Assembly (NCBI RefSeq): GCF_025639805.1
Contig: NZ_CP106735.1
Location: 496,001-560,000 of the forward strand
DNA: 64,000 nucleotides
Source of the DNA: Reichenbachiella carrageenanivorans
GTDB lineage: Bacteria; Bacteroidota; Bacteroidia; Cytophagales; Cyclobacteriaceae
Reading direction: 5' to 3'
The notes below the pieces were generated by a model. The model saw nothing but the letters and a program-made list of their open reading frames with translations. It did no database searches and was not told the DNA's origin. Position 1 is the stretch's first letter. Each line of letters begins with the position of its first letter. The translations under genes were made by a program, and so were the position numbers. Positions 1-64,000 of this stretch are shown one piece after another.

Positions 1-2469
1 CGTGAAATTTATGCTGTAGCTCTGCTCAGATCCATCTTCGGCAGTCACTACTACAGCCGTAGTACCAGGCAAAGATACCGCCGCATTGACAACCACAGTG
101 GCTCCCGAATGCGTACTGGTACCAGCTACTGTAGGCACTATTGAAGTACCAAATGGTAGCTCTACATCGTATGCCAAGGTAGTGGCAGAAAAATCTTCTA
201 CAGTAGTGTCGTCTACTTGCAAATCGGAAAGCGTAGCATCTGAACTTTGCTGCGGTGGCCCTTGAATGGCATCCAGATAATAAGAGGATTCGATCAGGCT
301 TCCTTGATTAAACATAAGTATGGTTTGATCATACAGGTTGCCTGCTATAGGAGTGCCCACGAGTGTGGTAAGGTCAACTGAGATCTCGTTCCAAGTATTG
401 GCAGTCAAAATCACGTCTGCTGTAGTCAATTGATTGGCTGTGCCACTGATGGATTTTCTCATAACAAGTGTGATTTTTGGCATCGTACCAATCAAGCACT
501 CAGGGTAAACCCTCATCTTGATAGTTCCAGAAGACACATCTATATTGTCATGATCGAGCTGAAGGTATCTGAATTCATCCAAATCGTCTCTAGTTACTTT
601 CAAGACATTTGGACTACTATTGCCCATAACGGACGGTGTAGCTACGTTGGTACTGACAGTAACGCCTACTGGTACGGTCGTCACATTAAACTCATTTGAG
701 CTATGGTCAAAGTACCACTCATTGCCTACCTCCAAATCGGCGACCTCATCCGCCAGATAAACAGGTGGCACCGAAGTAATAAAATCATCAACATAAAGTG
801 GCTCAATCGTAACTGCAGTATTGATTGGTAAAATATACATGGCATCATAACCCCCAGCATCTATCACTGCCTGTACACTTCCATGAGTATCTACAGTGCC
901 CTTCAGTGTCTGCCAAGACCCACCTGTTTTAGAAGTAGTTAAAATAATATCTTTTGTAGTGGATGATCCTACCGACTTATTGAATATCCTCATGATGATC
1001 CGTCCAGACCCACTGTTTATCGTACCATTCGATACTACATAGTATCTGATAGACCAGTCAAAAACCTGATCTACTTGAAGCGTCTGTGGCAGGTTGAAAT
1101 ATGCCCCAGCATTATTTGCTGAACCTACTATTTCTGTCACATTCGGATTTTCGGTATCACTAGCGTCAGGATTAGATACATAATTCACTACAGTATTAGG
1201 ACTGTTAAAGTAATTCACCATCTGCCGGCATTGATCTATATCCTGAAAGGCATATCCAATAGAAGACACATATCCAGTGGGTTGAAAGCAAGACACTTTG
1301 GTATCGCTGGCCTCTCCCAAACCATCACCATCAGCATCGGCATACCATATGGAGGTCGCTACTGGCGAAGTCTGTGGGTCCACGCTGAATTGTATATCAT
1401 CAAAGTAGATTGGCTCTGGACTGCTCGCTCCCTGAGAAGGGAAAAAAGATATTCGGTCAAATGGACCTGCACCAAGAGCATCAGTAATAGCCTCAGAGAA
1501 AGTATCCCATTGCCCTCCTGTCTTAGACACTCCTCCTCTTTGATATTTGTTATTAACATCTGCGCTGTTGAACAATCTAACTGTAAGTGATCCATTCGTA
1601 CTAGATGCGTGGTCGCTGTAATATCTAAAGCTCAAATTGTCTCCTGGATTCACAGATGTAGGTAGCTCAAAAACTACTTGCTCATTTATTACCAAGGGTA
1701 CGGCGTCAGAACCTACTTGTATCACGTTGGGATTATGAACATCTGCAACGACTGGATTTGCCGTATAGGAAACACCTCCATCGGCATAAGTGGAAGTGGC
1801 CTCTACTGGCAACATATAGCAAAGGTCTAAATCGAAATAGGTATAAAAATCGCAAGACGAGCTGTAATTAGGGTCTACACTAATCTTGAAATCATCGATA
1901 TATATGGGATCCAACCCATCAGCCACCACTGGCTCTGTGGTACCAAAACTAGGATAAATAGATACTCGGTCGAACGGACCAATACCAGTACCAATGTCGT
2001 TAATGACTCCGGATACACCTTGCCAAACTCCCCCTGTTTTATCAAAGAAAAACTGTCTGTAGTTGGCTGTTTCTGTACCGCTACTGTTAAAAAACCTCAC
2101 CAGCACAGCCCCTTTACCAGTCCCATTAGTTCCTGCGCTTTCAGCATAAATTTTCAAACTAAACGTTTCTTCGTTTGCTGGGTCTATCGCATTTGGCAAA
2201 ATCAATGCTGGATGGTGATTGCCACTACTAAAAGGCTCTAAAATAGTGACCGTAGGATTGCTCGGATCTGAAACCGTAGAGGGGTTGGGCATAGCTCCAA
2301 ACCGACTGGCTCCATTCCAGTACTGATTGGTAGCTCCTGGAGAGCTAAATGCAAGATCGACCTCCATGGTCTCTAAACACATGCTGGCATCGATATAAGT
2401 ATATTCTGTTTGCGCAAAAGATATCGAGCCCGTCGACAAAATAATGAATAAGAGTAAAAGCTTTTTCAT
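1..2469 (-). CDS. Large secreted modular beta-sandwich protein, 3' end beyond window
   Basis: Reading leftward from an ATG at 2469, the frame stays open for 823 codons to the window edge, so the C-terminus is missing. The N-terminus is a signal peptide (MKKLLLLF..., cleavage near SFAQ). Four roughly 150-170-residue beta-sandwich-like modules follow (about 21-195, 205-370, 395-560, 580-740). Each has a KTGG.W or NTW segment and ends in a YIDDF, YFDDI, YVDDF or YYLDAIQGP motif. A cadherin-like beta-sandwich (about 745-823, beginning ATLSDLQVDD) is cut by the edge. No catalytic motif is visible. The modules resemble carbohydrate-binding modules and the gene closes the fucose locus, so a surface glycan-binding or cell-attachment role is inferred. 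A T9SS tail may lie beyond the window. Confidence 0.8.
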   Translation of the reverse strand, partial: MKKLLLLFIILSTGSISFAQTEYTYIDASMCLETMEVDLAFSSPGATNQYWNGASRFGAMPNPSTVSDPSNPTVTILEPFSSGNHHPALILPNAIDPANEETFSLKIYAESAGTNGTGKGAVLVRFFNSSGTETANYRQFFFDKTGGVWQGVSGVINDIGTGIGPFDRVSIYPSFGTTEPVVADGLDPIYIDDFKISVDPNYSSSCDFYTYFDLDLCYMLPVEATSTYADGGVSYTANPVVADVHNPNVIQVGSDAVPLVINEQVVFELPTSVNPGDNLSFRYYSDHASSTNGSLTVRLFNSADVNNKYQRGGVSKTGGQWDTFSEAITDALGAGPFDRISFFPSQGASSPEPIYFDDIQFSVDPQTSPVATSIWYADADGDGLGEASDTKVSCFQPTGYVSSIGYAFQDIDQCRQMVNYFNSPNTVVNYVSNPDASDTENPNVTEIVGSANNAGAYFNLPQTLQVDQVFDWSIRYYVVSNGTINSGSGRIIMRIFNKSVGSSTTKDIILTTSKTGGSWQTLKGTVDTHGSVQAVIDAGGYDAMYILPINTAVTIEPLYVDDFITSVPPVYLADEVADLEVGNEWYFDHSSNEFNVTTVPVGVTVSTNVATPSVMGNSSPNVLKVTRDDLDEFRYLQLDHDNIDVSSGTIKMRVYPECLIGTMPKITLVMRKSISGTANQLTTADVILTANTWNEISVDLTTLVGTPIAGNLYDQTILMFNQGSLIESSYYLDAIQGPPQQSSDATLSDLQVDDTTVEDFSATTLAYDVELPFGTSIVPTVAGTSTHSGATVVVNAAVSLPGTTAVVVTAEDGSEQSYSINFT

Positions 2470-2490
2470 ATAACACTGTTGAGATTAATC

Positions 2491-2527
2491 GTATCCAAAA
2501 GATGTTGTGATTGCATCTTTTGGATAC
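2491..2527 (-). repeat. Perfect 14-bp inverted repeat in 5' leader
   Basis: GTATCCAAAAGATG (2491-2504) pairs perfectly with CATCTTTTGGATAC (2514-2527) across a 9-nt loop. The repeat ends 22 bp before the start codon at 2469. In RNA it would form a stable stem directly upstream of the initiation region. With no T-run after it, a translational or RNA-stability element, or a protein operator, is more likely than a terminator. Confidence 0.6.
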
Positions 2528-2643
2528 TGTAATAACTCATCATTGAACTACACGCAATTTGTATTACGTGCCTTCGTTTTTGAATAGTAATGCGTGTATC
2601 ATGCCTGAATTACAGCGCTTATTAATTGATTCAATTTGATGAC

Positions 2644-2660
2644 TGGAGGAACTTCCTCCA
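2644..2660. promoter_or_regulatory. Operator-like palindrome
   Basis: TGGAGGAA and TTCCTCCA are perfect 8-bp arms around one central base. The tight, odd-centred symmetry resembles a binding site for a dimeric regulator (LacI or GntR style) more than a transcript hairpin, because a one-base loop cannot form in RNA without breaking the inner pairs. It lies 175 bp upstream of the modular protein gene. No second copy was noticed. Confidence 0.3.
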
Positions 2661-2784
2661 TTTACAATAGTACAAGATCATCATTCACTTAATACTCTCA
2701 ATAATTTCATTTCTTTGCTCATTTGTAACAAGCATTTGAAACAGAAAAAACACGATTCAATAGGATTAAGGGGATATTTCAACG

Positions 2785-4041
2785 TTACTTACCCAAGAAT
2801 AATACTTCTGAGGTAGATGCTAATCCCTGATCATCTGTGAGGGTGAGATAGCCTGCTTGCAGTTGGTTAGGAAGGTCTATCACCAGGTCAGTAGCAAGGA
2901 GAATATCTCGCTCTTCCCACTTCTTGTCTGGCCACTTATTACTCGCATCTCTAGTGAAATAAAATTTGGCATGAGCAGCCTTGCTCAATCGCTTGGGATC
3001 GATAGAGATCGTAAGGCTAAGTCCATCGCCGCTCATGGTCAAGTTGCCCAGACCAAAGTCTGGACTCTCTCCATTAATTACTTCTTTGGCAAAGGCATAA
3101 CTCTCCATGCGGCTCCAGCCTGGTCCATGCCCATGCTTCATGTTCAGGGCAATGATGGCATGTCCATTTTGGGCAGCATTAGCTGACCGTACTACTATAG
3201 GAGGAGGAAAATGAGCATCGTTGGTTCCTGATATAAATAGCATTGGTGCTACAGCCTGTGACAAATAGATAGAAGGCTCATAGTTGGTCTCTACATTCTG
3301 CAAGTACGCGCCACCAGTGGCCAGAGCTTTGCCCATATGGCCATCGGATTCTGGTAAAAAACCACACCCATAAATAGGAACAGCAAATTTAACTCGATCA
3401 TCAATACCAGCGACCACACTGGTCAGGATACCTCCCCAGCTCACACCTACTACACCGATTTGATCGGCATTGACCTCTTCAAAATCAGCCATCAGCGAGT
3501 GTGCCAATAGTACTTGAGACACAGCATGATAAAACCATTGGTTTGACACGTCCTCTTTCCAGTCGTGAAAAACACCTACACGCTGAGGACCTGAGGTAGC
3601 AAACAGATCTCGTTCGTTGTGAGGTTTGGCAGACGGAATGTGTCCCTCCAGATCCATGGCAATGGCAGCAAACCCTTGGTTGTTCCAACGTTTGATCCAC
3701 TGCACAAACGCTGTACCTCCACCACCATGCACGAGTACTACAGCAGGCCATCCCCCTTCAGGAGCTTCTCCTGCTGGAGCCGAATAATAGGCGTAAACTT
3801 CCGTTTCCTGGCCTTTGTACGGTAGTGCTTTGTAAAACAGACTCTTGTAGCCTACTGTAGCTGCTATTTCTGTTTCTCTAAACTCTGGTGCTTTTTTTAA
3901 TTGGGTTACGTCCCAAGGCCCTGTATTCCATTTCGGCGAACGCTCTCCTTCTGACTTAGCAGCGATCATAGGCTGCATAACTCCACTTACTAGTACTACA
4001 GCAGCTAGCAGGCTTCTATAAGACAATTTCAATATGCTCAT
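2785..4041 (-). CDS. Secreted alpha/beta-hydrolase, putative carbohydrate esterase
   Basis: This 418-residue protein has an N-terminal signal peptide (cleavage near residue 28) and an alpha/beta-hydrolase core. The visible motifs are an oxyanion stretch HGGGG (105-109), nucleophile elbow GVSWGG with Ser201, acid GTND with Asp275, and His303 or His305 in KHGHG, in the correct order for a catalytic triad. The fold resembles acetyl-xylan esterase or dienelactone-hydrolase relatives. In a fucose-polysaccharide locus it could remove acetyl groups from the polymer, although a peptidase-like (S9) role cannot be excluded. It lies 10 bp downstream of the duplicated-module gene and is probably cotranscribed with it. 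Confidence 0.8.
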   Translation of the reverse strand: MSILKLSYRSLLAAVVLVSGVMQPMIAAKSEGERSPKWNTGPWDVTQLKKAPEFRETEIAATVGYKSLFYKALPYKGQETEVYAYYSAPAGEAPEGGWPAVVLVHGGGGTAFVQWIKRWNNQGFAAIAMDLEGHIPSAKPHNERDLFATSGPQRVGVFHDWKEDVSNQWFYHAVSQVLLAHSLMADFEEVNADQIGVVGVSWGGILTSVVAGIDDRVKFAVPIYGCGFLPESDGHMGKALATGGAYLQNVETNYEPSIYLSQAVAPMLFISGTNDAHFPPPIVVRSANAAQNGHAIIALNMKHGHGPGWSRMESYAFAKEVINGESPDFGLGNLTMSGDGLSLTISIDPKRLSKAAHAKFYFTRDASNKWPDKKWEERDILLATDLVIDLPNQLQAGYLTLTDDQGLASTSEVLFLGK

Positions 4042-4051
4042 TCTCCTGACT

Positions 4052-5377
4052 TTATTTGATAATCGGAGGACCTTGCAGCCCTTTCAAATAGTATTTCACA
4101 CCTTCGGCTACATTGTCTATATCTGGAGATGCAAAGAATAAGGTCAAACTATTGTAATCGTCTTCTGGGATTTGCATTCTAGAAAAATCAAACGTTACTT
4201 CTTGCCATTGATCATAAGCAGTGATCGTTGCGATCTTGACCAATTGTGTTTTTACATCTCCGTCTTTTCTAAGCACAAGCGAAACACGATTTTCTGGCAA
4301 AGCCTTACCTGAGTTAGACACTAGAATATTCAATGAAAATTTCTTATTTTGTTTTATTTCAATCCTTCCATTGAGATCAAACTCCATCCCTGCAAATCTG
4401 CCACTTTGCCTCGTAAACATACCTACCTTAGCTCCTGATACTATAGGATCTTGAACATTTTTGGAATAAGTACCCACATATACTTTGGATGTGGAGACTA
4501 CACCTTGACCGAGAGCGAAATCAAAATAGTTGTCCAATTTGGGTTCCACGGTATTGACTACGGACATTTCTCTGAATGGCAGTAGTGATTTTCCATTGGA
4601 GTCTAAGACTTCACCTTTGGTGAAAGCCAAATAAATAATCTCTCCCATTCCTACAGGCTCATCGAGTTCTAAAGCGATGTTTCTATCAGAAACCTCCACA
4701 TCTTTGACACCTACTTTTCTGGCGCCATTCACTATGGCTACAAAGGATGTTTTTTTAGAAACGGATTTGATATCACCAGAAGATTTTACCACAAGGTTGA
4801 TTTTAGTTCCGTCTTTGCTGGTTTCCGCAACTACCACTACATTATTCGTTTCTACCTTTGGCCCATTCACACTTTTCAGGTAGTATTTGGTGCCCGTGGC
4901 TTTCAGGTCGGAATCATTGAATCCAAAAAACAAGGAGACCTCATTGTAGGCGGCATTCGGCTCCAAACTACTAAAATCGAAAGTATAGGTTACCCATTCA
5001 TCGTATTGGGCAATGGGCTTCACCAGCGCCAATTGCGTAGAGCCTTCTCCATCCTGTCTCAGGATAAATGCAATTTTGTGATTCGCAATAGGAGCTTCTG
5101 GCTTTTGAGCATAAATAGTAGCTGTAAAAATACCTTTTGCTAAATCGAGAGTGCCTGGAAGCTGCAAATTCAAAAATGAAAACCTACCTTCCTCCTTATC
5201 GAATTCCAAGCATTTTTTTACCCCAGCTATGTTAGCTACTTCCCTTGTTTTACCTAGAAAGGGAGTCAAAACCCCTATTCCATCTCCTTCTCCATAGTAG
5301 GAGGCCAAATCTTGTGCAGATAAGATATTTCCAGATAGAAGTATCACTACCAAAGTATTTATTATTTGTATCTTCAT
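4052..5377 (-). CDS. Secreted protein with two copies of the YYLxxxxGP module
   Basis: The protein has 441 residues from the ATG at 5377. That start places a clean signal peptide (MKIQIINTLVV..., cleavage near SAQ) at the N-terminus, whereas an in-frame ATG at 5404 adds nine residues and overlaps the upstream gene. Two homologous modules are visible at about 20-185 and 280-441. Each has an ILRQDG or VLRKDG strand, a YDEWVTYTFDFS or YDQWQEVTFDFS strand, and a terminal YYLKSVNGP or YYLKGLQGP. A roughly 95-residue linker resembling a bacterial Ig-like domain separates them. The modules match the C-terminus of the protein at 9099-10727 and the fourth module of the protein at 1-2469. No enzyme motif is seen. 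Glycan binding is inferred. Confidence 0.75.
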   Translation of the reverse strand: MKIQIINTLVVILLSGNILSAQDLASYYGEGDGIGVLTPFLGKTREVANIAGVKKCLEFDKEEGRFSFLNLQLPGTLDLAKGIFTATIYAQKPEAPIANHKIAFILRQDGEGSTQLALVKPIAQYDEWVTYTFDFSSLEPNAAYNEVSLFFGFNDSDLKATGTKYYLKSVNGPKVETNNVVVVAETSKDGTKINLVVKSSGDIKSVSKKTSFVAIVNGARKVGVKDVEVSDRNIALELDEPVGMGEIIYLAFTKGEVLDSNGKSLLPFREMSVVNTVEPKLDNYFDFALGQGVVSTSKVYVGTYSKNVQDPIVSGAKVGMFTRQSGRFAGMEFDLNGRIEIKQNKKFSLNILVSNSGKALPENRVSLVLRKDGDVKTQLVKIATITAYDQWQEVTFDFSRMQIPEDDYNSLTLFFASPDIDNVAEGVKYYLKGLQGPPIIK

Positions 5378-5388
5378 CGCTTTATTAA

Positions 5389-6615
5389 TTAATCGTTTAA
5401 CCATTTTATTGATGCAGTCATTGCATTTAAATCTGCCGTAACTTCTGCATTTTCAAATGACCGGCTCAAAGTCCAGTTATTTGTTTTAAAATCCCCAAGT
5501 GGCTTGCCTGGAGACTTGTTAAGTATTTCATAATCTACACCCCATCCATTTTCCCATTGGTATCCCCATGTATAACCAAAATAGGCTCCTTCATGGGCTC
5601 CTAATAAAAATAGTGCTAGATTGAATTCTATTCTGTCTTTAGCGGTTTGGATCTTCCATTCCTCAGATTCAGCCATCTCTGTTTCGTCTAGCCACGAGAA
5701 CCCTGGCCAAGCTTTGACCAATACCATTTTTCCTAATTTCCCTGCGGCTTGTATAGCCTCTATGTCTCGCAAAATAGCTTCCTTGCTCGTACTGTTGAAA
5801 TAGGCAAAGTGCTCCATCATAGCAGCATCATGAGCAGGCAAAAATTCCATGCCCTGTGTGTAATCTGTACTGTTATGCGATCTCAATCCATTGTAAATCA
5901 ATAATTGGTCAGGCCCTAACTCAGCTCGGGTTTCGGCAATGAGTAGCTCTAGCCCAGCATTGATAGCATCGTACTTTTCTTGTCCCCATAAGGCAATATT
6001 GCTGGACAGAGACACCTGACCATAGGCATCCATAAAAATACCATCACAAAAACCGTTAATGGTGGCATCTTTGGCTACGCTAATCCACCAATCGCGTACT
6101 GCTGGGTTTGACAAATCGTATCGTTTGATCGTGGTGCCTGCTTTATAATCTATCTCACCATTGACATCGTACAGCCACCACTCAGGATGATTATCATATT
6201 CTTCCATGAGTTCGTAAAAATCATATTGCAATACCGTATTCCAATAATAGATAACCTTGACCTCTGGATTGGCCGCCTTAAGTGCTATTGTTTCTCTCTG
6301 AATAGCCTCAAATACATCATAATCATCTCGCCCGTGTGCCTTCTCCAATACCACCAAATCTGTGTGGTCTGCTACAAAGTCCACTTCCTCCTCAGTCAGC
6401 ATTTGTCCTTTCCAAAAATGAAAAAACACTGGAATACCATCATCCCAACTGTAGTCAATGGGAAGATCTATGACTACCTCTTCGGAAGTATTGTCCTCAT
6501 GTTCATTGGTCTCTTCTTCTTGATCCTCGCCTCCAGACTCCATGTCATCTATTTCACTAGAAGCACAAGCTTGAAATAGAAACATCAATAACATCGCTAT
6601 CTGAAGCATTTTCAT
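5389..6615 (-). CDS. Lipoprotein TIM-barrel glycoside hydrolase candidate (GHL15-like)
   Basis: The start at 6615 gives a compact lipoprotein signal with lipobox LFQAC (Cys17). A longer start at 6663 overlaps the upstream stop and adds 16 residues. An acidic linker of about 30 residues precedes a barrel-like domain. Visible features are FFHFWKG near the first strand, IYYWNT, the acid-bearing strand GIFMDAYG, a later MMEHFAYF segment, and a closing tryptophan-rich GYTWGYQWENGWG stretch. The pattern resembles hypothetical glycoside hydrolase families of the GHL15 type. The Asp in FMDAY and the Glu in MMEHF are plausible catalytic acids but are not proven. As a lipoprotein it is probably displayed on the cell surface. 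The specificity is unknown; a fucose-rich polymer is inferred from the neighbours. Confidence 0.65.
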   Translation of the reverse strand: MKMLQIAMLLMFLFQACASSEIDDMESGGEDQEEETNEHEDNTSEEVVIDLPIDYSWDDGIPVFFHFWKGQMLTEEEVDFVADHTDLVVLEKAHGRDDYDVFEAIQRETIALKAANPEVKVIYYWNTVLQYDFYELMEEYDNHPEWWLYDVNGEIDYKAGTTIKRYDLSNPAVRDWWISVAKDATINGFCDGIFMDAYGQVSLSSNIALWGQEKYDAINAGLELLIAETRAELGPDQLLIYNGLRSHNSTDYTQGMEFLPAHDAAMMEHFAYFNSTSKEAILRDIEAIQAAGKLGKMVLVKAWPGFSWLDETEMAESEEWKIQTAKDRIEFNLALFLLGAHEGAYFGYTWGYQWENGWGVDYEILNKSPGKPLGDFKTNNWTLSRSFENAEVTADLNAMTASIKWLND

Positions 6616-6655
6616 CGCTTCTATTCGATTGACAAGCTTTGGTATGATTTTCTTT

Positions 6656-9070
6656 TTATTCATGGCTGTTAGTTAATTTATCAACTGGTACTGAATAAGT
6701 GATCTCCCATGTTTTGCTTTCGGGACGATAATCTACCTGATAATAATCCTTTCCATACTTTTCTTGCTCAGACACGATGTCTTCTATTTTTTTGCCATTC
6801 ACAACAATGTCGGCTGTGCGGTAATCCTTCAATCCAGAAAAGGTAATGGGTACGTAGGCTAAGCCAGATTTCAAATCGATCGAAGCCGTAGACCCGTTTT
6901 CTACCTCTATGACCAACGGATACTGGCGTGAGACTTTCCCTTGATCGACAGTCACTTTTACCTGATTTTGCACAGCTTCTCTAAAGACTGGACGCCATGT
7001 ATCTGCATTTCCGTCACCTTGTAAAAACTTAGAAAAAGCTTCGTTAGGGCCGTAGTAGCTATTGGCCTCTTGTGGCAATATGACAATGACCAAGGTGGCT
7101 TCGATATAGTCTCCTGGGTAAAGCACGTCAACTTCTTGAGACAAGGCTAGTTCGGTGAGTGAACCTTGTACACCCCTAGATGTAGAGGCATACTCCGAAA
7201 AATGTGGAGCTACTTTTTCCCCTTTAGCCTTGGCATCCCATGATCTCACTATCAGTCCCTTATTGGCCCAAGCAGCCCATTCTTTAGGGCTGGTATTCAC
7301 TGCTTGGTGCATGCTCACCCACGGGATATTACCCTCCAGTTTCACTCCAGATTTGGCATAAGTACCGTTGCCCCATGTGGCTTCCCATTCTTCAACCAAC
7401 CCATTTTCATTGCCGATAGCAAATTGTTTTTCTTTGGAGTAGCTATAGGTGTCAGTACCCAATTGCATCACCACCAATTTGTCAAACTTCAAGGTGTCTT
7501 TTACTTGAAATTTGACCTTGTATACACCTCGCAAGTAATCGTCTGTTCGGAAGATCTGACTGGTAAGCTGGTAGTCGCCTGCCCCATCAGGGGTCTGGCC
7601 TGAATAGATGACCTCTGTGAGATTGGGGCAATTTCTAAGGTGAACAGTCTTGATTGCACGCATGGCCTGGCGCTTTCCGTCTTTGGAAAAAATACGCATA
7701 AAATCTGCTCCTCCAACATTTGGCGTCCAGCTCCACTTTACTGGTCTCGCTATTTCTGGATTTTGTGAGGCAATCATCAAAGGACGTACGTCTGTAATCA
7801 TCGAACTGGCCTGTCCGCCATCAGGTTCGTAGCAGATGTTTTCACCAAAAGCTCCGATCGCACTCTCTTCCCATAGTTGCTTATTTCCACGGCCGCCTTT
7901 CTCCCAACCTACGAGAGATAGCTGCGCATGTGATGCTGCAGGCAATGTCCCCCAAAAAGCCTTGACCACAACCAGCTCCAGTTCCAATTCTGAATGAGCT
8001 GGAATCTGCAATTGTGTATATCCACGCACCCAAGGGCCGCTAAATTTTCTTTCGCTTTGGTGCCAATTCTTAGATATTTGTACGGGTAGTCCAGTTGGAT
8101 TTCCTGCCTTGTCTCGAATGATCATAGAAATGCCTGGCAAACCTCGTACCTGTGTCTTTTTGCTAAATACCAATTGTGCCAGTTGCGACTCGTTCCCTTC
8201 GTTTTTGATTTTGAATGTTACAGTTTCGATACCTTCTATATCTGCATCACTAATCATTTCCACATGAGTCGCTCCTGTGAGTTCGTCGCTAAATACCTCT
8301 AGTTTTTTGGAAAGCTTTGCATCTTTGGCCTCGATAGACCAATGCTTCTTGCTAGTGAAGTTTGCCGTCTGAATGACCAACGAAGCCTCTTTATTAGACC
8401 CTTGAACCTGTAGACTCTTTTTCCATTTCAAATCACCTACTGTTCGCGCTTCCCAAATCAAGTTAGACTTAGTATCTAATGCCTGCAAAGACTTTTGGGT
8501 CGACACATAAGTTTGGTCAGCCTGATTTGGGAGAAATTCTATACCCAACACTGCTTCTTCTTCATCGAAACCTACAGACTCCAACTTGAAAGCCAACCGG
8601 TCTGGCCACGAGCTCACCTCTAGTGCCAATTTCATTAATGGTGCTTCCATGGGAAGTTTTATGTCGGTGATGTATCGTCTTTGATAATATTTACCACTTT
8701 CTATGAGTTCACAATTCCTCAGATCTGATGGCCCCATGATTACATCGTATCGCTTGCCCTTATACTCGACATAGAACTTGATTAGGTCTTGAGCTGGAAA
8801 AGGGGCTATGTACGAACTAGCTGCCGTCAGGTGTGACTCGGAGTTAGTACGAGTTTGAAACTGCGTGAGGCGTAGTTTTTTAAAATCAAACGCGGCAAAA
8901 TGATTGTTTGTTTCCAGATGAAACTCGCTTGATTCAAACAATGGCGAAGGATAATACATGAATGTATAATCTTTCGTTCCTTCCCACAGCTCGGTGGGCA
9001 ACTGCGCCTTTGCTAATCCCGAGACTAGCAAAGCAAACGCACAAACCATCAAATATCTTCCCTTCTTCAT
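6656..9070 (-). CDS. Unrecognised 804-residue secreted protein of the fucose locus
   Basis: The ATG at 9070 (MKKGRYLMVCAF...) gives a signal peptide ending near AKAQ. A GTG at 9088 would add only six residues. The family is not recognised. The sequence is beta-rich and aromatic with no long helices. The first 300 residues (including SSWPDRLAFKLE) have the flavour of a beta-supersandwich or galactose-mutarotase-like fold. The middle (about 390-560) carries conserved-looking polar clusters such as CYEPDGGQASS and WSWTPNVGGADF, and there is a small C-terminal beta domain. It sits between a BIG2 lipoprotein and a glycosidase candidate in a fucosidase/sulfatase locus, so it is a candidate for an undescribed lyase or hydrolase family. 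Confidence 0.7.
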   Translation of the reverse strand: MKKGRYLMVCAFALLVSGLAKAQLPTELWEGTKDYTFMYYPSPLFESSEFHLETNNHFAAFDFKKLRLTQFQTRTNSESHLTAASSYIAPFPAQDLIKFYVEYKGKRYDVIMGPSDLRNCELIESGKYYQRRYITDIKLPMEAPLMKLALEVSSWPDRLAFKLESVGFDEEEAVLGIEFLPNQADQTYVSTQKSLQALDTKSNLIWEARTVGDLKWKKSLQVQGSNKEASLVIQTANFTSKKHWSIEAKDAKLSKKLEVFSDELTGATHVEMISDADIEGIETVTFKIKNEGNESQLAQLVFSKKTQVRGLPGISMIIRDKAGNPTGLPVQISKNWHQSERKFSGPWVRGYTQLQIPAHSELELELVVVKAFWGTLPAASHAQLSLVGWEKGGRGNKQLWEESAIGAFGENICYEPDGGQASSMITDVRPLMIASQNPEIARPVKWSWTPNVGGADFMRIFSKDGKRQAMRAIKTVHLRNCPNLTEVIYSGQTPDGAGDYQLTSQIFRTDDYLRGVYKVKFQVKDTLKFDKLVVMQLGTDTYSYSKEKQFAIGNENGLVEEWEATWGNGTYAKSGVKLEGNIPWVSMHQAVNTSPKEWAAWANKGLIVRSWDAKAKGEKVAPHFSEYASTSRGVQGSLTELALSQEVDVLYPGDYIEATLVIVILPQEANSYYGPNEAFSKFLQGDGNADTWRPVFREAVQNQVKVTVDQGKVSRQYPLVIEVENGSTASIDLKSGLAYVPITFSGLKDYRTADIVVNGKKIEDIVSEQEKYGKDYYQVDYRPESKTWEITYSVPVDKLTNSHE

Positions 9071-9098
9071 TCTTTTTATTTCGATCACAAAATCATCA

Positions 9099-10727
9099 CT
9101 ACTGTAGAAAGGGACCTCTCAGATTGTCGATATAGTATACCATACCTGTGGCATCTAAATCTGTGTCTGGTTGTCCGAAAAACATATACACTCTTTTATA
9201 ATCTGTCTGAGGTACTACATTTGAGAAATCGATTTCATATTCCACCCATTTCCCATAGTTGGCAATATCTACATCTACAAACAGACTGACTTGGCCTGCA
9301 CCTAAGCCATTCTCATTTCTTAGAATAATTGTGAATCGGTTGTTCGTCACTATTTTGCCTGGATCCTCTACTAAAGCCCAAAACTTAAAATCACCGTAAT
9401 TGTCTATGTCGATGAGATCTGGCAGTAAAAAGTTCATGAACGAAAATGTCCCCTCTGCTTTCACAAATTTCCCCACAGTAGCATTTGTATTGATTCCTGT
9501 CACATTTGGATTGCTCACCACTGTATGCGTACCTACCGACACGACATCCAAGGTGGCCAAATTACTCACGGCTACATATTCATAATAGGTCTCTGTAAAC
9601 TTCACGACCACTTCGATTGTGTCGATAAATCCTCCATTCTCCGAAGTCACCGTTACGATGGCTGTTCCCTCGCCTACGGCTGTGATCAACCCTGATGCTG
9701 AGACGGAAACTACTGAATTATCGTCTACCGACCAGTTCACGTTCTGATTAGACGCATCTACTGGCATCAGTTCGGCACTGAGCTGTAAGGATTCGCCTAC
9801 GGCTCTAAATTCCACATTTGTCTGATCGGGCATTATCTTAACACCCGTCACCAATATAGGAGCTGAAACATCAACATTCATTGAATTGGATGTGAACGAA
9901 CCATTAGATACTGAGATGGTAGTGACTCCGATAGCTTCCGCCTTAACCACGCCATGTTCGTCTATGGTCACCACATTTTCATTGGCCGAAGTCCATACCC
10001 AAGTCGTGTCATTCGCATTATCGGGTGTATAGCTGATCTCAACACTAGTCTCATTTCCTTCTTTTAGGTATAAAGTGGAAGGAGATATAATCAGAGAAGT
10101 GAGTTTGACCAGCGGATGTACAGTCACACTTGCAGATGCTGTGATGTCGTCATTGTTGTAGTTTTTCACTGTAGCCACAATCTGAGTCTCCCCTACGGAC
10201 ACTCCTGTGATCGTACCATCTTCAGCTACAGTAGCTATCGATGGGTCTTCCGAACTCCATGCGACCAAACCTAAGCTATCTACCGCTGCGGGTAGTGTGT
10301 TTGCGGCTATTTTTCCTTGTTTGCCACTTGCTATATCGATCACTTGGGGGCTTACCGAGATGCTCTCTACATAGATGTCTTGATCGGTGACCACTACATA
10401 GGAGGAGTCTATCCAGTCCAGATGGACTGATTTGGCATAAACAACGGCTAGCCCGTTTTTCTTAGCGATTACTTTTCCGTCAGCCCCTAGCTCTACAAAC
10501 TCCTTTGAGGATTCTGACAGAGACCATTCAACCTCTTCGCTGATGCCATTTGGCAAGCTATATGCTTCGAATTGTATGGTGTCATCTACAGCCATAGTCA
10601 CGGGTGTTTGCCATGGGCTGATGCTAATAGATCGATCGTCCGATTGAACAGACTCGTCTGTGTAGCACCCATTGAAGATCACCATACAGAACACTAGGCC
10701 AAGGGTAGTTTTAATCATGTTTTTCAT
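9099..10727 (-). CDS. Surface lipoprotein with BIG2 Ig-like repeats and a C-terminal YYxxxxxGP module
   Basis: The 542-residue protein has a lipoprotein signal (lipobox FNGC, Cys21). Four Ig-like group 2 (BIG2) repeats follow at about 33-110, 115-200, 205-290 and 295-378, recognisable by VVWSS, WTSANENVVTID, GVVKAEAIG and GLITAVGEGTAIV-type strands. The last 155 residues are one copy of the module that ends YYIDNLRGP, shared with the proteins at 1-2469 and 4052-5377. A SusE/F-like or surface glycan-binding role is likely: the BIG2 domains act as a stalk and the tip module faces the polymer. It directly follows the GH29 gene (22-bp gap). The binding function is inferred. Confidence 0.8.
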   Translation of the reverse strand: MKNMIKTTLGLVFCMVIFNGCYTDESVQSDDRSISISPWQTPVTMAVDDTIQFEAYSLPNGISEEVEWSLSESSKEFVELGADGKVIAKKNGLAVVYAKSVHLDWIDSSYVVVTDQDIYVESISVSPQVIDIASGKQGKIAANTLPAAVDSLGLVAWSSEDPSIATVAEDGTITGVSVGETQIVATVKNYNNDDITASASVTVHPLVKLTSLIISPSTLYLKEGNETSVEISYTPDNANDTTWVWTSANENVVTIDEHGVVKAEAIGVTTISVSNGSFTSNSMNVDVSAPILVTGVKIMPDQTNVEFRAVGESLQLSAELMPVDASNQNVNWSVDDNSVVSVSASGLITAVGEGTAIVTVTSENGGFIDTIEVVVKFTETYYEYVAVSNLATLDVVSVGTHTVVSNPNVTGINTNATVGKFVKAEGTFSFMNFLLPDLIDIDNYGDFKFWALVEDPGKIVTNNRFTIILRNENGLGAGQVSLFVDVDIANYGKWVEYEIDFSNVVPQTDYKRVYMFFGQPDTDLDATGMVYYIDNLRGPFLQ

Positions 10728-10749
10728 ATCATTTGTATTAGTGTTGAGC

Positions 10750-12579
10750 TCACATTTCTACTGGATTCAGTATCACTTTCGATAACTTGATCCATCCCGT
10801 TTCATCTTTGTCATTCAAAGAAATACTCACAGTATGTTTGCCAGATTCATCAAATTTTATCACCCCTATTTTTCTGGTTTTAAAAACGGTCATTCTTCTG
10901 GTTTCATCCTGACCCACTACTCGGTCTATATTTCCACTGAAGGTTGGTACAAAGTGATAATTAACATCATCGATTGATAAACGTCCTTCTTGCAAGTCAG
11001 ATGACTGATCGCAGGCATAATTGATTTCTATAGTATATAGTCCTGGCTTCGGCACTTGAATCGTCCATTGTGCCTGACTTCCTTTTTCTTTCCAGTTGGT
11101 CAGGGTGGCTACGGAGTGCCAATCACCAAAAATCTCCATCCAACGCTCCTCGCCCTGTTCTGCCCCAGAAACGACTGCTTCATGTGGGTACAAAATATTC
11201 GATACCCCAGAAGATAGCATTTTGTCTTTCTGGAAAGTGAGTCCGTCGTTTTCGTGTTCCAGCACAATCACAGAAGCAATGGCTTCGTGTTTGGCTATGG
11301 GTACCATCAAACAAGAGGCTCTGGTCAATTGCTTAAATTCTACAGGTTCATCGTTATCGAGAAAATAAGCCTTGCTGACTCCTCCAGTGATCGAAGGCAA
11401 CCAAACGCGACCATCGTCTGGCCATTCTTTGATGAAAATATAGGTTTTGTCCTTGGATCGAGTAGCTCCAAGCCCACTCTGACCACCTATGTCTACTGGC
11501 ACAGTTTGATAAATGGCTTCTTCATGGTTTTTGATCCAATCGCCTGCATTTCTCAGAATCTCTGACGACATCTCAGGAACGGTACCCTGACCAGTAGGGC
11601 CTATATTGAACATATAGTTTCCTCCTTTGGTGATGACGTTGATCAATCTATGGACGATCTCTTCGGGGGTCTTCCAGTTGATATCCAATTTGCTATACGC
11701 CCAGGTGTTGTTGTGGGTATCTGGTGTCTCCCAGAGACCACCCAAAGGCTTATTTGGAATCTGATTGTCACCCATTGAGACAAAGTCACCCAACCCTTGT
11801 CCTATTCGGCTGTTGATAAGGCAATTGGGCTGGTATTTTTCTACCATATCCTTGATCTGAAGAACCTGAGATTCTTTAATTGGTCCTGGCGTATCGAAAA
11901 ATATACAACCAATTTCACCATAGTTAGTTAGCAGCTCCTTGATTTGCGGTAGCGCCTTCTTTTTCAAATATTTATCGAAATCAGCCTCTTCCCAATTATA
12001 GTCCCAAGTATTTCCGTATCCATTTTTCTCTGTCCAATCCTGCGTTTGCGAATAATAGAACCCAAATTTCAACCCTTTGGCACGAGCCGCTTCGGCTAGT
12101 TCTTTCACGATGTCCCTTTTGAATGGCGTTGCATCCATCACGTCGAAATCGCTCGCTTTAGTATCGAAGAGGGCAAATCCGTCGTGATGCTTGGCAGTGA
12201 TCACCAAATATTTCATACCTGCATCTACTGCTAGCTGCGCTATTGCATCTGCGTCGAAATCGACAGGGTTGAATTGAGCAGACATTTTTTTATACTCAAC
12301 TGTGGGAATTTGTGCTCGCTTCATGATCCACTCATTGATCCCAAAATAATGCTCGCCCTGCCACTCACCAGCCAAGTCAGAGTATAGTCCCCAATGTATA
12401 AACATAGCAAACTTGGCCTGTTGATACCATTTGTAATCTTTCTTGAGGTAGTTGGCTTCTTTCACATTTCTTTCTCCCCATAATTCATCCATGCCCTTCT
12501 CACTTTTATTCTGAGCCGTGGCCAAGCCTCCTGCCAATAGGAGTACAATTGTGATATATCTTTTCATTATCAGTTTCAT
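10750..12579 (-). CDS. GH29 alpha-L-fucosidase
   Basis: The enzyme hydrolyses terminal alpha-L-fucose. The 609-residue protein has a signal peptide; an alternative start at Met5 (12567) gives a tidier one. Visible GH29 landmarks are FAMFIHWG (57-64), KHHDGF (130-135), KRDIVKEL (154-161), FGFYYS (172-177) and the nucleophile strand CIFFDTPG with Asp229. A beta-sandwich of about 110 residues at the C-terminus (around 490-605) is typical of the family's accessory domain. It follows the SusD gene by 5 bp and is probably periplasmic or surface-exposed. The released L-fucose would feed FucP and the oxidative pathway encoded further upstream in the same locus. Confidence 0.95.
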   Translation of the reverse strand: MKLIMKRYITIVLLLAGGLATAQNKSEKGMDELWGERNVKEANYLKKDYKWYQQAKFAMFIHWGLYSDLAGEWQGEHYFGINEWIMKRAQIPTVEYKKMSAQFNPVDFDADAIAQLAVDAGMKYLVITAKHHDGFALFDTKASDFDVMDATPFKRDIVKELAEAARAKGLKFGFYYSQTQDWTEKNGYGNTWDYNWEEADFDKYLKKKALPQIKELLTNYGEIGCIFFDTPGPIKESQVLQIKDMVEKYQPNCLINSRIGQGLGDFVSMGDNQIPNKPLGGLWETPDTHNNTWAYSKLDINWKTPEEIVHRLINVITKGGNYMFNIGPTGQGTVPEMSSEILRNAGDWIKNHEEAIYQTVPVDIGGQSGLGATRSKDKTYIFIKEWPDDGRVWLPSITGGVSKAYFLDNDEPVEFKQLTRASCLMVPIAKHEAIASVIVLEHENDGLTFQKDKMLSSGVSNILYPHEAVVSGAEQGEERWMEIFGDWHSVATLTNWKEKGSQAQWTIQVPKPGLYTIEINYACDQSSDLQEGRLSIDDVNYHFVPTFSGNIDRVVGQDETRRMTVFKTRKIGVIKFDESGKHTVSISLNDKDETGWIKLSKVILNPVEM

Positions 12580-12584
12580 ATTAA

Positions 12585-14225
12585 TTAGTATCCATCATTT
12601 TGAACCCAAGATTTATTCAGCGTCATTTCGTCTACGGGTATTGGCCATAGATGCTCATGCGCTGGGTAGGTCGTTACAGGAGCGTTGACCAGTATGTCGT
12701 TGATTACAGTAGCTCCGAGATAGTCTGGGTTATCTGAAGAACTGTAATAAACGTCACGAGTATTCGACTCTTCTAGGAGTCGGTTGGTTCGAATCAAATC
12801 AAACTTTCTTTTGCATTCGGCATGTAATTCCACCCTTCTTTCTTGCCAGACTACTTTCTTGAATCCTTCGTAATCCAAACCCAGAGGAAGATCTCCCAGG
12901 CCTGCTCTATTTCTTAACCTATTGATTTGTGCATAGGCTTGTGCCGTAGGCGCACCATTGACTTCGTTGACTGCCTCAGCGTATATCAGCAAGGCATCGG
13001 CCACTCTGTACAAGACAATGTTGTTTTCTCCATCGTTGTCTATCACACCATCATTACCATTATAGATGGCTGGATCTGCCCATTTTCTAAATACTGGATT
13101 GGTATATCCTGTACTACCATCTGCCATGGTAGTTTTTGAGAGTAGTCCCCACTCTTTTCTTTCATCACCTGCTTCGAATGTTCTGAAAAAGTCAGGCGTT
13201 GGGATATAAAACCCACGTTTTCCTCCACTGAGTGGCGATGAGTTTACTTCTGGCGAATTTCCCCAAAACAAGTTCTGACGAGCCATCAACACTTCACTCA
13301 CCAAATACAAACCTTCTCCTTCTGCACCAATCCCCATTCCGGCAAGGTTTCCAAACTCAACTAATGATTCTGAAGAAAAAGCTTCGAGCCATGGGCGAGC
13401 ATAAGCTGGCTCAGTGCCAATAAAGGATGTGTGAATATCGAATCCATCAGGATTTTGAATGACTTCCCATGCCGCATCTTGTGCTAGCTCATAGTATTTG
13501 GCATCTCCTTGTACCATCTGTCCTTGGGAGGTTCTCCTCCACCCAGCTCTGGTCAGGTAGACTTCGGCCAGCACCACTTTGGCCGACCATTTAGTCATTC
13601 GGCCGATATCATCTCCTGTATAAGAACCAGGAAGAAGATCTGCGGCTTCGATCAAATCAGGAATAATCACTTGTTCATATACCTCTTCTACAGACTGTCT
13701 TTCGGCTACTTTGATAGCGGTAAGGCTATTGACAGACTCTAAAAAAATAGGCTGATCTCCCCACATACGAACCAAATGGTAGTAATAAAGTGCTCGCATA
13801 AACAAGGCTTCTCCAATGATTGGAGCTTTCTCCTCTTCTGATATCTCAGTTATAGCACTAATCAAATCGATCGCATTATTGGCATCGGCTACTCCTTGCC
13901 ACAGGGGTCCCCATACACCTGTATACATAAACTGCTCGGTAGCAGTCAAAGTGTGAGTCACATAGGGAGCCACCACAGTAGAATATAATTCTTGAGGAGC
14001 CATATTGTCGGTGCCAATTTCCCAAAGCGGCATCCATCGCGCATAAAGTTTGGTCCCTTCCGTCCAATTTTCATATGCTGCAAATACTAGTTTTTCGGCT
14101 CCTTCTACTGTGTGTGGAATATCGTCTACTGTAAGTAAATTTTTAGGGTTTTCCTCAAGAAAATCCTGACATCCTACCGAAATGGCTAAACACAAAAGCA
14201 GTGTAATTTTTGAAAATACTTTCAT
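12585..14225 (-). CDS. SusD/RagB-family glycan-binding lipoprotein
   Basis: This 546-residue lipoprotein (lipobox SVGC, Cys19) starts with the usual SusD sequence after the cysteine (QDFLEENP). It carries tetratricopeptide-like helices (for example GEALFMRALYYYHLVRMWGD) and the C-terminal IPVDEMTLNKSWVQNDGY ending typical of the RagB/SusD family. It forms the lid of the SusC pore encoded 11 bp upstream and captures oligosaccharides at the outer membrane. It is one of three SusD-like proteins in the window and the only one of the classical RagB/SusD type. The other two are more like SusD_RagB_2-type proteins. Substrate is inferred from context to be a fucose-containing glycan. Confidence 0.95.
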   Translation of the reverse strand: MKVFSKITLLLCLAISVGCQDFLEENPKNLLTVDDIPHTVEGAEKLVFAAYENWTEGTKLYARWMPLWEIGTDNMAPQELYSTVVAPYVTHTLTATEQFMYTGVWGPLWQGVADANNAIDLISAITEISEEEKAPIIGEALFMRALYYYHLVRMWGDQPIFLESVNSLTAIKVAERQSVEEVYEQVIIPDLIEAADLLPGSYTGDDIGRMTKWSAKVVLAEVYLTRAGWRRTSQGQMVQGDAKYYELAQDAAWEVIQNPDGFDIHTSFIGTEPAYARPWLEAFSSESLVEFGNLAGMGIGAEGEGLYLVSEVLMARQNLFWGNSPEVNSSPLSGGKRGFYIPTPDFFRTFEAGDERKEWGLLSKTTMADGSTGYTNPVFRKWADPAIYNGNDGVIDNDGENNIVLYRVADALLIYAEAVNEVNGAPTAQAYAQINRLRNRAGLGDLPLGLDYEGFKKVVWQERRVELHAECKRKFDLIRTNRLLEESNTRDVYYSSSDNPDYLGATVINDILVNAPVTTYPAHEHLWPIPVDEMTLNKSWVQNDGY

Positions 14226-14236
14226 AATTGATTTCT

Positions 14237-17200
14237 TTAAAAATTGAGGTTAAGTCCAAAAGTGTATGTGCGTGGCAGTGGATAAACACCGTAATCATGC
14301 CCCATAGACAAGGCGTTTGAACCAGTAAGCGACACGTCAGGATTGTACCCCTTATAACTAGTCCAAGTATATACATCGCTCATCGACACGTACACTCGGC
14401 CACTTGTAGCCCCGTTTTTCGTTCGAAATTTGTATCCCAAAGAGATGTTTTTCAATCGTATATAAGATGCATCTTCGATCACACGATCACTGAAAGGCAT
14501 ATTGTTGAAATTGTTTTGTACGAAAGGCAAAGGTTGTGTGTCGCTCGGCGATTCTGGTGTCCAGCGAGCATCGTACAAACTTTGTGGTGTGCCTGTATTG
14601 CCTTCTAGGAAGGACAGCCTCCAATAGGTCAAATTGGCCATATCTCGACCATGCTCTCCATAGAAGAAAAAACTAAAGTCAAATTTTTTGTACGTCACGG
14701 TATTGTTCAAAGACCAAACAAAATCTGGCTGTGCTCTTCCTATAATCCCTCTGTCGTCATTGGTTAATTTCCCATCTCCATCTATGTCTTTGTATTTTAC
14801 CTGACCAGGATATTTAGCTGTATTTTTATCGCTTTCTTTCCATGGTGTATAAGAAGGCAGTGTACCGTTTAGACCAGCTCTATCTGCATTAAACTTGACA
14901 GCAGATTCTTCTAAGGAGAGTCCTTGAAATTCAGCAAAATCTTCGTATTGATAAATACCATCTGAATAATATCCCCAGAATGCCCCCAGCTCTTCATCTA
15001 CTAGCAAGCGCTGTGTAGGTCCTGTAACCCACGGGTTTTGGTAACCCGCACGAAGCGAGTCCGTCAGCAAACTAGTCACCACTGTTTTGCCTACAGACAT
15101 ATTGAGTGAGGATTTCCAAGAGAAATTTTGACTTTCTATGTTTACCGTATTCAACTGCACCTCTACACCCTTGTTTTGAATCGATCCCACATTCAACAGG
15201 CCCGATGTAAATCCAGTGATGGCTGGTACTGAGGTAGACAACAACAAGTCGTCGGTGTTTTTGATATAAGCATCGACTGTCAATGTAATTAGGGAGGTGA
15301 AAACACCTAAATCTAAACCTACATTTAGTTCTGATGTTCTTTCCCATCTCAATTCATCGTTGGTGAAATTGGCCGCTCTGAATACAGACTGTTGCACTTC
15401 ATTTTGACCCAAGATCACAGATTCGGTGGTGTAGCTCTGCAGCGACTGGCCCGATTGCGTAGCTGGATTTCCTGTAGTACCATACCCAACACGCAGTTTC
15501 AACAAGTTGATAGCTGAAACGTCGAAAAAGTCTTCTTTGTCTATTTTCCAACCTACAGAACCTGCAGGGAAAAATCCCCATTTATTACCTTCCGAAAATT
15601 GAGACGCTCCATCCATTCTAAAACTAGCCGTCAGAAAATACTTCCCTTTATAGTTGAGCGATGTTCTAGCTGTTCCGGACATTAATCTTTTTCTATCCCA
15701 TTCGGAAATAGAAGGCAACTGATCCAAACCTGAACCTAGATCATAATACAATGTAGCATCCGTAGGAAAATCGGCAGCCTCCGACTGCACCCAATCGACT
15801 GTGGTCTCTCTCATAGAGAATACCAATAGGTTTTGGATACTGAGTCCCCCCACATTGGTATTGTATCTGAGAAAGTTATCGATATTCCATAGCTCATAGT
15901 TCAAGGCTCTGCTTCGTGCCCATCCCCCATTGTATCCTAGGGTGTTGATCGTTCGATCTCTATAGGAGTTGAACGTTCGTGATTGAGAGGTAAACCCGAC
16001 ACGACTCTCTACAGACAATTTTTTTGTGATACTATAAGAGGCATTCACATTTCCAATAATCGTCTTACTGGAATAATCCATAATATTACCATAGATATAA
16101 TCCAATGGAGTGTTTTGTAATTCTACAAGATCGTCGTTGGTCAAGACATTGCCACCGTCTGCCGACATCGTAGGCTGCGTACGAAGGGTATGAAAAACAA
16201 CTCCACCCTGCCCTGTCGTTCGAGAATCAAAACCTGTCGATGTATTAGCGACTTGAGACTTACTAGAAATCACAGCTAAATTGGTACCTATACTCAGTTT
16301 ATCACTTACTTCGCCATTGATATTGGCACGAAGGGATAACCGATCGTAGCCCGTCTGTGGAACGATACCATCAGACTTGTAGTAATTCAAAGAAGTAAAA
16401 TACCTGAGTTCCTTGCTTCCTCCTGACAGCGAAATATCATTATTCAAAGTATATCCTGTTTTGTAAACTTCTTTCTGCCAGTCCGTAGATTCGATTTCTC
16501 CAGCCATTGCCGCACTAGCTAATGAATCCTCGAGATTCTGACCTGCCTCCTGTCTGAGTAGCAAAAAATCATTGGCATCAATCATATTCATGAATCGATC
16601 CTTTGGGAGATCGTGTATAGAAGTAGTAGATGAGACGCTCAGCTTGGGCGTACCTACTTTTCCTTGTTTGGTAGTAATCAAAATGACACCATTGGACCCC
16701 AATGCTCCATAGATAGCCGTTGAGGATGCGTCTTTTAGGATTTGAACAGATTCGATATCAGCGGGATTCAAATCTGCAATAGCACTTAGCCTAGCGCCTC
16801 CTTCCTCTTCGAATCCATCTATGCTCGTATTGTCTAAAGGGACTCCATCGACCACATATAACGGTTGGGTATTGCCACCAATGGAATTGATTCCTCTAAT
16901 TCTGACGGTAGAAGACGCCCCTGGCTGCCCGCTATTGGAGGTCACTGTCATACCAGCTACCTGTCCCTGAAGCGCGTTTTCTACTGAGGCCTTTGTTTCA
17001 TTTTCTATTGCATCATGGCTTACACTCGAGATCGCTCCAGTGAGTGCTCCTTTTTTCTGAGAACCATAACCAATTACAACAACCTCGTCGAGGTTGTTCG
17101 CATCTTCCATCAAGGTGACATCTATGGTAGACTGCCCGTTGACAGCTACCTCTTGGGTACGATACCCGATAAACCTAAATACGAGAATATCATCTTGAGC

Positions 17201-17413
17201 CACTTCGATTGAATAGGCTCCGTCCAAATTAGAGACCGTCCCTACGGTAGTGTTCTTCACTAATATACTTGCCCCTGGCAAGGCTCCATCCGTACTTCCT
17301 ACGGTACCAGATACTGTAATGCTTTGTCCTTTTGTAGTAAATGCTAGCAGAATAAATATGGCCAGTACTAGCAGACATTGAGCATACATGCGTTCATGTA
17401 TTGTTTTTGTCAT
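14237..17413 (-). CDS. SusC/RagA-family TonB-dependent transporter (fucose locus)
   Basis: The protein has 1058 residues from the ATG at 17413 (MTKTIHERMYAQ...), which provides the signal peptide. The longer frame from 17467 adds 18 residues with no signal-like character. The order is a carboxypeptidase-regulatory-like domain (about 32-110), a TonB box-like EVVVIGYG, a plug domain with the SusC-type VRIRGINSIGG and YVVDGVPL signatures, and a 22-strand barrel ending in LNLNF. It has no STN domain, so it is not of the sigma/anti-sigma signalling kind and is probably under the LacI-type regulator. It imports oligosaccharides with the SusD partner. It is the first gene after a 194-bp gap and may have its own promoter. 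Confidence 0.96.
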   Translation of the reverse strand: MTKTIHERMYAQCLLVLAIFILLAFTTKGQSITVSGTVGSTDGALPGASILVKNTTVGTVSNLDGAYSIEVAQDDILVFRFIGYRTQEVAVNGQSTIDVTLMEDANNLDEVVVIGYGSQKKGALTGAISSVSHDAIENETKASVENALQGQVAGMTVTSNSGQPGASSTVRIRGINSIGGNTQPLYVVDGVPLDNTSIDGFEEEGGARLSAIADLNPADIESVQILKDASSTAIYGALGSNGVILITTKQGKVGTPKLSVSSTTSIHDLPKDRFMNMIDANDFLLLRQEAGQNLEDSLASAAMAGEIESTDWQKEVYKTGYTLNNDISLSGGSKELRYFTSLNYYKSDGIVPQTGYDRLSLRANINGEVSDKLSIGTNLAVISSKSQVANTSTGFDSRTTGQGGVVFHTLRTQPTMSADGGNVLTNDDLVELQNTPLDYIYGNIMDYSSKTIIGNVNASYSITKKLSVESRVGFTSQSRTFNSYRDRTINTLGYNGGWARSRALNYELWNIDNFLRYNTNVGGLSIQNLLVFSMRETTVDWVQSEAADFPTDATLYYDLGSGLDQLPSISEWDRKRLMSGTARTSLNYKGKYFLTASFRMDGASQFSEGNKWGFFPAGSVGWKIDKEDFFDVSAINLLKLRVGYGTTGNPATQSGQSLQSYTTESVILGQNEVQQSVFRAANFTNDELRWERTSELNVGLDLGVFTSLITLTVDAYIKNTDDLLLSTSVPAITGFTSGLLNVGSIQNKGVEVQLNTVNIESQNFSWKSSLNMSVGKTVVTSLLTDSLRAGYQNPWVTGPTQRLLVDEELGAFWGYYSDGIYQYEDFAEFQGLSLEESAVKFNADRAGLNGTLPSYTPWKESDKNTAKYPGQVKYKDIDGDGKLTNDDRGIIGRAQPDFVWSLNNTVTYKKFDFSFFFYGEHGRDMANLTYWRLSFLEGNTGTPQSLYDARWTPESPSDTQPLPFVQNNFNNMPFSDRVIEDASYIRLKNISLGYKFRTKNGATSGRVYVSMSDVYTWTSYKGYNPDVSLTGSNALSMGHDYGVYPLPRTYTFGLNLNF

Positions 17414-17484
17414 TGTATCATTTTTTAAAAAAATATAGTGAATTGAATAACGATAACATGCTATCAAGACTCAAACTCTAAGTC

Positions 17485-17503
17485 TAAAGTAGGCCAGACT
17501 TTA
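17485..17503. promoter_or_regulatory. Short palindrome upstream of susC
   Basis: TAAAGT and ACTTTA form 6-bp arms separated by 7 bp, 72 bp before the SusC start. The surrounding 194 bp is AT-rich, with no convincing TAnnTTTG box; the nearest on the minus strand is TAGAGTTTG, which has one base too many. It could be an operator or part of a leader structure, but 6-bp arms are common by chance. Confidence 0.2.
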
Positions 17504-17607
17504 CTGAATCTATTAGTCTAACTTTTCAAATGTTTGCTCAATTCTTACAAGATACTTAAACAACTTATTATCAATACATTACTATTAAAAACAGCATCCT
17601 TTATTTC

Positions 17608-19011
17608 TTAATTCACAGATTGGTTTAGCCCTTTGTTAGAAAATCCTAAGAGTTTTAAACTTTTAGTCTTACCATCAAATGGCTTACTTGAGTAGTAATT
17701 GGGATTGGAAGTGATCTGTCCTTTGCCTTCTTTAGATTGGATATAGAAAACAGGCATAGCCCCCTGAACTGGCTGGCTATAAAGAGTGATCACAGCCTTC
17801 GAGTCTGTAGATACCCTGACTTGCCCATCGACTATAACATAGCTCAATTTTTTTATATCGGATTCCTTTCTCTTGCCTGGCTGAGGAGTTGAATAAGCAG
17901 ATAGGTTATACCTATCAGTCTTTTCTTTGATTTCATCAACTGAATTTCCAACTACAAAGAAGTAACGAAAAGTCATAGACTTGCCTGAGGTCAGGCTATT
18001 TCCCACTCGTTTGATAATCGAAAACACGTGGTAGTCACGGTTTTTTACCGAGCCAGCTGTACCGTACCTCATAATGTCTGGCAGACGACTCTCATCTACA
18101 GGATATACGAGACCCAATGCAGGCGCATCGCCTGCGGCATCGGATGAAAAAGCAACCCAACCTCCTGTATCTCTAGTTTTGATAGACTTGCCCTCTCCAA
18201 ATTGCGCTTGAACCATCTCAAAGCCTTGTTTTGGATTGGATATAAACAAGTGCTGAAGGGATGATTCTCTGACTCCTCCCCAAGGCACATTCAGGTGGTT
18301 GAGTGTATCACTTCCAAAATTGTATAACATACAATCCACTTGGATGATACCATCTCCTTTGTTGGTGTACCGAGTATAATACAAGAGTCGCGAGGTATAC
18401 CCCGTCCGCTCGTTGTCGTCGGTATGTGCTTGCAACCCCCAGTTGATGGTTGTGTATTGTTCTTTTTCGGCATCATAGTAAGCAGCCAACTGTGGAGAGT
18501 AAAAAGGGTGTGTTTGCTCTGGTGTTTTTAAATAAACTCCCGCTTGATGGATAAAATACTTTCTACCACTTTTGGCGTCGTTTAGTTGATTGTCGGTCGC
18601 TACCATTTGCCAAACGTCGTCTACCCAAGGCGCATAGGCAGGCCCTCCCCCATTTTTAGCAAGCTTTGATTCGCCATTTCTCCACTGAGGCGGGACAGAC
18701 TCTCCAAAACTACCTCTGAAAGAATAAACCTGACCTCCTTTCCCTATTCTCATCTGATAAGATGAACTCGCATTCTTCTTACTGTCAAATTTTAGTTGAG
18801 CATCAAAGACTAAACTATCTGAAAAGTAATCAGAAACGAACCATTCTGAGTCTGTTGGAGTATAAGTCTTAGAAAACTGAAAATCACCCTTGCTTGCCCC
18901 AGGGTATCCAAGCTCAAACACATCGGTCAGCTTATCATCGTATAACGATAGCTCTTGTGCCCATACTTGGGCGCCTAATGCTAAGAGGACTACAGTAAGA
19001 ATAATACTCAT
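17608..19011 (-). CDS. Unrecognised secreted protein translationally coupled to the sulfatase
   Basis: The start at 19011 forms a 4-bp ATGA overlap with the sulfatase stop and gives an ideal signal peptide (MSIILTVVLLALGAQVWAQ). Earlier in-frame starts lie inside the sulfatase gene. The mature protein (about 450 residues) is beta-rich and its family is not recognised. Visible clusters include PPQWRNGES, GGGPAYAPWVDD, a WGLQAHTDDNERTGY stretch, a WGGVRESS turn and a late FRYFFVVGN strand. The whole looks like a large beta-sandwich followed by a smaller C-terminal beta domain. Tight coupling to a sulfatase suggests action on, or binding of, the same sulfated fucose polymer. Candidate novel lyase or glycan-binding protein. 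Confidence 0.7.
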   Translation of the reverse strand: MSIILTVVLLALGAQVWAQELSLYDDKLTDVFELGYPGASKGDFQFSKTYTPTDSEWFVSDYFSDSLVFDAQLKFDSKKNASSSYQMRIGKGGQVYSFRGSFGESVPPQWRNGESKLAKNGGGPAYAPWVDDVWQMVATDNQLNDAKSGRKYFIHQAGVYLKTPEQTHPFYSPQLAAYYDAEKEQYTTINWGLQAHTDDNERTGYTSRLLYYTRYTNKGDGIIQVDCMLYNFGSDTLNHLNVPWGGVRESSLQHLFISNPKQGFEMVQAQFGEGKSIKTRDTGGWVAFSSDAAGDAPALGLVYPVDESRLPDIMRYGTAGSVKNRDYHVFSIIKRVGNSLTSGKSMTFRYFFVVGNSVDEIKEKTDRYNLSAYSTPQPGKRKESDIKKLSYVIVDGQVRVSTDSKAVITLYSQPVQGAMPVFYIQSKEGKGQITSNPNYYSSKPFDGKTKSLKLLGFSNKGLNQSVN

Positions 19012-20378
19012 CGACTTATAGAAAAGCATGCTGAATTGGGTGCTGTGGGTAGTTCTTTTTTCCATTTTTTTAGTTCTTTTAAAAGCTCATTTGTAATTTC
19101 AGGAAACTCACCTGATATATCATTTTCTTCCGCCCAATCCTCTTCTATATTGTAGAGTTCCGATTTGCTCATTTCTTCGTTTATCATCAGTTTCCAAGGT
19201 CCTTTTCTGATTCCTAAATGTGGCCATAAATAGGGTTGGGTATGATTGCCCAACCACTCCCAATAGATCGTCTTCGTCCTAGATGTGGGCGTGCCTTTCA
19301 ATACTCCCAAGATACTTTCTCCATCAGGTTCGTACTTTTTAGGCATTTTAGCATTTGTCAATTCCACAAATGTCGGCAGCAGATCCACAGCGGTGATTAC
19401 GCTCGTGGTATCCTTAGTGCCTGGCTCTATTACACCTGGCCACCGAGCGATAAATGGGACTCTGACCCCACCAGCAAACAAGGATCTTTTATTGCCTTTC
19501 AGTCCGCCCGTTTCACCTACGGAGTAATAAGTACCAAAACCCTTGTCTCCATGTTTTTTTCTATTCACACCACCAGTACTTTCTGGTCCATTGTCCGAAG
19601 AGAATATCACCAAGGTTTTTTCATCTAGCGACAGCTCTTTGAGCAAATCAAATACTTGACCCACTCCATAATCAGCTTCTGCAATCACGGCTGCATATAT
19701 CTGCTGCTGCTCATTCAAATGCTCAAATTGCTGTAAATACTCTTGCTTAGGAAAATGTGGCGTGTGAGGCTCATGCAACCAAAGGTTGACAAAAAAGGGC
19801 TTATCTGCATTTTCTCTAATGAAATCAAGCGCTTTTGGAATGGTCTGATCCGTGGCAATGGCTTCGCCAGGGCCATTAAATCCTGCATATTCATCGTAGC
19901 CATAAGCCGCAGGTAGAGGAGCCCCAGCAATGCCTCTGTTGGTCAAATGCCACTTGCCAAAATGACCCGTTCGGTATCCAGCTTCTTGTATCATGCGAGG
20001 CAGCATCGGTATATTCGGATCTAACCAATCTGGCATACCAGACTGCACATTGTGACTGATGTCTGCGAAATGCCTGTGAATGCTATTCCTTGCAGGAAAT
20101 TGGCCTGTCACCACTGCTGCTCTGCTCGGAGAGCACACGGGATGGTTCACCGTAAAATTGTTCAATTCGAGTCCCTCGTCCATCATTTGGTCAAGGTTGG
20201 GTGTTTTGCAAAAAGTACTGCCGTGATTACCTATATCTCCATACCCCCAGTCGTCTGAGAAAATGAAAATAATATTAGGCGAATCGGTGGCCTTCTTTTG
20301 TCCCTGGGTGACGTTGATCTGAGCCAGACAAAATAGCCAAATCAACGTGATACAGCAGAGGTGTAGTTTATTCAGCAT
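19008..20378 (-). CDS. Family S1 formylglycine sulfatase
   Basis: This 456-residue exported protein removes sulfate esters from carbohydrates. The signature CSPSR (Cys82-Arg86), followed by AAVVTGQFP, marks the cysteine converted to formylglycine. SDD (Asp42-Asp43) and FSSDNGPE supply calcium ligands, and KWHLTNRG and WLHEPHTPH carry catalytic lysine and histidines. A signal peptide of about 27 residues precedes SPNIIFIFSDD. It is the only sulfatase in the window, so full desulfation of a fucoidan would need enzymes encoded elsewhere. It lies between the mutarotase gene and the unrecognised protein that it overlaps by 4 bp. It needs the anaerobic or aerobic sulfatase-maturing enzyme, which is not encoded here. 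Confidence 0.95.
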   Translation of the reverse strand: MLNKLHLCCITLIWLFCLAQINVTQGQKKATDSPNIIFIFSDDWGYGDIGNHGSTFCKTPNLDQMMDEGLELNNFTVNHPVCSPSRAAVVTGQFPARNSIHRHFADISHNVQSGMPDWLDPNIPMLPRMIQEAGYRTGHFGKWHLTNRGIAGAPLPAAYGYDEYAGFNGPGEAIATDQTIPKALDFIRENADKPFFVNLWLHEPHTPHFPKQEYLQQFEHLNEQQQIYAAVIAEADYGVGQVFDLLKELSLDEKTLVIFSSDNGPESTGGVNRKKHGDKGFGTYYSVGETGGLKGNKRSLFAGGVRVPFIARWPGVIEPGTKDTTSVITAVDLLPTFVELTNAKMPKKYEPDGESILGVLKGTPTSRTKTIYWEWLGNHTQPYLWPHLGIRKGPWKLMINEEMSKSELYNIEEDWAEENDISGEFPEITNELLKELKKWKKELPTAPNSACFSISR

Positions 20379-20394
20379 ATTCTTAATTACTTTT

Positions 20395-20742
20395 TTAATT
20401 TTTCAAACCGAAAATCTGATCCATCGGCACCCATTTCTGCCCTTCCTTTGCCCAAGGCAACGGTAGTTGAAACTGATCCATGAGTGTTTCCCACTCTTGG
20501 ACTTTTGGGTTTTCAGCATCCGCCTTGGCTTTTTGTGTTGAATCAAAGGACGCACTGACTTCCATAATCATAAAAAGCCTATTACCCGTGCAGAAGATTT
20601 GCATATCTGTAATACCTGCCGATTTTATGCTTTCCAATATTTCGGGCCATACACCTCCTTGCGCATGGTATGCTTTATACTTTTCTATCAGTACGGGATC
20701 ATTTTTCAGATCCAGCGCCAAGCAATACCTTTGAATACTCAT
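20395..20742 (-). CDS. L-fucose/L-rhamnose mutarotase (RhaM/COG3254 family)
   Basis: This 115-residue cytoplasmic protein is chosen from the ATG at 20742, which forms an ATGA overlap with the fucP stop. A longer frame from 20796 would lie inside fucP. The RhaM-type fold is indicated by YHAQGGVWPEILESIKSAG, where the histidine before WPE is characteristic, and by MQIFCTGNRLFMIMEV. These enzymes interconvert the anomers of 6-deoxy sugars. COG3254 members occur in fucose loci of Xanthomonas and Campylobacter. Its position directly after FucP supports conversion of imported L-fucose to the anomer used by the dehydrogenase. A preference for rhamnose over fucose cannot be decided from sequence. Confidence 0.85.
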   Translation of the reverse strand: MSIQRYCLALDLKNDPVLIEKYKAYHAQGGVWPEILESIKSAGITDMQIFCTGNRLFMIMEVSASFDSTQKAKADAENPKVQEWETLMDQFQLPLPWAKEGQKWVPMDQIFGLKN

Positions 20743-22070
20743 ATCTTGTTCTCTCTGTTTGACAAAAATCCATACACCGCTACTACCACTAAACAAACCA
20801 GCGGTACAATAAAGGCAAAAGCGATCTCTGGAATAAATCCTAATACACGAACATCTGCCAAGTCTGGCCCTCCCATATCGAGCAAACTTCCAAATAGAAT
20901 AGGACCAAACGAACCACCTACAATGGCCATCACTAGTCCAGCTGAACCAATTTTAGCCTCGTCACCCATGTCTTTGAGCGCAATGCCGTAGATTGTAGGA
21001 AACATGATGGACATAAACATGGAAGTGAGCACCAAAGCATATAGTCCCAAGACACCTTGTACCAATATCAATACTGCTAGGCAGCTTGCTCCTGCCACGC
21101 CGAATAGCATCAGCAATTGGGCGGGTACAACATTCTTCATCAAGGCAGTGCCTATCCATCGGCCAGACAAAAACATAATCATCGCGGCCATGTTGAACCA
21201 AGTAGCGGTGAGCTGCTGATCCGCTGCTAGTGAAGCATTGAGAAAATCAACATACTGATAGATGTAGGTCCAGCACATGATCTGTGCACCCACATAAAAC
21301 ATCTGAGCCACCACACCTAAGACATATCTTTTATTAGAAATAAGCTTTTGAAAAGATTCTTTCAGACCCATTTTTTGTTGTTCGGCAGTAGCTGGTATTT
21401 TTATAAAAACGACCGTGATCAGAATAACCAAAACCAATATACCGAGTCCGATATAAGGCAAACTGATGATGTTTAGATCATTTTCTCTGATGGCGGCCAT
21501 CTCCTCCGAAGAGAGCGCGCTATAGGCTGCTTGAGAATAATCGTTGGAGCGAAGCGACCCGATCACTAATACTTGTGCCATCAGCATACCCGTCAGTGAA
21601 CCTACAGGATTGAAGGCCTGAGCCAGGTTCAATCTTCGCGTAGCGGTCTCGGGATGGCCTAGTGCCAACACCAAGGGATTGGAAGTAGTTTCTAAAAATG
21701 CCAGTCCACAAGTAATCACCCACAAGGAGATCAGGTAAAAATTGAAACTAGCAAGCTGAGCTGCTGGATAAAACAAAAAGGCACCCATCACATATAGGGC
21801 TAGCCCCAAGAGAATACCCGATTTATAACTGAACTTCCGAATAAACAGCGCCGCAGGCATGGCCATGAAAAAATAGCCAAAATAAAAAGCAAACTGCACC
21901 AACGAGGCTTGTGTGTGCGACAACTCAGGCATCACTTTTTTGAAAGCAGACACCATCGGGTTGGTCAGATCATTGGCAATACCCCACAGTGCAAATAGTG
22001 ACGTAATGATGATAAATGGCACCAATAGCTCCTTAGCTACAACGGGTATGTTTTTGTTAGTCATGCGCAT
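20739..22070 (-). CDS. fucP: L-fucose:proton symporter FucP
   Basis: The 443-residue major-facilitator protein has about twelve hydrophobic segments. The FucP family is shown by the first segment motif FALWGIANDLTNPMV, by FLETTSNPLVLALG in helix 4 to 5, by LNLAQAFNPVGSLTGM, and by the late YGIALKDMGDEAKIGSAGLVMAIVGG. The Asp in NDLTNP and Glu in LETTSN correspond to the acidic residues used for proton coupling in the E. coli protein. It brings L-fucose across the inner membrane. It overlaps the mutarotase gene by 4 bp and follows the dehydrogenase gene by 26 bp. Met3 (22064) is an equally possible start. Confidence 0.93.
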   Translation of the reverse strand: MRMTNKNIPVVAKELLVPFIIITSLFALWGIANDLTNPMVSAFKKVMPELSHTQASLVQFAFYFGYFFMAMPAALFIRKFSYKSGILLGLALYVMGAFLFYPAAQLASFNFYLISLWVITCGLAFLETTSNPLVLALGHPETATRRLNLAQAFNPVGSLTGMLMAQVLVIGSLRSNDYSQAAYSALSSEEMAAIRENDLNIISLPYIGLGILVLVILITVVFIKIPATAEQQKMGLKESFQKLISNKRYVLGVVAQMFYVGAQIMCWTYIYQYVDFLNASLAADQQLTATWFNMAAMIMFLSGRWIGTALMKNVVPAQLLMLFGVAGASCLAVLILVQGVLGLYALVLTSMFMSIMFPTIYGIALKDMGDEAKIGSAGLVMAIVGGSFGPILFGSLLDMGGPDLADVRVLGFIPEIAFAFIVPLVCLVVVAVYGFLSNRENKI

Positions 22071-22096
22071 GCTGTTTTAGTTGTTGTTATTTGTTT

Positions 22097-22888
22097 TTAG
22101 CTGGACAAGAGTGCCCGATCCAAGTGCGTATAGCCCCCATCAGCAAAAATGTGCTGTCCAGTGGTATGAGAGGCTCTGTTGGAGATGGTGAATAGTACCT
22201 GATCTGCCAATTCTTGAGGAGTTGTCATTCTGTTTTCCAATGGAATCTTGGCTTTGATACCTTCCATAATTTCCTCACCATTCTCCATGGTTTTGATCCA
22301 TTTGTCATAGGATGGCGTCCAACATTCTGCGATGATCAAACAATTGACTCTGATACCATATTTGATCAAATCTACAGCCCACTCTCGCGTCAGAGACAAT
22401 ACGCCTCCTTTGGCTGCGGCATACCCAGAAGTATTGCCTTGGCCTGTATAAGCTACTTTTGATCCTACATTTAGGATATTTCCTTTGGTCTCTTTTAGAT
22501 ATGGAAGCGCGTATTTGGCTACTAGGAAATAACTCACTACGTTCAACTTAAGGGATTGGATAAACTCCTCGGCGGTAGCATCTAGCCCTACGCCGTCATT
22601 CACTCCCACGTTATTGATCACTACATCTATACGCCCGTATTTTTGTACTACTTTTTGTACTGCTTTCTCTATTTGATCAACGTCTGTAACGTCTGTTTTT
22701 ACAAACAGACCATCTACGCCATTTGCCTGAATTTCTTCGATATAACCATAGCCACGATCATTGTGATCAATGACTGCCGGTATCGCACCTTCCTTCACTA
22801 AAGACTGAAGAATTGTTTCTCCTATACTTCCCTTTAAGCCTGCAGCTCCTGTGATCAATACGATCTTATCTTTTAATTCTAAATCCAT
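22097..22888 (-). CDS. Short-chain dehydrogenase, probable L-fucose dehydrogenase
   Basis: The 263-residue Rossmann-fold SDR has a nucleotide-binding TGAAGLKGSIG (13-23), NNVG (92-95), catalytic Ser143, Tyr156 and Lys160 (YAAAK), and a C-terminal HTTGQHIFADGG. In the oxidative fucose pathway such enzymes convert L-fucose to L-fuconolactone with NAD(P)+. It lies between the lactonase and FucP genes, which fits the first oxidation step. The second SDR in the locus (25977-26756) is closer to the usual ketodeoxy-sugar-acid dehydrogenases, which is why this one is assigned the sugar. The assignment between the two is inferred. Confidence 0.8.
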   Translation of the reverse strand: MDLELKDKIVLITGAAGLKGSIGETILQSLVKEGAIPAVIDHNDRGYGYIEEIQANGVDGLFVKTDVTDVDQIEKAVQKVVQKYGRIDVVINNVGVNDGVGLDATAEEFIQSLKLNVVSYFLVAKYALPYLKETKGNILNVGSKVAYTGQGNTSGYAAAKGGVLSLTREWAVDLIKYGIRVNCLIIAECWTPSYDKWIKTMENGEEIMEGIKAKIPLENRMTTPQELADQVLFTISNRASHTTGQHIFADGGYTHLDRALLSS

Positions 22889-22899
22889 TCCTTTTGCCT

Positions 22900-23733
22900 T
22901 TAGTCAATGCCATAAAATTCCATTGCATTGAGTCCAAAAAATTTTCCCTTTTCTGTCTTACTATATTTATTAAAATATCGATCAACGATACCTCTCACCT
23001 CACTATACTCTGCCGCAAGAAGGCATACTGGCCAATCAGAACCATACATAACTCTATCCATTCCAAACGCTAAGACTACGACATCTAGGTAGGATACCAG
23101 GTCCTCATATTTCCAAGATGACCAATCTGCCTCTGTCACTAAGCCAGAGACCTTGCACCAAACATTAGCATACGAACCGAGCACCTTCATACACGCTTTC
23201 CACTCTTCTATTTCACCAGCTTTGATCGCTGGCTTAGCCATATGATCAATCACAAATTTCTGCTGGGGATGACGTTTCACCGTTTCGATGGCAGCCTGTA
23301 ACTGGCTCGGGTATACTAAAATATCATATGTGAATCCATATCGATGGAGTTGAGCCAGTCCATTTTGAAACTTAGTGCCCAGCATAAAATCAGGGTCTGG
23401 TTCCCCTTGTACGATATGCCGAAAGCCAAGCAGTTTCTTGTATTTTGAATAGTTTTTTAATTGATTTTCGATGTCTACTGCCTGCAAATCCACCCATCCG
23501 ACCACGCCTTTGACCAGGTCGTTTTTCTCTGCTTGCTGTAGCAAAAACATCGTTTCCTTATCACTTTGATCCGCCTGTACAGCTATACATCCATCAATTT
23601 TGTTGGCTTTTAACTCTACGGCTAAATCAATGGGCATGAAATCTCTTTTCAATACAGCCATATCATCACTGATCCAGCTGTCTCTCACGGGATCATATTC
23701 CCAAAAGTGTTGATGTGAATCAATCACTTTCAT
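22900..23733 (-). CDS. Amidohydrolase-2 family lactonase, probable L-fuconolactonase
   Basis: This 277-residue TIM-barrel hydrolase opens L-fucono-lactone to L-fuconate. Visible motifs are the metal/catalytic DSHQHFW (His7, His9), GFRHIVQGEPDPDF, VIDHMAKP near 180 and YGSDWPVC near 235, all standard for the COG3618 lactonase group. It overlaps the FMN dehydrogenase gene by 4 bp and precedes the sugar dehydrogenase by 11 bp. The C. jejuni and Xanthomonas fucose loci contain the same family. Rhamnonolactone is the alternative substrate. Confidence 0.88.
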   Translation of the reverse strand: MKVIDSHQHFWEYDPVRDSWISDDMAVLKRDFMPIDLAVELKANKIDGCIAVQADQSDKETMFLLQQAEKNDLVKGVVGWVDLQAVDIENQLKNYSKYKKLLGFRHIVQGEPDPDFMLGTKFQNGLAQLHRYGFTYDILVYPSQLQAAIETVKRHPQQKFVIDHMAKPAIKAGEIEEWKACMKVLGSYANVWCKVSGLVTEADWSSWKYEDLVSYLDVVVLAFGMDRVMYGSDWPVCLLAAEYSEVRGIVDRYFNKYSKTEKGKFFGLNAMEFYGID

Positions 23734-24887
23734 TTGATTAAATGATTAGGAAAGTCTTCTACTCGATGACAGCACACTTGCTGCATGACTTGATCTAGTT
23801 CTGTCTTGAGCAATGAAATCGTATGATCGCCTCCTTTTTTTCCCAAGGCACTAACGCCATACATGAAGCTACGACCCATAAAAGTAAAATCCGCTCCACT
23901 TGCCATGGCTCTGGCGATGTCTGGCCCACCTCTGAGTCCTGAGTCCACCATCACTTTGAGTTTGTCTTTAAACTTAGGTGCAAGTGCTGCCAATGGCACG
24001 ATAGATGACTGACCAGCGTCTAGTTGACGACCGCCATGATTGGATACGATTATCCCATCCAAGCCCAACTTCACAGCCTTCTCTGCATCCGATTCGTTGA
24101 CGACTCCTTTAATCACTAGTTTGCCTTTCCACTGGTCTCTGATGGGTGCAATTCGCTCTTCGCTCAACCAACCCGAAAACGTATCATTCATGAATTTCCC
24201 CAACTGAGATAAATCCAGATTTTTGGGCATATAAGGTTTTAACGTTTCAAAATTGGGCTGCCCTTTGATCAGGGTATTTAGCGCCCAACTCGGCCTGCCA
24301 AATGCTTGCATGATATTGGATATCGACATTTTTGGGGGCATCGATAGCCCATTGCGAATGTCTCTGGGTCTATGTCCAAATACGGGCACATCGGCGAGAA
24401 TCACCAATACGGGCATTTCTACATCCGCTGCTCTTTTCAACAAATCGTCCCTCAATTTGGTATCTACTGGATGATAAAGCTGAAACCATGCTCTTCCTTC
24501 GGTCAGCTCCGCGGCACGTTCGATACTAGAGGTAGTCACTGTGCTCAAAACGAAAGGCACATTATGCTTGAAAGCAGCCTTGGCAAGAATATCTGGGGCA
24601 CCTGGCCACATGAGGCCTTGCAATCCTACTGGCGCTATGCCAAATGGAGCATCATAGGTATGCCCAAAAAGCTCCGTACGCATATCTGACCCTCTCTTGT
24701 CAGACAAGTATTGAGGCATCAATTCGACTTGTTGTAAATCCCTTCGATTTCTATCCAAATTGACGTCCTCATTGCACCCGCCATCGAGATATTCAAATGC
24801 GAATTTGGGAATCCTTTTTTTAGCTTTTTTTCTCAAGTCATCCACAGAAGGATAACGAGAGTCATAAGCTATTTTCACTTCACTCAT
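23730..24887 (-). CDS. lldD: FMN-dependent L-lactate dehydrogenase (LldD family)
   Basis: This 385-residue (S)-2-hydroxy-acid dehydrogenase oxidises L-lactate to pyruvate. The signature SNHGGRQLD places catalytic His284 and Arg287. APVGLQGLMWPGA and VDSGLRGGPDIARAMASGAD bind FMN. It is about the usual length and cytoplasmic or membrane-associated. In this operon the diketo-acid hydrolase should release pyruvate plus L-lactate, so LldD would recover the lactate as a second pyruvate. It follows a 157-bp gap containing a large hairpin and overlaps the lactonase gene by 4 bp. Confidence 0.9.
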   Translation of the reverse strand: MSEVKIAYDSRYPSVDDLRKKAKKRIPKFAFEYLDGGCNEDVNLDRNRRDLQQVELMPQYLSDKRGSDMRTELFGHTYDAPFGIAPVGLQGLMWPGAPDILAKAAFKHNVPFVLSTVTTSSIERAAELTEGRAWFQLYHPVDTKLRDDLLKRAADVEMPVLVILADVPVFGHRPRDIRNGLSMPPKMSISNIMQAFGRPSWALNTLIKGQPNFETLKPYMPKNLDLSQLGKFMNDTFSGWLSEERIAPIRDQWKGKLVIKGVVNESDAEKAVKLGLDGIIVSNHGGRQLDAGQSSIVPLAALAPKFKDKLKVMVDSGLRGGPDIARAMASGADFTFMGRSFMYGVSALGKKGGDHTISLLKTELDQVMQQVCCHRVEDFPNHLIK

Positions 24888-24940
24888 GGTGTATCTGTTA
24901 TTTTAAGCGTACTCTATTGACTAGCAAAAAGCATGAAATC

Positions 24941-24988
24941 CCGCCAGAGCTTATGGTATGGTTGGGACCAAAACACCTTCTCTGGCGG
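24941..24988 (-). repeat. Intercistronic hairpin before lldD
   Basis: CCGCCAGAG (24941-24949) and CTCTGGCGG (24980-24988) are perfect 9-bp GC-rich arms around a 30-nt region that can form further GGT/ACC pairs. It lies in the 157-bp gap between the FAH gene and lldD, 54 bp upstream of the lldD start. No T-run follows on the minus strand, so an RNA processing or stability element is more likely than termination. Confidence 0.55.
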
Positions 24989-25044
24989 ATTCCATTCATT
25001 CTAACACAAATGCTGACACAATACGGGCGTAATCAGCATTTACG

Positions 25045-25893
25045 TTATCCTTCGTAGTTTTTCACTTCTTGTCTAGACGACCCTAGACCTTCTATCCCTA
25101 GCTCTACTACATCTCCTCCTTTTAAGTAAACTGGAGGCTTGAAGCCGAACCCTACTCCCTCTGGAGTACCTGTAGAGATCACATCCCCTGGCATCAAACT
25201 CATAAACTGTGACAGGTAGGAAATGACATGCTGTACATTGAATATGAAATCGTTTGTGTTTCCGTCTTGCACTTTTTTACCGTTCACGGTCAACCACAAG
25301 TTGAGATTGTTAGGATCCTTGATTTCATCTTTGGTGACTAGGTATGGACCTAAAGGAGCAAACGTATCGCAGCTCTTTCCTTTCACCCACTGTCCGCCAC
25401 GCTCTATCTGAAATTCTCTTTCGCTTACGTCATTGTGCAAGCAGTAGCCTGCGACATAATCCATGGCTTCTTCTTCCGAAATGTAATTGGCTCGCTTGCC
25501 AATCACTACGGCTAGCTCTACTTCCCAATCCGTTTTTTTACTGTTCTTAGGGATTTCAATCGCATCGTTTGGTCCGACGATCGATGAAGTAGCTTTAAAA
25601 AACACGACAGGTTCTTTGGGTACATCCATCCCACTTTCTTCCGCATGCTTTCGATAGTTCAATCCGATACAAATAATCTTGCCAGGGCGATGAACAGGTG
25701 CGCCCAATCGGGTATTTTGATCCACTTCTTTGGCTAGTTTAGGATCAAACTCTCCCTTCAATTTATCTAGGCCTCCAGCCGCAAAAAAATCTTCGTCGTA
25801 TTCACGTACCAAATGGCTCATATCGTACCACTTGCCTTCAAATTCCAAACCTGGCTTTTCTTCGCCTACATTTCCGTATCTTATTAATTTCAT
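25045..25893 (-). CDS. FAH-family hydrolase, probable 2,4-diketo-3-deoxy-L-fuconate hydrolase
   Basis: This 282-residue fumarylacetoacetate-hydrolase-fold enzyme has metal ligands visible as Glu124 and Glu126 (DWEVELAVVIG) and Asp155 (HNDVSERE), plus CIGLNYRKHAEE (75-86) and STGTPEGVGFG near the end. The FAH enzyme of the non-phosphorylating fucose or rhamnose pathway cleaves the 2,4-diketo acid to pyruvate and L-lactate. The neighbouring dehydrogenase, dehydratase and lactate dehydrogenase fit that step exactly. Acylpyruvase activity is the general alternative. The gene is flanked on both sides by hairpins (25949-25965 and 24941-24988). Confidence 0.88.
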   Translation of the reverse strand: MKLIRYGNVGEEKPGLEFEGKWYDMSHLVREYDEDFFAAGGLDKLKGEFDPKLAKEVDQNTRLGAPVHRPGKIICIGLNYRKHAEESGMDVPKEPVVFFKATSSIVGPNDAIEIPKNSKKTDWEVELAVVIGKRANYISEEEAMDYVAGYCLHNDVSEREFQIERGGQWVKGKSCDTFAPLGPYLVTKDEIKDPNNLNLWLTVNGKKVQDGNTNDFIFNVQHVISYLSQFMSLMPGDVISTGTPEGVGFGFKPPVYLKGGDVVELGIEGLGSSRQEVKNYEG

Positions 25894-25948
25894 TCTTATA
25901 TTATTTTGTTTTGACCTCTATTTTTCGATCATTCTCATTATTAATATA

Positions 25949-25965
25949 TTCTCCAAGGTGGAGAA
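25949..25965 (-). repeat. Small hairpin between SDR and FAH genes
   Basis: TTCTCCA (25949-25955) and TGGAGAA (25959-25965) form a perfect 7-bp stem with a 3-nt loop in the 83-bp gap between two pathway genes. AT-rich sequence follows on the minus strand without a continuous T-run. It resembles an intercistronic stability or processing element. Confidence 0.4.
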
Positions 25966-25976
25966 ATGATTTCTTA

Positions 25977-26756
25977 TTAAGTATTTAGTGTCACAAATCC
26001 ACCATCAATCGGAAAGTCACTCCCAGTAATAAATGAGGCTTCATCAGAACATAGATAAAGTACAAGTGCACCGATTTCATCTGGGTTGCCCATCCTGCCT
26101 ATCGGCTGAGATTTTGACAAGGTGTCAAACATTTCTTTTTCGTTTCCAGGATAGTTCTTTGCAAGAAATCCATCCACAAACGGAGTATGCACCCGACCTG
26201 GTGAAATGCTATTACACCTGATGTTGTGAGCCAGAAAATCTTTAGCGACAGACATGGTCATGGCATGTACGGCTCCTTTGCTCATCGAATAGGCAAATCG
26301 ATCTGTAAGACCTACGTGGGCAGCTATCGACGATAAGTTGACAATCACGCCCCCTTTCATTTTCATCAATTCGACTGCAATTTTCGAACAATGAAAAACA
26401 CCTTTTACATTGACATCTAAAATCCGGTCAAATTCTTCCGAGCTGGTTTTAGAAATACTACCAACATGGGCAATTCCTGCATTATTGACCAGTATGTCTA
26501 GTCCATTCTCTTTCGCAATTTCTTGAAACGTATTTTTGACCTGATCTTCGTCTGCCACATTGCACGCAACGGCAACAGCCGATCCTTCAGCGTCAGATAT
26601 CTCATCGGCCACTCGCTGAGCAGCTTGTAGAGACAAATCCGCAATTACTACTTTGGCCCCTTGCTGCGCCAATGTCTTGGATATGGCTTCTCCTATACCA
26701 CTCCCTCCGCCTGTGACAAGCGCTGTTTTTCCAGATAAATTAAATTTTTGAATCAT
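25977..26756 (-). CDS. Short-chain dehydrogenase, probable 2-keto-3-deoxy-L-fuconate dehydrogenase
   Basis: The protein has 259 residues from the ATG at 26756, whose ATGA overlaps the dehydratase stop. A start at 26777 would sit inside that gene. SDR motifs are TGGGSGIG (15-22), NNAG (91-94), the Ser pair 142-143, Tyr156 and Lys160 (YSMSK), and TGSDFPIDGGF at the end. Its place between the dehydratase and FAH genes fits oxidation of 2-keto-3-deoxy-L-fuconate at C4 with NAD+. This is inferred, since SDR sequence alone does not fix the substrate. Confidence 0.82.
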   Translation of the reverse strand: MIQKFNLSGKTALVTGGGSGIGEAISKTLAQQGAKVVIADLSLQAAQRVADEISDAEGSAVAVACNVADEDQVKNTFQEIAKENGLDILVNNAGIAHVGSISKTSSEEFDRILDVNVKGVFHCSKIAVELMKMKGGVIVNLSSIAAHVGLTDRFAYSMSKGAVHAMTMSVAKDFLAHNIRCNSISPGRVHTPFVDGFLAKNYPGNEKEMFDTLSKSQPIGRMGNPDEIGALVLYLCSDEASFITGSDFPIDGGFVTLNT

Positions 26757-28360
26757 AGTGACACTCCTCTTTTCCATGGTATAAAATCATTTTGTTCCAA
26801 CTTCATGGCTTTGGTTTCTTCTCCACTAGCCACGGCTATTATTTTTTCGATAAGTCGGTCAGACGTTTCTTTGAGTGAGGCCTCTCCTGCAGCCACAGGC
26901 CCTGTATTGAAATCTATGATATCAAACATTTCTTCATAGACTTTGGTATTGCTCGACACCTTGATCACGGGAGTGATCGGATTGCCTGTGGGGGTGCCCA
27001 ATCCAGTCGTAAATAAAATAATATTTGCTCCTGACCCAGCCAATCCAGTGGTCGATTCCACATCGTTTCCTGGTGTGCATAGCAGGTTCAATCCTGGCTT
27101 AGTAACTGGCTCTGTATAATCCAACACATCGCTAACAGGTGCCTTGCCTCCCTTTTTGGCAGCACCTGCTGACTTGATTGCATCTGTGATCAACCCATCC
27201 TTTACATTGCCTGGAGATGGATTCATATCAAACCCTGATCCCACTGCATGAGCTCGCTTGGCATACGCATCCTGTATGCTCAAAAATTTTTCTGCGGTAG
27301 GTTTGTCTACACATCTATCGATTATATTTTGTTCCACGCCATTGAGCTCTGGAAATTCACTCAAAATGGTACTTCCGCCTAGCGTCACTAGCGTGTCTGA
27401 TGTTTCGCCTAAAACTGGATTGGCCGATATTCCCGAAAAACCATCTGATCCACCACATTCCAGCCCTACGATCAATTTATCTAGCGAAGCTGGTTTTCGC
27501 TCTATTTTATTGACTTCTTCCATATGAACCAATGTCTGCTCGATGGCAGTAGTGACCACCTTTTCCTCGGTTTTTAATTCTTGCTGCTCTATAAAAACGA
27601 CAGGCTTCTCATTCTGAGGATACAACCCATTTCTTACTTTTTTGAACCACTCTACTTGGGCATGCTGGCACCCAAGGCTAAGGATGGTCGCACCTGCTAC
27701 ATTGGGGTGACTCACATAGCCAGATAGCAATCGGAGAAGTGTTTCCGAATCTTGCTGTGTCCCCCCACAACCACCGTCGTGGTTCAAAATTTTAATCCCA
27801 TCTATGTTTTTAAATACTCGCTTTTGCTCCAACGTATCAGCTTTTTCCGAACTTCCAGAAACCTTATTCCTGACCATTTGTTCGTATTGATTGGGTTTGT
27901 AATACCCCAACCCCTTGATCAAAGCCTCTTCGATAATTTTGACATTCCTGTTTTCACAAAACACTAAAGGAACGATCAACCAATGATTGGCTGTGCCTAC
28001 TTTTCCGTCTGACCTGTGATAGCCCATAAATGAACGGTTTTTCCATTGATCCACCGAAGGGGCACTCCATTGATAACTGAAATTTTCTTTGATAACAGGG
28101 GCATCTGCAAAATGTTTGATATTAGAAGTACTGATCAGACTACCCTTGGGAAGGTCGTGGTTGGCCGTAGCCACTGGTACGCCATACATGATCACTTGCT
28201 CGCCCGCCTTCAAATCAACCGTAGTGAATTTATGTTTTTGAGCGACTGGTTCTTGAAGTGTAAAAGTCTGATTCTCTACGACCAAATCTCCTTTTTCAAT
28301 CCCAACTAAAGCCACCAAAACATTGTCTTTTGGGTCTATTCGAATCGTCTTCTTTTCCAT
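26753..28360 (-). CDS. UxaA/altronate-dehydratase-family sugar-acid dehydratase, probable L-fuconate dehydratase
   Basis: The 535-residue protein joins an N-terminal SAF domain (about 1-95, with ANHDLPKG at 66-73) to a UxaA catalytic domain. The latter starts at GYHRSDGKVGTAN (113-125) and includes NHDGGCGGTQ (193-202), SLGCQH, LECGGSDGFSG, and CTPGNDVESTTGLAGSGAN. These enzymes remove water from hexonates using a metal centre. In a fucose operon with no enolase-superfamily dehydratase, it is the only candidate for L-fuconate dehydration. C. jejuni also has UxaA-type genes in its fucose island. It is the first gene of the leftward operon, divergent from the LacI gene. Confidence 0.85.
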   Translation of the reverse strand: MEKKTIRIDPKDNVLVALVGIEKGDLVVENQTFTLQEPVAQKHKFTTVDLKAGEQVIMYGVPVATANHDLPKGSLISTSNIKHFADAPVIKENFSYQWSAPSVDQWKNRSFMGYHRSDGKVGTANHWLIVPLVFCENRNVKIIEEALIKGLGYYKPNQYEQMVRNKVSGSSEKADTLEQKRVFKNIDGIKILNHDGGCGGTQQDSETLLRLLSGYVSHPNVAGATILSLGCQHAQVEWFKKVRNGLYPQNEKPVVFIEQQELKTEEKVVTTAIEQTLVHMEEVNKIERKPASLDKLIVGLECGGSDGFSGISANPVLGETSDTLVTLGGSTILSEFPELNGVEQNIIDRCVDKPTAEKFLSIQDAYAKRAHAVGSGFDMNPSPGNVKDGLITDAIKSAGAAKKGGKAPVSDVLDYTEPVTKPGLNLLCTPGNDVESTTGLAGSGANIILFTTGLGTPTGNPITPVIKVSSNTKVYEEMFDIIDFNTGPVAAGEASLKETSDRLIEKIIAVASGEETKAMKLEQNDFIPWKRGVSL

Positions 28361-28476
28361 TTCAAGTTATTTATATTCTTCCTGTTCTACTTCACATAGA
28401 TAAGGGTTATGGTATCCTTTAGTCAAAAAAATCAATGGATAGTTGCTGCGCACAGGTGTGTAATTTATATTTGATC
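28361..28476. promoter_or_regulatory. Divergent control region between dehydratase and LacI genes
   Basis: This 116-bp AT-rich gap must hold both the leftward operon promoter and the rightward lacI-type promoter. On the plus strand, TTG (28443-28445), 20 bp, then TATATTTG (28466-28473) matches the Bacteroidota -33/-7 pattern. It would start transcription almost at the ATG at 28477, implying a leaderless mRNA or a coincidence. The imperfect dyad AAGGGTTAT/GTATCCTTT near 28403-28423 (6 of 9 positions pair) is a weak operator candidate. No clear minus-strand promoter was found. Confidence 0.4.
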
Positions 28477-29499
28477 ATGGGAAATTTTGTAACAGTAAGC
28501 GATATCGCACGGCAACTAGGCATTTCACATAGTACCGTATCCAGAGCGCTAAAGGACAATCCAAGAATAAGTAAATCCACGACAGAAAAAGTAAAAAAGC
28601 TAGCGGATCAGCTGGGTTATCGCACCAATGCCAGCTCCCATCATTTGCTCAAAGGAAAGAGCCAACTCATAGGCGTAATAGTCCCTGATATTTCACTCCA
28701 CTTTTTTGCCAAAGTAGTGGATCAAATAGAACAGATTCTAAATGAAGCTGGCTATGTCGTGCTTCTACTAAACACGCAAGAGTCTGAGCAAAAAGAGAAA
28801 AAAGCTATAGAAAAATGTCTGAATTATCGGGTAGATGGGGTTATTGCTGCCTTGTCGATACAAACCAAAAAATTTGACCACTATGAAAAGCTACTGAAGT
28901 ATGATATCCCTTTGGTTTTTTATGATCGAGTGGCCAACTTTTTGCCTGTCCCCAAGGTGATTTTAAATGACTACCAAGGTTCGTATGATGCCACCAAACA
29001 CCTGTGTGAAGTGGGCTGCAAAACGATTGCGCACATCTCTGGCAGTATCAACCTGAACAATAGCAACAACAGGCTATACGGCTATATAGATGCCCTAAAT
29101 GACCACAAAATAAAGCTCGATGAAAAACTCATCCACTATCAGGAAGAAGACAAAGAGAGTACCAAGCAGTTTTTGAACAAAATATTTAAATCGCACCCCT
29201 CTTTAGACGGATTATCTGTATTCAACGATTATGTAGCCAACTATTCCATCAATATTCTTCAAGAATTAGGAAAAAAAATACCAGATGACATCGTCGTGAT
29301 TGGGTTTTCTGATGAGCCCGTAGCTACTTATATGGAGCCACAGCTTTCGTCTACTCAGCAAGTAGGCCCCAAAATGGGCAAGCTAGCTTCTCAAAAACTA
29401 CTCTCTCTGATCAGGGGCGATGAAACCATGCAAAACGAAAAGATTATAATCAAGCCAGAGATTGTCGTTCGGGCATCCACAAAAAGAAAGCAAAACTAA
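28477..29499 (+). CDS. LacI-family transcriptional regulator of the fucose operon
   Basis: The start at 28477 places the LacI helix-turn-helix (VTVSDIARQLGISHSTVSRAL, residues 5-25) at the N-terminus as usual. An in-frame ATG at 28435 would add 14 unrelated residues. A hinge (about 48-60) leads into a periplasmic-binding-protein-like effector domain (IGVIVPDIS, VFYDRV, GRSI-like SGSINLNN, VIGFSDEPVATYMEPQLSS). The protein has 341 residues, normal for the family. It is the only plus-strand gene in the window and is divergent from the dehydratase gene. It probably represses the leftward operon and is released by a fucose-derived metabolite. The ligand is inferred. Confidence 0.93.
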   Translation: MGNFVTVSDIARQLGISHSTVSRALKDNPRISKSTTEKVKKLADQLGYRTNASSHHLLKGKSQLIGVIVPDISLHFFAKVVDQIEQILNEAGYVVLLLNTQESEQKEKKAIEKCLNYRVDGVIAALSIQTKKFDHYEKLLKYDIPLVFYDRVANFLPVPKVILNDYQGSYDATKHLCEVGCKTIAHISGSINLNNSNNRLYGYIDALNDHKIKLDEKLIHYQEEDKESTKQFLNKIFKSHPSLDGLSVFNDYVANYSINILQELGKKIPDDIVVIGFSDEPVATYMEPQLSSTQQVGPKMGKLASQKLLSLIRGDETMQNEKIIIKPEIVVRASTKRKQN

Positions 29500-29542
29500 A
29501 TGCATGTGTTGATTGAAATTTAAAATATACCAAGCAAAACTT

Positions 29543-31063
29543 TCATTGTATTTTATCAAAAGGAGACAAATACTCCGCCTTTGGGTTGGTTTCGTTAAAC
29601 TTGACCATCAGCTCATATACATTAGGTATTTGCTGTTTAAACCGCTCCAAGATATCTGATGAGATATTTTTCTTAGAAAAAGGCACCACCTTCACAAATT
29701 CCTGATTTTGTCCCGCCTGACGTCCATATTTATAATCATATGTAAAATTGCCCTGCTTATCTGTCTGGATATGCTGATTGGTCTGATTAGGCACACTAAT
29801 ATAAAACTCACTGTTTTCTATACGATTAGTTTCACTAAACAATGCCGACTCCTGCAAATGAGCAAACAACTCTCTGGCTGTATTCACAGCAGGATCTACC
29901 AATGTAATATGCTCCACCATATATGACCGATAAATCAATTGCCCCTCCTGATTTTGATAATTATACAGTTCTGTGAGCACCTTACTGATTTCTTCGGTAA
30001 GATAAGGATAATGCGTACAGCCTAGGATGATGGTTTTCAACTGGTTTGATGATTCTGATTTTCTGATTTTCTCTAATAGAGTTACCAAATGATATCGAAC
30101 GTAGTTTTCAGCATCGTTGATCTGCATAATGGAGCAGTCATCAGCACTGGCAGCATCACAAAGCATCTTGCCAGCATCATAGTCAAAGTTATAAATATCT
30201 AATAGTGTCTTATCTATTTTTAAATCACCAGACAAATCTGGGCCTTTATATGATTCTCTTGGGGTTTTCAGTCCTCTCACAAAGTAATTAGCATCCTCAT
30301 CTACGGCTTCTGCGATACCAACTCCCCCTTGATCAAACACCTCTATATGCCCCGTATAGCCTAGCTCTTTGATATACTTATCCAGAGCACTTTTATAGCC
30401 TTTTGAGGCTACTGTCCCTGCTGTGGCTAGTACGCCAACAATACCATTTTCGTCTTGTCCGAACAGCTCCAAGGCACCACGCACTCCTGCATCAATAACG
30501 CCAATAACCTTTACATCCGAATGAGCCATTTGCAAAAAATCATCTAAATCACTCTTTCCATAAGCTGTGGCTGTATTACAAGCTACCACAATGGCCTTCA
30601 CAGGATCTTTGTCCGATTGATAAACAGAATCCTCTGGTCCGGTGTAATATTTATTGCCTAATAAAAACTGAGCATCTTTGATGATATGTTCTTTTAGCAA
30701 ATCCACTTTTCCTGCATTCGAGTAATTCCCATAAGGCATATTGGCTTGATCCCCTAAGTAGATAAAAGACTCTCCTGCAAAATCTTGCACTCCGTCTGCT
30801 CCCAACGCATGGCTTTCCCCTCCATATTCATCAAAATTCACTATGGCCTTGAGTACAGTCAACCCTCCTGTGCCAGAATCAAATACTCCTATAGGAAGGC
30901 TTTTCCTATTCGCAGGATAATTCTCAAAATCGATATGATAGAAGCTTTTTTCATCACCTATAATCGTACGTCGTATATCTGTATCAACTGGTGAATTAGG
31001 ACTCTGACAAGCAAAAACCAGCCCTACTAAAAACAATAAAAAGTGTGGTTTAAATATTCTCAT
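29543..31063 (-). CDS. Exported lipoprotein homologue of glutamate racemase
   Basis: Cytosolic glutamate racemases (MurI) have about 270 residues. This protein has 506 and begins with a lipoprotein signal (lipobox VFAC, Cys19). The catalytic parts are intact: VFDSGTGGL (60-68), GDQANMPYG (104-112), ACNTAT with Cys162 and LGCTHYP with Cys349. The extra length lies in insertions around 76-100, 140-155 and 255-325 and in a C-terminal extension of about 110 residues. It should interconvert D- and L-glutamate, or a related amino-acid derivative, outside the cytoplasm. It lies at the end of an operon with a D-aminoacylase homologue and a glutamate-type symporter, which suggests nutrient salvage rather than cell-wall synthesis. 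Confidence 0.82.
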   Translation of the reverse strand: MRIFKPHFLLFLVGLVFACQSPNSPVDTDIRRTIIGDEKSFYHIDFENYPANRKSLPIGVFDSGTGGLTVLKAIVNFDEYGGESHALGADGVQDFAGESFIYLGDQANMPYGNYSNAGKVDLLKEHIIKDAQFLLGNKYYTGPEDSVYQSDKDPVKAIVVACNTATAYGKSDLDDFLQMAHSDVKVIGVIDAGVRGALELFGQDENGIVGVLATAGTVASKGYKSALDKYIKELGYTGHIEVFDQGGVGIAEAVDEDANYFVRGLKTPRESYKGPDLSGDLKIDKTLLDIYNFDYDAGKMLCDAASADDCSIMQINDAENYVRYHLVTLLEKIRKSESSNQLKTIILGCTHYPYLTEEISKVLTELYNYQNQEGQLIYRSYMVEHITLVDPAVNTARELFAHLQESALFSETNRIENSEFYISVPNQTNQHIQTDKQGNFTYDYKYGRQAGQNQEFVKVVPFSKKNISSDILERFKQQIPNVYELMVKFNETNPKAEYLSPFDKIQ

Positions 31064-31081
31064 GATTGATATAGTGTCAAA

Positions 31082-31510
31082 TTATTTATGAAACAACCTA
31101 TTGATATCTTTGAAGGCTTTAAACTCTAGCGCATTGCCTTCTGGGTCTAAAAAAAACATAGTAGCCTGCTCGCCTGGGAGGCCTTCGAACCTAATGCACG
31201 GTTCTATCAAAAAAGTAATTTGCAGTGATTTAAGACGATCGGCCAGCTTGTTCCATTCTTCCCACGACAGCACCACACCAAAATGCGGTACAGGCACCTG
31301 CTTACCATCTACTGGATTGCGTTGCTGATCGGCATTTGCAGGAAGAGCAGGTACTTGATGAATGACCAACTGATGACCATAAAAATCAAAATCCACCCAT
31401 TTGCTATCGCTACGGCCTTCGGTACAAGACATTGTTTCCCTATAAAATTCTCGACACTTATCAAGATCAACTACAGGAATGGCTAAGTGAAAAGGTCTAA
31501 TATCGCTCAT
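31082..31510 (-). CDS. VOC-superfamily protein (glyoxalase/dioxygenase fold)
   Basis: The protein has 142 residues from the ATG at 31510 (MSDIRPFHLAIPVVDL). A longer frame upstream adds 47 basic, unconserved residues and runs into the transporter gene. The vicinal-oxygen-chelate fold is shown by FHLAIPVVDLDKCREFY, a HFGVVLS strand with a metal-type histidine, and the C-terminal FFLDPEGNALEFKAF with the conserved glutamate. His8, the histidine in HFGVV and the Glu in LEFK could bind a metal. Substrate is unknown. It lies between the symporter and racemase genes. Confidence 0.8.
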   Translation of the reverse strand: MSDIRPFHLAIPVVDLDKCREFYRETMSCTEGRSDSKWVDFDFYGHQLVIHQVPALPANADQQRNPVDGKQVPVPHFGVVLSWEEWNKLADRLKSLQITFLIEPCIRFEGLPGEQATMFFLDPEGNALEFKAFKDINRLFHK

Positions 31511-31543
31511 ATTCAGTGTTTTTTTACTTTTTAAAACCGCAAT

Positions 31544-31568
31544 CCCCAAGCTCAAATAGAGCTTGAGG
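31544..31568 (-). terminator. Intercistronic hairpin after the symporter gene
   Basis: CCCCAAGCTC (31544-31553) and GAGCTTGAGG (31559-31568) form a 10-bp stem on the minus-strand RNA (one G-U pair) with a 5-nt loop, 28 nt past the symporter stop. The T-run is only four bases and lies several bases downstream, so at most it would be a weak terminator or attenuator before the VOC and racemase genes. Confidence 0.4.
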
Positions 31569-31595
31569 CATTGCTTGTTTTGGGTTAATGTAGTT

Positions 31596-32888
31596 TTAAA
31601 TACTTTTAGGCTGTTCTGCGTGCGCCACCACCATCGTAACAGTAGCATCACCTGTCACATTCACGGTAGTTCGGCACATATCTAGCAGGCGATCTGGTGC
31701 CACAATCAGTGCAATCCCCGCCGCAGGTACTCCGATAGATTCCAATACGATGACCAGCATAACCATCCCTGCTCCTGGCACTCCAGCCGACCCCACAGAC
31801 GCCAGCGTAGCTGTAAGTACAATCATGAGCTGACTACCAATAGATAACTCCATACCTAAAGCCTGAGCAATGAATACAGCAGCTACACTTTGATAGAGAC
31901 TGGTACCATCCATGTTGATGGTAGCACCTAGCGGAAGCACAAAACTGGCTACCTCCTCTGGTACCTTGAGGTTTTGCTCTAAACAATCCATCGTAACAGG
32001 AAGTGTCGCCGAGCTAGAACTGGTGCTAAATGCAAGCAATTGAGCTGGTCGTATACCACGAAAAAAATCGGCATACTTTATTTTGGTGAAAACCATAAGT
32101 ACAGAAGGGTAAACCAATAAGATCATAGCTCCTAGGCCTAACAATACAGTCGTGACATACCACATCAAAGCATAGAGCAGGTCAAATGCTTTGGCAGCAT
32201 CGGTACCTGCCAGCTCTACAATCAGCGAAGCAATCAAAGCAAACACACAGTACGGAGCCACTTGCATGATGTAGTGTACCAGCTTAATAATGATGTCATT
32301 GAGACCATCAAAAAAAGCAATTACAGGTGTCCCTTTTTTCTTTGGTACTTCGAGCAAGGCAATACCTGCCGCTATAGCAAAAAGTACTATTTGTAACATC
32401 ATCTTGTTGTCGGAAGCCGCTGAGATGATATTGGTCGGTATCAGTTTGACTATTGGCTGTAGCGGCCCTTCACTTTTCAACTCAGATGCCGAATCCGCTT
32501 TCTTTTCTACCTCTTTAGCATAGAGAGACATCAGGTCATCCCGAGTCTCTACTGAGAGCTTTTCACCAGGTTTCATCACATTCACCGCCAGCATACCAAG
32601 GCTGGTAGCCAGTACTGTAGTCGCCAGATATAAACCGATCGTTTTAGCTCCCATTCGCGATAGCTTTGAGATATCACCCAAATTAGAAACACCCACGATG
32701 AGCGAAGCCAATACCAACGGTACTGCGATCATTTTCAGGGCATTGACAAACAGTGTACCAAAGGGCTTGATATAGTAAATCGTAAACTCTGGAGGCCACT
32801 GACAGATAATGCTCAGCACACCAAACAACAAGCCTAAAGCCAGCCCTAAAATGATTTTTATATGTAAGGGTAATTTTCTCATGGTCAA
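31596..32888 (-). CDS. Dicarboxylate/amino acid:cation symporter (DAACS, GltP-like)
   Basis: The 430-residue inner-membrane protein imports glutamate, aspartate or C4-dicarboxylates with protons or sodium. DAACS landmarks are IAVPLVLASLIVGVSNL in the N-terminal half, the serine-rich hairpin STSSSSATLP, the NMDGT motif, a second hairpin SVGSAGVPGAG, and APDRLLDMCRTTVNVTGD at the end, where Asp and Arg contact the substrate. An unusually long hydrophilic segment (about 110-150, rich in Glu and Lys) lies between helices 3 and 4. It follows the D-aminoacylase homologue by 9 bp. The neighbours favour glutamate as substrate. Met3 (32882) is an alternative start. Confidence 0.9.
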   Translation of the reverse strand: MTMRKLPLHIKIILGLALGLLFGVLSIICQWPPEFTIYYIKPFGTLFVNALKMIAVPLVLASLIVGVSNLGDISKLSRMGAKTIGLYLATTVLATSLGMLAVNVMKPGEKLSVETRDDLMSLYAKEVEKKADSASELKSEGPLQPIVKLIPTNIISAASDNKMMLQIVLFAIAAGIALLEVPKKKGTPVIAFFDGLNDIIIKLVHYIMQVAPYCVFALIASLIVELAGTDAAKAFDLLYALMWYVTTVLLGLGAMILLVYPSVLMVFTKIKYADFFRGIRPAQLLAFSTSSSSATLPVTMDCLEQNLKVPEEVASFVLPLGATINMDGTSLYQSVAAVFIAQALGMELSIGSQLMIVLTATLASVGSAGVPGAGMVMLVIVLESIGVPAAGIALIVAPDRLLDMCRTTVNVTGDATVTMVVAHAEQPKSI

Positions 32889-32897
32889 TTATTATAT

Positions 32898-34466
32898 CTA
32901 CTTATTTGCTGTTTTTCTCAATACCTGACCAGACAAGGCACCTGTGTACATCCCCTGTTCAATCGTCAGTTGTCCGTTTACAAAGGCATATATGATCCCT
33001 GAAGACATTTTTTCTGGATCTACAAAGTCTGCCAACGCCTTGTAGTTTTTTGCATCCCAAACCAATACATCTGCTTTGAATCCTTCTTTTAACACCCCAC
33101 GCTCAGGTATGCCAAACGTCTGAGCAACTAAGCCTGAACTACGGTGCACAAATTCCTCAAGAGACAGAATCGGATCTTCGAGCACGAAGCGTTCATACTT
33201 CTCAGGAAAACTGGCATATTTTCTTGGGTGCCCTTTGGTACCATCAGAGCATGTCATCACCCAAGGTTGCTGCATAAAATTCTTAATGTCCGTTTCATTC
33301 ATATTGAAAGAAGCTACTCGTGCACCACCATTGCGTAGAATATACAAGACGGTTTCTTCAGGGCTCATTTGGAGTTCCTCAGCTATTTGTTTGATGTTTT
33401 TGGCAATGAATTTTTCTTCCCAGCAATCGGCCGTGATCAATAAAGCTTCTGCACCACCTCTTCTTCTTAAATTTTCATTTAACTCCGCTCTGATTTTTGG
33501 AAGTAGGCGTTCATCTATAAGTCTATTTTGATAGGCTTCTTTACCATCTGCCATCACCCAACGGTTGAGCAGTGCATTGCCTAGGTGTGTACCAGAAGCC
33601 CGCCACGGATACTGATCAGCCGTCACTAAAACACCAGACCTTTGTGCATTTTCTATCAGATCAATTACTTCTTGGCTTTTTCCCCATACATCTACGCCAA
33701 GTGCCTTGATGTGCGCTATATGCACAGGCACTCCCGCTTCTTTTCCGACCGTAATGGCTTCGTCTATTGCCGCTACCAAACCAATATTATAGGTGCTTTC
33801 ATCTCGAATATGGCTTTCATATAGCCCGCCATATGGTTTAACAACGGCTGCCAGAGCTGATACTTCATCTGTTTTAGAAAAACTCCCAGGAGCGTAGTAC
33901 AACCCTGCTGATAGCCCAAAAGCACCTTCCTTCATCCCTTGATCGACCAACAGCTTCATTTGTGCCAGTTGTGCTGAATCTGGCCGTTCATCTTTGCTGC
34001 CCAACACGGCCTCTCTTACCGTCCCATGACCGACTAAAAATGCAGTATTGGTACCTATGCCATTGGCGAGTAGTACTTCACTTATACGATCTACGTTATA
34101 TGGTCCTTCACCATCATTCCCATTCATTACGGTAGTCACTCCTTGGGTCAGGTAATTCAAATTCTGACGTCTAGACAGACTCTTTAAGTCTCCAATACTG
34201 TGGGTATGTGGATCTATAAAGCCCGGAGAAACGATAAGACCTCTGGCATCAACAATTGTTTTTGCGCTAATATGCGAACCCAGATTCTGGTCTACATGGA
34301 CTATTCGATCTCCTATAATGGCAAGATCTCCGACATAGGCTGCCCGTCCAGTACCGTCTACAATGGTGCCTCCTTTGATCCAAACCTCTACATTTATGCT
34401 TTTGAAAGAAAAAAAGAAAAACAAGCAGACCAATACAGCCAGAGTTATTCCGATAAGATATTTCAT
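32898..34466 (-). CDS. Exported N-acyl-D-amino-acid deacylase (D-aminoacylase family)
   Basis: This 522-residue amidohydrolase is preceded by a very hydrophobic N-terminus (residues 5-21) that acts as signal peptide or anchor, which is unusual for a usually cytoplasmic family. Metal-binding residues are DPHTHS (His87, His89), a GHG motif (HGTVREAVLG), ESHIRDES, HIAHIKALG, and the D-aminoacylase signature MTCSDGTKGHPR near 405. It hydrolyses N-acyl-D-amino acids, or possibly dipeptides with a D residue, outside the cytoplasm. It lies between an M14 carboxypeptidase and a glutamate symporter. Confidence 0.88.
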   Translation of the reverse strand: MKYLIGITLAVLVCLFFFFSFKSINVEVWIKGGTIVDGTGRAAYVGDLAIIGDRIVHVDQNLGSHISAKTIVDARGLIVSPGFIDPHTHSIGDLKSLSRRQNLNYLTQGVTTVMNGNDGEGPYNVDRISEVLLANGIGTNTAFLVGHGTVREAVLGSKDERPDSAQLAQMKLLVDQGMKEGAFGLSAGLYYAPGSFSKTDEVSALAAVVKPYGGLYESHIRDESTYNIGLVAAIDEAITVGKEAGVPVHIAHIKALGVDVWGKSQEVIDLIENAQRSGVLVTADQYPWRASGTHLGNALLNRWVMADGKEAYQNRLIDERLLPKIRAELNENLRRRGGAEALLITADCWEEKFIAKNIKQIAEELQMSPEETVLYILRNGGARVASFNMNETDIKNFMQQPWVMTCSDGTKGHPRKYASFPEKYERFVLEDPILSLEEFVHRSSGLVAQTFGIPERGVLKEGFKADVLVWDAKNYKALADFVDPEKMSSGIIYAFVNGQLTIEQGMYTGALSGQVLRKTANK

Positions 34467-34476
34467 GAGTTGTTGA

Positions 34477-35742
34477 TTACAAATCTGATTGTAAGAGAAT
34501 CTTTATTAATTCTTGAGCTGAGACCGAACCTATGGTTTGAATTTCGTCTCTTGGGGTACTATCACCTATTTCATAAGTAATACCCTCCGCTCCAAACTGC
34601 GTATAGAACCACCCTTTGGTGACAGGAGTGCCCAAACCAGCCGCGCTTTCATTGGCATGGTATCCCTCTATTTGATTTTCCAAGCTAGCAAACCATTGAT
34701 TCCTCAACCAAGGAATGGTCTGTACAGAAATCTTATCGGCATCCAAAGTATAATAGACATCATGGAAAGTAGAATGAAAATCGAGACCTAAGATTACCTG
34801 TGCCTTGAGACTATCCACAGCATTGGCCAAGTGATTTGCCACCAGGCGAGTCTCTGGCTGACGGTAGTAGGCCCAATCTCGATTGAGATCCACCCCGCCA
34901 GAATTGTGTCTCCAGTGTCCCAAATCCACGCCATCAGGATTGATCAATGGGTAAACAAATACTTGATATTCTTCCAAGAATTCATCAATCTGATCGGATT
35001 GGAGCAAGCCCTCAATAAAAGCTTGCATGGCGAGATATCCCGTTACTTCTGGGGGGTGCTGTCTACTCAAGACAACAATCATTTTCTTGCCTTTTGGATC
35101 GCCTTCCTTGATTTGCAACCAGGGAATTTGACGACCAAGAGCTGATCGGCCTATGGTCTCGTAGGTGACAAGTTCAGATTCTGAAATCGTCTCGCACCAT
35201 TGCAGCCCCATTTTAGCATCTAAGACTTCCTGAGCAGCTACCCAAAGCGTATCCGAAGACACCTCTAACTTGAGCGTAGTCATCTGGCTAGCAGAATCGT
35301 ACAAAATACGAGCGGAATCTAACAAAGACCATGTCACTCCATCGTGACTGAGCTTTGGGTAAAACCGATGCTTTCCAGTGGGGTATTCCAAGGTCACATA
35401 TTGCTCAGAGGCTTCTTTTCTCCACAATTTGAATGCGTACCATGCACTCTGATTTATAGGTTCGTTTTCAGGCATTATCGTAGCGTAAAATGAACTGTCG
35501 CTGATCTGCCTAAAATTATTGAGCCGTGCACCATCAAACAGATTGCTTGCATAAAGCCCAGCCGCGGTGGCATATACTTTCTTTTCTTGATACGCTATAG
35601 TTTTAGAATGGGTATCGACTGGCTTAGGAAAATCGTAGGTACTTGCTCCCTTTTGGGAAACACTACACCCCGCTCCAATCGACACACACGCCAATCCATA
35701 AACTATATAAACCAATACACCATATCCAATTTTAATTCTCAT
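34477..35742 (-). CDS. Lipoprotein M14 zinc carboxypeptidase (CCP/AGBL-like)
   Basis: The 421-residue protein has a lipoprotein signal (GAGC, Cys26; Cys19 is an alternative). A beta-sandwich (about 45-180) precedes the M14 catalytic domain. Zinc ligands are His229 and Glu232 (HPPE) and His323 (DFHS), with catalytic Glu391 (TYEIGD); VDLNRDW (284-290) supplies the substrate-binding arginine. The N-terminal sandwich plus M14 arrangement resembles cytosolic carboxypeptidases that remove glutamates, but here it is exported. It could trim peptides or gamma-linked glutamate oligomers. It is cotranscribed with the D-aminoacylase homologue (10-bp gap). Confidence 0.85.
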   Translation of the reverse strand: MRIKIGYGVLVYIVYGLACVSIGAGCSVSQKGASTYDFPKPVDTHSKTIAYQEKKVYATAAGLYASNLFDGARLNNFRQISDSSFYATIMPENEPINQSAWYAFKLWRKEASEQYVTLEYPTGKHRFYPKLSHDGVTWSLLDSARILYDSASQMTTLKLEVSSDTLWVAAQEVLDAKMGLQWCETISESELVTYETIGRSALGRQIPWLQIKEGDPKGKKMIVVLSRQHPPEVTGYLAMQAFIEGLLQSDQIDEFLEEYQVFVYPLINPDGVDLGHWRHNSGGVDLNRDWAYYRQPETRLVANHLANAVDSLKAQVILGLDFHSTFHDVYYTLDADKISVQTIPWLRNQWFASLENQIEGYHANESAAGLGTPVTKGWFYTQFGAEGITYEIGDSTPRDEIQTIGSVSAQELIKILLQSDL

Positions 35743-35776
35743 AATTCTAATTGTCTGCGATAACCCTAGACCTGTG

Positions 35777-36229
35777 TTATTCCTTGCTCAGTATGAAAGT
35801 GTAAGAACCCGTAATTCCTTTGCTACGAGCTCCTAATGGCTCGTTGGTATCATTGGTAAATGTGATTGTAAGTACGGTATTGTCTTGAGCCAATGCGACT
35901 GCAATGGGTCGTTCATCTTCATTCAATACAATTTGTCCGAAATTGCCATCTACATATTGCCAAGTCCCTTGTGGATAAATGATATTGTTGGGATCTCCCT
36001 CTGCGTAATAGCCGAATTGCTCGGTAAAGAAGATGGAAAAATCTTGATAGTCTAAAGTAATATCATTGCCATCTCTCAGCACTTGAGAATTTTCACCAAG
36101 CACCCAAGTACCTGCGATTAGCCTACTGTGCTCCTCCTCTTCTGGTATATTCGACGAGTCGTCTCCACAGCCGACAAGCGCACTAAGCAAAACCAATAAT
36201 AGTATGTGTATAGGATTAATTTTTTTCAT
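35777..36229 (-). CDS. Small lipocalin-like lipoprotein
   Basis: The 150-residue lipoprotein (start at the ATG at 36229; lipobox LVGC at residue 21) is not recognised as a defined family. After an acidic linker the sequence has GTWVLGENSQ, a YPQGTWQYVDG strand, VLTITFTN and a terminal SYTFILSKE. This alternation of short strands is characteristic of small lipocalin-like beta-barrels common in Bacteroidota lipoproteins. It lies between the M14 gene and a T9SS cargo gene. No function can be assigned. Confidence 0.7.
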   Translation of the reverse strand: MKKINPIHILLLVLLSALVGCGDDSSNIPEEEEHSRLIAGTWVLGENSQVLRDGNDITLDYQDFSIFFTEQFGYYAEGDPNNIIYPQGTWQYVDGNFGQIVLNEDERPIAVALAQDNTVLTITFTNDTNEPLGARSKGITGSYTFILSKE

Positions 36230-36259
36230 CTCTTTCAATTTTTTTGATTATTTAGATAA

Positions 36260-37519
36260 CTACTGTTTGACTAGTTTGCCACTTCTTACTACTTGCTGTC
36301 CGTCGGACACTGTATATAAGTACACACCCCGCTCTAGAGCAGAAGCAGACTGATTATTGATTCCTACTTCGATAGACCTATTCAAGACCTCTTCTCCACT
36401 CAATGTGAAAATTTTGAGATTCAGCCTGCTATTCATCGAATTTCTAATGCTTAGAGAATTAACAATTGGATTGGGATACAAATTGATGTCTTTGGGCTCG
36501 CCTATGCCTACTGAGGTAATACTTCCATCAGACAAGGGAAAGGTGGCTTTTAAGGCATTTGCCATTTTTTTCCACTCGTCCACATCTTTTCTCAATCGAT
36601 CGTACTCTTGCTCAATGTGTATAAATCTACCGTTGGCAGTTTCTGCATTCGACATACAAGGATCTGTGCCTTGGTTGATGTACCTTCCTTGGGTATTGGT
36701 AAACCCCAATAGTTTACTCCAGCTGTTGTTGGTCGAGTTTTCGAATGTAAGTAGGTTGTCTTCTACTTTCAGGTTCGTCTCTATATCTGGCATTTTATTG
36801 CTTCCCACTATGGTACGCCCCCCCAAACTCAAGATAGCACTTGGATCTGAAGAGGTTTTATCAAACCCATGAAGCTGAATAAAGTAATTGCTTTCGGCAT
36901 CATTCAAAAGTTCGGTCACTATCTGAAAAGCTCCATTGGTATTGTGAGCCACGTCCGAAATTCTATATTTTTCTTCATAGCCACAGACACTTGTAGTCCC
37001 TGAGCAACTTGATGAAGCCAAACTATTACAACGGTCGGTACCTGTCAAAAAGAACGCCCTAGCACCCATTTCTCTAAAGACATATGCTCCCTCAACACCT
37101 GTATTTCGATCTTTAATGGCATGTGGACTTTGGATTACTACTTGTGCCCGCGCAGGTTTATCATTGAAGATATAAGTCCCCCAATAATTGTCAGAATCTG
37201 CAAGCTTGCGTAGCATATACAAATTGAGTGACTTACCTCCATCTGTATCCTTTACATTGACCAATTCATACCCTAACCCAGTAGCTGCAAGAGCTGCCTC
37301 TGCATACTCTTTGGAGATCACCTTATCTACCAAAGTCTGCCATTCAGATTTATCTTCACCATCTAGCGATGTAAAAACATTGGTAGATGCCCCTGGCAAG
37401 GCGGCTACTTCTGCATACACGAGGTCGTAAATGTTCGCATCGATTGTTTCCTGGGCTGCCATAGGCAGCCAGGAAACAATCGATACTATAACACATATTA
37501 TCTTTGTGATCCTTTTCAT
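36260..37519 (-). CDS. T9SS-secreted putative zinc hydrolase, poly-gamma-glutamate-hydrolase-like
   Basis: The 419-residue protein has a signal peptide (cleavage near MAAQ), a catalytic-looking core and a T9SS C-terminal sorting domain (about 345-419, LYPNPIVNSLSI, ERGVYLYTVSDG). The core shows QSPHAIKDRNTG (His133), FIQLHGFDK (His217) and FIHIEQEYDRLRKD (Glu303). This order, SPH then HG then an acidic helix start, resembles that of poly-gamma-glutamate hydrolases and M14-related zinc amidases; the similarity is by eye and the identification is tentative. It starts in a TAATG overlap with the upstream gene. A 21-bp near-perfect hairpin covers its signal-peptide codons. Confidence 0.6.
   Translation of the reverse strand: MKRITKIICVIVSIVSWLPMAAQETIDANIYDLVYAEVAALPGASTNVFTSLDGEDKSEWQTLVDKVISKEYAEAALAATGLGYELVNVKDTDGGKSLNLYMLRKLADSDNYWGTYIFNDKPARAQVVIQSPHAIKDRNTGVEGAYVFREMGARAFFLTGTDRCNSLASSSCSGTTSVCGYEEKYRISDVAHNTNGAFQIVTELLNDAESNYFIQLHGFDKTSSDPSAILSLGGRTIVGSNKMPDIETNLKVEDNLLTFENSTNNSWSKLLGFTNTQGRYINQGTDPCMSNAETANGRFIHIEQEYDRLRKDVDEWKKMANALKATFPLSDGSITSVGIGEPKDINLYPNPIVNSLSIRNSMNSRLNLKIFTLSGEEVLNRSIEVGINNQSASALERGVYLYTVSDGQQVVRSGKLVKQ
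37439..37484 (-). repeat. 21-bp near-perfect hairpin within signal-peptide codons
   Basis: The left arm (37439-37460) and right arm (37464-37484) pair over 21 bp with one bulged G and a 3-nt loop. The core arm is ATCGATTGTTTCCTGG. It covers nucleotides 36-81 of the coding sequence at 36260-37519. In mRNA it would form a very stable stem just inside the initiation region. Possible roles are translational control, mRNA stability, or a relic of template-switch mutation. Confidence 0.75.
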
Positions 37520-40500
37520 TATTTTTTAATCAATAGTTTACCATTATTAATACTCTTGGCATTGAGGTCTCTAATCGTATACAGGTACAGTCCGTTTTTC
37601 AATGCCGAAACCTGAATCTGATTTTGTGAAACAGGATTCAAATCAGCTTGCAATATCATTTCACCCTGTATGTTGTATAGATTGAATATAAGATGATCCA
37701 TACGATTGCTTAAGCTAATCTCGATGACATCTGAAGCTGGATTTGGATACACACTGGTTTCCAATTTGATAGGGTCGTCTGTAGCGGTAACGATATTGAT
37801 GAAAACGGACTGATCCACCTTTCTCCCTGGCGAGTACAGTTTTCCATTTGCACCTTCTACTTGAGAGTGTAGCGCATATTCACCATAAATATCTGGAGAT
37901 CGGGTAATTGACTGATTGTTGTCTCCATCTTCACCATAGATCGTAGATGCTTGTACTTCTTCCAATGTATTCTCGATCCGCAACTTGTCGCCCGTATTGG
38001 TCAGACTCAAGCCTCCTTCTTCTGTCGCCACCTGTACTTCGGCTCCTAAGATGCCTCTAGGATTTCCTCCTCCGAAAACCACAATAGCATGCCCAGGCTG
38101 AAGTGTGGTTCCTGCTGAAAAGACATGTCTCAATGCAGATTCATCGTAGAATTTGTATCCACTCATGTCTATGATTTCTTTAGATCGATTGACTACTTCA
38201 ATAAATTCGTCTTCAGCGGCATCTCTTATGCCATCATTGTTTGCGTCTCCTAGGTCACCAGAGGCGGGATCCGCATGGATTTCGTTAAATACTAGCGGCA
38301 CATCATCATCTAAGATGACAAAGCTAAATTGTGTTATTGCTCCTGCCTTGGCCGTAGACCCTCCAGATATATTTTCTAAAGTAAATGTGAATAATTCATC
38401 GCCTTCGAGTAAATCATCATCGATCACATTAATTTCCACAAATTGACTCTCGGAACTACCAGCAGGGAAGGTCACGGTCTGTGTAGAGTAGACCAAATCT
38501 CCATCCAAGTTTTCTGACGATAATATGACATCTACCATCGTCGCATGGTCTGCGCTTGCTTTTTCTATAGATACTTCTAATTCGAAAGTCACATTGCCCT
38601 CTCCTATTCCACCTAGTGCCACAGGAAAAGACACCTTGGTGGAATTATCTACTACGAAAGGTGTACCGTCTACTTTGGTACCAGGAGAAATCGTGAGTCC
38701 TCCTAAAACTGGATGCAGTTCAAAGTCGCCAGTGATATCTGGATTTCTTGTATAGGATACGCCAATGTTTGTCGAGTTATAGCTATAGGCATATACCTCT
38801 TCATCTAGGTCATTAAATATGGATATTTTCGTACCTGAGTTTAAAATCCCCAAACCAGAGAGCCCTTCTGAGGCTATTTGTACAGAAGCTCCTCCAAAGC
38901 TACCCTCGGGACTACCTCCTCCAAACAATACCAAGGCAGAACCTGCATTTATCACCGTGCCAGAAGGGAAAACATGCCTGGTTTGATCGTTAGCCACGAT
39001 ACTCCAATTGGAAATGTCCAAGTCCGAAACCCCGTCGTTTACAAACTCCATGAATTCATCATTCGTTCCGTTAAAGACTCCATCTCCATTGGCATCTACT
39101 TCGGCGGGATCTGTTACACTAGTAGACGATGGATAAGGAAGAAATTCATTCAACACCAAACTAGAAGGTGGGAAATCATTGTCATCCATGGTAACCTGAG
39201 TAGTACTCGTAGCTCCTACTTTGGCGTTTGTACCACCAGCTACATTTTGTAATTCAAATGTAAACTGCTGTATACCCTCTACCTCTGTATCATCCGTAAT
39301 CGTCACCGTAACAAACTGTTCTTGATTACTACCTGCTGGAAAAGTAATAGGCTCTATGGTATAATTGTTTAGATCTGCAGCATCTCCCGAAATTAGCGCC
39401 ACATTGGCTGTAGTGGCATTGGTGTTGTCTTCCTGAGATATGGTTACCCCAATGGTAAAACTCCCATCTCCTTCATCGATCAATATAGACGGAGAGGTAA
39501 ACTGAACCAATGTAGAAGTTTGTTCTATAAAAAACGTTCCGTCTACCTTCAACCCTGGCGAGGCTTTAGCATTGGTATCGTCCTGATTCTTATAGGCCGA
39601 AATGGCAGGGTGAGTCACGAAATCTCCCGTAATGTCTGGGTTTCGCACAAAAGCAACTGCCCTTGCCCCATCGGTATATGAAAAAGTCAACCTTATGGCA
39701 TCGGTATCATCCAAAATAAAAAACTCATCCTCAGAGTTGAGCATACCCAAGGATGCACCTGGGTCTTCACCTAATGAAGCAACCTGCACCAGACTATTTC
39801 CAAACGTTCCGACTGGTGATGATCCTGCTCCAAACACTACCAATGCGCCTCCTGCTGGAATGACGGTAGGGTCTGGGAAAATGTGCCGATCAACACCGTC
39901 ATTAATTTTCCAGCCAGAGATGTCTAAGTCTGTATCACCTGAGTTTACAAATTCGATGTATTCATCTGAAAAGGCACTGTACGAACCATTTCCATTGGCG
40001 TCAAATTCTGTGTCATCCGAAGTAGATCCCGCAGGCCACGGCATAAATTCGTTGACCACCAAATCTGTCGGGCCAAAGTCATTGTCGACCACTGATAGTG
40101 TAATAGAAGACTGTGCACCCAGTTCGGCAGAGTTGCCTCCTGCCACATTTTCCAAACTAAAAACAAAATCCTCATCCCCCTCTATCTCATCGTCGTCCGA
40201 AAGTGTGATGGTAACGGTCTTCGAATCGCTAAATCCTGCTGGAAACGTGACCAGCTGCGTTGTATAATTGCCCAAATCTGCTGCAGTACCAGACGTGAGT
40301 ACCACATTCACTGTGGTAGCCACGCTGGCATCTTCCCCTACAATAGTAACCGTAATATCTACTGTACCGTCTCCTTCATTTACACTAGCGGTAGCAGCAT
40401 TGAATTGTACCACAGTGACTGATGGCTCTATAAACAAGTCTCCATTGATCTTGGTACCTGGCGAACACAACGCACCTGCCGAACCAGTAGCTACTGTATG

Positions 40501-41364
40501 CTCTGTCATGGGATTGACAGCCCCTGTAATGTCAGGATCTCTGGTTATAGAATGGCTATTGCCTCCCTCACTGCCATAGGTATAATATAAGATCGTGTTG
40601 TTCGAAGCATCTGTGATAACAAAGGTCTCATTGGTATTAGTGGCACCAAGACCTTCACCCTCAGAAGCGGTCTGTACCAAACTATTTCCAAAAGAACCTA
40701 CAGGAGAACCTCCTCCAAAAACTACTATGGCACCACCTGCTGGCACCACAGTACTAGCAGGAAAAATATGTCTGACCTTAAATTGTGACACCTTATCAAA
40801 GATCTGATATCCGCTAATATCCAATGGAGAGGCGCTTGTATTGACAAACTCTATAAACTCATCATCAGAAGAAACACCATCCACCCCGTTGGCATCTACA
40901 TCTGGAGTTTGATCAGCAAGAATTTCATTGATAATCAAATCAGAAGACGTGGTCTCATTGTCGTATATGGTCAAATCAAAAGCAGCTTGTGCTCCTACTT
41001 CTGCAGCATTCCCACCACTCACATTCTGAAGTGCAAAAGTGAATGTCTCTGCGCTCTCTACCTCTCCATCGTCTGTGATAGTAATACTGATGGTTTGCGA
41101 ATCTGAACTTGATGCTGGGAATGTCGCCTGCTGGGTAGTATAGTTGTCTATATCTCCAGCCGTACCAGCCGTCAGCACCACATCTACAACAGTAGGAATG
41201 GCGTCTTCATTGGCAATATCAATGGTAAGATCGAACGTAACGCCGTCCTCTGTAACTATAGCCGAAGCCGAAGAAAACTCTACAGTAGTTTGGGCTTGAA
41301 CCAAGAAACTGGTCAATAACAGAACTAGTGTAATATGTATAAAATTGTAGTACATTTTTTTCAT
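37519..41364 (-). CDS. Giant T9SS surface protein with Calx-beta and lamin-tail-domain repeats
   Basis: The 1281-residue protein has a signal peptide, then four tandem units of about 290-300 residues starting near 26, 314, 617 and 907. Each unit is a Calx-beta domain (for example TFPAGSSESQFVEINVIDDDLLEGDE) followed by a lamin-tail-type domain (NEILADQTPD...EFIEFVNTS..LDISGYQIFD, then VFGGGSP). The C-terminus is a T9SS sorting domain (YPNPASDVIEISLS ... KNGLYLYTI). Calx-beta domains bind calcium in other proteins. The protein is probably exported to the cell surface as an adhesive or scaffold. It lies between SusD and the putative zinc hydrolase, whose start it overlaps. Confidence 0.9.
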   Translation of the reverse strand: MKKMYYNFIHITLVLLLTSFLVQAQTTVEFSSASAIVTEDGVTFDLTIDIANEDAIPTVVDVVLTAGTAGDIDNYTTQQATFPASSSDSQTISITITDDGEVESAETFTFALQNVSGGNAAEVGAQAAFDLTIYDNETTSSDLIINEILADQTPDVDANGVDGVSSDDEFIEFVNTSASPLDISGYQIFDKVSQFKVRHIFPASTVVPAGGAIVVFGGGSPVGSFGNSLVQTASEGEGLGATNTNETFVITDASNNTILYYTYGSEGGNSHSITRDPDITGAVNPMTEHTVATGSAGALCSPGTKINGDLFIEPSVTVVQFNAATASVNEGDGTVDITVTIVGEDASVATTVNVVLTSGTAADLGNYTTQLVTFPAGFSDSKTVTITLSDDDEIEGDEDFVFSLENVAGGNSAELGAQSSITLSVVDNDFGPTDLVVNEFMPWPAGSTSDDTEFDANGNGSYSAFSDEYIEFVNSGDTDLDISGWKINDGVDRHIFPDPTVIPAGGALVVFGAGSSPVGTFGNSLVQVASLGEDPGASLGMLNSEDEFFILDDTDAIRLTFSYTDGARAVAFVRNPDITGDFVTHPAISAYKNQDDTNAKASPGLKVDGTFFIEQTSTLVQFTSPSILIDEGDGSFTIGVTISQEDNTNATTANVALISGDAADLNNYTIEPITFPAGSNQEQFVTVTITDDTEVEGIQQFTFELQNVAGGTNAKVGATSTTQVTMDDNDFPPSSLVLNEFLPYPSSTSVTDPAEVDANGDGVFNGTNDEFMEFVNDGVSDLDISNWSIVANDQTRHVFPSGTVINAGSALVLFGGGSPEGSFGGASVQIASEGLSGLGILNSGTKISIFNDLDEEVYAYSYNSTNIGVSYTRNPDITGDFELHPVLGGLTISPGTKVDGTPFVVDNSTKVSFPVALGGIGEGNVTFELEVSIEKASADHATMVDVILSSENLDGDLVYSTQTVTFPAGSSESQFVEINVIDDDLLEGDELFTFTLENISGGSTAKAGAITQFSFVILDDDVPLVFNEIHADPASGDLGDANNDGIRDAAEDEFIEVVNRSKEIIDMSGYKFYDESALRHVFSAGTTLQPGHAIVVFGGGNPRGILGAEVQVATEEGGLSLTNTGDKLRIENTLEEVQASTIYGEDGDNNQSITRSPDIYGEYALHSQVEGANGKLYSPGRKVDQSVFINIVTATDDPIKLETSVYPNPASDVIEISLSNRMDHLIFNLYNIQGEMILQADLNPVSQNQIQVSALKNGLYLYTIRDLNAKSINNGKLLIKK

Positions 41365-41386
41365 TGTGATCGTATTTAAGTTCTAA

Positions 41387-42796
41387 TTATTTATTCACCT
41401 CAGTGACAAGTACCAAATCAGGTAATGGTGTGGGTATATTCGAATTAGTATTGATCTCATTGGCTGGATAGATAAACCTTTCTGGTTGCTGCGAAGCAGA
41501 AGGCGAGTTTAAAGGAATAGCTACAGCAATGTCACTATCAGATTTTCGTAAACGTCTCGCATCGTCAAATGGCATATAAGTCAAAAAACCTGACACATAT
41601 CTCTCTTCGATAATTTCCCTAAGCAGAGCACGCGACTGAGCTATGCCGTCTGCATTTTCTATTCCTCCAGGTAGAAAATCCGTAGAAAGGTATGGATTAT
41701 AAACGTGCGAAAGAGAAGCGAAATTATCATTCAAAAATTCACCCCCATTTAGCCAAGCTCTCAATTCGTTGAGGTGTGCCAGTCCTGTAGCCATATCTAT
41801 CGTACGAGTACCTGCTTCTGCCAAAATGAGAATGTTTTCTTCATAAGAAATCAACCGTTGTGGTTCGTACATATCGGCAATCCCAGTACTCCCAGGTGCT
41901 ATTTTATAATACTCATACCTAGCTCTTTCGTCTGTTTTAGCGTTATTTCTGCTATTGACTCCAGACGGATTCAGCACGTCCATAAGATAACTCGATGCCG
42001 TGCCAATGTCGCCACTTCTGGTACTTTGCATGAGTGTATAGAATGTGTTTTTATTACCATTCTGATCTTCGTCTCCAAACGGCGTGAAATACATCGTATT
42101 TTCTGCCGACACAATACCCTTTTGAGCTGCAGCATATGCAGATTCATAATCCTTCATATGCATATAATATCGGGCTTTCAGTGTCCATGCAGCCTCTAGC
42201 CATTTGTCTCTATCGCCACCATAATAAATGTCTTCGGCCAAAGTCACGCCGGAAAAAGACGCTTCGAAGTTTTCTATAGCCAGATCCAAAAGCACTTGTA
42301 AATTTTGAAAAACACTAACCTGAGACTCATAATCAGGCTCATCGATCTCCTCATTATAGGCTTGTGTGTAGGGCACATCTCCAAAAAGAGAAGCACATGT
42401 GCCTACCGAATGTGCTTCGAGTACTTGACTAATACCTTGCAATAGCACATTTCTATCGCCCAACTTAGACAGGATCAATCGTACCTGAGGCACTACGCCC
42501 TGATAGGCTCGTGTCCAAGTTGTATTTCCTGTAGTAGATGCAAAATTGTAACTATAAAGCGCTCCATAGTCTACCGCATAACCAACCATCTGTCCACTAT
42601 AAAGGGCGGAAATTCTCAATGCGTGCCCCTGCTGTACCATGATGTTTGATAACTGAGCTCCTCTCAGCAATGCTTCTGGTGGTACTGCGTCTGGGTCTAA
42701 TTCTGTCAGATCTTTATTAATATCATCTACCAAATCGGTACAGGAAAAAGCAGAAAATAGGATAGATATAAGTAATAGATATTTAATTCGTTCCAT
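41387..42796 (-). CDS. SusD-like lipoprotein (SusD_RagB_2/SusD-like type)
   Basis: The 469-residue outer-membrane lipoprotein (lipobox FSC, Cys19) belongs to the SusD superfamily by CTDLVDDINKDLTELDPDAVPPEALLRGA, the tetratricopeptide-like helices (YGGDRDKWLEAAWTLKARYYMHM) and a C-terminal RLRKSDSDIAVAIPL-type segment. It is the extracellular substrate-binding partner of the SusC encoded 20 bp upstream. The SusD_RagB_2-type helix pattern recurs in SusD proteins that bind peptides or other non-starch ligands, but ligand prediction from sequence is unreliable. Confidence 0.92.
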   Translation of the reverse strand: MERIKYLLLISILFSAFSCTDLVDDINKDLTELDPDAVPPEALLRGAQLSNIMVQQGHALRISALYSGQMVGYAVDYGALYSYNFASTTGNTTWTRAYQGVVPQVRLILSKLGDRNVLLQGISQVLEAHSVGTCASLFGDVPYTQAYNEEIDEPDYESQVSVFQNLQVLLDLAIENFEASFSGVTLAEDIYYGGDRDKWLEAAWTLKARYYMHMKDYESAYAAAQKGIVSAENTMYFTPFGDEDQNGNKNTFYTLMQSTRSGDIGTASSYLMDVLNPSGVNSRNNAKTDERARYEYYKIAPGSTGIADMYEPQRLISYEENILILAEAGTRTIDMATGLAHLNELRAWLNGGEFLNDNFASLSHVYNPYLSTDFLPGGIENADGIAQSRALLREIIEERYVSGFLTYMPFDDARRLRKSDSDIAVAIPLNSPSASQQPERFIYPANEINTNSNIPTPLPDLVLVTEVNK

Positions 42797-42815
42797 GATT
42801 TCGTTGATTTTCTAA

Positions 42816-45800
42816 TTAATAAGTGATTTTGACCGAGAATAGGACTGATCTCGAACTAGGATTGGTGAAATACTCAGTTCCAAAACCATTGTTCACTCCG
42901 AATTGACTGGTTTCAGGATCTATGCCGATGATATCTGTCCAAAGCGCGAGATTCCTGCCTGTCGCTGTAAATTCTACACTACTCAATTTAAGCGTCTCCT
43001 GTAGCCAAGGTGTATTGAGGGTATAGCCCAAGGAAACTTCTCTCAACTTGGTCCAGCTCGCATCTTCACTAATTAACAATTCATAAATAACACCAGAGCC
43101 AAATCCACCCCCTTTGGTAGTGTACCATGCCTCATCTAATAGCACTGGGCCTGCTCCAAAGTCTGCCACGTTGCCTCTCACTGTAGTGCCGGCAGTAAAA
43201 AGCTGACCGTTTAGATTGCGAACATCTTGCCCCAAGGTTACGTCATTGCCCACATCTGCATGTGTTCCAAACCCATAAAGCACCATTCTGGTCCGGTCTG
43301 CAAACTGCCCACCATGAGAATGCTCAAAAAGTAGGTTAAGCTTTAGGTTTTTCCAACGCAAATCCAAGGCAGCTCCTCCCCTCCATTCTGGGTTTGGGTC
43401 GCCCACTACACCGCCCAAAACGTCGGTCAAAGGAAAACCGTTAGCATCTAACGCTAATGTACCATCCTCATTTCTCTCCGCCTTGTTGGCCCAGAGCACT
43501 CCTAGTGGCTCTCCTACCACAGCCCTCGAGCTGATGGCTTCTCCTGTTAGATTAACAGATTCTGCCCCGTACAGGCTCAATACCTCATTTCTGTTTCTGT
43601 TAAAATTGGCACTCACGTTTATCGACCAATCAGGTGTTCTGAGCAACTGATAGTCTAATTCTAGCTCGACCCCTCTGTTCTCCATCGAGCCTGCATTCAT
43701 GTATATATTGGTAAATCCAGTAGATGCAGGCTTAGCGATATCGAGAAGTATGTCTTCTATTTTATTGTAATAGTAGGTGAAAGACACGTTTAGCTTATCT
43801 TTTAAAAACCTAAAATCCGCTCCTGCTTCGTATTCGGTTTTCACCTCAGGCCTTAGGTCATCATTTCCCTGATCATCGTCTAACCTGAAGCCTCCACCGA
43901 AGACGGATACATCCAAGGCATCGTTATAAGTACTGACTGAAAAACCGCCATCAGTAAGTGTTTGCGATCTGTGAGCCGACGGTCTGATACCTACTTTACC
44001 CCAAGACCCTCGAATTTTACCAAACGATAAAATATTTTGGTTATTAAATATGGGCAACCGTGTAAACTGCCAAGCGACGTCGGTAGAAGGATAAAAGAAG
44101 TTGTCTGCGATAGTAGATGCTGCTTCTAGTGCACCATTCACATTTACAAATACCTGATCATAGAGATCTACTGAAGCCTGTGCGTATCCTCTGTTTGATC
44201 TGGTAATAAATGCCGTCTTGCTAAGACTGGAAAAATTCTGATTGGTGACCAACTCAAAAGTGGCGAAATCTGTATTGGCCTCAAAGTTTTCCACATGCAT
44301 ATAAAAAGACTCTCCTTCACTTTGAGTGATATTCCATCCCAATGTGGTTTGCAATCCAATGTCTTTATTTAGATTAAAAGACATTTTTGTAATCGCATCA
44401 AAATTCAATTGTTTCCTTGTGAGTATATCTTGTGCCTGAACTCCGATTTTTCTACCTGCTGACGCAGAATTTTTCGGAAAGAAATATTCACGAGTATCAG
44501 TGAAAACATCCGCTCCTCCTCTAAATGTAAACCCTAACCAATCTAACGGATCTACATTGATCTGAGGGGTAATAGTAAAACGATCCACTTGAGTAGTGGC
44601 CAACTGCTCGTCTGTAGCCCACTGTGGATTGGTATATATTGGGTCTTCATTTTGGCCGAGCTGATTTCTATATGCCCGCTGCCTTCGTTCATATATCCCT
44701 CCCAATCCGTCATAATACGTTCCTATATAATCGGCATTGTTAAAATCTGGGGCAGACCTGAGCAAACCCACATACATACCCGACACATTTGAATTTTGCT
44801 GAATTCTGTTCGAATTGGTATTGGTATAAGAAGCCTTGGCACTCATGCTCAACCAATCATTGAATCGGGTATCTCCATTGAGCCGAACATTATACCTGTT
44901 GTAATCGCTATTACGAATGATGCCCTCTTGATCCAATTTTCCGAAACTGAAAAAGAAAGTTGATTTGTCTCCACCTCCACTGATGGATAGATCTTGTTGA
45001 AAAAAGTGTCCTCTTTGAAAAACTTGATCAAAATTTCGGTCTACATAAGTTTCCTGCGAATTTTTGGAGACAATTGGATAGTACAGTGTGCCATCGGCAG
45101 CCTCAAAATATTCGCCAAAGAAATCGACTTCATCTGGCGTTCCTGACCGATCGGCAATCCTATCTCCCCATGAGTTTCGAGCGGTAGGATCCCAGGCACC
45201 ATTAGCCCCTTGACCATAAGTGCTCTGCATCGGGTGCTTTACATTTATTTCATCTAATGAATAGGTTGCATTGTATTCGATTTTTGGCCTACCTGACTTC
45301 CCTCTTTTGGTGGTAATTACGATCACACCATTAGCCGCTCTAGACCCCCAAAGAGACGCTGCCGATGCACCTTTCAGTACTTGCATCGATTCTATATCGT
45401 TGGGATTTATATCGTTGAGTCGGGACTGCTGGGAAGTACCTCCTGAAGAACCACCTGTGATTCCATTTCCAGCACCATTTATACTGTTATTCGCCAATGG
45501 CACTCCATCTACAATAATCAAAGGCTGAGTTGATCCTCCGATCGTATTTTGCCCTCTGATCTGGATAGAAGCACCAGCTCCTGGGTCTCCATTGCCTCTG
45601 GTTACTTTAACACCTGCGACTTTGCCAGACAAACTATTGATAATGGTGGTCTCTCCAGATCGCAATAGTTCTTCGGTCTTTACTACAGAAGAGGTAGAGC
45701 CCAAGTTGTCCTTTTTTTGCTCAAATCCAAGTGCACTGACAACAACCTCTTCTAACTCGTTTACATTTAGAATGAGGCTCACATCCACACGGGTACGTGT

Positions 45801-46058
45801 GCCTACAAATACCGTTTGTGGTTCATACCCCACAAAGCTGACCTTGATCGAGGCATTTTCGTCTGGCACTTCGATAGAAAAATTTCCATCAATATCACAT
45901 ATTACACCAACAGCCGAATTTTCTAGCTGCACGGTAGCCCCTATTAAAGGGCCACTGTTGTCATATACTGTACCTGTCACCTTATGCTGTGCTAGCAACG
46001 ATTGGTGACAAGTCAGAATAAGACAAACCAATAAAATTTTAAGTAACGTTCTATCCAT
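42816..46058 (-). CDS. SusC/RagA-family TonB-dependent transporter lacking an STN domain
   Basis: The 1080-residue outer-membrane transporter begins with a signal peptide (cleavage near LLAQ), then a carboxypeptidase-like domain (about 25-95, VTGTVYDNSGPLIGATV), a TonB-box-like EEVVVSALG, and a plug with IQIRGQNTIGG and IIVDGVPLANN. The barrel ends SVKITY. Despite sitting downstream of a sigma factor and FecR, it has no N-terminal STN signalling domain, which such systems often carry on the receptor. A 380-bp gap separates it from fecR. It forms the uptake pair with the SusD encoded 19 bp downstream. Confidence 0.94.
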   Translation of the reverse strand: MDRTLLKILLVCLILTCHQSLLAQHKVTGTVYDNSGPLIGATVQLENSAVGVICDIDGNFSIEVPDENASIKVSFVGYEPQTVFVGTRTRVDVSLILNVNELEEVVVSALGFEQKKDNLGSTSSVVKTEELLRSGETTIINSLSGKVAGVKVTRGNGDPGAGASIQIRGQNTIGGSTQPLIIVDGVPLANNSINGAGNGITGGSSGGTSQQSRLNDINPNDIESMQVLKGASAASLWGSRAANGVIVITTKRGKSGRPKIEYNATYSLDEINVKHPMQSTYGQGANGAWDPTARNSWGDRIADRSGTPDEVDFFGEYFEAADGTLYYPIVSKNSQETYVDRNFDQVFQRGHFFQQDLSISGGGDKSTFFFSFGKLDQEGIIRNSDYNRYNVRLNGDTRFNDWLSMSAKASYTNTNSNRIQQNSNVSGMYVGLLRSAPDFNNADYIGTYYDGLGGIYERRQRAYRNQLGQNEDPIYTNPQWATDEQLATTQVDRFTITPQINVDPLDWLGFTFRGGADVFTDTREYFFPKNSASAGRKIGVQAQDILTRKQLNFDAITKMSFNLNKDIGLQTTLGWNITQSEGESFYMHVENFEANTDFATFELVTNQNFSSLSKTAFITRSNRGYAQASVDLYDQVFVNVNGALEAASTIADNFFYPSTDVAWQFTRLPIFNNQNILSFGKIRGSWGKVGIRPSAHRSQTLTDGGFSVSTYNDALDVSVFGGGFRLDDDQGNDDLRPEVKTEYEAGADFRFLKDKLNVSFTYYYNKIEDILLDIAKPASTGFTNIYMNAGSMENRGVELELDYQLLRTPDWSINVSANFNRNRNEVLSLYGAESVNLTGEAISSRAVVGEPLGVLWANKAERNEDGTLALDANGFPLTDVLGGVVGDPNPEWRGGAALDLRWKNLKLNLLFEHSHGGQFADRTRMVLYGFGTHADVGNDVTLGQDVRNLNGQLFTAGTTVRGNVADFGAGPVLLDEAWYTTKGGGFGSGVIYELLISEDASWTKLREVSLGYTLNTPWLQETLKLSSVEFTATGRNLALWTDIIGIDPETSQFGVNNGFGTEYFTNPSSRSVLFSVKITY

Positions 46059-46438
46059 TTTTTTTTGTTTACATATATTAATTGAATGATGAAATCATTG
46101 GCCTACTAGCCATGGTAAGTAATCCTAATCTGATACTCAGAATGGGTAAAATGTATCTAGGGGAAAACCCAGTTTGCCTTCTAGCTCTGACCAAAAGATT
46201 ATGCGAGTTGTGCTTTCCTACGATGCTGAAATTGCTATTTCTAATTTGCCTTAGCCGATATTGCGACGGTGATCCACTCTCTTGTATTTTAGTCGAAAAA
46301 GAACTTGGCCTCTCATAACCACAAGACGTGGTCATGTTTTGGGTACTTCCCTTAGTTCTATTTTCTAAAGGAGTCATTCCGACAACCTGTCTGAATGATT
46401 GTAAAAATTGGAAAGTGAAGATATTCGCCATCAATTGT
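46059..46438 (-). other. 380-bp gap between fecR and SusC with an open frame of doubtful status
   Basis: Between the FecR stop and the SusC start the minus strand carries a 134-codon open frame (46078-46482) that overlaps the end of fecR. Its product is rich in Arg and Ser and has no signal peptide. One segment, SFRQVVGMTPLENR, matches the last helix-turn-helix motif of AraC regulators over about 14 residues, but the rest does not. It may be a decayed regulator fragment or a chance frame. No STN domain remnant was recognised. The short sequence before the SusC ATG is a run of nine A residues. Confidence 0.3.
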
Positions 46439-47410
46439 TTATTTAATATGAATGATCTGATTGTCGTGATGAACTTGAGCATCTAGAGATATCGCTATGG
46501 CCGATAGCAAAACATCAAGGTCGTCTAGGGGTAGATTACCCGACAATTTTTTGCCTTGATATGCGTCTGCAAATACTACAGATACGCCATATAAATCCTC
46601 CATGGTTTGTGCCACTTCGGCTGTAGGTGTCATGTGCAAATGAAGCTTTCTACTGAGCCATGCGGTGTCATCTTCGGCTCCCTGGTCGGCCTTTTCAAAT
46701 TTGCCATTTGGCAAATAGGAGCATGTATTTCCAGGTTTCAGAGTCGCCTTGAGTCTATCCGAAACCAGCACATTTACCTTACCTTCTATCAAGGCTATAT
46801 CGGTACGCTGCCTTCTGGATCGGACAGCAAAGGAAGTGCCCAATACTTCTACTGTCAGCTCATTGGCATGTACTTCGAATTTTGGTCTGGTAGCCAGCGG
46901 TTTTTTGGTAACCTCAAAAAAAGCTTCTCCACCGATGAGGCGGACAGACCTACTGGAGGACTCATCCCAATGGGTGAAGACCTCTAAACTAGAATTTGCC
47001 TGTAAGGTGATTTGAGTTTGGTCTGCAAGCACAAAAGTCTTTTGCTCACCATATCCCGTAGCATAGATCATAGTCGCTGGCTCCGACCATTGGAACAACC
47101 CCCATGCAAACAAGAGAAGTAAAGAAATAGAAGCGGCATATCTCCAAACTGCTGGCTGTGCCCAAAATGGCTTCGTTTTACGATTTGAAAAGGCCCCAAC
47201 TGGAATCTGCGTTATCTGTGTAGTGGATAAAGGCTTAAAGGCAAGTACAAGTAACTTCGCCTGATCCTTGTAAGGTCGATATTCGCTATGCTGCTCAAAC
47301 CATGTCTCCCAGTAGGCAGCGTGCTCACCACGCCAAACCCAGTCCTGAAATTTTTCATCAGACGCTAAGAAACTTATCGGATCGTTCGTATGGATGTTTT
47401 TGTCTGTCAT
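46439..47410 (-). CDS. FecR-type anti-sigma factor
   Basis: The 323-residue inner-membrane protein has a cytoplasmic N-terminal region (about 1-88) that binds the sigma factor, a transmembrane segment around 92-107 (SISLLLLFAWGLF) and a periplasmic FecR domain. The latter shows GEQKTFVLADQTQITLQANSSLEV, GEAFFEVTKKP, VEVLGTSFAVRS and a final DUF4974-type domain (GKKLSGNLPLDDLDVLLSAIAISL). It should hold the sigma factor inactive until a substrate signal arrives from the outer membrane. The usual partner receptor carries an STN domain; the adjacent SusC does not. Confidence 0.94.
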   Translation of the reverse strand: MTDKNIHTNDPISFLASDEKFQDWVWRGEHAAYWETWFEQHSEYRPYKDQAKLLVLAFKPLSTTQITQIPVGAFSNRKTKPFWAQPAVWRYAASISLLLLFAWGLFQWSEPATMIYATGYGEQKTFVLADQTQITLQANSSLEVFTHWDESSSRSVRLIGGEAFFEVTKKPLATRPKFEVHANELTVEVLGTSFAVRSRRQRTDIALIEGKVNVLVSDRLKATLKPGNTCSYLPNGKFEKADQGAEDDTAWLSRKLHLHMTPTAEVAQTMEDLYGVSVVFADAYQGKKLSGNLPLDDLDVLLSAIAISLDAQVHHDNQIIHIK

Positions 47411-47520
47411 TTGAAAAGTAGACAGACAACTATCCTTTTTGTACTGAAAAAAAATAAAAAAAAATTATCTATCTCAGCTTTTCATCACAATCGCATCATG
47501 ATTTTTAACCAGCCTCTGTA

Positions 47521-48132
47521 TCACCAATGAGCTAATCCACCCAACACAAGCAATATAATCGACAGTGAACCTTTCATGATTTTCATCGCCTCATAGATAC
47601 AGTTTCTTACAGATTGGTTTCTGATTTTAAGTGATTCTGCGATTTCATCGTATGACATCTCCTGAAAAAACCTGAGATAGATCATTTCTCTCTGTTTTTT
47701 GGTAAGTAGGCTAAGGGCATGCTCTATCTGCCCTCTCCGCTCTTCGTCCAGTTCTTCTGAGATCATCAAATCTTGAACAGACAATGAAGGTTCGAAGCCT
47801 TCGGGGAATTCACCATCGACTGATAATACCTTTTTTTGAGCAGTCAGCTTATCTATAATAATTCTCCTCAAAGCAGAGATCAGATAAGATTTGATGCTTA
47901 ATTTGATATGGATACTGGTACGTTTGTCCCAGACTTTGATAAAAAGGTCTTGAATAGCATCTTCTGTCAGCCCCTCATCTTTGCTGCAACTAAGTCCAAA
48001 ATAATAGAGATTGGTGTACTGTTTTTCATAGATATAGGCCAAGGCCTTCAGGTCTGATTTTGCAACCAACGCCCAAAGAGCAACATCTTCCAACCCCTCA
48101 TAACCATTACTCTCTCTTTGCTGTTTTTTCAT
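47521..48132 (-). CDS. ECF sigma factor (FecI-type)
   Basis: The 203-residue protein has the sigma-70 region 2 (about 25-95, with LTEDAIQDLFIKVWDKR and YLISALRRIIID) and region 4 (about 135-190, ALSLLTKKQREMIYLRFFQEMSYDEIAESLKI). A hydrophobic tail (SIILLVLGGLAHW) is common in Bacteroidota members. It precedes FecR by a 110-bp gap that contains a long A-rich tract. It is the only sigma factor gene in the window and could serve both FecR proteins. It drives the SusC/SusD operon downstream. Confidence 0.95.
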   Translation of the reverse strand: MKKQQRESNGYEGLEDVALWALVAKSDLKALAYIYEKQYTNLYYFGLSCSKDEGLTEDAIQDLFIKVWDKRTSIHIKLSIKSYLISALRRIIIDKLTAQKKVLSVDGEFPEGFEPSLSVQDLMISEELDEERRGQIEHALSLLTKKQREMIYLRFFQEMSYDEIAESLKIRNQSVRNCIYEAMKIMKGSLSIILLVLGGLAHW

Positions 48133-48180
48133 TCCATGAGAAAAAATATGCTAATCACTTTTCTTTAGGTTGGTTTTTGG

Positions 48181-48214
48181 CACAATCTAAGCAGATTATC
48201 GTAGTATCAATAAA
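48181..48214 (-). promoter_or_regulatory. Possible promoter for the ECF sigma gene
   Basis: On the minus strand TTTATTG (plus 48208-48214), an 18-bp spacer, then TAGATTGTG (plus 48181-48189) resembles the Bacteroidota -33/-7 pattern (TTG ... TAnnTTTG) with imperfect -7. Transcription would start near 48174, giving a leader of about 40 nt. The pattern is short, so confidence is low. Confidence 0.3.
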
Positions 48215-48221
48215 TTTAGCC

Positions 48222-49619
48222 TCATTTAAAAGCCCACATATCAATATCTAGCAAATGACCTCCTTGTCTCTGGATGGCTTGTTGTAAATTGTCTGCATTG
48301 GTAATTCGCTCGCTGATAGGATACAAATACCTGCGGGGTACCACCTTAGTTGGATTGAAACTTTCATTAGCATTAGACGGTGGAATCAGAACTGGATAGC
48401 CAGTTCGGCGATAATCAACCCAAGACTCTATACTACCTTGTACAAATTGGGCTACATATTTTTGTTCGATGATCAACTGCAATTGCTCTTCGAAGCCAGA
48501 CAAGGTAGTGAGCTGCGGCAAGTGAATCAAAAAAGTATCAATCTCTGGTTTAGAAATACCCAAACCGTCCATACTAGATTCAATTGCCTGCTGTAGCATT
48601 TGCTCTGCCTGTGCTTCGTTGCCTTGTCTTAGATAACACTCAGCCTTAATAAACTGAACTTCGGTTACTGTCGTCAAAGCCATAGGTGCATCAAACTGTC
48701 CCCAATATAGTTGACTATTGTCTCTATCATACAGCAAATTGACCCCATTGGAAAAAACACTATAAACAGACATTCTAGGATCGTTGGTAGATGACAATAT
48801 AGATGTCATAAAATCACCTAATGCCAATTGATTGGGTCTATCTTCACCGAATCTAGCAAACGGATTTGCTTCGTTTAAATTGTCGGCATATGGAAATTCA
48901 GGCGTATTATCTATCCCCAACTCAGCACCCGCACCAATAGCTGCCAGGGCTTTGTTCGCTGCCTCTGGGTCTCTTTTAGACAAATGCAGATAGTATCTGG
49001 CCTGAAGAGCTCTAGCAGTAGCCACCCACGCATCTATATCACCACCGAATATGAGGTCATCGCGCCTAGGCTCTAATTCGCTAGGAGCAGCTAGATCCAG
49101 TATAGCCGCTCCTAATAACTCTTGGATGCGTTCATAAATCTGATACTGCTCATCATATTTAGGGGTATTATTGTCTTCTACAAAAGCATCGCTATAAGGC
49201 ACATCTCCCCAGAAGGTAGTAGCAATGCCCAAATTGATCGCGATAAGTATTTTAGCCACTCCTTCATAATGAGGGTAGCGTCCATCACTTTTATTGATGA
49301 TAAGATGGCTATCTCTAAGTGCTGCTGCATACAACCCTGTACGCCAATATTGGTCTAACTCATTTTCATTGATTAAATAAGAAGTATATGTCTCTGTCTG
49401 CGCTTCGATACCTTCGAAATGTTGGATAACCGAACCCGTAACTCGTAAACCTATAGAGGATAGATTTTTAACCGTCTGTGCTTGAGCAGAAGGAAGCAGG
49501 AGACTAACATTTACATCTGCAAAAGAGGTTGGGTCAATATTAGTATCTCCGAAATCACAAGAAACGAAACCTAATACGACTAATAACCAGCCTACATATT
49601 TCTTCTTTAACCCAGCCAT
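48222..49619 (-). CDS. SusD-like lipoprotein (second PUL)
   Basis: The 465-residue lipoprotein (lipobox VSC, Cys21) shows the SusD-like features: FGDTNIDPTSFADVNVSLLLPSAQ after the cysteine, helix pairs such as GGDIDAWVATARALQARYYLHLSKRDPEAANKAL, and a C-terminal RYLYPISERITNADN. It pairs with the STN-bearing SusC, whose stop codon is immediately before its start. The paired surface proteins capture the ligand that triggers the FecR pathway. Substrate probably relates to the PL6 lyase and KdgK further upstream. Confidence 0.92.
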   Translation of the reverse strand: MAGLKKKYVGWLLVVLGFVSCDFGDTNIDPTSFADVNVSLLLPSAQAQTVKNLSSIGLRVTGSVIQHFEGIEAQTETYTSYLINENELDQYWRTGLYAAALRDSHLIINKSDGRYPHYEGVAKILIAINLGIATTFWGDVPYSDAFVEDNNTPKYDEQYQIYERIQELLGAAILDLAAPSELEPRRDDLIFGGDIDAWVATARALQARYYLHLSKRDPEAANKALAAIGAGAELGIDNTPEFPYADNLNEANPFARFGEDRPNQLALGDFMTSILSSTNDPRMSVYSVFSNGVNLLYDRDNSQLYWGQFDAPMALTTVTEVQFIKAECYLRQGNEAQAEQMLQQAIESSMDGLGISKPEIDTFLIHLPQLTTLSGFEEQLQLIIEQKYVAQFVQGSIESWVDYRRTGYPVLIPPSNANESFNPTKVVPRRYLYPISERITNADNLQQAIQRQGGHLLDIDMWAFK

Positions 49620-52600
49620 TTAATTAAACTTTGCATTTAACACAAACCCATAGCTTTTGGTATTGGGTAAATTGAAATAATCCCAGCCTTGAGCATTGGA
49701 AGGGCCATAGAGGTTAGTCTCTGGATCTATTCCAGAGTAATCTGTGATAAGCCACAAATTTCTACCATACAAGGAAACGTTGAGCGATGAAAAAATCTTC
49801 ATATCCTCAATCCAATTTCTAGGAAGTTCGAAATCGAGGGTCAGCTCTCGCAATCTGGCCCAAGATGCATCTTCAATATTGTTTTCTGCGACACCTAAAA
49901 AACCTCCGATACGCCAATAGATACCATTCAGACCCAATGCAGGATTAGCAAAATCAACAGGAATGTCATTCACTTGTCCATTAGCCAACACACCATCAAA
50001 CACATAATCCTTCACCTCTCGTAGATCCCCAGACTCTTTGGATATACCCAGATAGTCCATTACACCTTTGGTGCCGTTCCACATATCGCCTCCTTTTTTG
50101 ATATCCCAAAGTATAGATAAGGTCAGTGATTTGTACCTGAATCGATTACTAATACCTAATGTCCAATCTGGATTAGGGTCTCCAATCAGTCCTTGCTCTG
50201 TATCAATAAGAGGGAAACCATCAGAGCCTATCACTAATCGGTTTTGATCGTCCCGTCTGTATCGGGTGCCACTAAAGACACCAAACGGCTGCCCTACCAG
50301 ATTGATGCTGGATATATTGGAAAACTCTGCTAAAGTAACCCGCTCTATATTCTCTCCCAGTGACCGAACCATCGATCGATTTCGCGTATAATTTAGATTT
50401 GTTGTCCAGGTCCAGTCCTTTCTATCTACCCAATACATCTGGGTTGCTATTTCCAACCCCTTATTCTCTATTTCACCAGAATTTTCAACGATAGAGGTGT
50501 AGCCAGATGGCCCCGGCAGGGTAACGGTAACCAACGCATCTGATGTAATGGCTTTGTAGTACGTAACATCTATGTTCCATGTGTGATTGAACAAACCTAG
50601 ATCAGTACCTAACTCTATGGTTTTTGTGACCTCAGGAAGAAGTTCATCATTACCCTTTCTCCCATTTCTCTCAAAAGCATTGACATTGAATGCAGGAAAT
50701 TCGGACGAGCTCAATATCCCATCACCATCGATCACGGTATTTCTATAGGAATCTTGAGTTTGATAAATGGTAGGGTCATTGCCCACAAGGCCATAAGACC
50801 CTCTCAATTTTACTTGACTGATTGCAGACGAAGACATACGTAATCCTTCGGCCAGATCAATAGCCAAACTAGCAGCTGGGTAGAAATATGCGTTGTTTTT
50901 CTTTGGCAAAGTTGATGACCAATCATTTCTACCAGCCAATTGCAGGAATAGATAATCTTGATAAGATAACTTGACATCTGCAAACACCCCTACCAGCTTG
51001 CTTCTATTAATTTCTCTATCCGAAATGACCTGAGTAGCATTGCTAATATCATAAAACCCATAAATGGCGAGATCCGTGCCCGTAGTAGTCTTTGCTTCAA
51101 AAAGTTGACTATAATAATTATATCCAATCGTACTTTGTAATGAAAATTTAGGCGAGAGGTCTTTGTTTAGGTTGATATTAAAATCCACGTTATACCTACG
51201 CGAAAATAAAGTGGACTGATCTACTCTACCTGATGGCTCAGAGGAAGAGTTGATATCCCAAGCGGAATCTCGACTGTCTATATAATTATCTATTCCTATT
51301 TTGGCTGTCAAAAAAAGCCATGAAGTCCAGTCGTACGAAAAATGGGTATTGGCAATGACTCGGTTTACTTTGTCGGTATATGGGATTTTGTTGGTGACCC
51401 AAAACGGGTTATCGTAGAGCGCGTTACCTCTATAGGCTCGTTGCTCACCATTGGGTAGCTGATAGGATGTAGGATCATTAGAGGCCGATTTGCCTGTTTT
51501 ACCGTTGCCAATATCGAATGTAGTCGTGTTTCTATACAGAGCTGCTGTGACTCCAGACACATTTGATCCGCGTCGAACTCGTTCACCTCCTGAGTTGACC
51601 AAGCTAGTAGATACTCCCACTCTCCATTTGCTTGTCAGATCAAAATCAATATTCGCCTTCATTGAAGTTCGAACAAAAGTAGATGTAGGAATAATTCCAG
51701 ATTGGAACAAATGACCCAGAGAGAAATAATACTTAATCAAATTTGATCCTCCAGTAAATGATATGTTATTATCAAGTCTATAACCTGTGACCCAAAAGGC
51801 ATCGTAGTCGTCGTAACTATTCGCTGGTTTTCCATTGCCTGTACCTATTGGGACGAGGCTTCCGTTGGTGTCGTACGGATAGGAAGTATCACCATCATAC
51901 TCTAATTGATCGATGCGAGGCCCGTATGAATTGGGCTCTCCCGTCTCTGGGCCACGATATACAAAGACTCCCGTATACGGTCTGCCTTGCGCATACGTTC
52001 TTTGTTTTGCTGGCAGTTTATTTACTTTTGAAAATCCAGTTTCCGAATAAAAAGCAATCCTTGTTTTACTCTCTGTCCCTCGGTTTGTATTGATCATAAC
52101 AGCACCATTGGCAGCTCGTGAGCCGTAAAGTACGGTGGCCGCAGGTCCTTTGAGAATGGTGATTTTATTGATGTCGTGTGGATTGATATCTATGACTCGA
52201 TTAGATACATCTACTCCGCCTGATGTATTGCCCGAGGTCGTATTGCTAATGATCATACCATCTAAGACAAACAAGGGTTGATTAGATGAATTGATGGATT
52301 TGTATCCTCGAATTTGAATGTTGGCCGAGGCGCCTGGTGAACCAGAAGTACCAATTACGTTCACACCGGCAGCTTTGGCACTTAAAGCACTGACTAGGTT
52401 GGATTCGTGCGACTGAATCACATCAGCTAGGTCTACATTCTGAACCGAATACCCTAGTTCTCTTTTGTTTCCATTCATTCCCGAAGCAACGACGACTACT
52501 TCTGACAACTCCAAATCATCCTGCTTCAACTGTACTTCCAAATAAGTAGCGTCACCAAGTTTGACCTCTGTCTTCTCATAACCCACATAAGAAAAAGTTA

Positions 52601-53138
52601 GTCTTTCATCGCTATTCTGATCTAGAAGTACACTAAACTGACCATCCACATCGGTAATGGTGCCGACATTAGAAGTAGTAGACCGGACACTTACCCCTGG
52701 CAAAACCTGATTGCCTGTGTGAGTACGGACTATGCCCGATATCACTACCTTTTCATGCGGTATGCCATCAAATTTAATCGCATAAATATTATCTGATACT
52801 TTAATGAACCTCAAGTGTAGAGGAGACAAAAGCTGAGTTAAAACAGTTTCAATTTCGCCTTGGGCATCAATTTCAAATTCGCCAAGTGCTCGATTTACCA
52901 CTTCTGATTCGTACACAAAATCTACTTGATATTGAGACGCTATTTGATCTAAAATTTCGCCTAGGGATGTTTTTTTTACTATTTGAGCAGAATTCGAATG
53001 GTCTTTAATTTGCGCATAGGACACAGAAAAGGATACCGCCCACAACCAAGCTATAGAATGTACAGAACGTACAATAAGCGAAGACCTGACCTCGCTTACT
53101 ATTGGCAGGAACCTAGTATATTCTGACCACTTTGCCAT
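49620..53138 (-). CDS. SusC-like TonB-dependent transporter with STN signalling domain
   Basis: The 1172-residue receptor carries an exported N-terminus of about 42 residues, an STN domain (about 50-122, GEILDQIASQYQVDFVYESEVV), a carboxypeptidase-like domain (130-212), a TonB-box-like EVVVVASG, and a plug with IQIRGYKSINSSNQPLFVLDGMI. The barrel ends VLNAKFN. The STN domain contacts FecR in the periplasm and transmits ligand binding to the sigma factor. The start overlaps the end of the fecR gene by 26 bp, so expression is coupled. Functionally this is the receptor of the FecI/FecR cascade. Its partner sigma factor is downstream, not upstream. Confidence 0.95.
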   Translation of the reverse strand: MAKWSEYTRFLPIVSEVRSSLIVRSVHSIAWLWAVSFSVSYAQIKDHSNSAQIVKKTSLGEILDQIASQYQVDFVYESEVVNRALGEFEIDAQGEIETVLTQLLSPLHLRFIKVSDNIYAIKFDGIPHEKVVISGIVRTHTGNQVLPGVSVRSTTSNVGTITDVDGQFSVLLDQNSDERLTFSYVGYEKTEVKLGDATYLEVQLKQDDLELSEVVVVASGMNGNKRELGYSVQNVDLADVIQSHESNLVSALSAKAAGVNVIGTSGSPGASANIQIRGYKSINSSNQPLFVLDGMIISNTTSGNTSGGVDVSNRVIDINPHDINKITILKGPAATVLYGSRAANGAVMINTNRGTESKTRIAFYSETGFSKVNKLPAKQRTYAQGRPYTGVFVYRGPETGEPNSYGPRIDQLEYDGDTSYPYDTNGSLVPIGTGNGKPANSYDDYDAFWVTGYRLDNNISFTGGSNLIKYYFSLGHLFQSGIIPTSTFVRTSMKANIDFDLTSKWRVGVSTSLVNSGGERVRRGSNVSGVTAALYRNTTTFDIGNGKTGKSASNDPTSYQLPNGEQRAYRGNALYDNPFWVTNKIPYTDKVNRVIANTHFSYDWTSWLFLTAKIGIDNYIDSRDSAWDINSSSEPSGRVDQSTLFSRRYNVDFNINLNKDLSPKFSLQSTIGYNYYSQLFEAKTTTGTDLAIYGFYDISNATQVISDREINRSKLVGVFADVKLSYQDYLFLQLAGRNDWSSTLPKKNNAYFYPAASLAIDLAEGLRMSSSAISQVKLRGSYGLVGNDPTIYQTQDSYRNTVIDGDGILSSSEFPAFNVNAFERNGRKGNDELLPEVTKTIELGTDLGLFNHTWNIDVTYYKAITSDALVTVTLPGPSGYTSIVENSGEIENKGLEIATQMYWVDRKDWTWTTNLNYTRNRSMVRSLGENIERVTLAEFSNISSINLVGQPFGVFSGTRYRRDDQNRLVIGSDGFPLIDTEQGLIGDPNPDWTLGISNRFRYKSLTLSILWDIKKGGDMWNGTKGVMDYLGISKESGDLREVKDYVFDGVLANGQVNDIPVDFANPALGLNGIYWRIGGFLGVAENNIEDASWARLRELTLDFELPRNWIEDMKIFSSLNVSLYGRNLWLITDYSGIDPETNLYGPSNAQGWDYFNLPNTKSYGFVLNAKFN

Positions 53139-54111
53139 CCCTGTCTATTTTGACTTCCAATAATTCTTGTATTACGTCGAATATGACATCCAAGTCATCG
53201 TCAGGTATGGTTCCACTTAGTTTACTTGTCTTGAGTGAAGCATCTAATATCTCCACCTTCAAACCAAAATTTGTTTCAATGGTATTGGTCAAATCAATCA
53301 AAGGAGTGTCATCAAGTATTATTTTGTGTTCTAACCAAGCATATAACGCCTCTTGATTTCGTTTCTCTTGCCTCCATTCATTCTTTGTCTGATTGTAATT
53401 CCAAACTTGACCAGGTCGCATCATCAATTCAGGTTTGTCTCTAGCCTTCATCATGATACTGCCCTCTCGAAGGGCAACCAACGTATGCTCGTCTCGGTAT
53501 CTGACATTAAACTCGGTACCAAGCACTACAATATCCAAGCCTCCTGCATGTACAACAAAAGGTCTATTGTCTTTTGTGTCTTTGTTTACTCTAAAAAAAC
53601 CTTCCCCATTTAACCATACCTCACGTTCATTCCCTTGCTGAAGGTCTTCAGCTACTTGTAAAGTAGAGTTGGAATTAAGAGTAACCTCTGTGCCATCCTT
53701 GAGTAGAATGGTTGAGTTGGTGGCATAAGGAGTCGTGTGTTCGATTCGTCCGATGGGCTGGCCCCAATACCAATAACCCACATACGAAAGCATGAGTAGA
53801 GCAACAGCAGCTGCATATCTAATCCACGAACTCTTATCTCTAACTTCAGTAGGAGTTGTAGCTGGTGTATCCTCCTGCAAAATATGCTCAAGCTGACCCC
53901 ACTTTGACTTGATATGATCAGGTGCTATTGGTGGATGTGGTTTGGCCTTCAATGTATTTAAGACTGCCGAAGCCTGATTCACTTTTTGAATTTGCTCCTC
54001 ATCTGATCGTACAAAGGTTTGGATGAAATCATCCTTTCTGCCGTCTTTTACCCAATTTTGGAATGTCTCGTCGGCAAGAAACTCCTCTGTGTTAAACTTG
54101 TGATAGTCCAT
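53113..54111 (-). CDS. FecR-type anti-sigma factor (second PUL)
   Basis: The 332-residue protein has an N-terminal cytoplasmic part (1-90), a transmembrane segment near 94-116 (AAAVALLMLSYVGYWYWG), a FecR domain (NSTILLKDGTEVTLNSNSTLQV, WLNGEGFFRVNKD, VVLGTEFNVRYRDEHTLVALREG), and a C-terminal DUF4974-like domain (SKLSGTIPDDDLDVIFDVIQELL). It lies directly before the STN-type SusC with which it overlaps by 26 bp. No sigma factor gene is immediately upstream of it; the nearest upstream gene encodes KdgK. Confidence 0.94.
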   Translation of the reverse strand: MDYHKFNTEEFLADETFQNWVKDGRKDDFIQTFVRSDEEQIQKVNQASAVLNTLKAKPHPPIAPDHIKSKWGQLEHILQEDTPATTPTEVRDKSSWIRYAAAVALLMLSYVGYWYWGQPIGRIEHTTPYATNSTILLKDGTEVTLNSNSTLQVAEDLQQGNEREVWLNGEGFFRVNKDTKDNRPFVVHAGGLDIVVLGTEFNVRYRDEHTLVALREGSIMMKARDKPELMMRPGQVWNYNQTKNEWRQEKRNQEALYAWLEHKIILDDTPLIDLTNTIETNFGLKVEILDASLKTSKLSGTIPDDDLDVIFDVIQELLEVKIDRDGKVVRIY

Positions 54112-54151
54112 TTTAAAAAATTTCTCTGAACTTAGATGATCAGCAATTTGG

Positions 54152-54184
54152 CAAAACTACTTAAAAAAAACGAGCGACATGAAT
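54152..54184 (-). promoter_or_regulatory. Possible promoter for the second fecR gene
   Basis: On the minus strand TAGTTTTG (plus 54152-54159) fits the -7 consensus TAnnTTTG exactly. The -33 box 20 bp upstream is weak (TTC). Transcription would begin about 54147, leaving a 36-nt leader. It lies in the 225-bp gap after kdgK, which fits an independent start for the FecR-SusC-SusD unit. Confidence 0.35.
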
Positions 54185-54336
54185 ACCCACATGGATCGAA
54201 TGAAAATCTTTTCTACCCTATATCATACAAACCCTATGTCACTCAAACACGAATATTCTATGATTTTAAAACTATTTATCAGACAGCTAATCTAGCCTCT
54301 CCTTACCCTTAGAGCAACAACCATTTGTATTTCTGG

Positions 54337-55338
54337 TTACCTTCTAATTGCTCCCGAAGTATCGCCACCCATTAGACTTATGACGTTATCTAGGGACACC
54401 AAATTTACATCGCCAGGAACAGTATGCTTGAGTGCGCAAGCCGCTGATGCAAAATCCAAAGCTTTATCATCATCATAGTGCATCAATCCATAAATAAGAC
54501 CCGAAGCAAACGCATCTCCGGTCCCCACACGGTCGATGACGTGTGTGATGTTCAACATTTCGGTTTTATTATATTCTTTCCCGTTCCACATTTTGCCCTG
54601 TATTTGATTGTGAGAAGCACTGATGGATTTTCTGGTTTTACCTACCACTTTTTCAATTCTGGGATAGGCGTCCATAAGTCGCTTGGCTGAATATCGAAAC
54701 TTATCGTCTGGCTCTACCAAACCCAATATTTGATGAATGCCATAGCTACTGGTAATCACGATGTCACAATTTTTCACCAGCTCAGGCATCACTTCCTGCA
54801 TAGTCTTGCCATATTTCCACATATTATCACGAGAATTGATGTCTCCCGAAACCTTGATCCCCATTTTGTTGGCGGTCTTAATGGCATCCAGACAGCACTG
54901 TGCCGCTCCCTCCGAAATAGCTGGGGTGATCCCTGTCCAATGAAACCAATCGGCGTCTTTGAGCACGTCTTCCCAATCGATCATTTCAGGTTTTATTTGA
55001 GAAAAAGCAGATCCCTCTCTTTCGTAAATCACCTCACTGGGTCTGTGCACAGCACCTTTCTCCAAAAAATACATCCCCAGTTTATCTCCACCATAATACA
55101 CATGCTCGGTATTTAGCCAATGCATGCGCAAAAATTGAGTTGCTGCTTTACCCAGAGAGTTATTGGGAAAACGAGTGACATGGGTGGCCTTTACACCAAG
55201 ATAGGCTAATGAAATAGCCACATTTGCCTCTCCTCCTCCATACGCCAATTCAAAAGATGTCGCCTGTGAAAATTTTGAATATCCAGGGGGAGACAATCGC
55301 ATCATTACTTCTCCAAATGTTATTACTTTCTTAGCCAT
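54337..55338 (-). CDS. kdgK: 2-Keto-3-deoxygluconate kinase (PfkB family)
   Basis: The 333-residue ribokinase-fold enzyme phosphorylates 2-keto-3-deoxygluconate, the endpoint of alginate or pectin uronate catabolism. Visible features are GEVMMRLSPPGY, YGGGEANVAISLAYLG (33-48) and DRVGTGDAFASG with catalytic Asp275. It is about the usual length. It is encoded 77 bp after a PL6 lyase. The product would be cleaved by KDPG aldolase, which is not encoded in the window. Other sugar kinases of the family are possible but the N-terminus is typical of KdgK. Confidence 0.88.
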   Translation of the reverse strand: MAKKVITFGEVMMRLSPPGYSKFSQATSFELAYGGGEANVAISLAYLGVKATHVTRFPNNSLGKAATQFLRMHWLNTEHVYYGGDKLGMYFLEKGAVHRPSEVIYEREGSAFSQIKPEMIDWEDVLKDADWFHWTGITPAISEGAAQCCLDAIKTANKMGIKVSGDINSRDNMWKYGKTMQEVMPELVKNCDIVITSSYGIHQILGLVEPDDKFRYSAKRLMDAYPRIEKVVGKTRKSISASHNQIQGKMWNGKEYNKTEMLNITHVIDRVGTGDAFASGLIYGLMHYDDDKALDFASAACALKHTVPGDVNLVSLDNVISLMGGDTSGAIRR

Positions 55339-55415
55339 GCTCTTTATTTTTCGTATTCTAATGAATACCTCCTTAAAACTATACTTACTTGTCTAATCGT
55401 CATGCAGATTCATGA

Positions 55416-57731
55416 TCAATACATCAACTTCAGCGGCAAATTTTGCTCGGTGATGATTTTACCTGAGTTCTGAATCGTGTTGTCCGACTCCGAGTTGTTT
55501 TTGGCTCCCCATAGTCTCGTTACAAACTCTACTTTGTTGTTAAGAAACTCGTTGCCTGTGATCTCTACGTTGATAATGCCATAGGTATTGATCAATACAC
55601 CATCTTTTTCTTTACTTCCTGAGTTTATGAAAGTACTGCCTTTAACCACCAAGTTTCCTCCGACGGTAGATTCGTCATATCCTCCTCGATAATAATCGAT
55701 CACATTTTGATCAACAGCTTCAAATCGACAATTGATAATAGAAACATTTTCAGCATTATAGTCTCCCCTGTCATCCTCTTCAGCTGATAGCTCAATACCA
55801 TTGTTGCAATTTTTGATCACAGTAGATTCAAACCTGATAAATTCAGAAAATGAATATTTATAGGCTTTGAGTACATACTCGAAATTTGATATTTCAACGT
55901 CTTTTACCTTCAGGTTATAGAGGCTAGACATATTTTCTTTCAAACTCGAAAAGGCATAATTTTCACCTGTTCCTTCAAGATTCACCGATTTCAATATCAG
56001 CTTGGCTTTCGGATTCATTTCAAATGCCGGAGTTGTAGGCGATCCAGTATATACAATGGTCGATTGGCTTGCCGTATCAGCCGATACGATAGTTAGCTTT
56101 TTGTTGATTTTTAGGGGCGTATTCATTTCGTATTGCTTAGCCGCTAATTCGACAATATCTCCACTCTTGGCATTGGCTACAGCTTTAGCCAATTCTTGTG
56201 ATGTGTCCACAACATGGGTGCTGGGTGCTACTGTTGCAGGATTAGGGTCGTACCAATCTGGGCCATATAAAGACCGATCCATGACATTGGGCTTTGGTGC
56301 ATTCGCATCATTTATAGCGCCTACCAAATGGTTTTCTGTCCTAGAATTCCCCAACAAGTCCTTAGTGATTTTATCAAATTCGAACCCATTAAAAACCTCC
56401 ACATTCGGGAGATCACTTGTAGGCACCCAAATGTTTTCTTCTAATTCCTTCATTGTGAAATTCTGGACTTCGAGTCCATCCACACCTTCGAAATCTACGC
56501 CTTGATTATTAATCAAATTACTTTCAAAGTCTATCCCATCAATAGAATCATGGCGAAAGATGGGCATTTCATCTCCATGACCGTTGTAGATGAGGTTGTT
56601 GGCGAGCAACGTACGTATAGGTCTTTCGGATCGAATTTCTGACGCAGGGAGTACCTCCTTTTGGTCTACGTTTGACCCTACACCAAATTGCCATGGTGAG
56701 GTACAATTGACCCAAGTGTTGTAGGCCACTACCACATCCGTGACCTGAAAGTATCTATTGACTGCTGGGCGTCGAATGCCATTCATCATGGCAAGGGGTG
56801 CTCTAAAGATCTCACCTCGCAGATTGTAGAAATAATTGTTAGTCACCGAATGGCCAGTGCCTATAAGGCGAACGCCCCCTACCTCAGGAGAATCATCATC
56901 GCCGATGAAGTAATTGCCATCTACGATGCAGTAGTTACCATGTCTAGTCACCAGCGATCCCTGGCTTTTGTAGAAAACATTGTTTCTGAATTCGTTGAAA
57001 TTGCTTTTGCTAGAAATGATCTCCACTTCGCCATTGCACCGATCGAATAGATTGTTCGCTATCAAAGTGTGACTTGGCGACATAGAAGTCCCACTGTTTC
57101 CAATTTGAATGGTTTCGGCACTTGGACCTCCTTTTGGTGGTCTGGGGCCGAAGTAATTGTGATTGATCTGATGATAATTTTTAATGCTTTGATTGCCCTC
57201 TAAGTCAATTCTTACAGTTGGCCCACGGTTAGCCTTTCCTTCTAGATAGCAATGATCGAGTTGATTGTATCTGCCTCTGAATTGTACCCATAGGTCTGTC
57301 ATGTTCCGCTGAGCTTTATTGAAGTCTAAGATCACACAATTGGTCACTCGGCAATGGTTGGCGAATGTTTTGCTATCAATGGCAAACTGAATGACGGTAT
57401 TAGAAGGTGACGCCCCGTTTGTAAAATACAGACCATCTACCACCAAATATTCACCAGCCAATTTCAGATCTGATTGGCCTTGGATGATCACTTGGCCTGG
57501 TGTCTCTGCCCGAAGCACAATGGGTTGATCTTCGGTTCCGCTTCCTGTAAATTTGATTTGAATATCACTCCATTCTCCATTGGTCATGATGATTTCAGTG
57601 CCTGACTGGGCGTTCGAAATGGCATCCTCCAATTCAACTTTATTTGAAACTTTTATGCTCTTTTTAGGAGTTGATTGATCACAACTGGCCAACGTCGCAA
57701 ATAGTGTAAATAGTAAAAGTAAGTGTTTCAT
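55416..57731 (-). CDS. PL6-family polysaccharide lyase (alginate lyase/chondroitinase B type), lipoprotein
   Basis: The 771-residue lipoprotein (lipobox LASC, Cys17) has a first parallel beta-helix (about 25-440) and a second one (about 510-771), an arrangement known from two-domain PL6 alginate lyases. In EVEIISSKSN and VTRHGN, Glu235, Glu237, Lys242 and Arg263 lie at the same spacing as the calcium ligands and the Lys/Arg pair known in AlyGC. In the same gapless register the third calcium ligand, Asn, would fall on Pro203, so metal binding may differ. The neighbouring KdgK favours alginate over glycosaminoglycan. It is probably exposed at the cell surface. Confidence 0.88.
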   Translation of the reverse strand: MKHLLLLFTLFATLASCDQSTPKKSIKVSNKVELEDAISNAQSGTEIIMTNGEWSDIQIKFTGSGTEDQPIVLRAETPGQVIIQGQSDLKLAGEYLVVDGLYFTNGASPSNTVIQFAIDSKTFANHCRVTNCVILDFNKAQRNMTDLWVQFRGRYNQLDHCYLEGKANRGPTVRIDLEGNQSIKNYHQINHNYFGPRPPKGGPSAETIQIGNSGTSMSPSHTLIANNLFDRCNGEVEIISSKSNFNEFRNNVFYKSQGSLVTRHGNYCIVDGNYFIGDDDSPEVGGVRLIGTGHSVTNNYFYNLRGEIFRAPLAMMNGIRRPAVNRYFQVTDVVVAYNTWVNCTSPWQFGVGSNVDQKEVLPASEIRSERPIRTLLANNLIYNGHGDEMPIFRHDSIDGIDFESNLINNQGVDFEGVDGLEVQNFTMKELEENIWVPTSDLPNVEVFNGFEFDKITKDLLGNSRTENHLVGAINDANAPKPNVMDRSLYGPDWYDPNPATVAPSTHVVDTSQELAKAVANAKSGDIVELAAKQYEMNTPLKINKKLTIVSADTASQSTIVYTGSPTTPAFEMNPKAKLILKSVNLEGTGENYAFSSLKENMSSLYNLKVKDVEISNFEYVLKAYKYSFSEFIRFESTVIKNCNNGIELSAEEDDRGDYNAENVSIINCRFEAVDQNVIDYYRGGYDESTVGGNLVVKGSTFINSGSKEKDGVLINTYGIINVEITGNEFLNNKVEFVTRLWGAKNNSESDNTIQNSGKIITEQNLPLKLMY

Positions 57732-57760
57732 ATGTATCGTAGTTTTTGTTTAGGTTGACA

Positions 57761-58708
57761 CTAAGCATTTTGCCACAACTGTTGAATGGCCGTCAGATCT
57801 TTTTTCATGGCATCAAAAACCACTTGCTGATCTACGCTGATGTCGGGCAGCCCTTTTTCGGCTCCTCCTAGTGGGTATTCAAGATGCAGACTGACAGGAG
57901 GTTTCAATCCAAAACTTTTCAAAAGCTGAAAATACGAATTAAAATCTACCATTCCTTCTCCAATCGGAACATTTACTATTTTCCACTTACCACTCACTTT
58001 GCCCCATTTAAAATCTTTGAGTACGATTGTTTTGATCTGACTGCGGAGAAGTTTCACCCCATTCGACCAAGAACGACCTCCTTCCGCCACGGCATGACGG
58101 ATGTCGTATTGTGCACCAAAATACTTCGGATTGGCGGTTCCCAATATTTTTTTCACCTCCCACACAGAAGAACCAATGCTCGTCCCAGAGTGGTTTTGAT
58201 AGCACCCTACGATACCGTATTGCGCATTCAAATCGCTCAACTCACGTACTTTGTCTTCATAATAATCCAGCGATTCTTCAAATGACCAATCTGCTTTGTA
58301 TTTGAACCAATTGCTTCTATAAAACTTTACTCCTTGAGCAGCAGCTGATTTGATGATATCCGCATCCAATGGATTGCTCGCATCTGAAATGGCTGTTGTG
58401 ATCATGTCACACGAAAGTCCGGCACTTTTGATATCGTTGATGGCTTTAGGCAATTCTTCTTTCACCTTTTCAGGAAAAACATGTCCTTTCGGACGAACGG
58501 TTAGGTCTAATCCATAAAAGCCTATATCTGCAGCAACTTGGGCAGCAGCTTTCCAATCCAAAAATTGAAGATGCTTAGAGAAAATATGAACTTCTAGCGG
58601 ATCTTTTTTTTGATCAAAATCAAATAAATGAATGGGAGAAGGTACCAAAGGGGTAGTCAGAGCCGCTACGCCTATTTTTTTAATGAACGTTCGTCTGGAG
58701 TTGGTCAT
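57761..58708 (-). CDS. Tat-exported TIM-barrel sugar isomerase/epimerase
   Basis: The protein has 315 residues from the ATG at 58708, placing a twin-arginine signal (NSRRTFIKKIGVAAL) at the N-terminus. The fold is the AP-endonuclease-2-type TIM barrel: FSKHLQFLD, AADIGFYGLDLTVR, YQNHSG, AQYDIRHAVAEGG and SLHLEYPLGG provide the usual metal-binding Glu/His residues. Tat export suggests a periplasmic enzyme folded with its cofactor. The substrate is not known. It is the first gene of the leftward PL6-KdgK cluster (29-bp gap to the lyase gene). Confidence 0.8.
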   Translation of the reverse strand: MTNSRRTFIKKIGVAALTTPLVPSPIHLFDFDQKKDPLEVHIFSKHLQFLDWKAAAQVAADIGFYGLDLTVRPKGHVFPEKVKEELPKAINDIKSAGLSCDMITTAISDASNPLDADIIKSAAAQGVKFYRSNWFKYKADWSFEESLDYYEDKVRELSDLNAQYGIVGCYQNHSGTSIGSSVWEVKKILGTANPKYFGAQYDIRHAVAEGGRSWSNGVKLLRSQIKTIVLKDFKWGKVSGKWKIVNVPIGEGMVDFNSYFQLLKSFGLKPPVSLHLEYPLGGAEKGLPDISVDQQVVFDAMKKDLTAIQQLWQNA

Positions 58709-59084
58709 ATGCTTTTTTGTCCTGCACTTATTAGTAAGTAAACTGGCCAAATAGGTGATTCTTCAAAGCATACTACGGCATAACTACCGTGATCTTGTTG
58801 TTTTTTGCCACAGCACCACCAACTATCTATCCAGCACTCCAAAATATAACCTTTATATGACTATATAAACATCAAAAAAGATTTATTCTCTGGAAATTCG
58901 GAGTACTTGTTCTTTGCTGTTGGTCACACCCTTAGAAAATAGGCTAACTCAAAATCATTTGGAAACGGAACAACTAGCCTCGAAAGCCCTTGACAAGATG
59001 GCTACTTTGCAAAACCAGAAAGAGCCAACACCGGACCGACTAAGTGCTGACTCTTTTCTGATTGCTGTTGTGGTATTCAAAAAC
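58709..59084. other. 376-bp intergenic region, no convincing gene
   Basis: This gap separates the end of the beta-helix protein gene from the TIM-barrel gene, both on the minus strand. An 80-codon plus-strand frame (58914-59156) overlaps the next gene by 72 bp, has no recognisable motif and is not called. The region contains a terminator-like stem (59016-59060) and, on the minus strand, TATATTTTG (plus 58840-58848) as an imperfect -7 box that could serve the TIM-barrel/PL6/KdgK genes, with a leader of about 120 nt. Confidence 0.5.
59016..59060 (-). terminator. Likely terminator of the beta-helix protein gene
   Basis: On the minus strand, CAGAAAAGAGTCAGCAC pairs with GTGTTGGCTCTTTCTG, with one bulged A, G-T pairs and a 12-nt loop that can itself close (CGG/CCG). 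It starts 24 bp past the stop at 59085. A GTTTTG run follows. The T-run is short, but the long stem and position fit a transcription terminator. Confidence 0.5.
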
Positions 59085-62000
59085 CTACTTCTTAATAAAC
59101 TTGGTCACTGTAGACCGCTCTCCTATGGCATGGATAAAGTAAATCCCAGCTTCTAGATCGTCTATCGCAATGGCTTGGTCAGTGGCTGTGATTTGCTTGA
59201 GCAATCTGCCTTTGATATCCAATAGCGAATAAGTATGTACGAATCGGTCGCTACTGATCCTAATGTACTCGCTCGACGGATTGGGGTAGATGTGTAGCTG
59301 ACCTCCACGGTCATTATCAACAGAGAGCGCTACGGGCATATTCGCATCTATGCTGAAAGTGCCCTCACTATTGCCGTTGCCTGCTGCGTCTGTAGCTGAG
59401 CCTGCGGCTATTGCCACTGTGACTGTGCCATGGGCTAGCGGTGTCAACGTCACGCTATAGGTATCGCCTGTGCCCAAAAAGCCACTGGCTTCGACATTGC
59501 TAAGCGTGAGGTCTTCTATGGTAAATCCTGTAACCACCTCGCTAAAGACGATACTGACCTCGAATGCTGCCGAAACTGGCGCTGTAGCCATGCTACTGAT
59601 CATGACAGATGGCGTGATTTCATCCACATCAGTGACGGTAATCGTCACCTCCTGATTAAGCGAATGCGTTCCATCACTGGCGATCACGTTGATCACGTAG
59701 GTGTTGCTGGCGTCTGCATCGATAGGAGACTCAAAGTCAGGAGTAGCCTTAAAGGTCACTACTCCTGTGTTCGCTACTAGATCGAAGAGGGCTTCGTCAA
59801 GGGCTGTTCCTAAGCTATAAGTCATGACATTGATACTTTGAACTACTGCCGTATATGCCGTGCCAGTCGCATTTTCCGCAAAGTTTGCTGTGGTCTCTGA
59901 GGCAAATTCAGGATCCACGTTTTCGTAAGCCCCCATGTCTATATGATCCGTGCTAGCCACTCCATCATAGAGACGAGGGTTCCCAGCCAAATCCACGTCA
60001 TTGGCTAAGTCTCCACCAGCACTGGTGTAGAAGCTATTGCTTCCAGCATTTACTGCTGGGCTCGTTTGTACAAGACTATAATCTCCATTGGCCAAATCAG
60101 TGAAGATGTCCGTATCTGTCAAGGCAGTGGCATCTATGTTGCCCTCTTCGGTGGTGGTGGTGCCTTTGATCAGGCTATTTTGAGGCGTATAAGCTCCAAA
60201 TACATCATCCCAGACGATACTGTTCTTTAGGCTTGGGATAGCATTATTTTCATTATAGATGCCATCACCTTCGCCCGTATCTGTATTGCCTACTACGGTA
60301 ATATTCACAAATGTAGGCGTTGAGCTGTCTACATTATATATAGCTCCTCCACTGGTGCTTGCTTGATTGTCTATAAAAAGCACATTGCTCAACACGGGTG
60401 ATGACTGATCCTGATTCGCCATAGCACCACCATCCTTGGCCTTATTATTTCTAAAGACGCTATTGCGAACTATAGGAGATGATTGATAGCTGAACATACC
60501 TCCACCAGACTCTGTATTAAAATTTCCATACAATAAAAGGTTTTCATAAAGGGGCGAGGAGATAGAGTTGTAAACACCAGCACCTGAACATTGATAAATA
60601 GGGTTGCCATTTACTGTTATGTTATTATTATTCTCACCATTGGCGCCAGTGATGGTAAAGCCATTTAATAAGGCCGTACCCATATCGCCACTACTAACCA
60701 TTACCCTAATGGAATTTTCACTATTGTTGGCAAAATCACTTTCATCGTCACCGTCTACATCACCACTTAGTATGGTACCAGTATTGCCTGAGCTTGGCAA
60801 AATCCGGGTATCAGTAAGGTCATTGATTCCATTATCTGGATCAAATCCTCCATACAACTGAACGTTTTTGACCATAGAGAAGCTATTGTCACGACCTTGG
60901 TCGGTGCCAAATTTGGCACCATCCTCTGGGCTGTACATCGGCTTGTAAGTCCCAGTGGCTACATATATTTTTAATGGAGTGGTTTCCCAAGCATTGTCAT
61001 AATTTTCTTTCGCCCAAACCATGGCATCTGCCAATTCGGTAATGGCATTTTCCCATGAATCGCCACTTTCATTACTGTCTTTTACGTTTTTGTTGACGTA
61101 GAGTATGTTGTTGGCACCTGGAGAGGTGGGCTCCTTACGGATTCTCTGAAGCTCATAGGCACCCACATCGATCACATCATCAGCAGGAGGGCCATCATAA
61201 AGCCTCACATTGCCCGCTAGATCTACATCAGCAGCCAAGTCTCCTCCAGCATTGGTGTATAAGTCATTGCTTCCAGCATTTATGGCAGGGCTAGTGTTTT
61301 TCAAAGTATAATCACCGTTGTCAGGATCAGCAAATACGTCAGCTTCATTATAGGCTGTGCCATCCAGATTGCCACTCAAATGGAATCCTTGTATTAGACT
61401 ATACTTTGCATCTGGAGCGGAACTTTCGACGAGAATATCGGGGGTAATAGAGGCTGTGTTTCCAAAAATAATGGTGTTATTGAGTTTGGCATTAGAAGCA
61501 GCGACAAAGGAAACTCCACCTCCTACGAAGGCATTGTTTCTAGCGACGGTCACATTGGTCAATACAGGCGTAGAACTGGTACTATACATGCCGCCACCAT
61601 TGGTAGCTTGATTCTCGCTTAGAATCACATTGATCAAAATGGGGGAACAATTGACAATGTAAATACCACCACCTTGGCCACTACCACCCTGGTTCGCAGT
61701 ATTACCTGTAATGATTAAGTTGCGGAGCGTGGGTGAGGCATTTAGAACATAGATTCCTCCTCCTTGGTCAATATTTCCTCCTCCGGTAATCACCAGGCCA
61801 TCCAAAGTGTTTGGTGAAGGATCTACTGGTGGATAATTAATGGTGATTACCCGCTGGTTCCCGTTGCTTTTTAGAATAGTCGCGTTACTTGCATCATTGG
61901 AAAAGTTGCTTAGGTCACGTTCAGCCAATGTAGTTTCGGCACCTGTGAAGCTGCCATATATCTCCATTCCTTCTTTGGGGGTAATAGCGGCAGTAAGCAA

Positions 62001-62255
62001 GTATTCACCTTTTTTTACAAAAATGACATCTCCAATTTCGCCATTATTGATCGCCGTTTGCAGGTCGTCGTAGGCACTGGCCCAAGAGCTACCATCACCG
62101 CCACTGGCTGCATTGATATCTACATAGCTGTCGGCTGTGGTCTGGGCATAGGATGTCGAAGCTGTCAAGGTAAGTATGAGGGCGATCATCAATCCCTTCA
62201 TACTATTCAAAAAATCTGTGCGCTTCCCTTGGGGATATTTTAATGTCGTGTTCAT
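59085..62255 (-). CDS. T9SS-secreted right-handed beta-helix protein with cadherin-like and Ig-like domains
   Basis: The 1056-residue protein opens with a signal peptide; Met19 (62201) is an alternative start that leaves a tidier leader. Two parallel beta-helix blocks (about 45-370 and 385-760) contain choice-of-anchor-Q type signatures (GGIYVLNASPTLRNLIITGN, AINAGSNDLYTNAGGDLAADVDLAGN, repeated later). A cadherin-like domain (about 775-875, TPDFESPIDADASNTYVINVIASDG), an Ig-like domain (880-970) and a T9SS tail (980-1056, YPNPSSEYIRISS) follow. No catalytic triad of a lyase is evident. It is probably a surface adhesion or glycan-binding protein. Confidence 0.85.
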   Translation of the reverse strand: MNTTLKYPQGKRTDFLNSMKGLMIALILTLTASTSYAQTTADSYVDINAASGGDGSSWASAYDDLQTAINNGEIGDVIFVKKGEYLLTAAITPKEGMEIYGSFTGAETTLAERDLSNFSNDASNATILKSNGNQRVITINYPPVDPSPNTLDGLVITGGGNIDQGGGIYVLNASPTLRNLIITGNTANQGGSGQGGGIYIVNCSPILINVILSENQATNGGGMYSTSSTPVLTNVTVARNNAFVGGGVSFVAASNAKLNNTIIFGNTASITPDILVESSAPDAKYSLIQGFHLSGNLDGTAYNEADVFADPDNGDYTLKNTSPAINAGSNDLYTNAGGDLAADVDLAGNVRLYDGPPADDVIDVGAYELQRIRKEPTSPGANNILYVNKNVKDSNESGDSWENAITELADAMVWAKENYDNAWETTPLKIYVATGTYKPMYSPEDGAKFGTDQGRDNSFSMVKNVQLYGGFDPDNGINDLTDTRILPSSGNTGTILSGDVDGDDESDFANNSENSIRVMVSSGDMGTALLNGFTITGANGENNNNITVNGNPIYQCSGAGVYNSISSPLYENLLLYGNFNTESGGGMFSYQSSPIVRNSVFRNNKAKDGGAMANQDQSSPVLSNVLFIDNQASTSGGAIYNVDSSTPTFVNITVVGNTDTGEGDGIYNENNAIPSLKNSIVWDDVFGAYTPQNSLIKGTTTTEEGNIDATALTDTDIFTDLANGDYSLVQTSPAVNAGSNSFYTSAGGDLANDVDLAGNPRLYDGVASTDHIDMGAYENVDPEFASETTANFAENATGTAYTAVVQSINVMTYSLGTALDEALFDLVANTGVVTFKATPDFESPIDADASNTYVINVIASDGTHSLNQEVTITVTDVDEITPSVMISSMATAPVSAAFEVSIVFSEVVTGFTIEDLTLSNVEASGFLGTGDTYSVTLTPLAHGTVTVAIAAGSATDAAGNGNSEGTFSIDANMPVALSVDNDRGGQLHIYPNPSSEYIRISSDRFVHTYSLLDIKGRLLKQITATDQAIAIDDLEAGIYFIHAIGERSTVTKFIKK

Positions 62256-62321
62256 ATCTCAAATTTTTGCTTAAAATGTAGACTCCATTTGCACACCCAA
62301 TGAGGCATACATCTGGAAGTG

Positions 62322-62357
62322 CTAAACTAGGTATACAGTAGGGTAGCGGTCAAAAAA
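62322..62357 (-). promoter_or_regulatory. Possible promoter for the beta-helix protein gene
   Basis: On the minus strand TTTTTTG (plus 62351-62357), a 21-bp spacer, then TAGTTTAG (plus 62322-62329) approximates the Bacteroidota -33/-7 pattern with one -7 mismatch. Initiation would be near 62315, about 60 bp before the start. A weak GGGTG/CCACCC stem just upstream (62363-62380) may instead end transcription of the LuxR-type gene. Confidence 0.4.
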
Positions 62358-62416
62358 GCAGCGGGTAGTTTTTCCCACCCTTATGGGTAAATGGCTAGAT
62401 ATGAGATAGTTAAAAA

Positions 62417-63796
62417 TCAGTACCCTTGTGTCTGTTCGCTAGAAATGCTAACCAGTTTGCTCCCAGCTTCTTTACGATTGTTCACATTGAGCTTGTCAAA
62501 AATGTTTCTGATATGATACTTTACCGTGTTTTGACTGATGAAGTGCTTGTTAGCTATGTCTTTATTGGTACTCCCGCCAGATATATCTTGGAGTATCTCT
62601 ATTTCTTTGAGCGTAAAGCGATAGCGCTTGATCAATTCTAAGGTGTGGGTTTCCTTTTCATTAGAGTTTTCATGAAAATGGCTAAGCTGAGCGGTATAGT
62701 CAACAATCTTTTGTCTCATCTCATGGTTTTTCAAAGACAACCTTTTGGACTGATAAATAATAACGTAAGTAAAAACGGCCATTTCGAAAACTGAACCTAC
62801 CTTGTACCATACGAATGAAATATTCATAAACTGTAGGCCAAAATATGGACTGAGATAATACCCATGGGCCACAAACAGCGGAATGCCATAGGCCAAGAAA
62901 AACATGCCAGATTCTAAGGATTTAGTTTTTCTCCAAAGTAAATAACCAGATAAACAAAATACATCCAAGGCCAGCAGCACGACCAATTCAGTAGTTACAT
63001 AATACCAAAAGCTACCGTGCGTAAGGAGTACGCCGATATTGAGCAACTGTGAGAGCACCACTAGCCCAATGCCTATTCGATACAACCTAGGATAGTCTCG
63101 GCTGATACGCAAGTAGCTCTCGATACAAAAGATACAGCTGATGCCCAAAATACTGTTGATGGTGGGTTCGATATATTCGTTGATGCCTTCTGCGCCAAAT
63201 AATAACGCAAAACTACCATCTTTATACACGGCATTGGCAGACATGCATATGGTCATGAAGATGTAATACAGGTAAGTTTTGTGGCTGAGATTGAGATAGG
63301 AAAAAAAATTTATCATCAAGATGCAGATCACAATACCATAGTAAGCACCTGTACCTAGGATTTCGAGCTGCTCCGATCTATAATACTCCACTTCCTCGAG
63401 CAACTGAAGCGGTATTCGGGCTTCAAGCAAGCAGTCTACTTTCAAATAATACGTAGTGGTTTTCTGAGTTGGCAGCAAACGGAAATGAACAAACCGTGTT
63501 TTTTCTGTCCGTGATATCTCTACATCTTGTTGGTAAAGCCAAGCACGTGTGATGTGGGCTTCGGGGATATGCAACACATAAGCCTCTGAGGTGGCTGGTA
63601 TCTCGATTTTGAACCAATATACTCCATTATTGATCCCCTCATAGATCGGCTCGGTATAGGATAGCCAGTCTTGATTACTTGTTTTTTTGATCTGTAAAAG
63701 GGGCTCCTCACTCTTCTGGTAGTGAATAGTTTGTGCATAGGATTGTGACCACCCTACCAAGAACAAAAACAACAGACACCACAATTTAGCAGTCAT
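62417..63796 (-). CDS. 7TM-DISM membrane receptor fused to a LuxR-type DNA-binding domain
   Basis: The protein has 459 residues from the ATG at 63796, giving a signal peptide ending near SYAQ; a start at 63847 adds 17 residues. Residues about 30-150 form the extracytoplasmic 7TMR-DISM sensing domain (YWFKIEIPATSEAYVLHIPEAHITRAWLY). Seven hydrophobic segments follow (about 160-360, for example GAYYGIVICILMINFFSYL), then a short coiled linker and a LuxR-type helix-turn-helix (RFTLKEIEILQDISGGSTNKDIANKHFISQNTVKYHIRNIFDKLNV). It is an inner-membrane one-component sensor that should bind DNA from the membrane. It is upstream of the beta-helix protein gene, its most likely target. The ligand is unknown. 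Confidence 0.88.
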   Translation of the reverse strand: MTAKLWCLLFLFLVGWSQSYAQTIHYQKSEEPLLQIKKTSNQDWLSYTEPIYEGINNGVYWFKIEIPATSEAYVLHIPEAHITRAWLYQQDVEISRTEKTRFVHFRLLPTQKTTTYYLKVDCLLEARIPLQLLEEVEYYRSEQLEILGTGAYYGIVICILMINFFSYLNLSHKTYLYYIFMTICMSANAVYKDGSFALLFGAEGINEYIEPTINSILGISCIFCIESYLRISRDYPRLYRIGIGLVVLSQLLNIGVLLTHGSFWYYVTTELVVLLALDVFCLSGYLLWRKTKSLESGMFFLAYGIPLFVAHGYYLSPYFGLQFMNISFVWYKVGSVFEMAVFTYVIIYQSKRLSLKNHEMRQKIVDYTAQLSHFHENSNEKETHTLELIKRYRFTLKEIEILQDISGGSTNKDIANKHFISQNTVKYHIRNIFDKLNVNNRKEAGSKLVSISSEQTQGY

Positions 63797-63847
63797 TGAC
63801 AATCTCTTTCCATTAGCTATGGCAATAATAGAGTTGAACTTGATCAA

Positions 63848-64000
63848 AACAAAACTTAGGAATCAAATCAGAACGTTTAGAAATACACATAGCTATGTAA
63901 CAACGAGCTGAAAGCAAATAAATGATGAAAGTAGTTTTATAAAAAGCCTCTGCAATCAGCTGAAACCTGCTGTATATCTAGCCATCAATCTTTCGCCAAA
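63848..64000. other. Upstream noncoding edge
   Basis: The last 150 bp contain no gene. They form the upstream region of the DISM-LuxR gene and include AT-rich sequence without a clear consensus promoter. A gene transcribed from beyond the edge cannot be judged. Confidence 0.5.

Follow-up and report, generated by a model that had tools for sequence, protein, structure and literature searches.

The window analysed here, a stretch of 64,000 nucleotides of the Reichenbachiella carrageenanivorans genome, holds a tight co-directional gene run on the minus strand (29543-48132), which an earlier note had read as a candidate SusC/SusD-based locus for the use of gamma- or D-glutamyl polymers. Profile searches recovered every gene named in that note, on the minus strand and at the positions it gave, together with two that it had not listed, a VOC/glyoxalase gene and the gene of a 153-aa lipoprotein (35777-36238). 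A second, unforeseen FecR-SusC-SusD set (48222-54111) adjoins the ECF gene. No glycan-enzyme family was matched in 29543-48132 by the profile searches. The features are as follows.

29543-31063, minus strand: RacLP, lipoprotein homologue of glutamate racemase, 506 aa, predicted periplasmic (PF01177 1.9e-09; TIGR00067 6e-30)
31082-31651, minus strand: VOC/glyoxalase-family protein (PF00903 1.7e-06)
31596-32888, minus strand: SDF-family symporter of glutamate/aspartate/dicarboxylate type (PF00375 5.1e-125)
32898-34466, minus strand: Dacyl, exported amidohydrolase of the D-aminoacylase family (PDB 1m7j 1.7e-56; 3gip, N-acyl-D-glutamate deacylase, 3.4e-50)
34477-35742, minus strand: M14, lipoprotein zinc carboxypeptidase (PF00246 2.2e-21)
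35777-36238, minus strand: 153-aa lipoprotein, no Pfam match (lipobox CGDDSS)
36260-37519, minus strand: SPH, secreted hydrolase of zinc-amidase fold with T9SS tail, candidate polymer cleaver (predicted structure, conserved residues)
37519-41364, minus strand: 1281-aa T9SS surface protein, candidate substrate-binding or scaffold protein (PF00932 2.2e-54; PF03160 3.9e-32; T9SS tail PF18962 4e-12)
41387-42796, minus strand: SusD1, surface lipoprotein lid (PF12771 9.6e-26)
42816-46058, minus strand: SusC1, TonB-linked outer-membrane transporter (TIGR04056 616 bits, cut-off 368)
46059-46438, no strand: gap of 380 bp between FecR1 and SusC1 in the gap table, likely the promoter or leader of the SusC1-RacLP operon
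46439-47410, minus strand: FecR1 anti-sigma factor (PF04773 2e-19)
47521-48132, minus strand: ECF sigma factor (PF08281 7.8e-12; TIGR02985 5e-28)
48222-49619, minus strand: SusD2, probably of the same system (PF12771 5e-59)
49620-53138, minus strand: SusC2 with N-terminal FecR_C/STN-like signalling domain, probably of the same system (PF07715, PF13715, PF16344)
53113-54111, minus strand: FecR2 anti-sigma factor, probably of the same system (PF04773 1.9e-16)

The genes from SusC1 to RacLP are separated by -56 to 34 bp and therefore likely form a single operon. The VOC gene likely begins at an ATG near 31510, as read from the sequence, which would replace its overlap with the symporter gene by a gap of about 85 bp. 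An ORF at 46078-46482 within the gap region matches no family and is probably spurious. The FecR2 and SusC2 genes overlap by 26 bases, and the second set probably belongs to the same system, extending the locus to 54111. The best matches of SusD2 (46% and 43%) and SusC2 (48% and 46%) lie in two other loci that contain SPH relatives, L047 and L045 respectively, the others reaching up to 31% in both cases.

The locus has the hallmark of SusC/SusD utilisation loci, a TonB transporter of SusC type with a SusD lipoprotein encoded next to it on the 3' side (TIGR04056, PF12771), and the same run carries the ECF sigma/FecR pair and the enzymes that would carry out depolymerisation. At least 10 other SPH loci encode SusCs that share 43-51% identity with SusC1 across 836-1086 aa, and the SusDs of 12 are 38-53% identical to SusD1. 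Among the 61 stretches of its own genome that match SusC1, near-full-length paralogues reach 26-34%, the best being SusC2 (34%), and short N-terminal matches up to 43%. The 37519-41364 product comprises four LTD and four Calx-beta stretches, and in Flavilitoribacter nigricans a relative (51% identical across 420 aa) forms one fused protein with an SPH domain.

Outside its C-terminal sorting domain (TIGR04183, 42.1 bits, cut-off 23), SPH matched no Pfam family in the profile search. Residues 22-335 were modelled at pLDDT 96.1 and adopt the fold of zinc amidases and carboxypeptidases, which N-formylglutamate amidohydrolase, MurNAc amidases and the poly-gamma-glutamate hydrolases PghP and PghL match about equally. 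Peptidoglycan amidase (Amidase_3) structures score level with those hydrolases or slightly above, and in the model fold likeness does not separate the two activities. Across 80 aligned SPH sequences H133, D189, H192 and H217 are invariant, the D137 position holds 75 D and 5 E, and E303 and R310 are each present in 79 with one gap. In order and nature the invariant residues resemble the zinc site reported for PghL (PMC6506827); judged by sequence order, H133, D137, H192, H217 and E303, invariant or nearly so, would correspond to the PF05908/M86 zinc ligands and catalytic His/Glu. PF05908 itself gave no match to SPH in a search open to E-values of 5, in which filters discard most hits weaker than about 0.1, nor to anything in the genome as a whole at E of 0.001 or better, and the profile-profile comparison returned a probability of 0.3%. 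Nor did SPH match the profiles of N-formylglutamate amidohydrolase (PF05013) and Amidase_3 (PF01520). Profile comparison gave no significant link of SPH to either poly-gamma-glutamate hydrolase or peptidoglycan amidase, families which also miss each other in such comparison.

In keeping with the amidase structures, the locus could serve the utilisation of peptidoglycan, a reading we hold to be rather unlikely. A surface SPH resembling MurNAc-L-alanine amidases would free stem peptides from foreign walls, M14 would take diaminopimelate off gamma-D-Glu, Dacyl would split L-Ala-D-Glu and RacLP would convert D-Glu. MpaA is a weak relative of M14 (18.3 bits), and RacLP also occurs in gene contexts resembling cell-wall recycling. 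In L148 it adjoins a BadF-type kinase, an MFS permease and a GH3-beta-lactamase protein; its neighbours in L149 and L147, checked in part, are similar, and in genome G105 it accompanies SusC, GH20 and beta-lactamase-fold genes without SPH. Against this, stem peptides are small for SusCD cargo. Moreover, the Dacyl/RacLP-SPH clusters contain 56 unassigned genes in 35 families, and among the 25 families listed none is a glycosidase, lysozyme, AmpG or MurNAc-amidase family, while gamma-glutamyltransferase is present.

RacLP and M14, both predicted to act behind the outer membrane, retain their catalytic residues. In RacLP, D62, C162, C349 and H351 are invariant in 23 aligned sequences, giving the Asp, Cys, Cys and His of a glutamate racemase, and the lipobox Cys19 is kept in at least 90% of them. 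Of 7999 candidates scored, 3431 clusters matched RacLP with E-values of 1e-60 or better, and RacLP was not found in seven other searched genomes of the genus. Several relatives are named plain 'glutamate racemase' by their sources. The M14 zinc site HxxE...H and catalytic Glu are intact (H229, E232, H323 and E391, invariant in nine aligned sequences), and Dacyl, at 172.5 bits below the NF006560 cut-off of 340, is a candidate N-acyl-D-glutamate deacylase or X-D-Glu dipeptidase. The net charge after the lipid Cys is negative in 19/19 SusDs and in 14 of 22 SPHs (positive in none), as against 0/16 for M14 and 1/24 for Dacyl, and positive in all nine RacLPs. These signals are predicted to place SPH and SusD at the surface and the racemase, M14 and aminoacylase in the periplasm; to judge from the acidic residues that follow its lipid Cys, the 153-aa lipoprotein may also lie at the cell surface.

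The scores of these proteins leave some room for a system of broad specificity that scavenges other peptides, N-acylated or containing D-amino acids, and has no dedicated polymer. RacLP falls below the TIGR00067 equivalog cut-off (104.5 bits vs 146.65), the symporter below that of the GltP model (258.5 vs 638), and general D-aminoacylases give Dacyl a better score than the D-Glu-specific enzyme does. Glutamate, however, is common to the racemase, the symporter, gamma-glutamyltransferase and the pgs partners described below, and we regard scavenging as improbable.

The gene set recurs around relatives of SPH, among them those of Flavobacteriaceae, which belong to another taxonomic order. The co-directional clusters of 79 SPH loci hold SusC in 32, Dacyl in 29, M14 in 21, RacLP in 11 and SDF in 6; RacLP adjoins SPH in 11/11 clusters holding both, and Dacyl in 29/29 (20 directly, nine via RacLP). 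Bacteroidota genomes carry many SusCD loci, as the SusC1-matching stretches illustrate here, so that an ordinary SusCD locus might lie by chance beside housekeeping amino-acid genes. Since the same families recur around SPH, Flavobacteriaceae included, their co-occurrence exceeds chance, and accidental neighbourhood is very improbable. The other Dacyl/RacLP rows belong to a flavobacterial group of the tree, but the window SPH, which has a long branch, falls outside it; the set was therefore either linked to SPH on more than one occasion or has moved. SusC, Dacyl/RacLP and pgs genes are all absent from 40/79 SPH clusters, some on short contigs; a few of these have M14, gamma-glutamyltransferase or SusC elsewhere in the locus. 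Some neighbours also count against the poly-gamma-glutamate reading: L043 has a sulfatase within its SPH cluster, in L039 SPH is preceded by a gene of the endonuclease/phosphatase family, and the surface protein of L045 contains CBM20/CBM48-like stretches.

A link to the polymer is offered by L041, L078 and L093, in which SPH lies directly 3' of the genes for PgsB (TIGR04012), PgsC (TIGR04011) and the poly-gamma-glutamate system protein (TIGR04332), all matched over curated cut-offs. This linkage, confined to 3/79 SPH loci, speaks against peptidoglycan as the substrate, and the pgs-linked SPHs are spread over two or more separate parts of the tree. Two of the three loci also encode a racemase homologue of another kind, whose N-terminus points to export. 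Gamma-glutamyltransferase, absent from the window itself, occurs in 7/80 SPH loci (one on the opposite strand), and accompanies the SusCD-M14-Dacyl-RacLP-SPH-SDF set in two flavobacterial loci. PgsB has no match in the window's own genome, and a self-made polymer is therefore unlikely.

The computation shows which genes are present, that the set recurs, that catalytic residues are intact, how the lipoprotein signals partition, the zinc-amidase fold and the link of the SPH family to pgsBC/gamma-glutamyltransferase genes. We interpret the locus, with a probability of roughly 0.7, as a SusC/SusD-based system for using a D-glutamate-containing gamma-glutamyl polymer from outside the cell, most probably poly-gamma-glutamate; on the whole the earlier reading is supported. 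T9SS-exported SPH would cut the polymer at the surface, aided by the Calx-beta/LTD protein and acidic surface lipoproteins, and SusC1/SusD1, probably also SusC2/SusD2, would import the oligomers. In the periplasm M14 and Dacyl would free glutamate from oligomer ends; in chemical terms, D-Glu at the end of a chain is an N-acyl-D-glutamate. RacLP would convert D-Glu to L-Glu for entry through the SDF symporter, and ECF sigma/FecR would switch the locus on upon substrate binding.

A wider proposal, which we hold to be somewhat more likely than not, is a widespread, previously unnamed Bacteroidota system that consumes poly-gamma-glutamate as polysaccharide utilisation loci (PULs) consume glycans. 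It would combine surface gamma-glutamyl hydrolases of a novel family (SPH, also in pgsBC synthesis operons), SusCD import, a periplasmic cofactor-independent lipoprotein racemase and uptake of the former D-glutamate through an L-glutamate symporter. SusCD loci have been described mainly for glycans; if true, the proposal would extend their principle to polyamides via a D/L-glutamyl homopolymer, give the orphan family SPH a substrate, account for a family of lipoprotein glutamate racemases whose sequence relatives number in the thousands, and provide a genetic marker for poly-gamma-glutamate consumers in nature.

Among known systems, RacLP shares with MurI (1b73, 4e-15) the Asp, two Cys and His of the MurI site, but it is a lipoprotein that has insertions and reaches about 500 aa, and its own genome carries a MurI-like gene elsewhere (G000:C1:77579-78016). 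Dacyl resembles 1m7j and 3gip over most of its length; it differs from this family in being exported and has GNDG in place of the GNCG stretch of 1m7j, the Asp being invariant in nine aligned sequences. SPH differs from the phage-type PghP/PghL (PF05908, MEROPS M86) in lacking a PF05908 match, in its larger size, T9SS or lipoprotein export and conserved cysteines. As in the Bacillus pgsB/pgsC operon with gamma-glutamyltransferase, SPH relatives in L041, L078 and L093 directly follow pgsB, pgsC and the TIGR04332 gene and share their locus with gamma-glutamyltransferase, whereas the window genome would be a consumer and not a producer. With PULs the locus shares SusC, SusD, ECF sigma, FecR, a surface enzyme, periplasmic trimming enzymes and an inner-membrane transporter in one run, but its hydrolases belong to amide-bond rather than glycan-enzyme families and a racemase is added. 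RagAB imports peptides. PMC11817032 describes RagA/RagB of Porphyromonas gingivalis as a SusCD-type complex implicated in protein uptake, and in this respect it is a SusCD architecture for non-glycan cargo, while in the present locus a dedicated D-Glu handling set and the SPH hydrolase travel with SusCD.

The locus is a real and recurrent SusC/SusD system, apparently of a non-glycan kind, and poly-gamma-glutamate is its best-supported substrate, at a probability of about two in three. The single co-directional gene run claimed in an earlier note was borne out as written, all genes lying on the minus strand from 48132 down to 29543 in the following order:

From 48132 downwards, minus: ECF sigma factor gene, followed by FecR
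42816-46058, minus: SusC (SusC1)
41387-42796, minus: SusD (SusD1)
37519-41364, minus: 1281-aa Calx-beta/LTD protein with T9SS tail (LTD protein)
36260-37519, minus: candidate hydrolase of the zinc-amidase fold with T9SS tail (SPH)
Between SPH and M14, minus: 153-aa lipoprotein
34477-35742, minus: M14 carboxypeptidase (M14)
32898-34466, minus: D-aminoacylase-family amidohydrolase (Dacyl)
31596-32888, minus: symporter (SDF)
Between SDF and RacLP, minus: VOC/glyoxalase
29543-31063, minus: lipoprotein glutamate-racemase homologue (RacLP)

From SusC to RacLP the intergenic gaps measure only -56 to 34 bp. Promoter-like sites numbered 40 against 43.5 ± 6.9 expected, which is chance level; terminator-like sites, at 21 against 14.2 ± 3.5, were in slight excess. 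Neither count entered the argument. The locus is adjoined by a further minus-strand run (2785-28360 and 28435-29499) encoding an alpha-L-fucosidase (10750-12579), a sulfatase (19008-20378), a rhaM-type mutarotase, an MFS permease, SDRs, Amidohydro_2, FAA-hydrolase and UxaA-like dehydratase proteins, with a plus-strand LacI regulator beside it, and this run resembles a locus for sulfated fucan in which fucose takes a non-phosphorylative route. The other flank (54337-63847) is a second glycan-type locus with a PfkB kinase, a chondroitinase-B-family lyase (PF14592, 2e-197), a TIM-barrel isomerase-like protein, a T9SS protein and a 7TMR-DISM/LuxR regulator.

Recurrence of the gene set was assessed by scanning genome contigs, which yielded 124 SPH relatives, the best 80 loci being kept. 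Cluster counts refer to 79 loci, a Flavilitoribacter nigricans locus with SPH fused to another domain being left out, and to genes of the same co-directional cluster: SusC was present in 32, SusD in 21 (too low a figure, as SusD families are also matched by 11 further genes left unassigned), M14 in 21, Dacyl in 29, RacLP in 11 and SDF in 6. RacLP adjoins SPH in all 11 of its clusters, while Dacyl does so in 20 of 29 and is separated from it by RacLP alone in the other nine. For example, five Flavobacteriaceae loci (L056, L061, L065, L077, L082) and L060 carry SusC, SusD, Dacyl, RacLP, SPH and SDF, with one or two M14 genes in most; the window shares this gene content but arranges it differently. 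Many flavobacterial rows are closely related, and locus counts are not event counts. Downstream of SDF, L060 (12738-17067) and L082 (12306-16169) share a run with a glutathione-synthetase-like ATP-grasp gene, and the scan holding its genes gave rhodanese, N-formylglutamate amidohydrolase-family and MATCAP (PF08014) matches, two members each.

In the tree of 80 SPH domains the window protein, whose closest named match is from Reichenbachiella sp. (55%), groups with a Cyclobacteriaceae row (99/83) and, with less certainty, with two Saprospiraceae rows (92/90), although its long end branch (1.01) makes the exact placement unsure. The other 31 rows with Dacyl/RacLP sit in a flavobacterial group to which it does not belong, and well-supported branches force at least four changes of the Dacyl/RacLP label, some of them losses inside that group. 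Taken at face value, the tree suggests that the set was joined to SPH more than once, or travelled. A flavobacterial-type SPH/SusC/Dacyl locus was also seen in a metagenome-assembled genome labelled Algicola (Pseudomonadota by label), where label, mis-binning or transfer could each be responsible.

SusC1 is 43–51% identical over 836–1086 aa to the SusCs of at least ten other SPH loci. Within its own genome, near-full-length paralogues share only 26–34% with it, the neighbouring SusC2 being the best of them, and short N-terminal matches reach 43%. SusC2 belongs to a second FecR-SusC-SusD set (48222-54111) adjoining the ECF sigma gene, and SusC2 and SusD2 (48222-53138) fall outside the span first described. 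In a database of SPH loci only, the best matches of SusC2 (46–48%) and SusD2 (43–46%) were in L047 and L045, the rest shown being at or below 31%, and L045 has the order FecR-SusC-SusD-LTD protein-SPH-gamma-glutamyltransferase; on these grounds the second set would be part of the same system. SusC2 has an N-terminal FecR_C/STN-like match and SusC1 has none. A fusion links the LTD protein to SPH: in a 1113-aa protein of Flavilitoribacter nigricans, SPH precedes repeats that share 51% identity with a segment of the window's LTD protein.

One pointer to the substrate comes from three loci (L041, L078, L093) in which SPH directly follows genes for PgsB, PgsC and the "poly-gamma-glutamate system protein" TIGR04332 (here named pgsW), all above curated cut-offs. 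The PgsB linkage is confined to these three, yet the genes abut or overlap, and the loci occupy at least two separate places of the SPH tree. L075 (1-11194) is a hybrid locus, with a pgsW-like gene (BLAST), SusC, SusD, a racemase homologue with a signal-like N-terminus, a histidine kinase, a sigma-54 response regulator and SPH. Gamma-glutamyltransferase genes are found in seven of the 80 SPH loci, with that of L041 on the opposite strand. The L045 and L093 genes exceed the equivalog cut-off, and in two full flavobacterial sets the gene stands between M14 and Dacyl. A second kind of racemase homologue, exported by the look of its N-termini, occurs in four of the 80 (L041, L075, L086, L093). No PgsB match was found in the 4.8-Mb window genome, which fits a consumer of poly-gamma-glutamate. 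DUF6305 and an AstE/AspA-like protein accompany gamma-glutamyltransferase in L041, L066, L078 and L093, three of which have pgsB-pgsC-pgsW, and are candidates for unknown parts of poly-gamma-glutamate metabolism. SusC, Dacyl/RacLP and pgs genes are absent from 40 of the 79 SPH clusters, some of which lie on short contigs. A sulfatase in the L043 cluster, an Exo_endo_phos gene before SPH in L039 and CBM20/48-like stretches in an L045 surface protein suggest that certain relatives of SPH may act in the use of different polymers.

A sequence search of SPH against solved structures matched its T9SS tail only; SPH matches in 101 of 291 genomes of the order were rejected as a tally because nearly all are such tails, the catalytic part being covered, among the matches listed, in G000 (the window genome), G009 and G157. 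When the SPH profile (34 rows) was compared with those of phage poly-gamma-glutamate hydrolases (12), N-formylglutamate amidohydrolases (15) and Amidase_3 (19), no match reached significance, but the test has little power, since the three reference families do not find each other either. The domain was modelled alone, as the tail made the full-length model less clear. Foldseek ranked carboxypeptidases and REP34 first, a second aligner FGase and amidases; across the two, no one family stood apart from the rest.

The racemase bears on the main alternative, in which peptidoglycan peptides are the substrate and source of D-Glu. RacLP, at about 500 aa, represents a family distinct from MurI (at least 3431 relatives at E up to 1e-60; MurI-like genes score about 37 bits or less against it), and D62, C162, C349 and H351 are invariant among 23 aligned members (eight from genomes, nine of the 11 SPH loci, five of the 120 proteins listed, and the window). 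Irrespective of SPH, it was found in nine genomes over overlapping sets: G000, G105 and G260 of 291 in the order, G000 and G105 of 395 in the class, and G000, G105, G708, G717, G723, G769, G969 and G997 of 395 in the phylum. In the genus it is present in one of eight genomes. Within 9–35 kb around RacLP, both Dacyl and a SusC operon were seen only in G000 and G105, an argument against poly-gamma-glutamate specificity of RacLP. In G708 it is preceded by a BadF-type kinase, an MFS permease and a GH3-beta-lactamase protein (the last confirmed in G717, the permease in G997), and in G105 it lies near ECF, FecR, SusC, a lipoprotein of SusD appearance, M14, GH20 and a beta-lactamase-fold gene. For those genomes, these contexts make the strongest case that D-Glu comes from peptidoglycan, and they keep this alternative alive for the window; against it, of the 35 families matched by the 56 unassigned genes of Dacyl/RacLP clusters, the 25 shown include neither a glycosidase nor a MurNAc amidase. 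Kinase, permease and GH3-beta-lactamase genes of these types lie beside RacLP in L148, and comparable neighbours, in part confirmed, in L149 and L147. A small glyoxalase directly follows RacLP in L148, L149 has a small gene of similar appearance, and the window glyoxalase likewise adjoins RacLP.

Dacyl resembles general D-aminoacylases most (1m7j, 195 bits), and N-acyl-D-glutamate deacylase to a somewhat lesser degree (3gip, 174 bits); Asp takes the place of the metal-ligand Cys in the GNCG stretch of 1m7j. Another match is PpOngB, whose sister entry is by name a carbohydrate de-N-acetylated protein, and the family therefore extends beyond D-amino acids. At the end of a gamma-glutamyl chain D-Glu has the structure of an N-acyl-D-glutamate, so that Dacyl, as an enzyme of the D-aminoacylase type, could free D-Glu from gamma-glutamyl oligomers.

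Acidic residues after the lipobox Cys mark surface lipoproteins in Bacteroidota. Net charge at positions +2 to +6 in Dacyl/RacLP clusters was negative in 19/19 SusD, 14/22 SPH (none positive) and 12/16 of a 386-aa protein (none positive), against 0/16 M14 (11 positive), 1/24 Dacyl (17 positive) and 0/9 RacLP (nine positive); members within a family are related and not independent, the families being independent of one another, and proteins with no recognised lipobox were left out (8 SusD, 9 SPH, 4 of the 386-aa protein, 7 M14, 5 Dacyl, 2 RacLP). In the window, SPH is predicted to be T9SS-exported, SusD reads CTDLVDD, RacLP reads CQSPNSP, and the N-terminus of Dacyl is hydrophobic but contains no lipobox. 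The conserved lipoprotein of about 386 aa (e.g. L065:3759-4919, a member without Pfam match) occurs in 21 of the 80 SPH loci, usually after SusD, and its acidic signal suggests a surface binding protein.

From these parts we infer the function of the whole pathway, the utilisation of poly-gamma-glutamate. Among the matches listed from a title search of open-licence papers there was no SusCD locus for this polymer and no periplasmic lipoprotein glutamate racemase, and neither is described in the available portions of PMC12838360 (RacX racemase) and PMC13082233 (Cloacimonadota). PghP-like genes are surveyed across genomes in PMC4497714, "Bacteroid" being absent from its main text. According to PMC11937826, uncut poly-gamma-glutamate is too large to enter cells, and Bacillus makes up most of its utilising isolates. 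A SusCD-type complex, RagAB, is implicated in protein uptake (PMC11817032).
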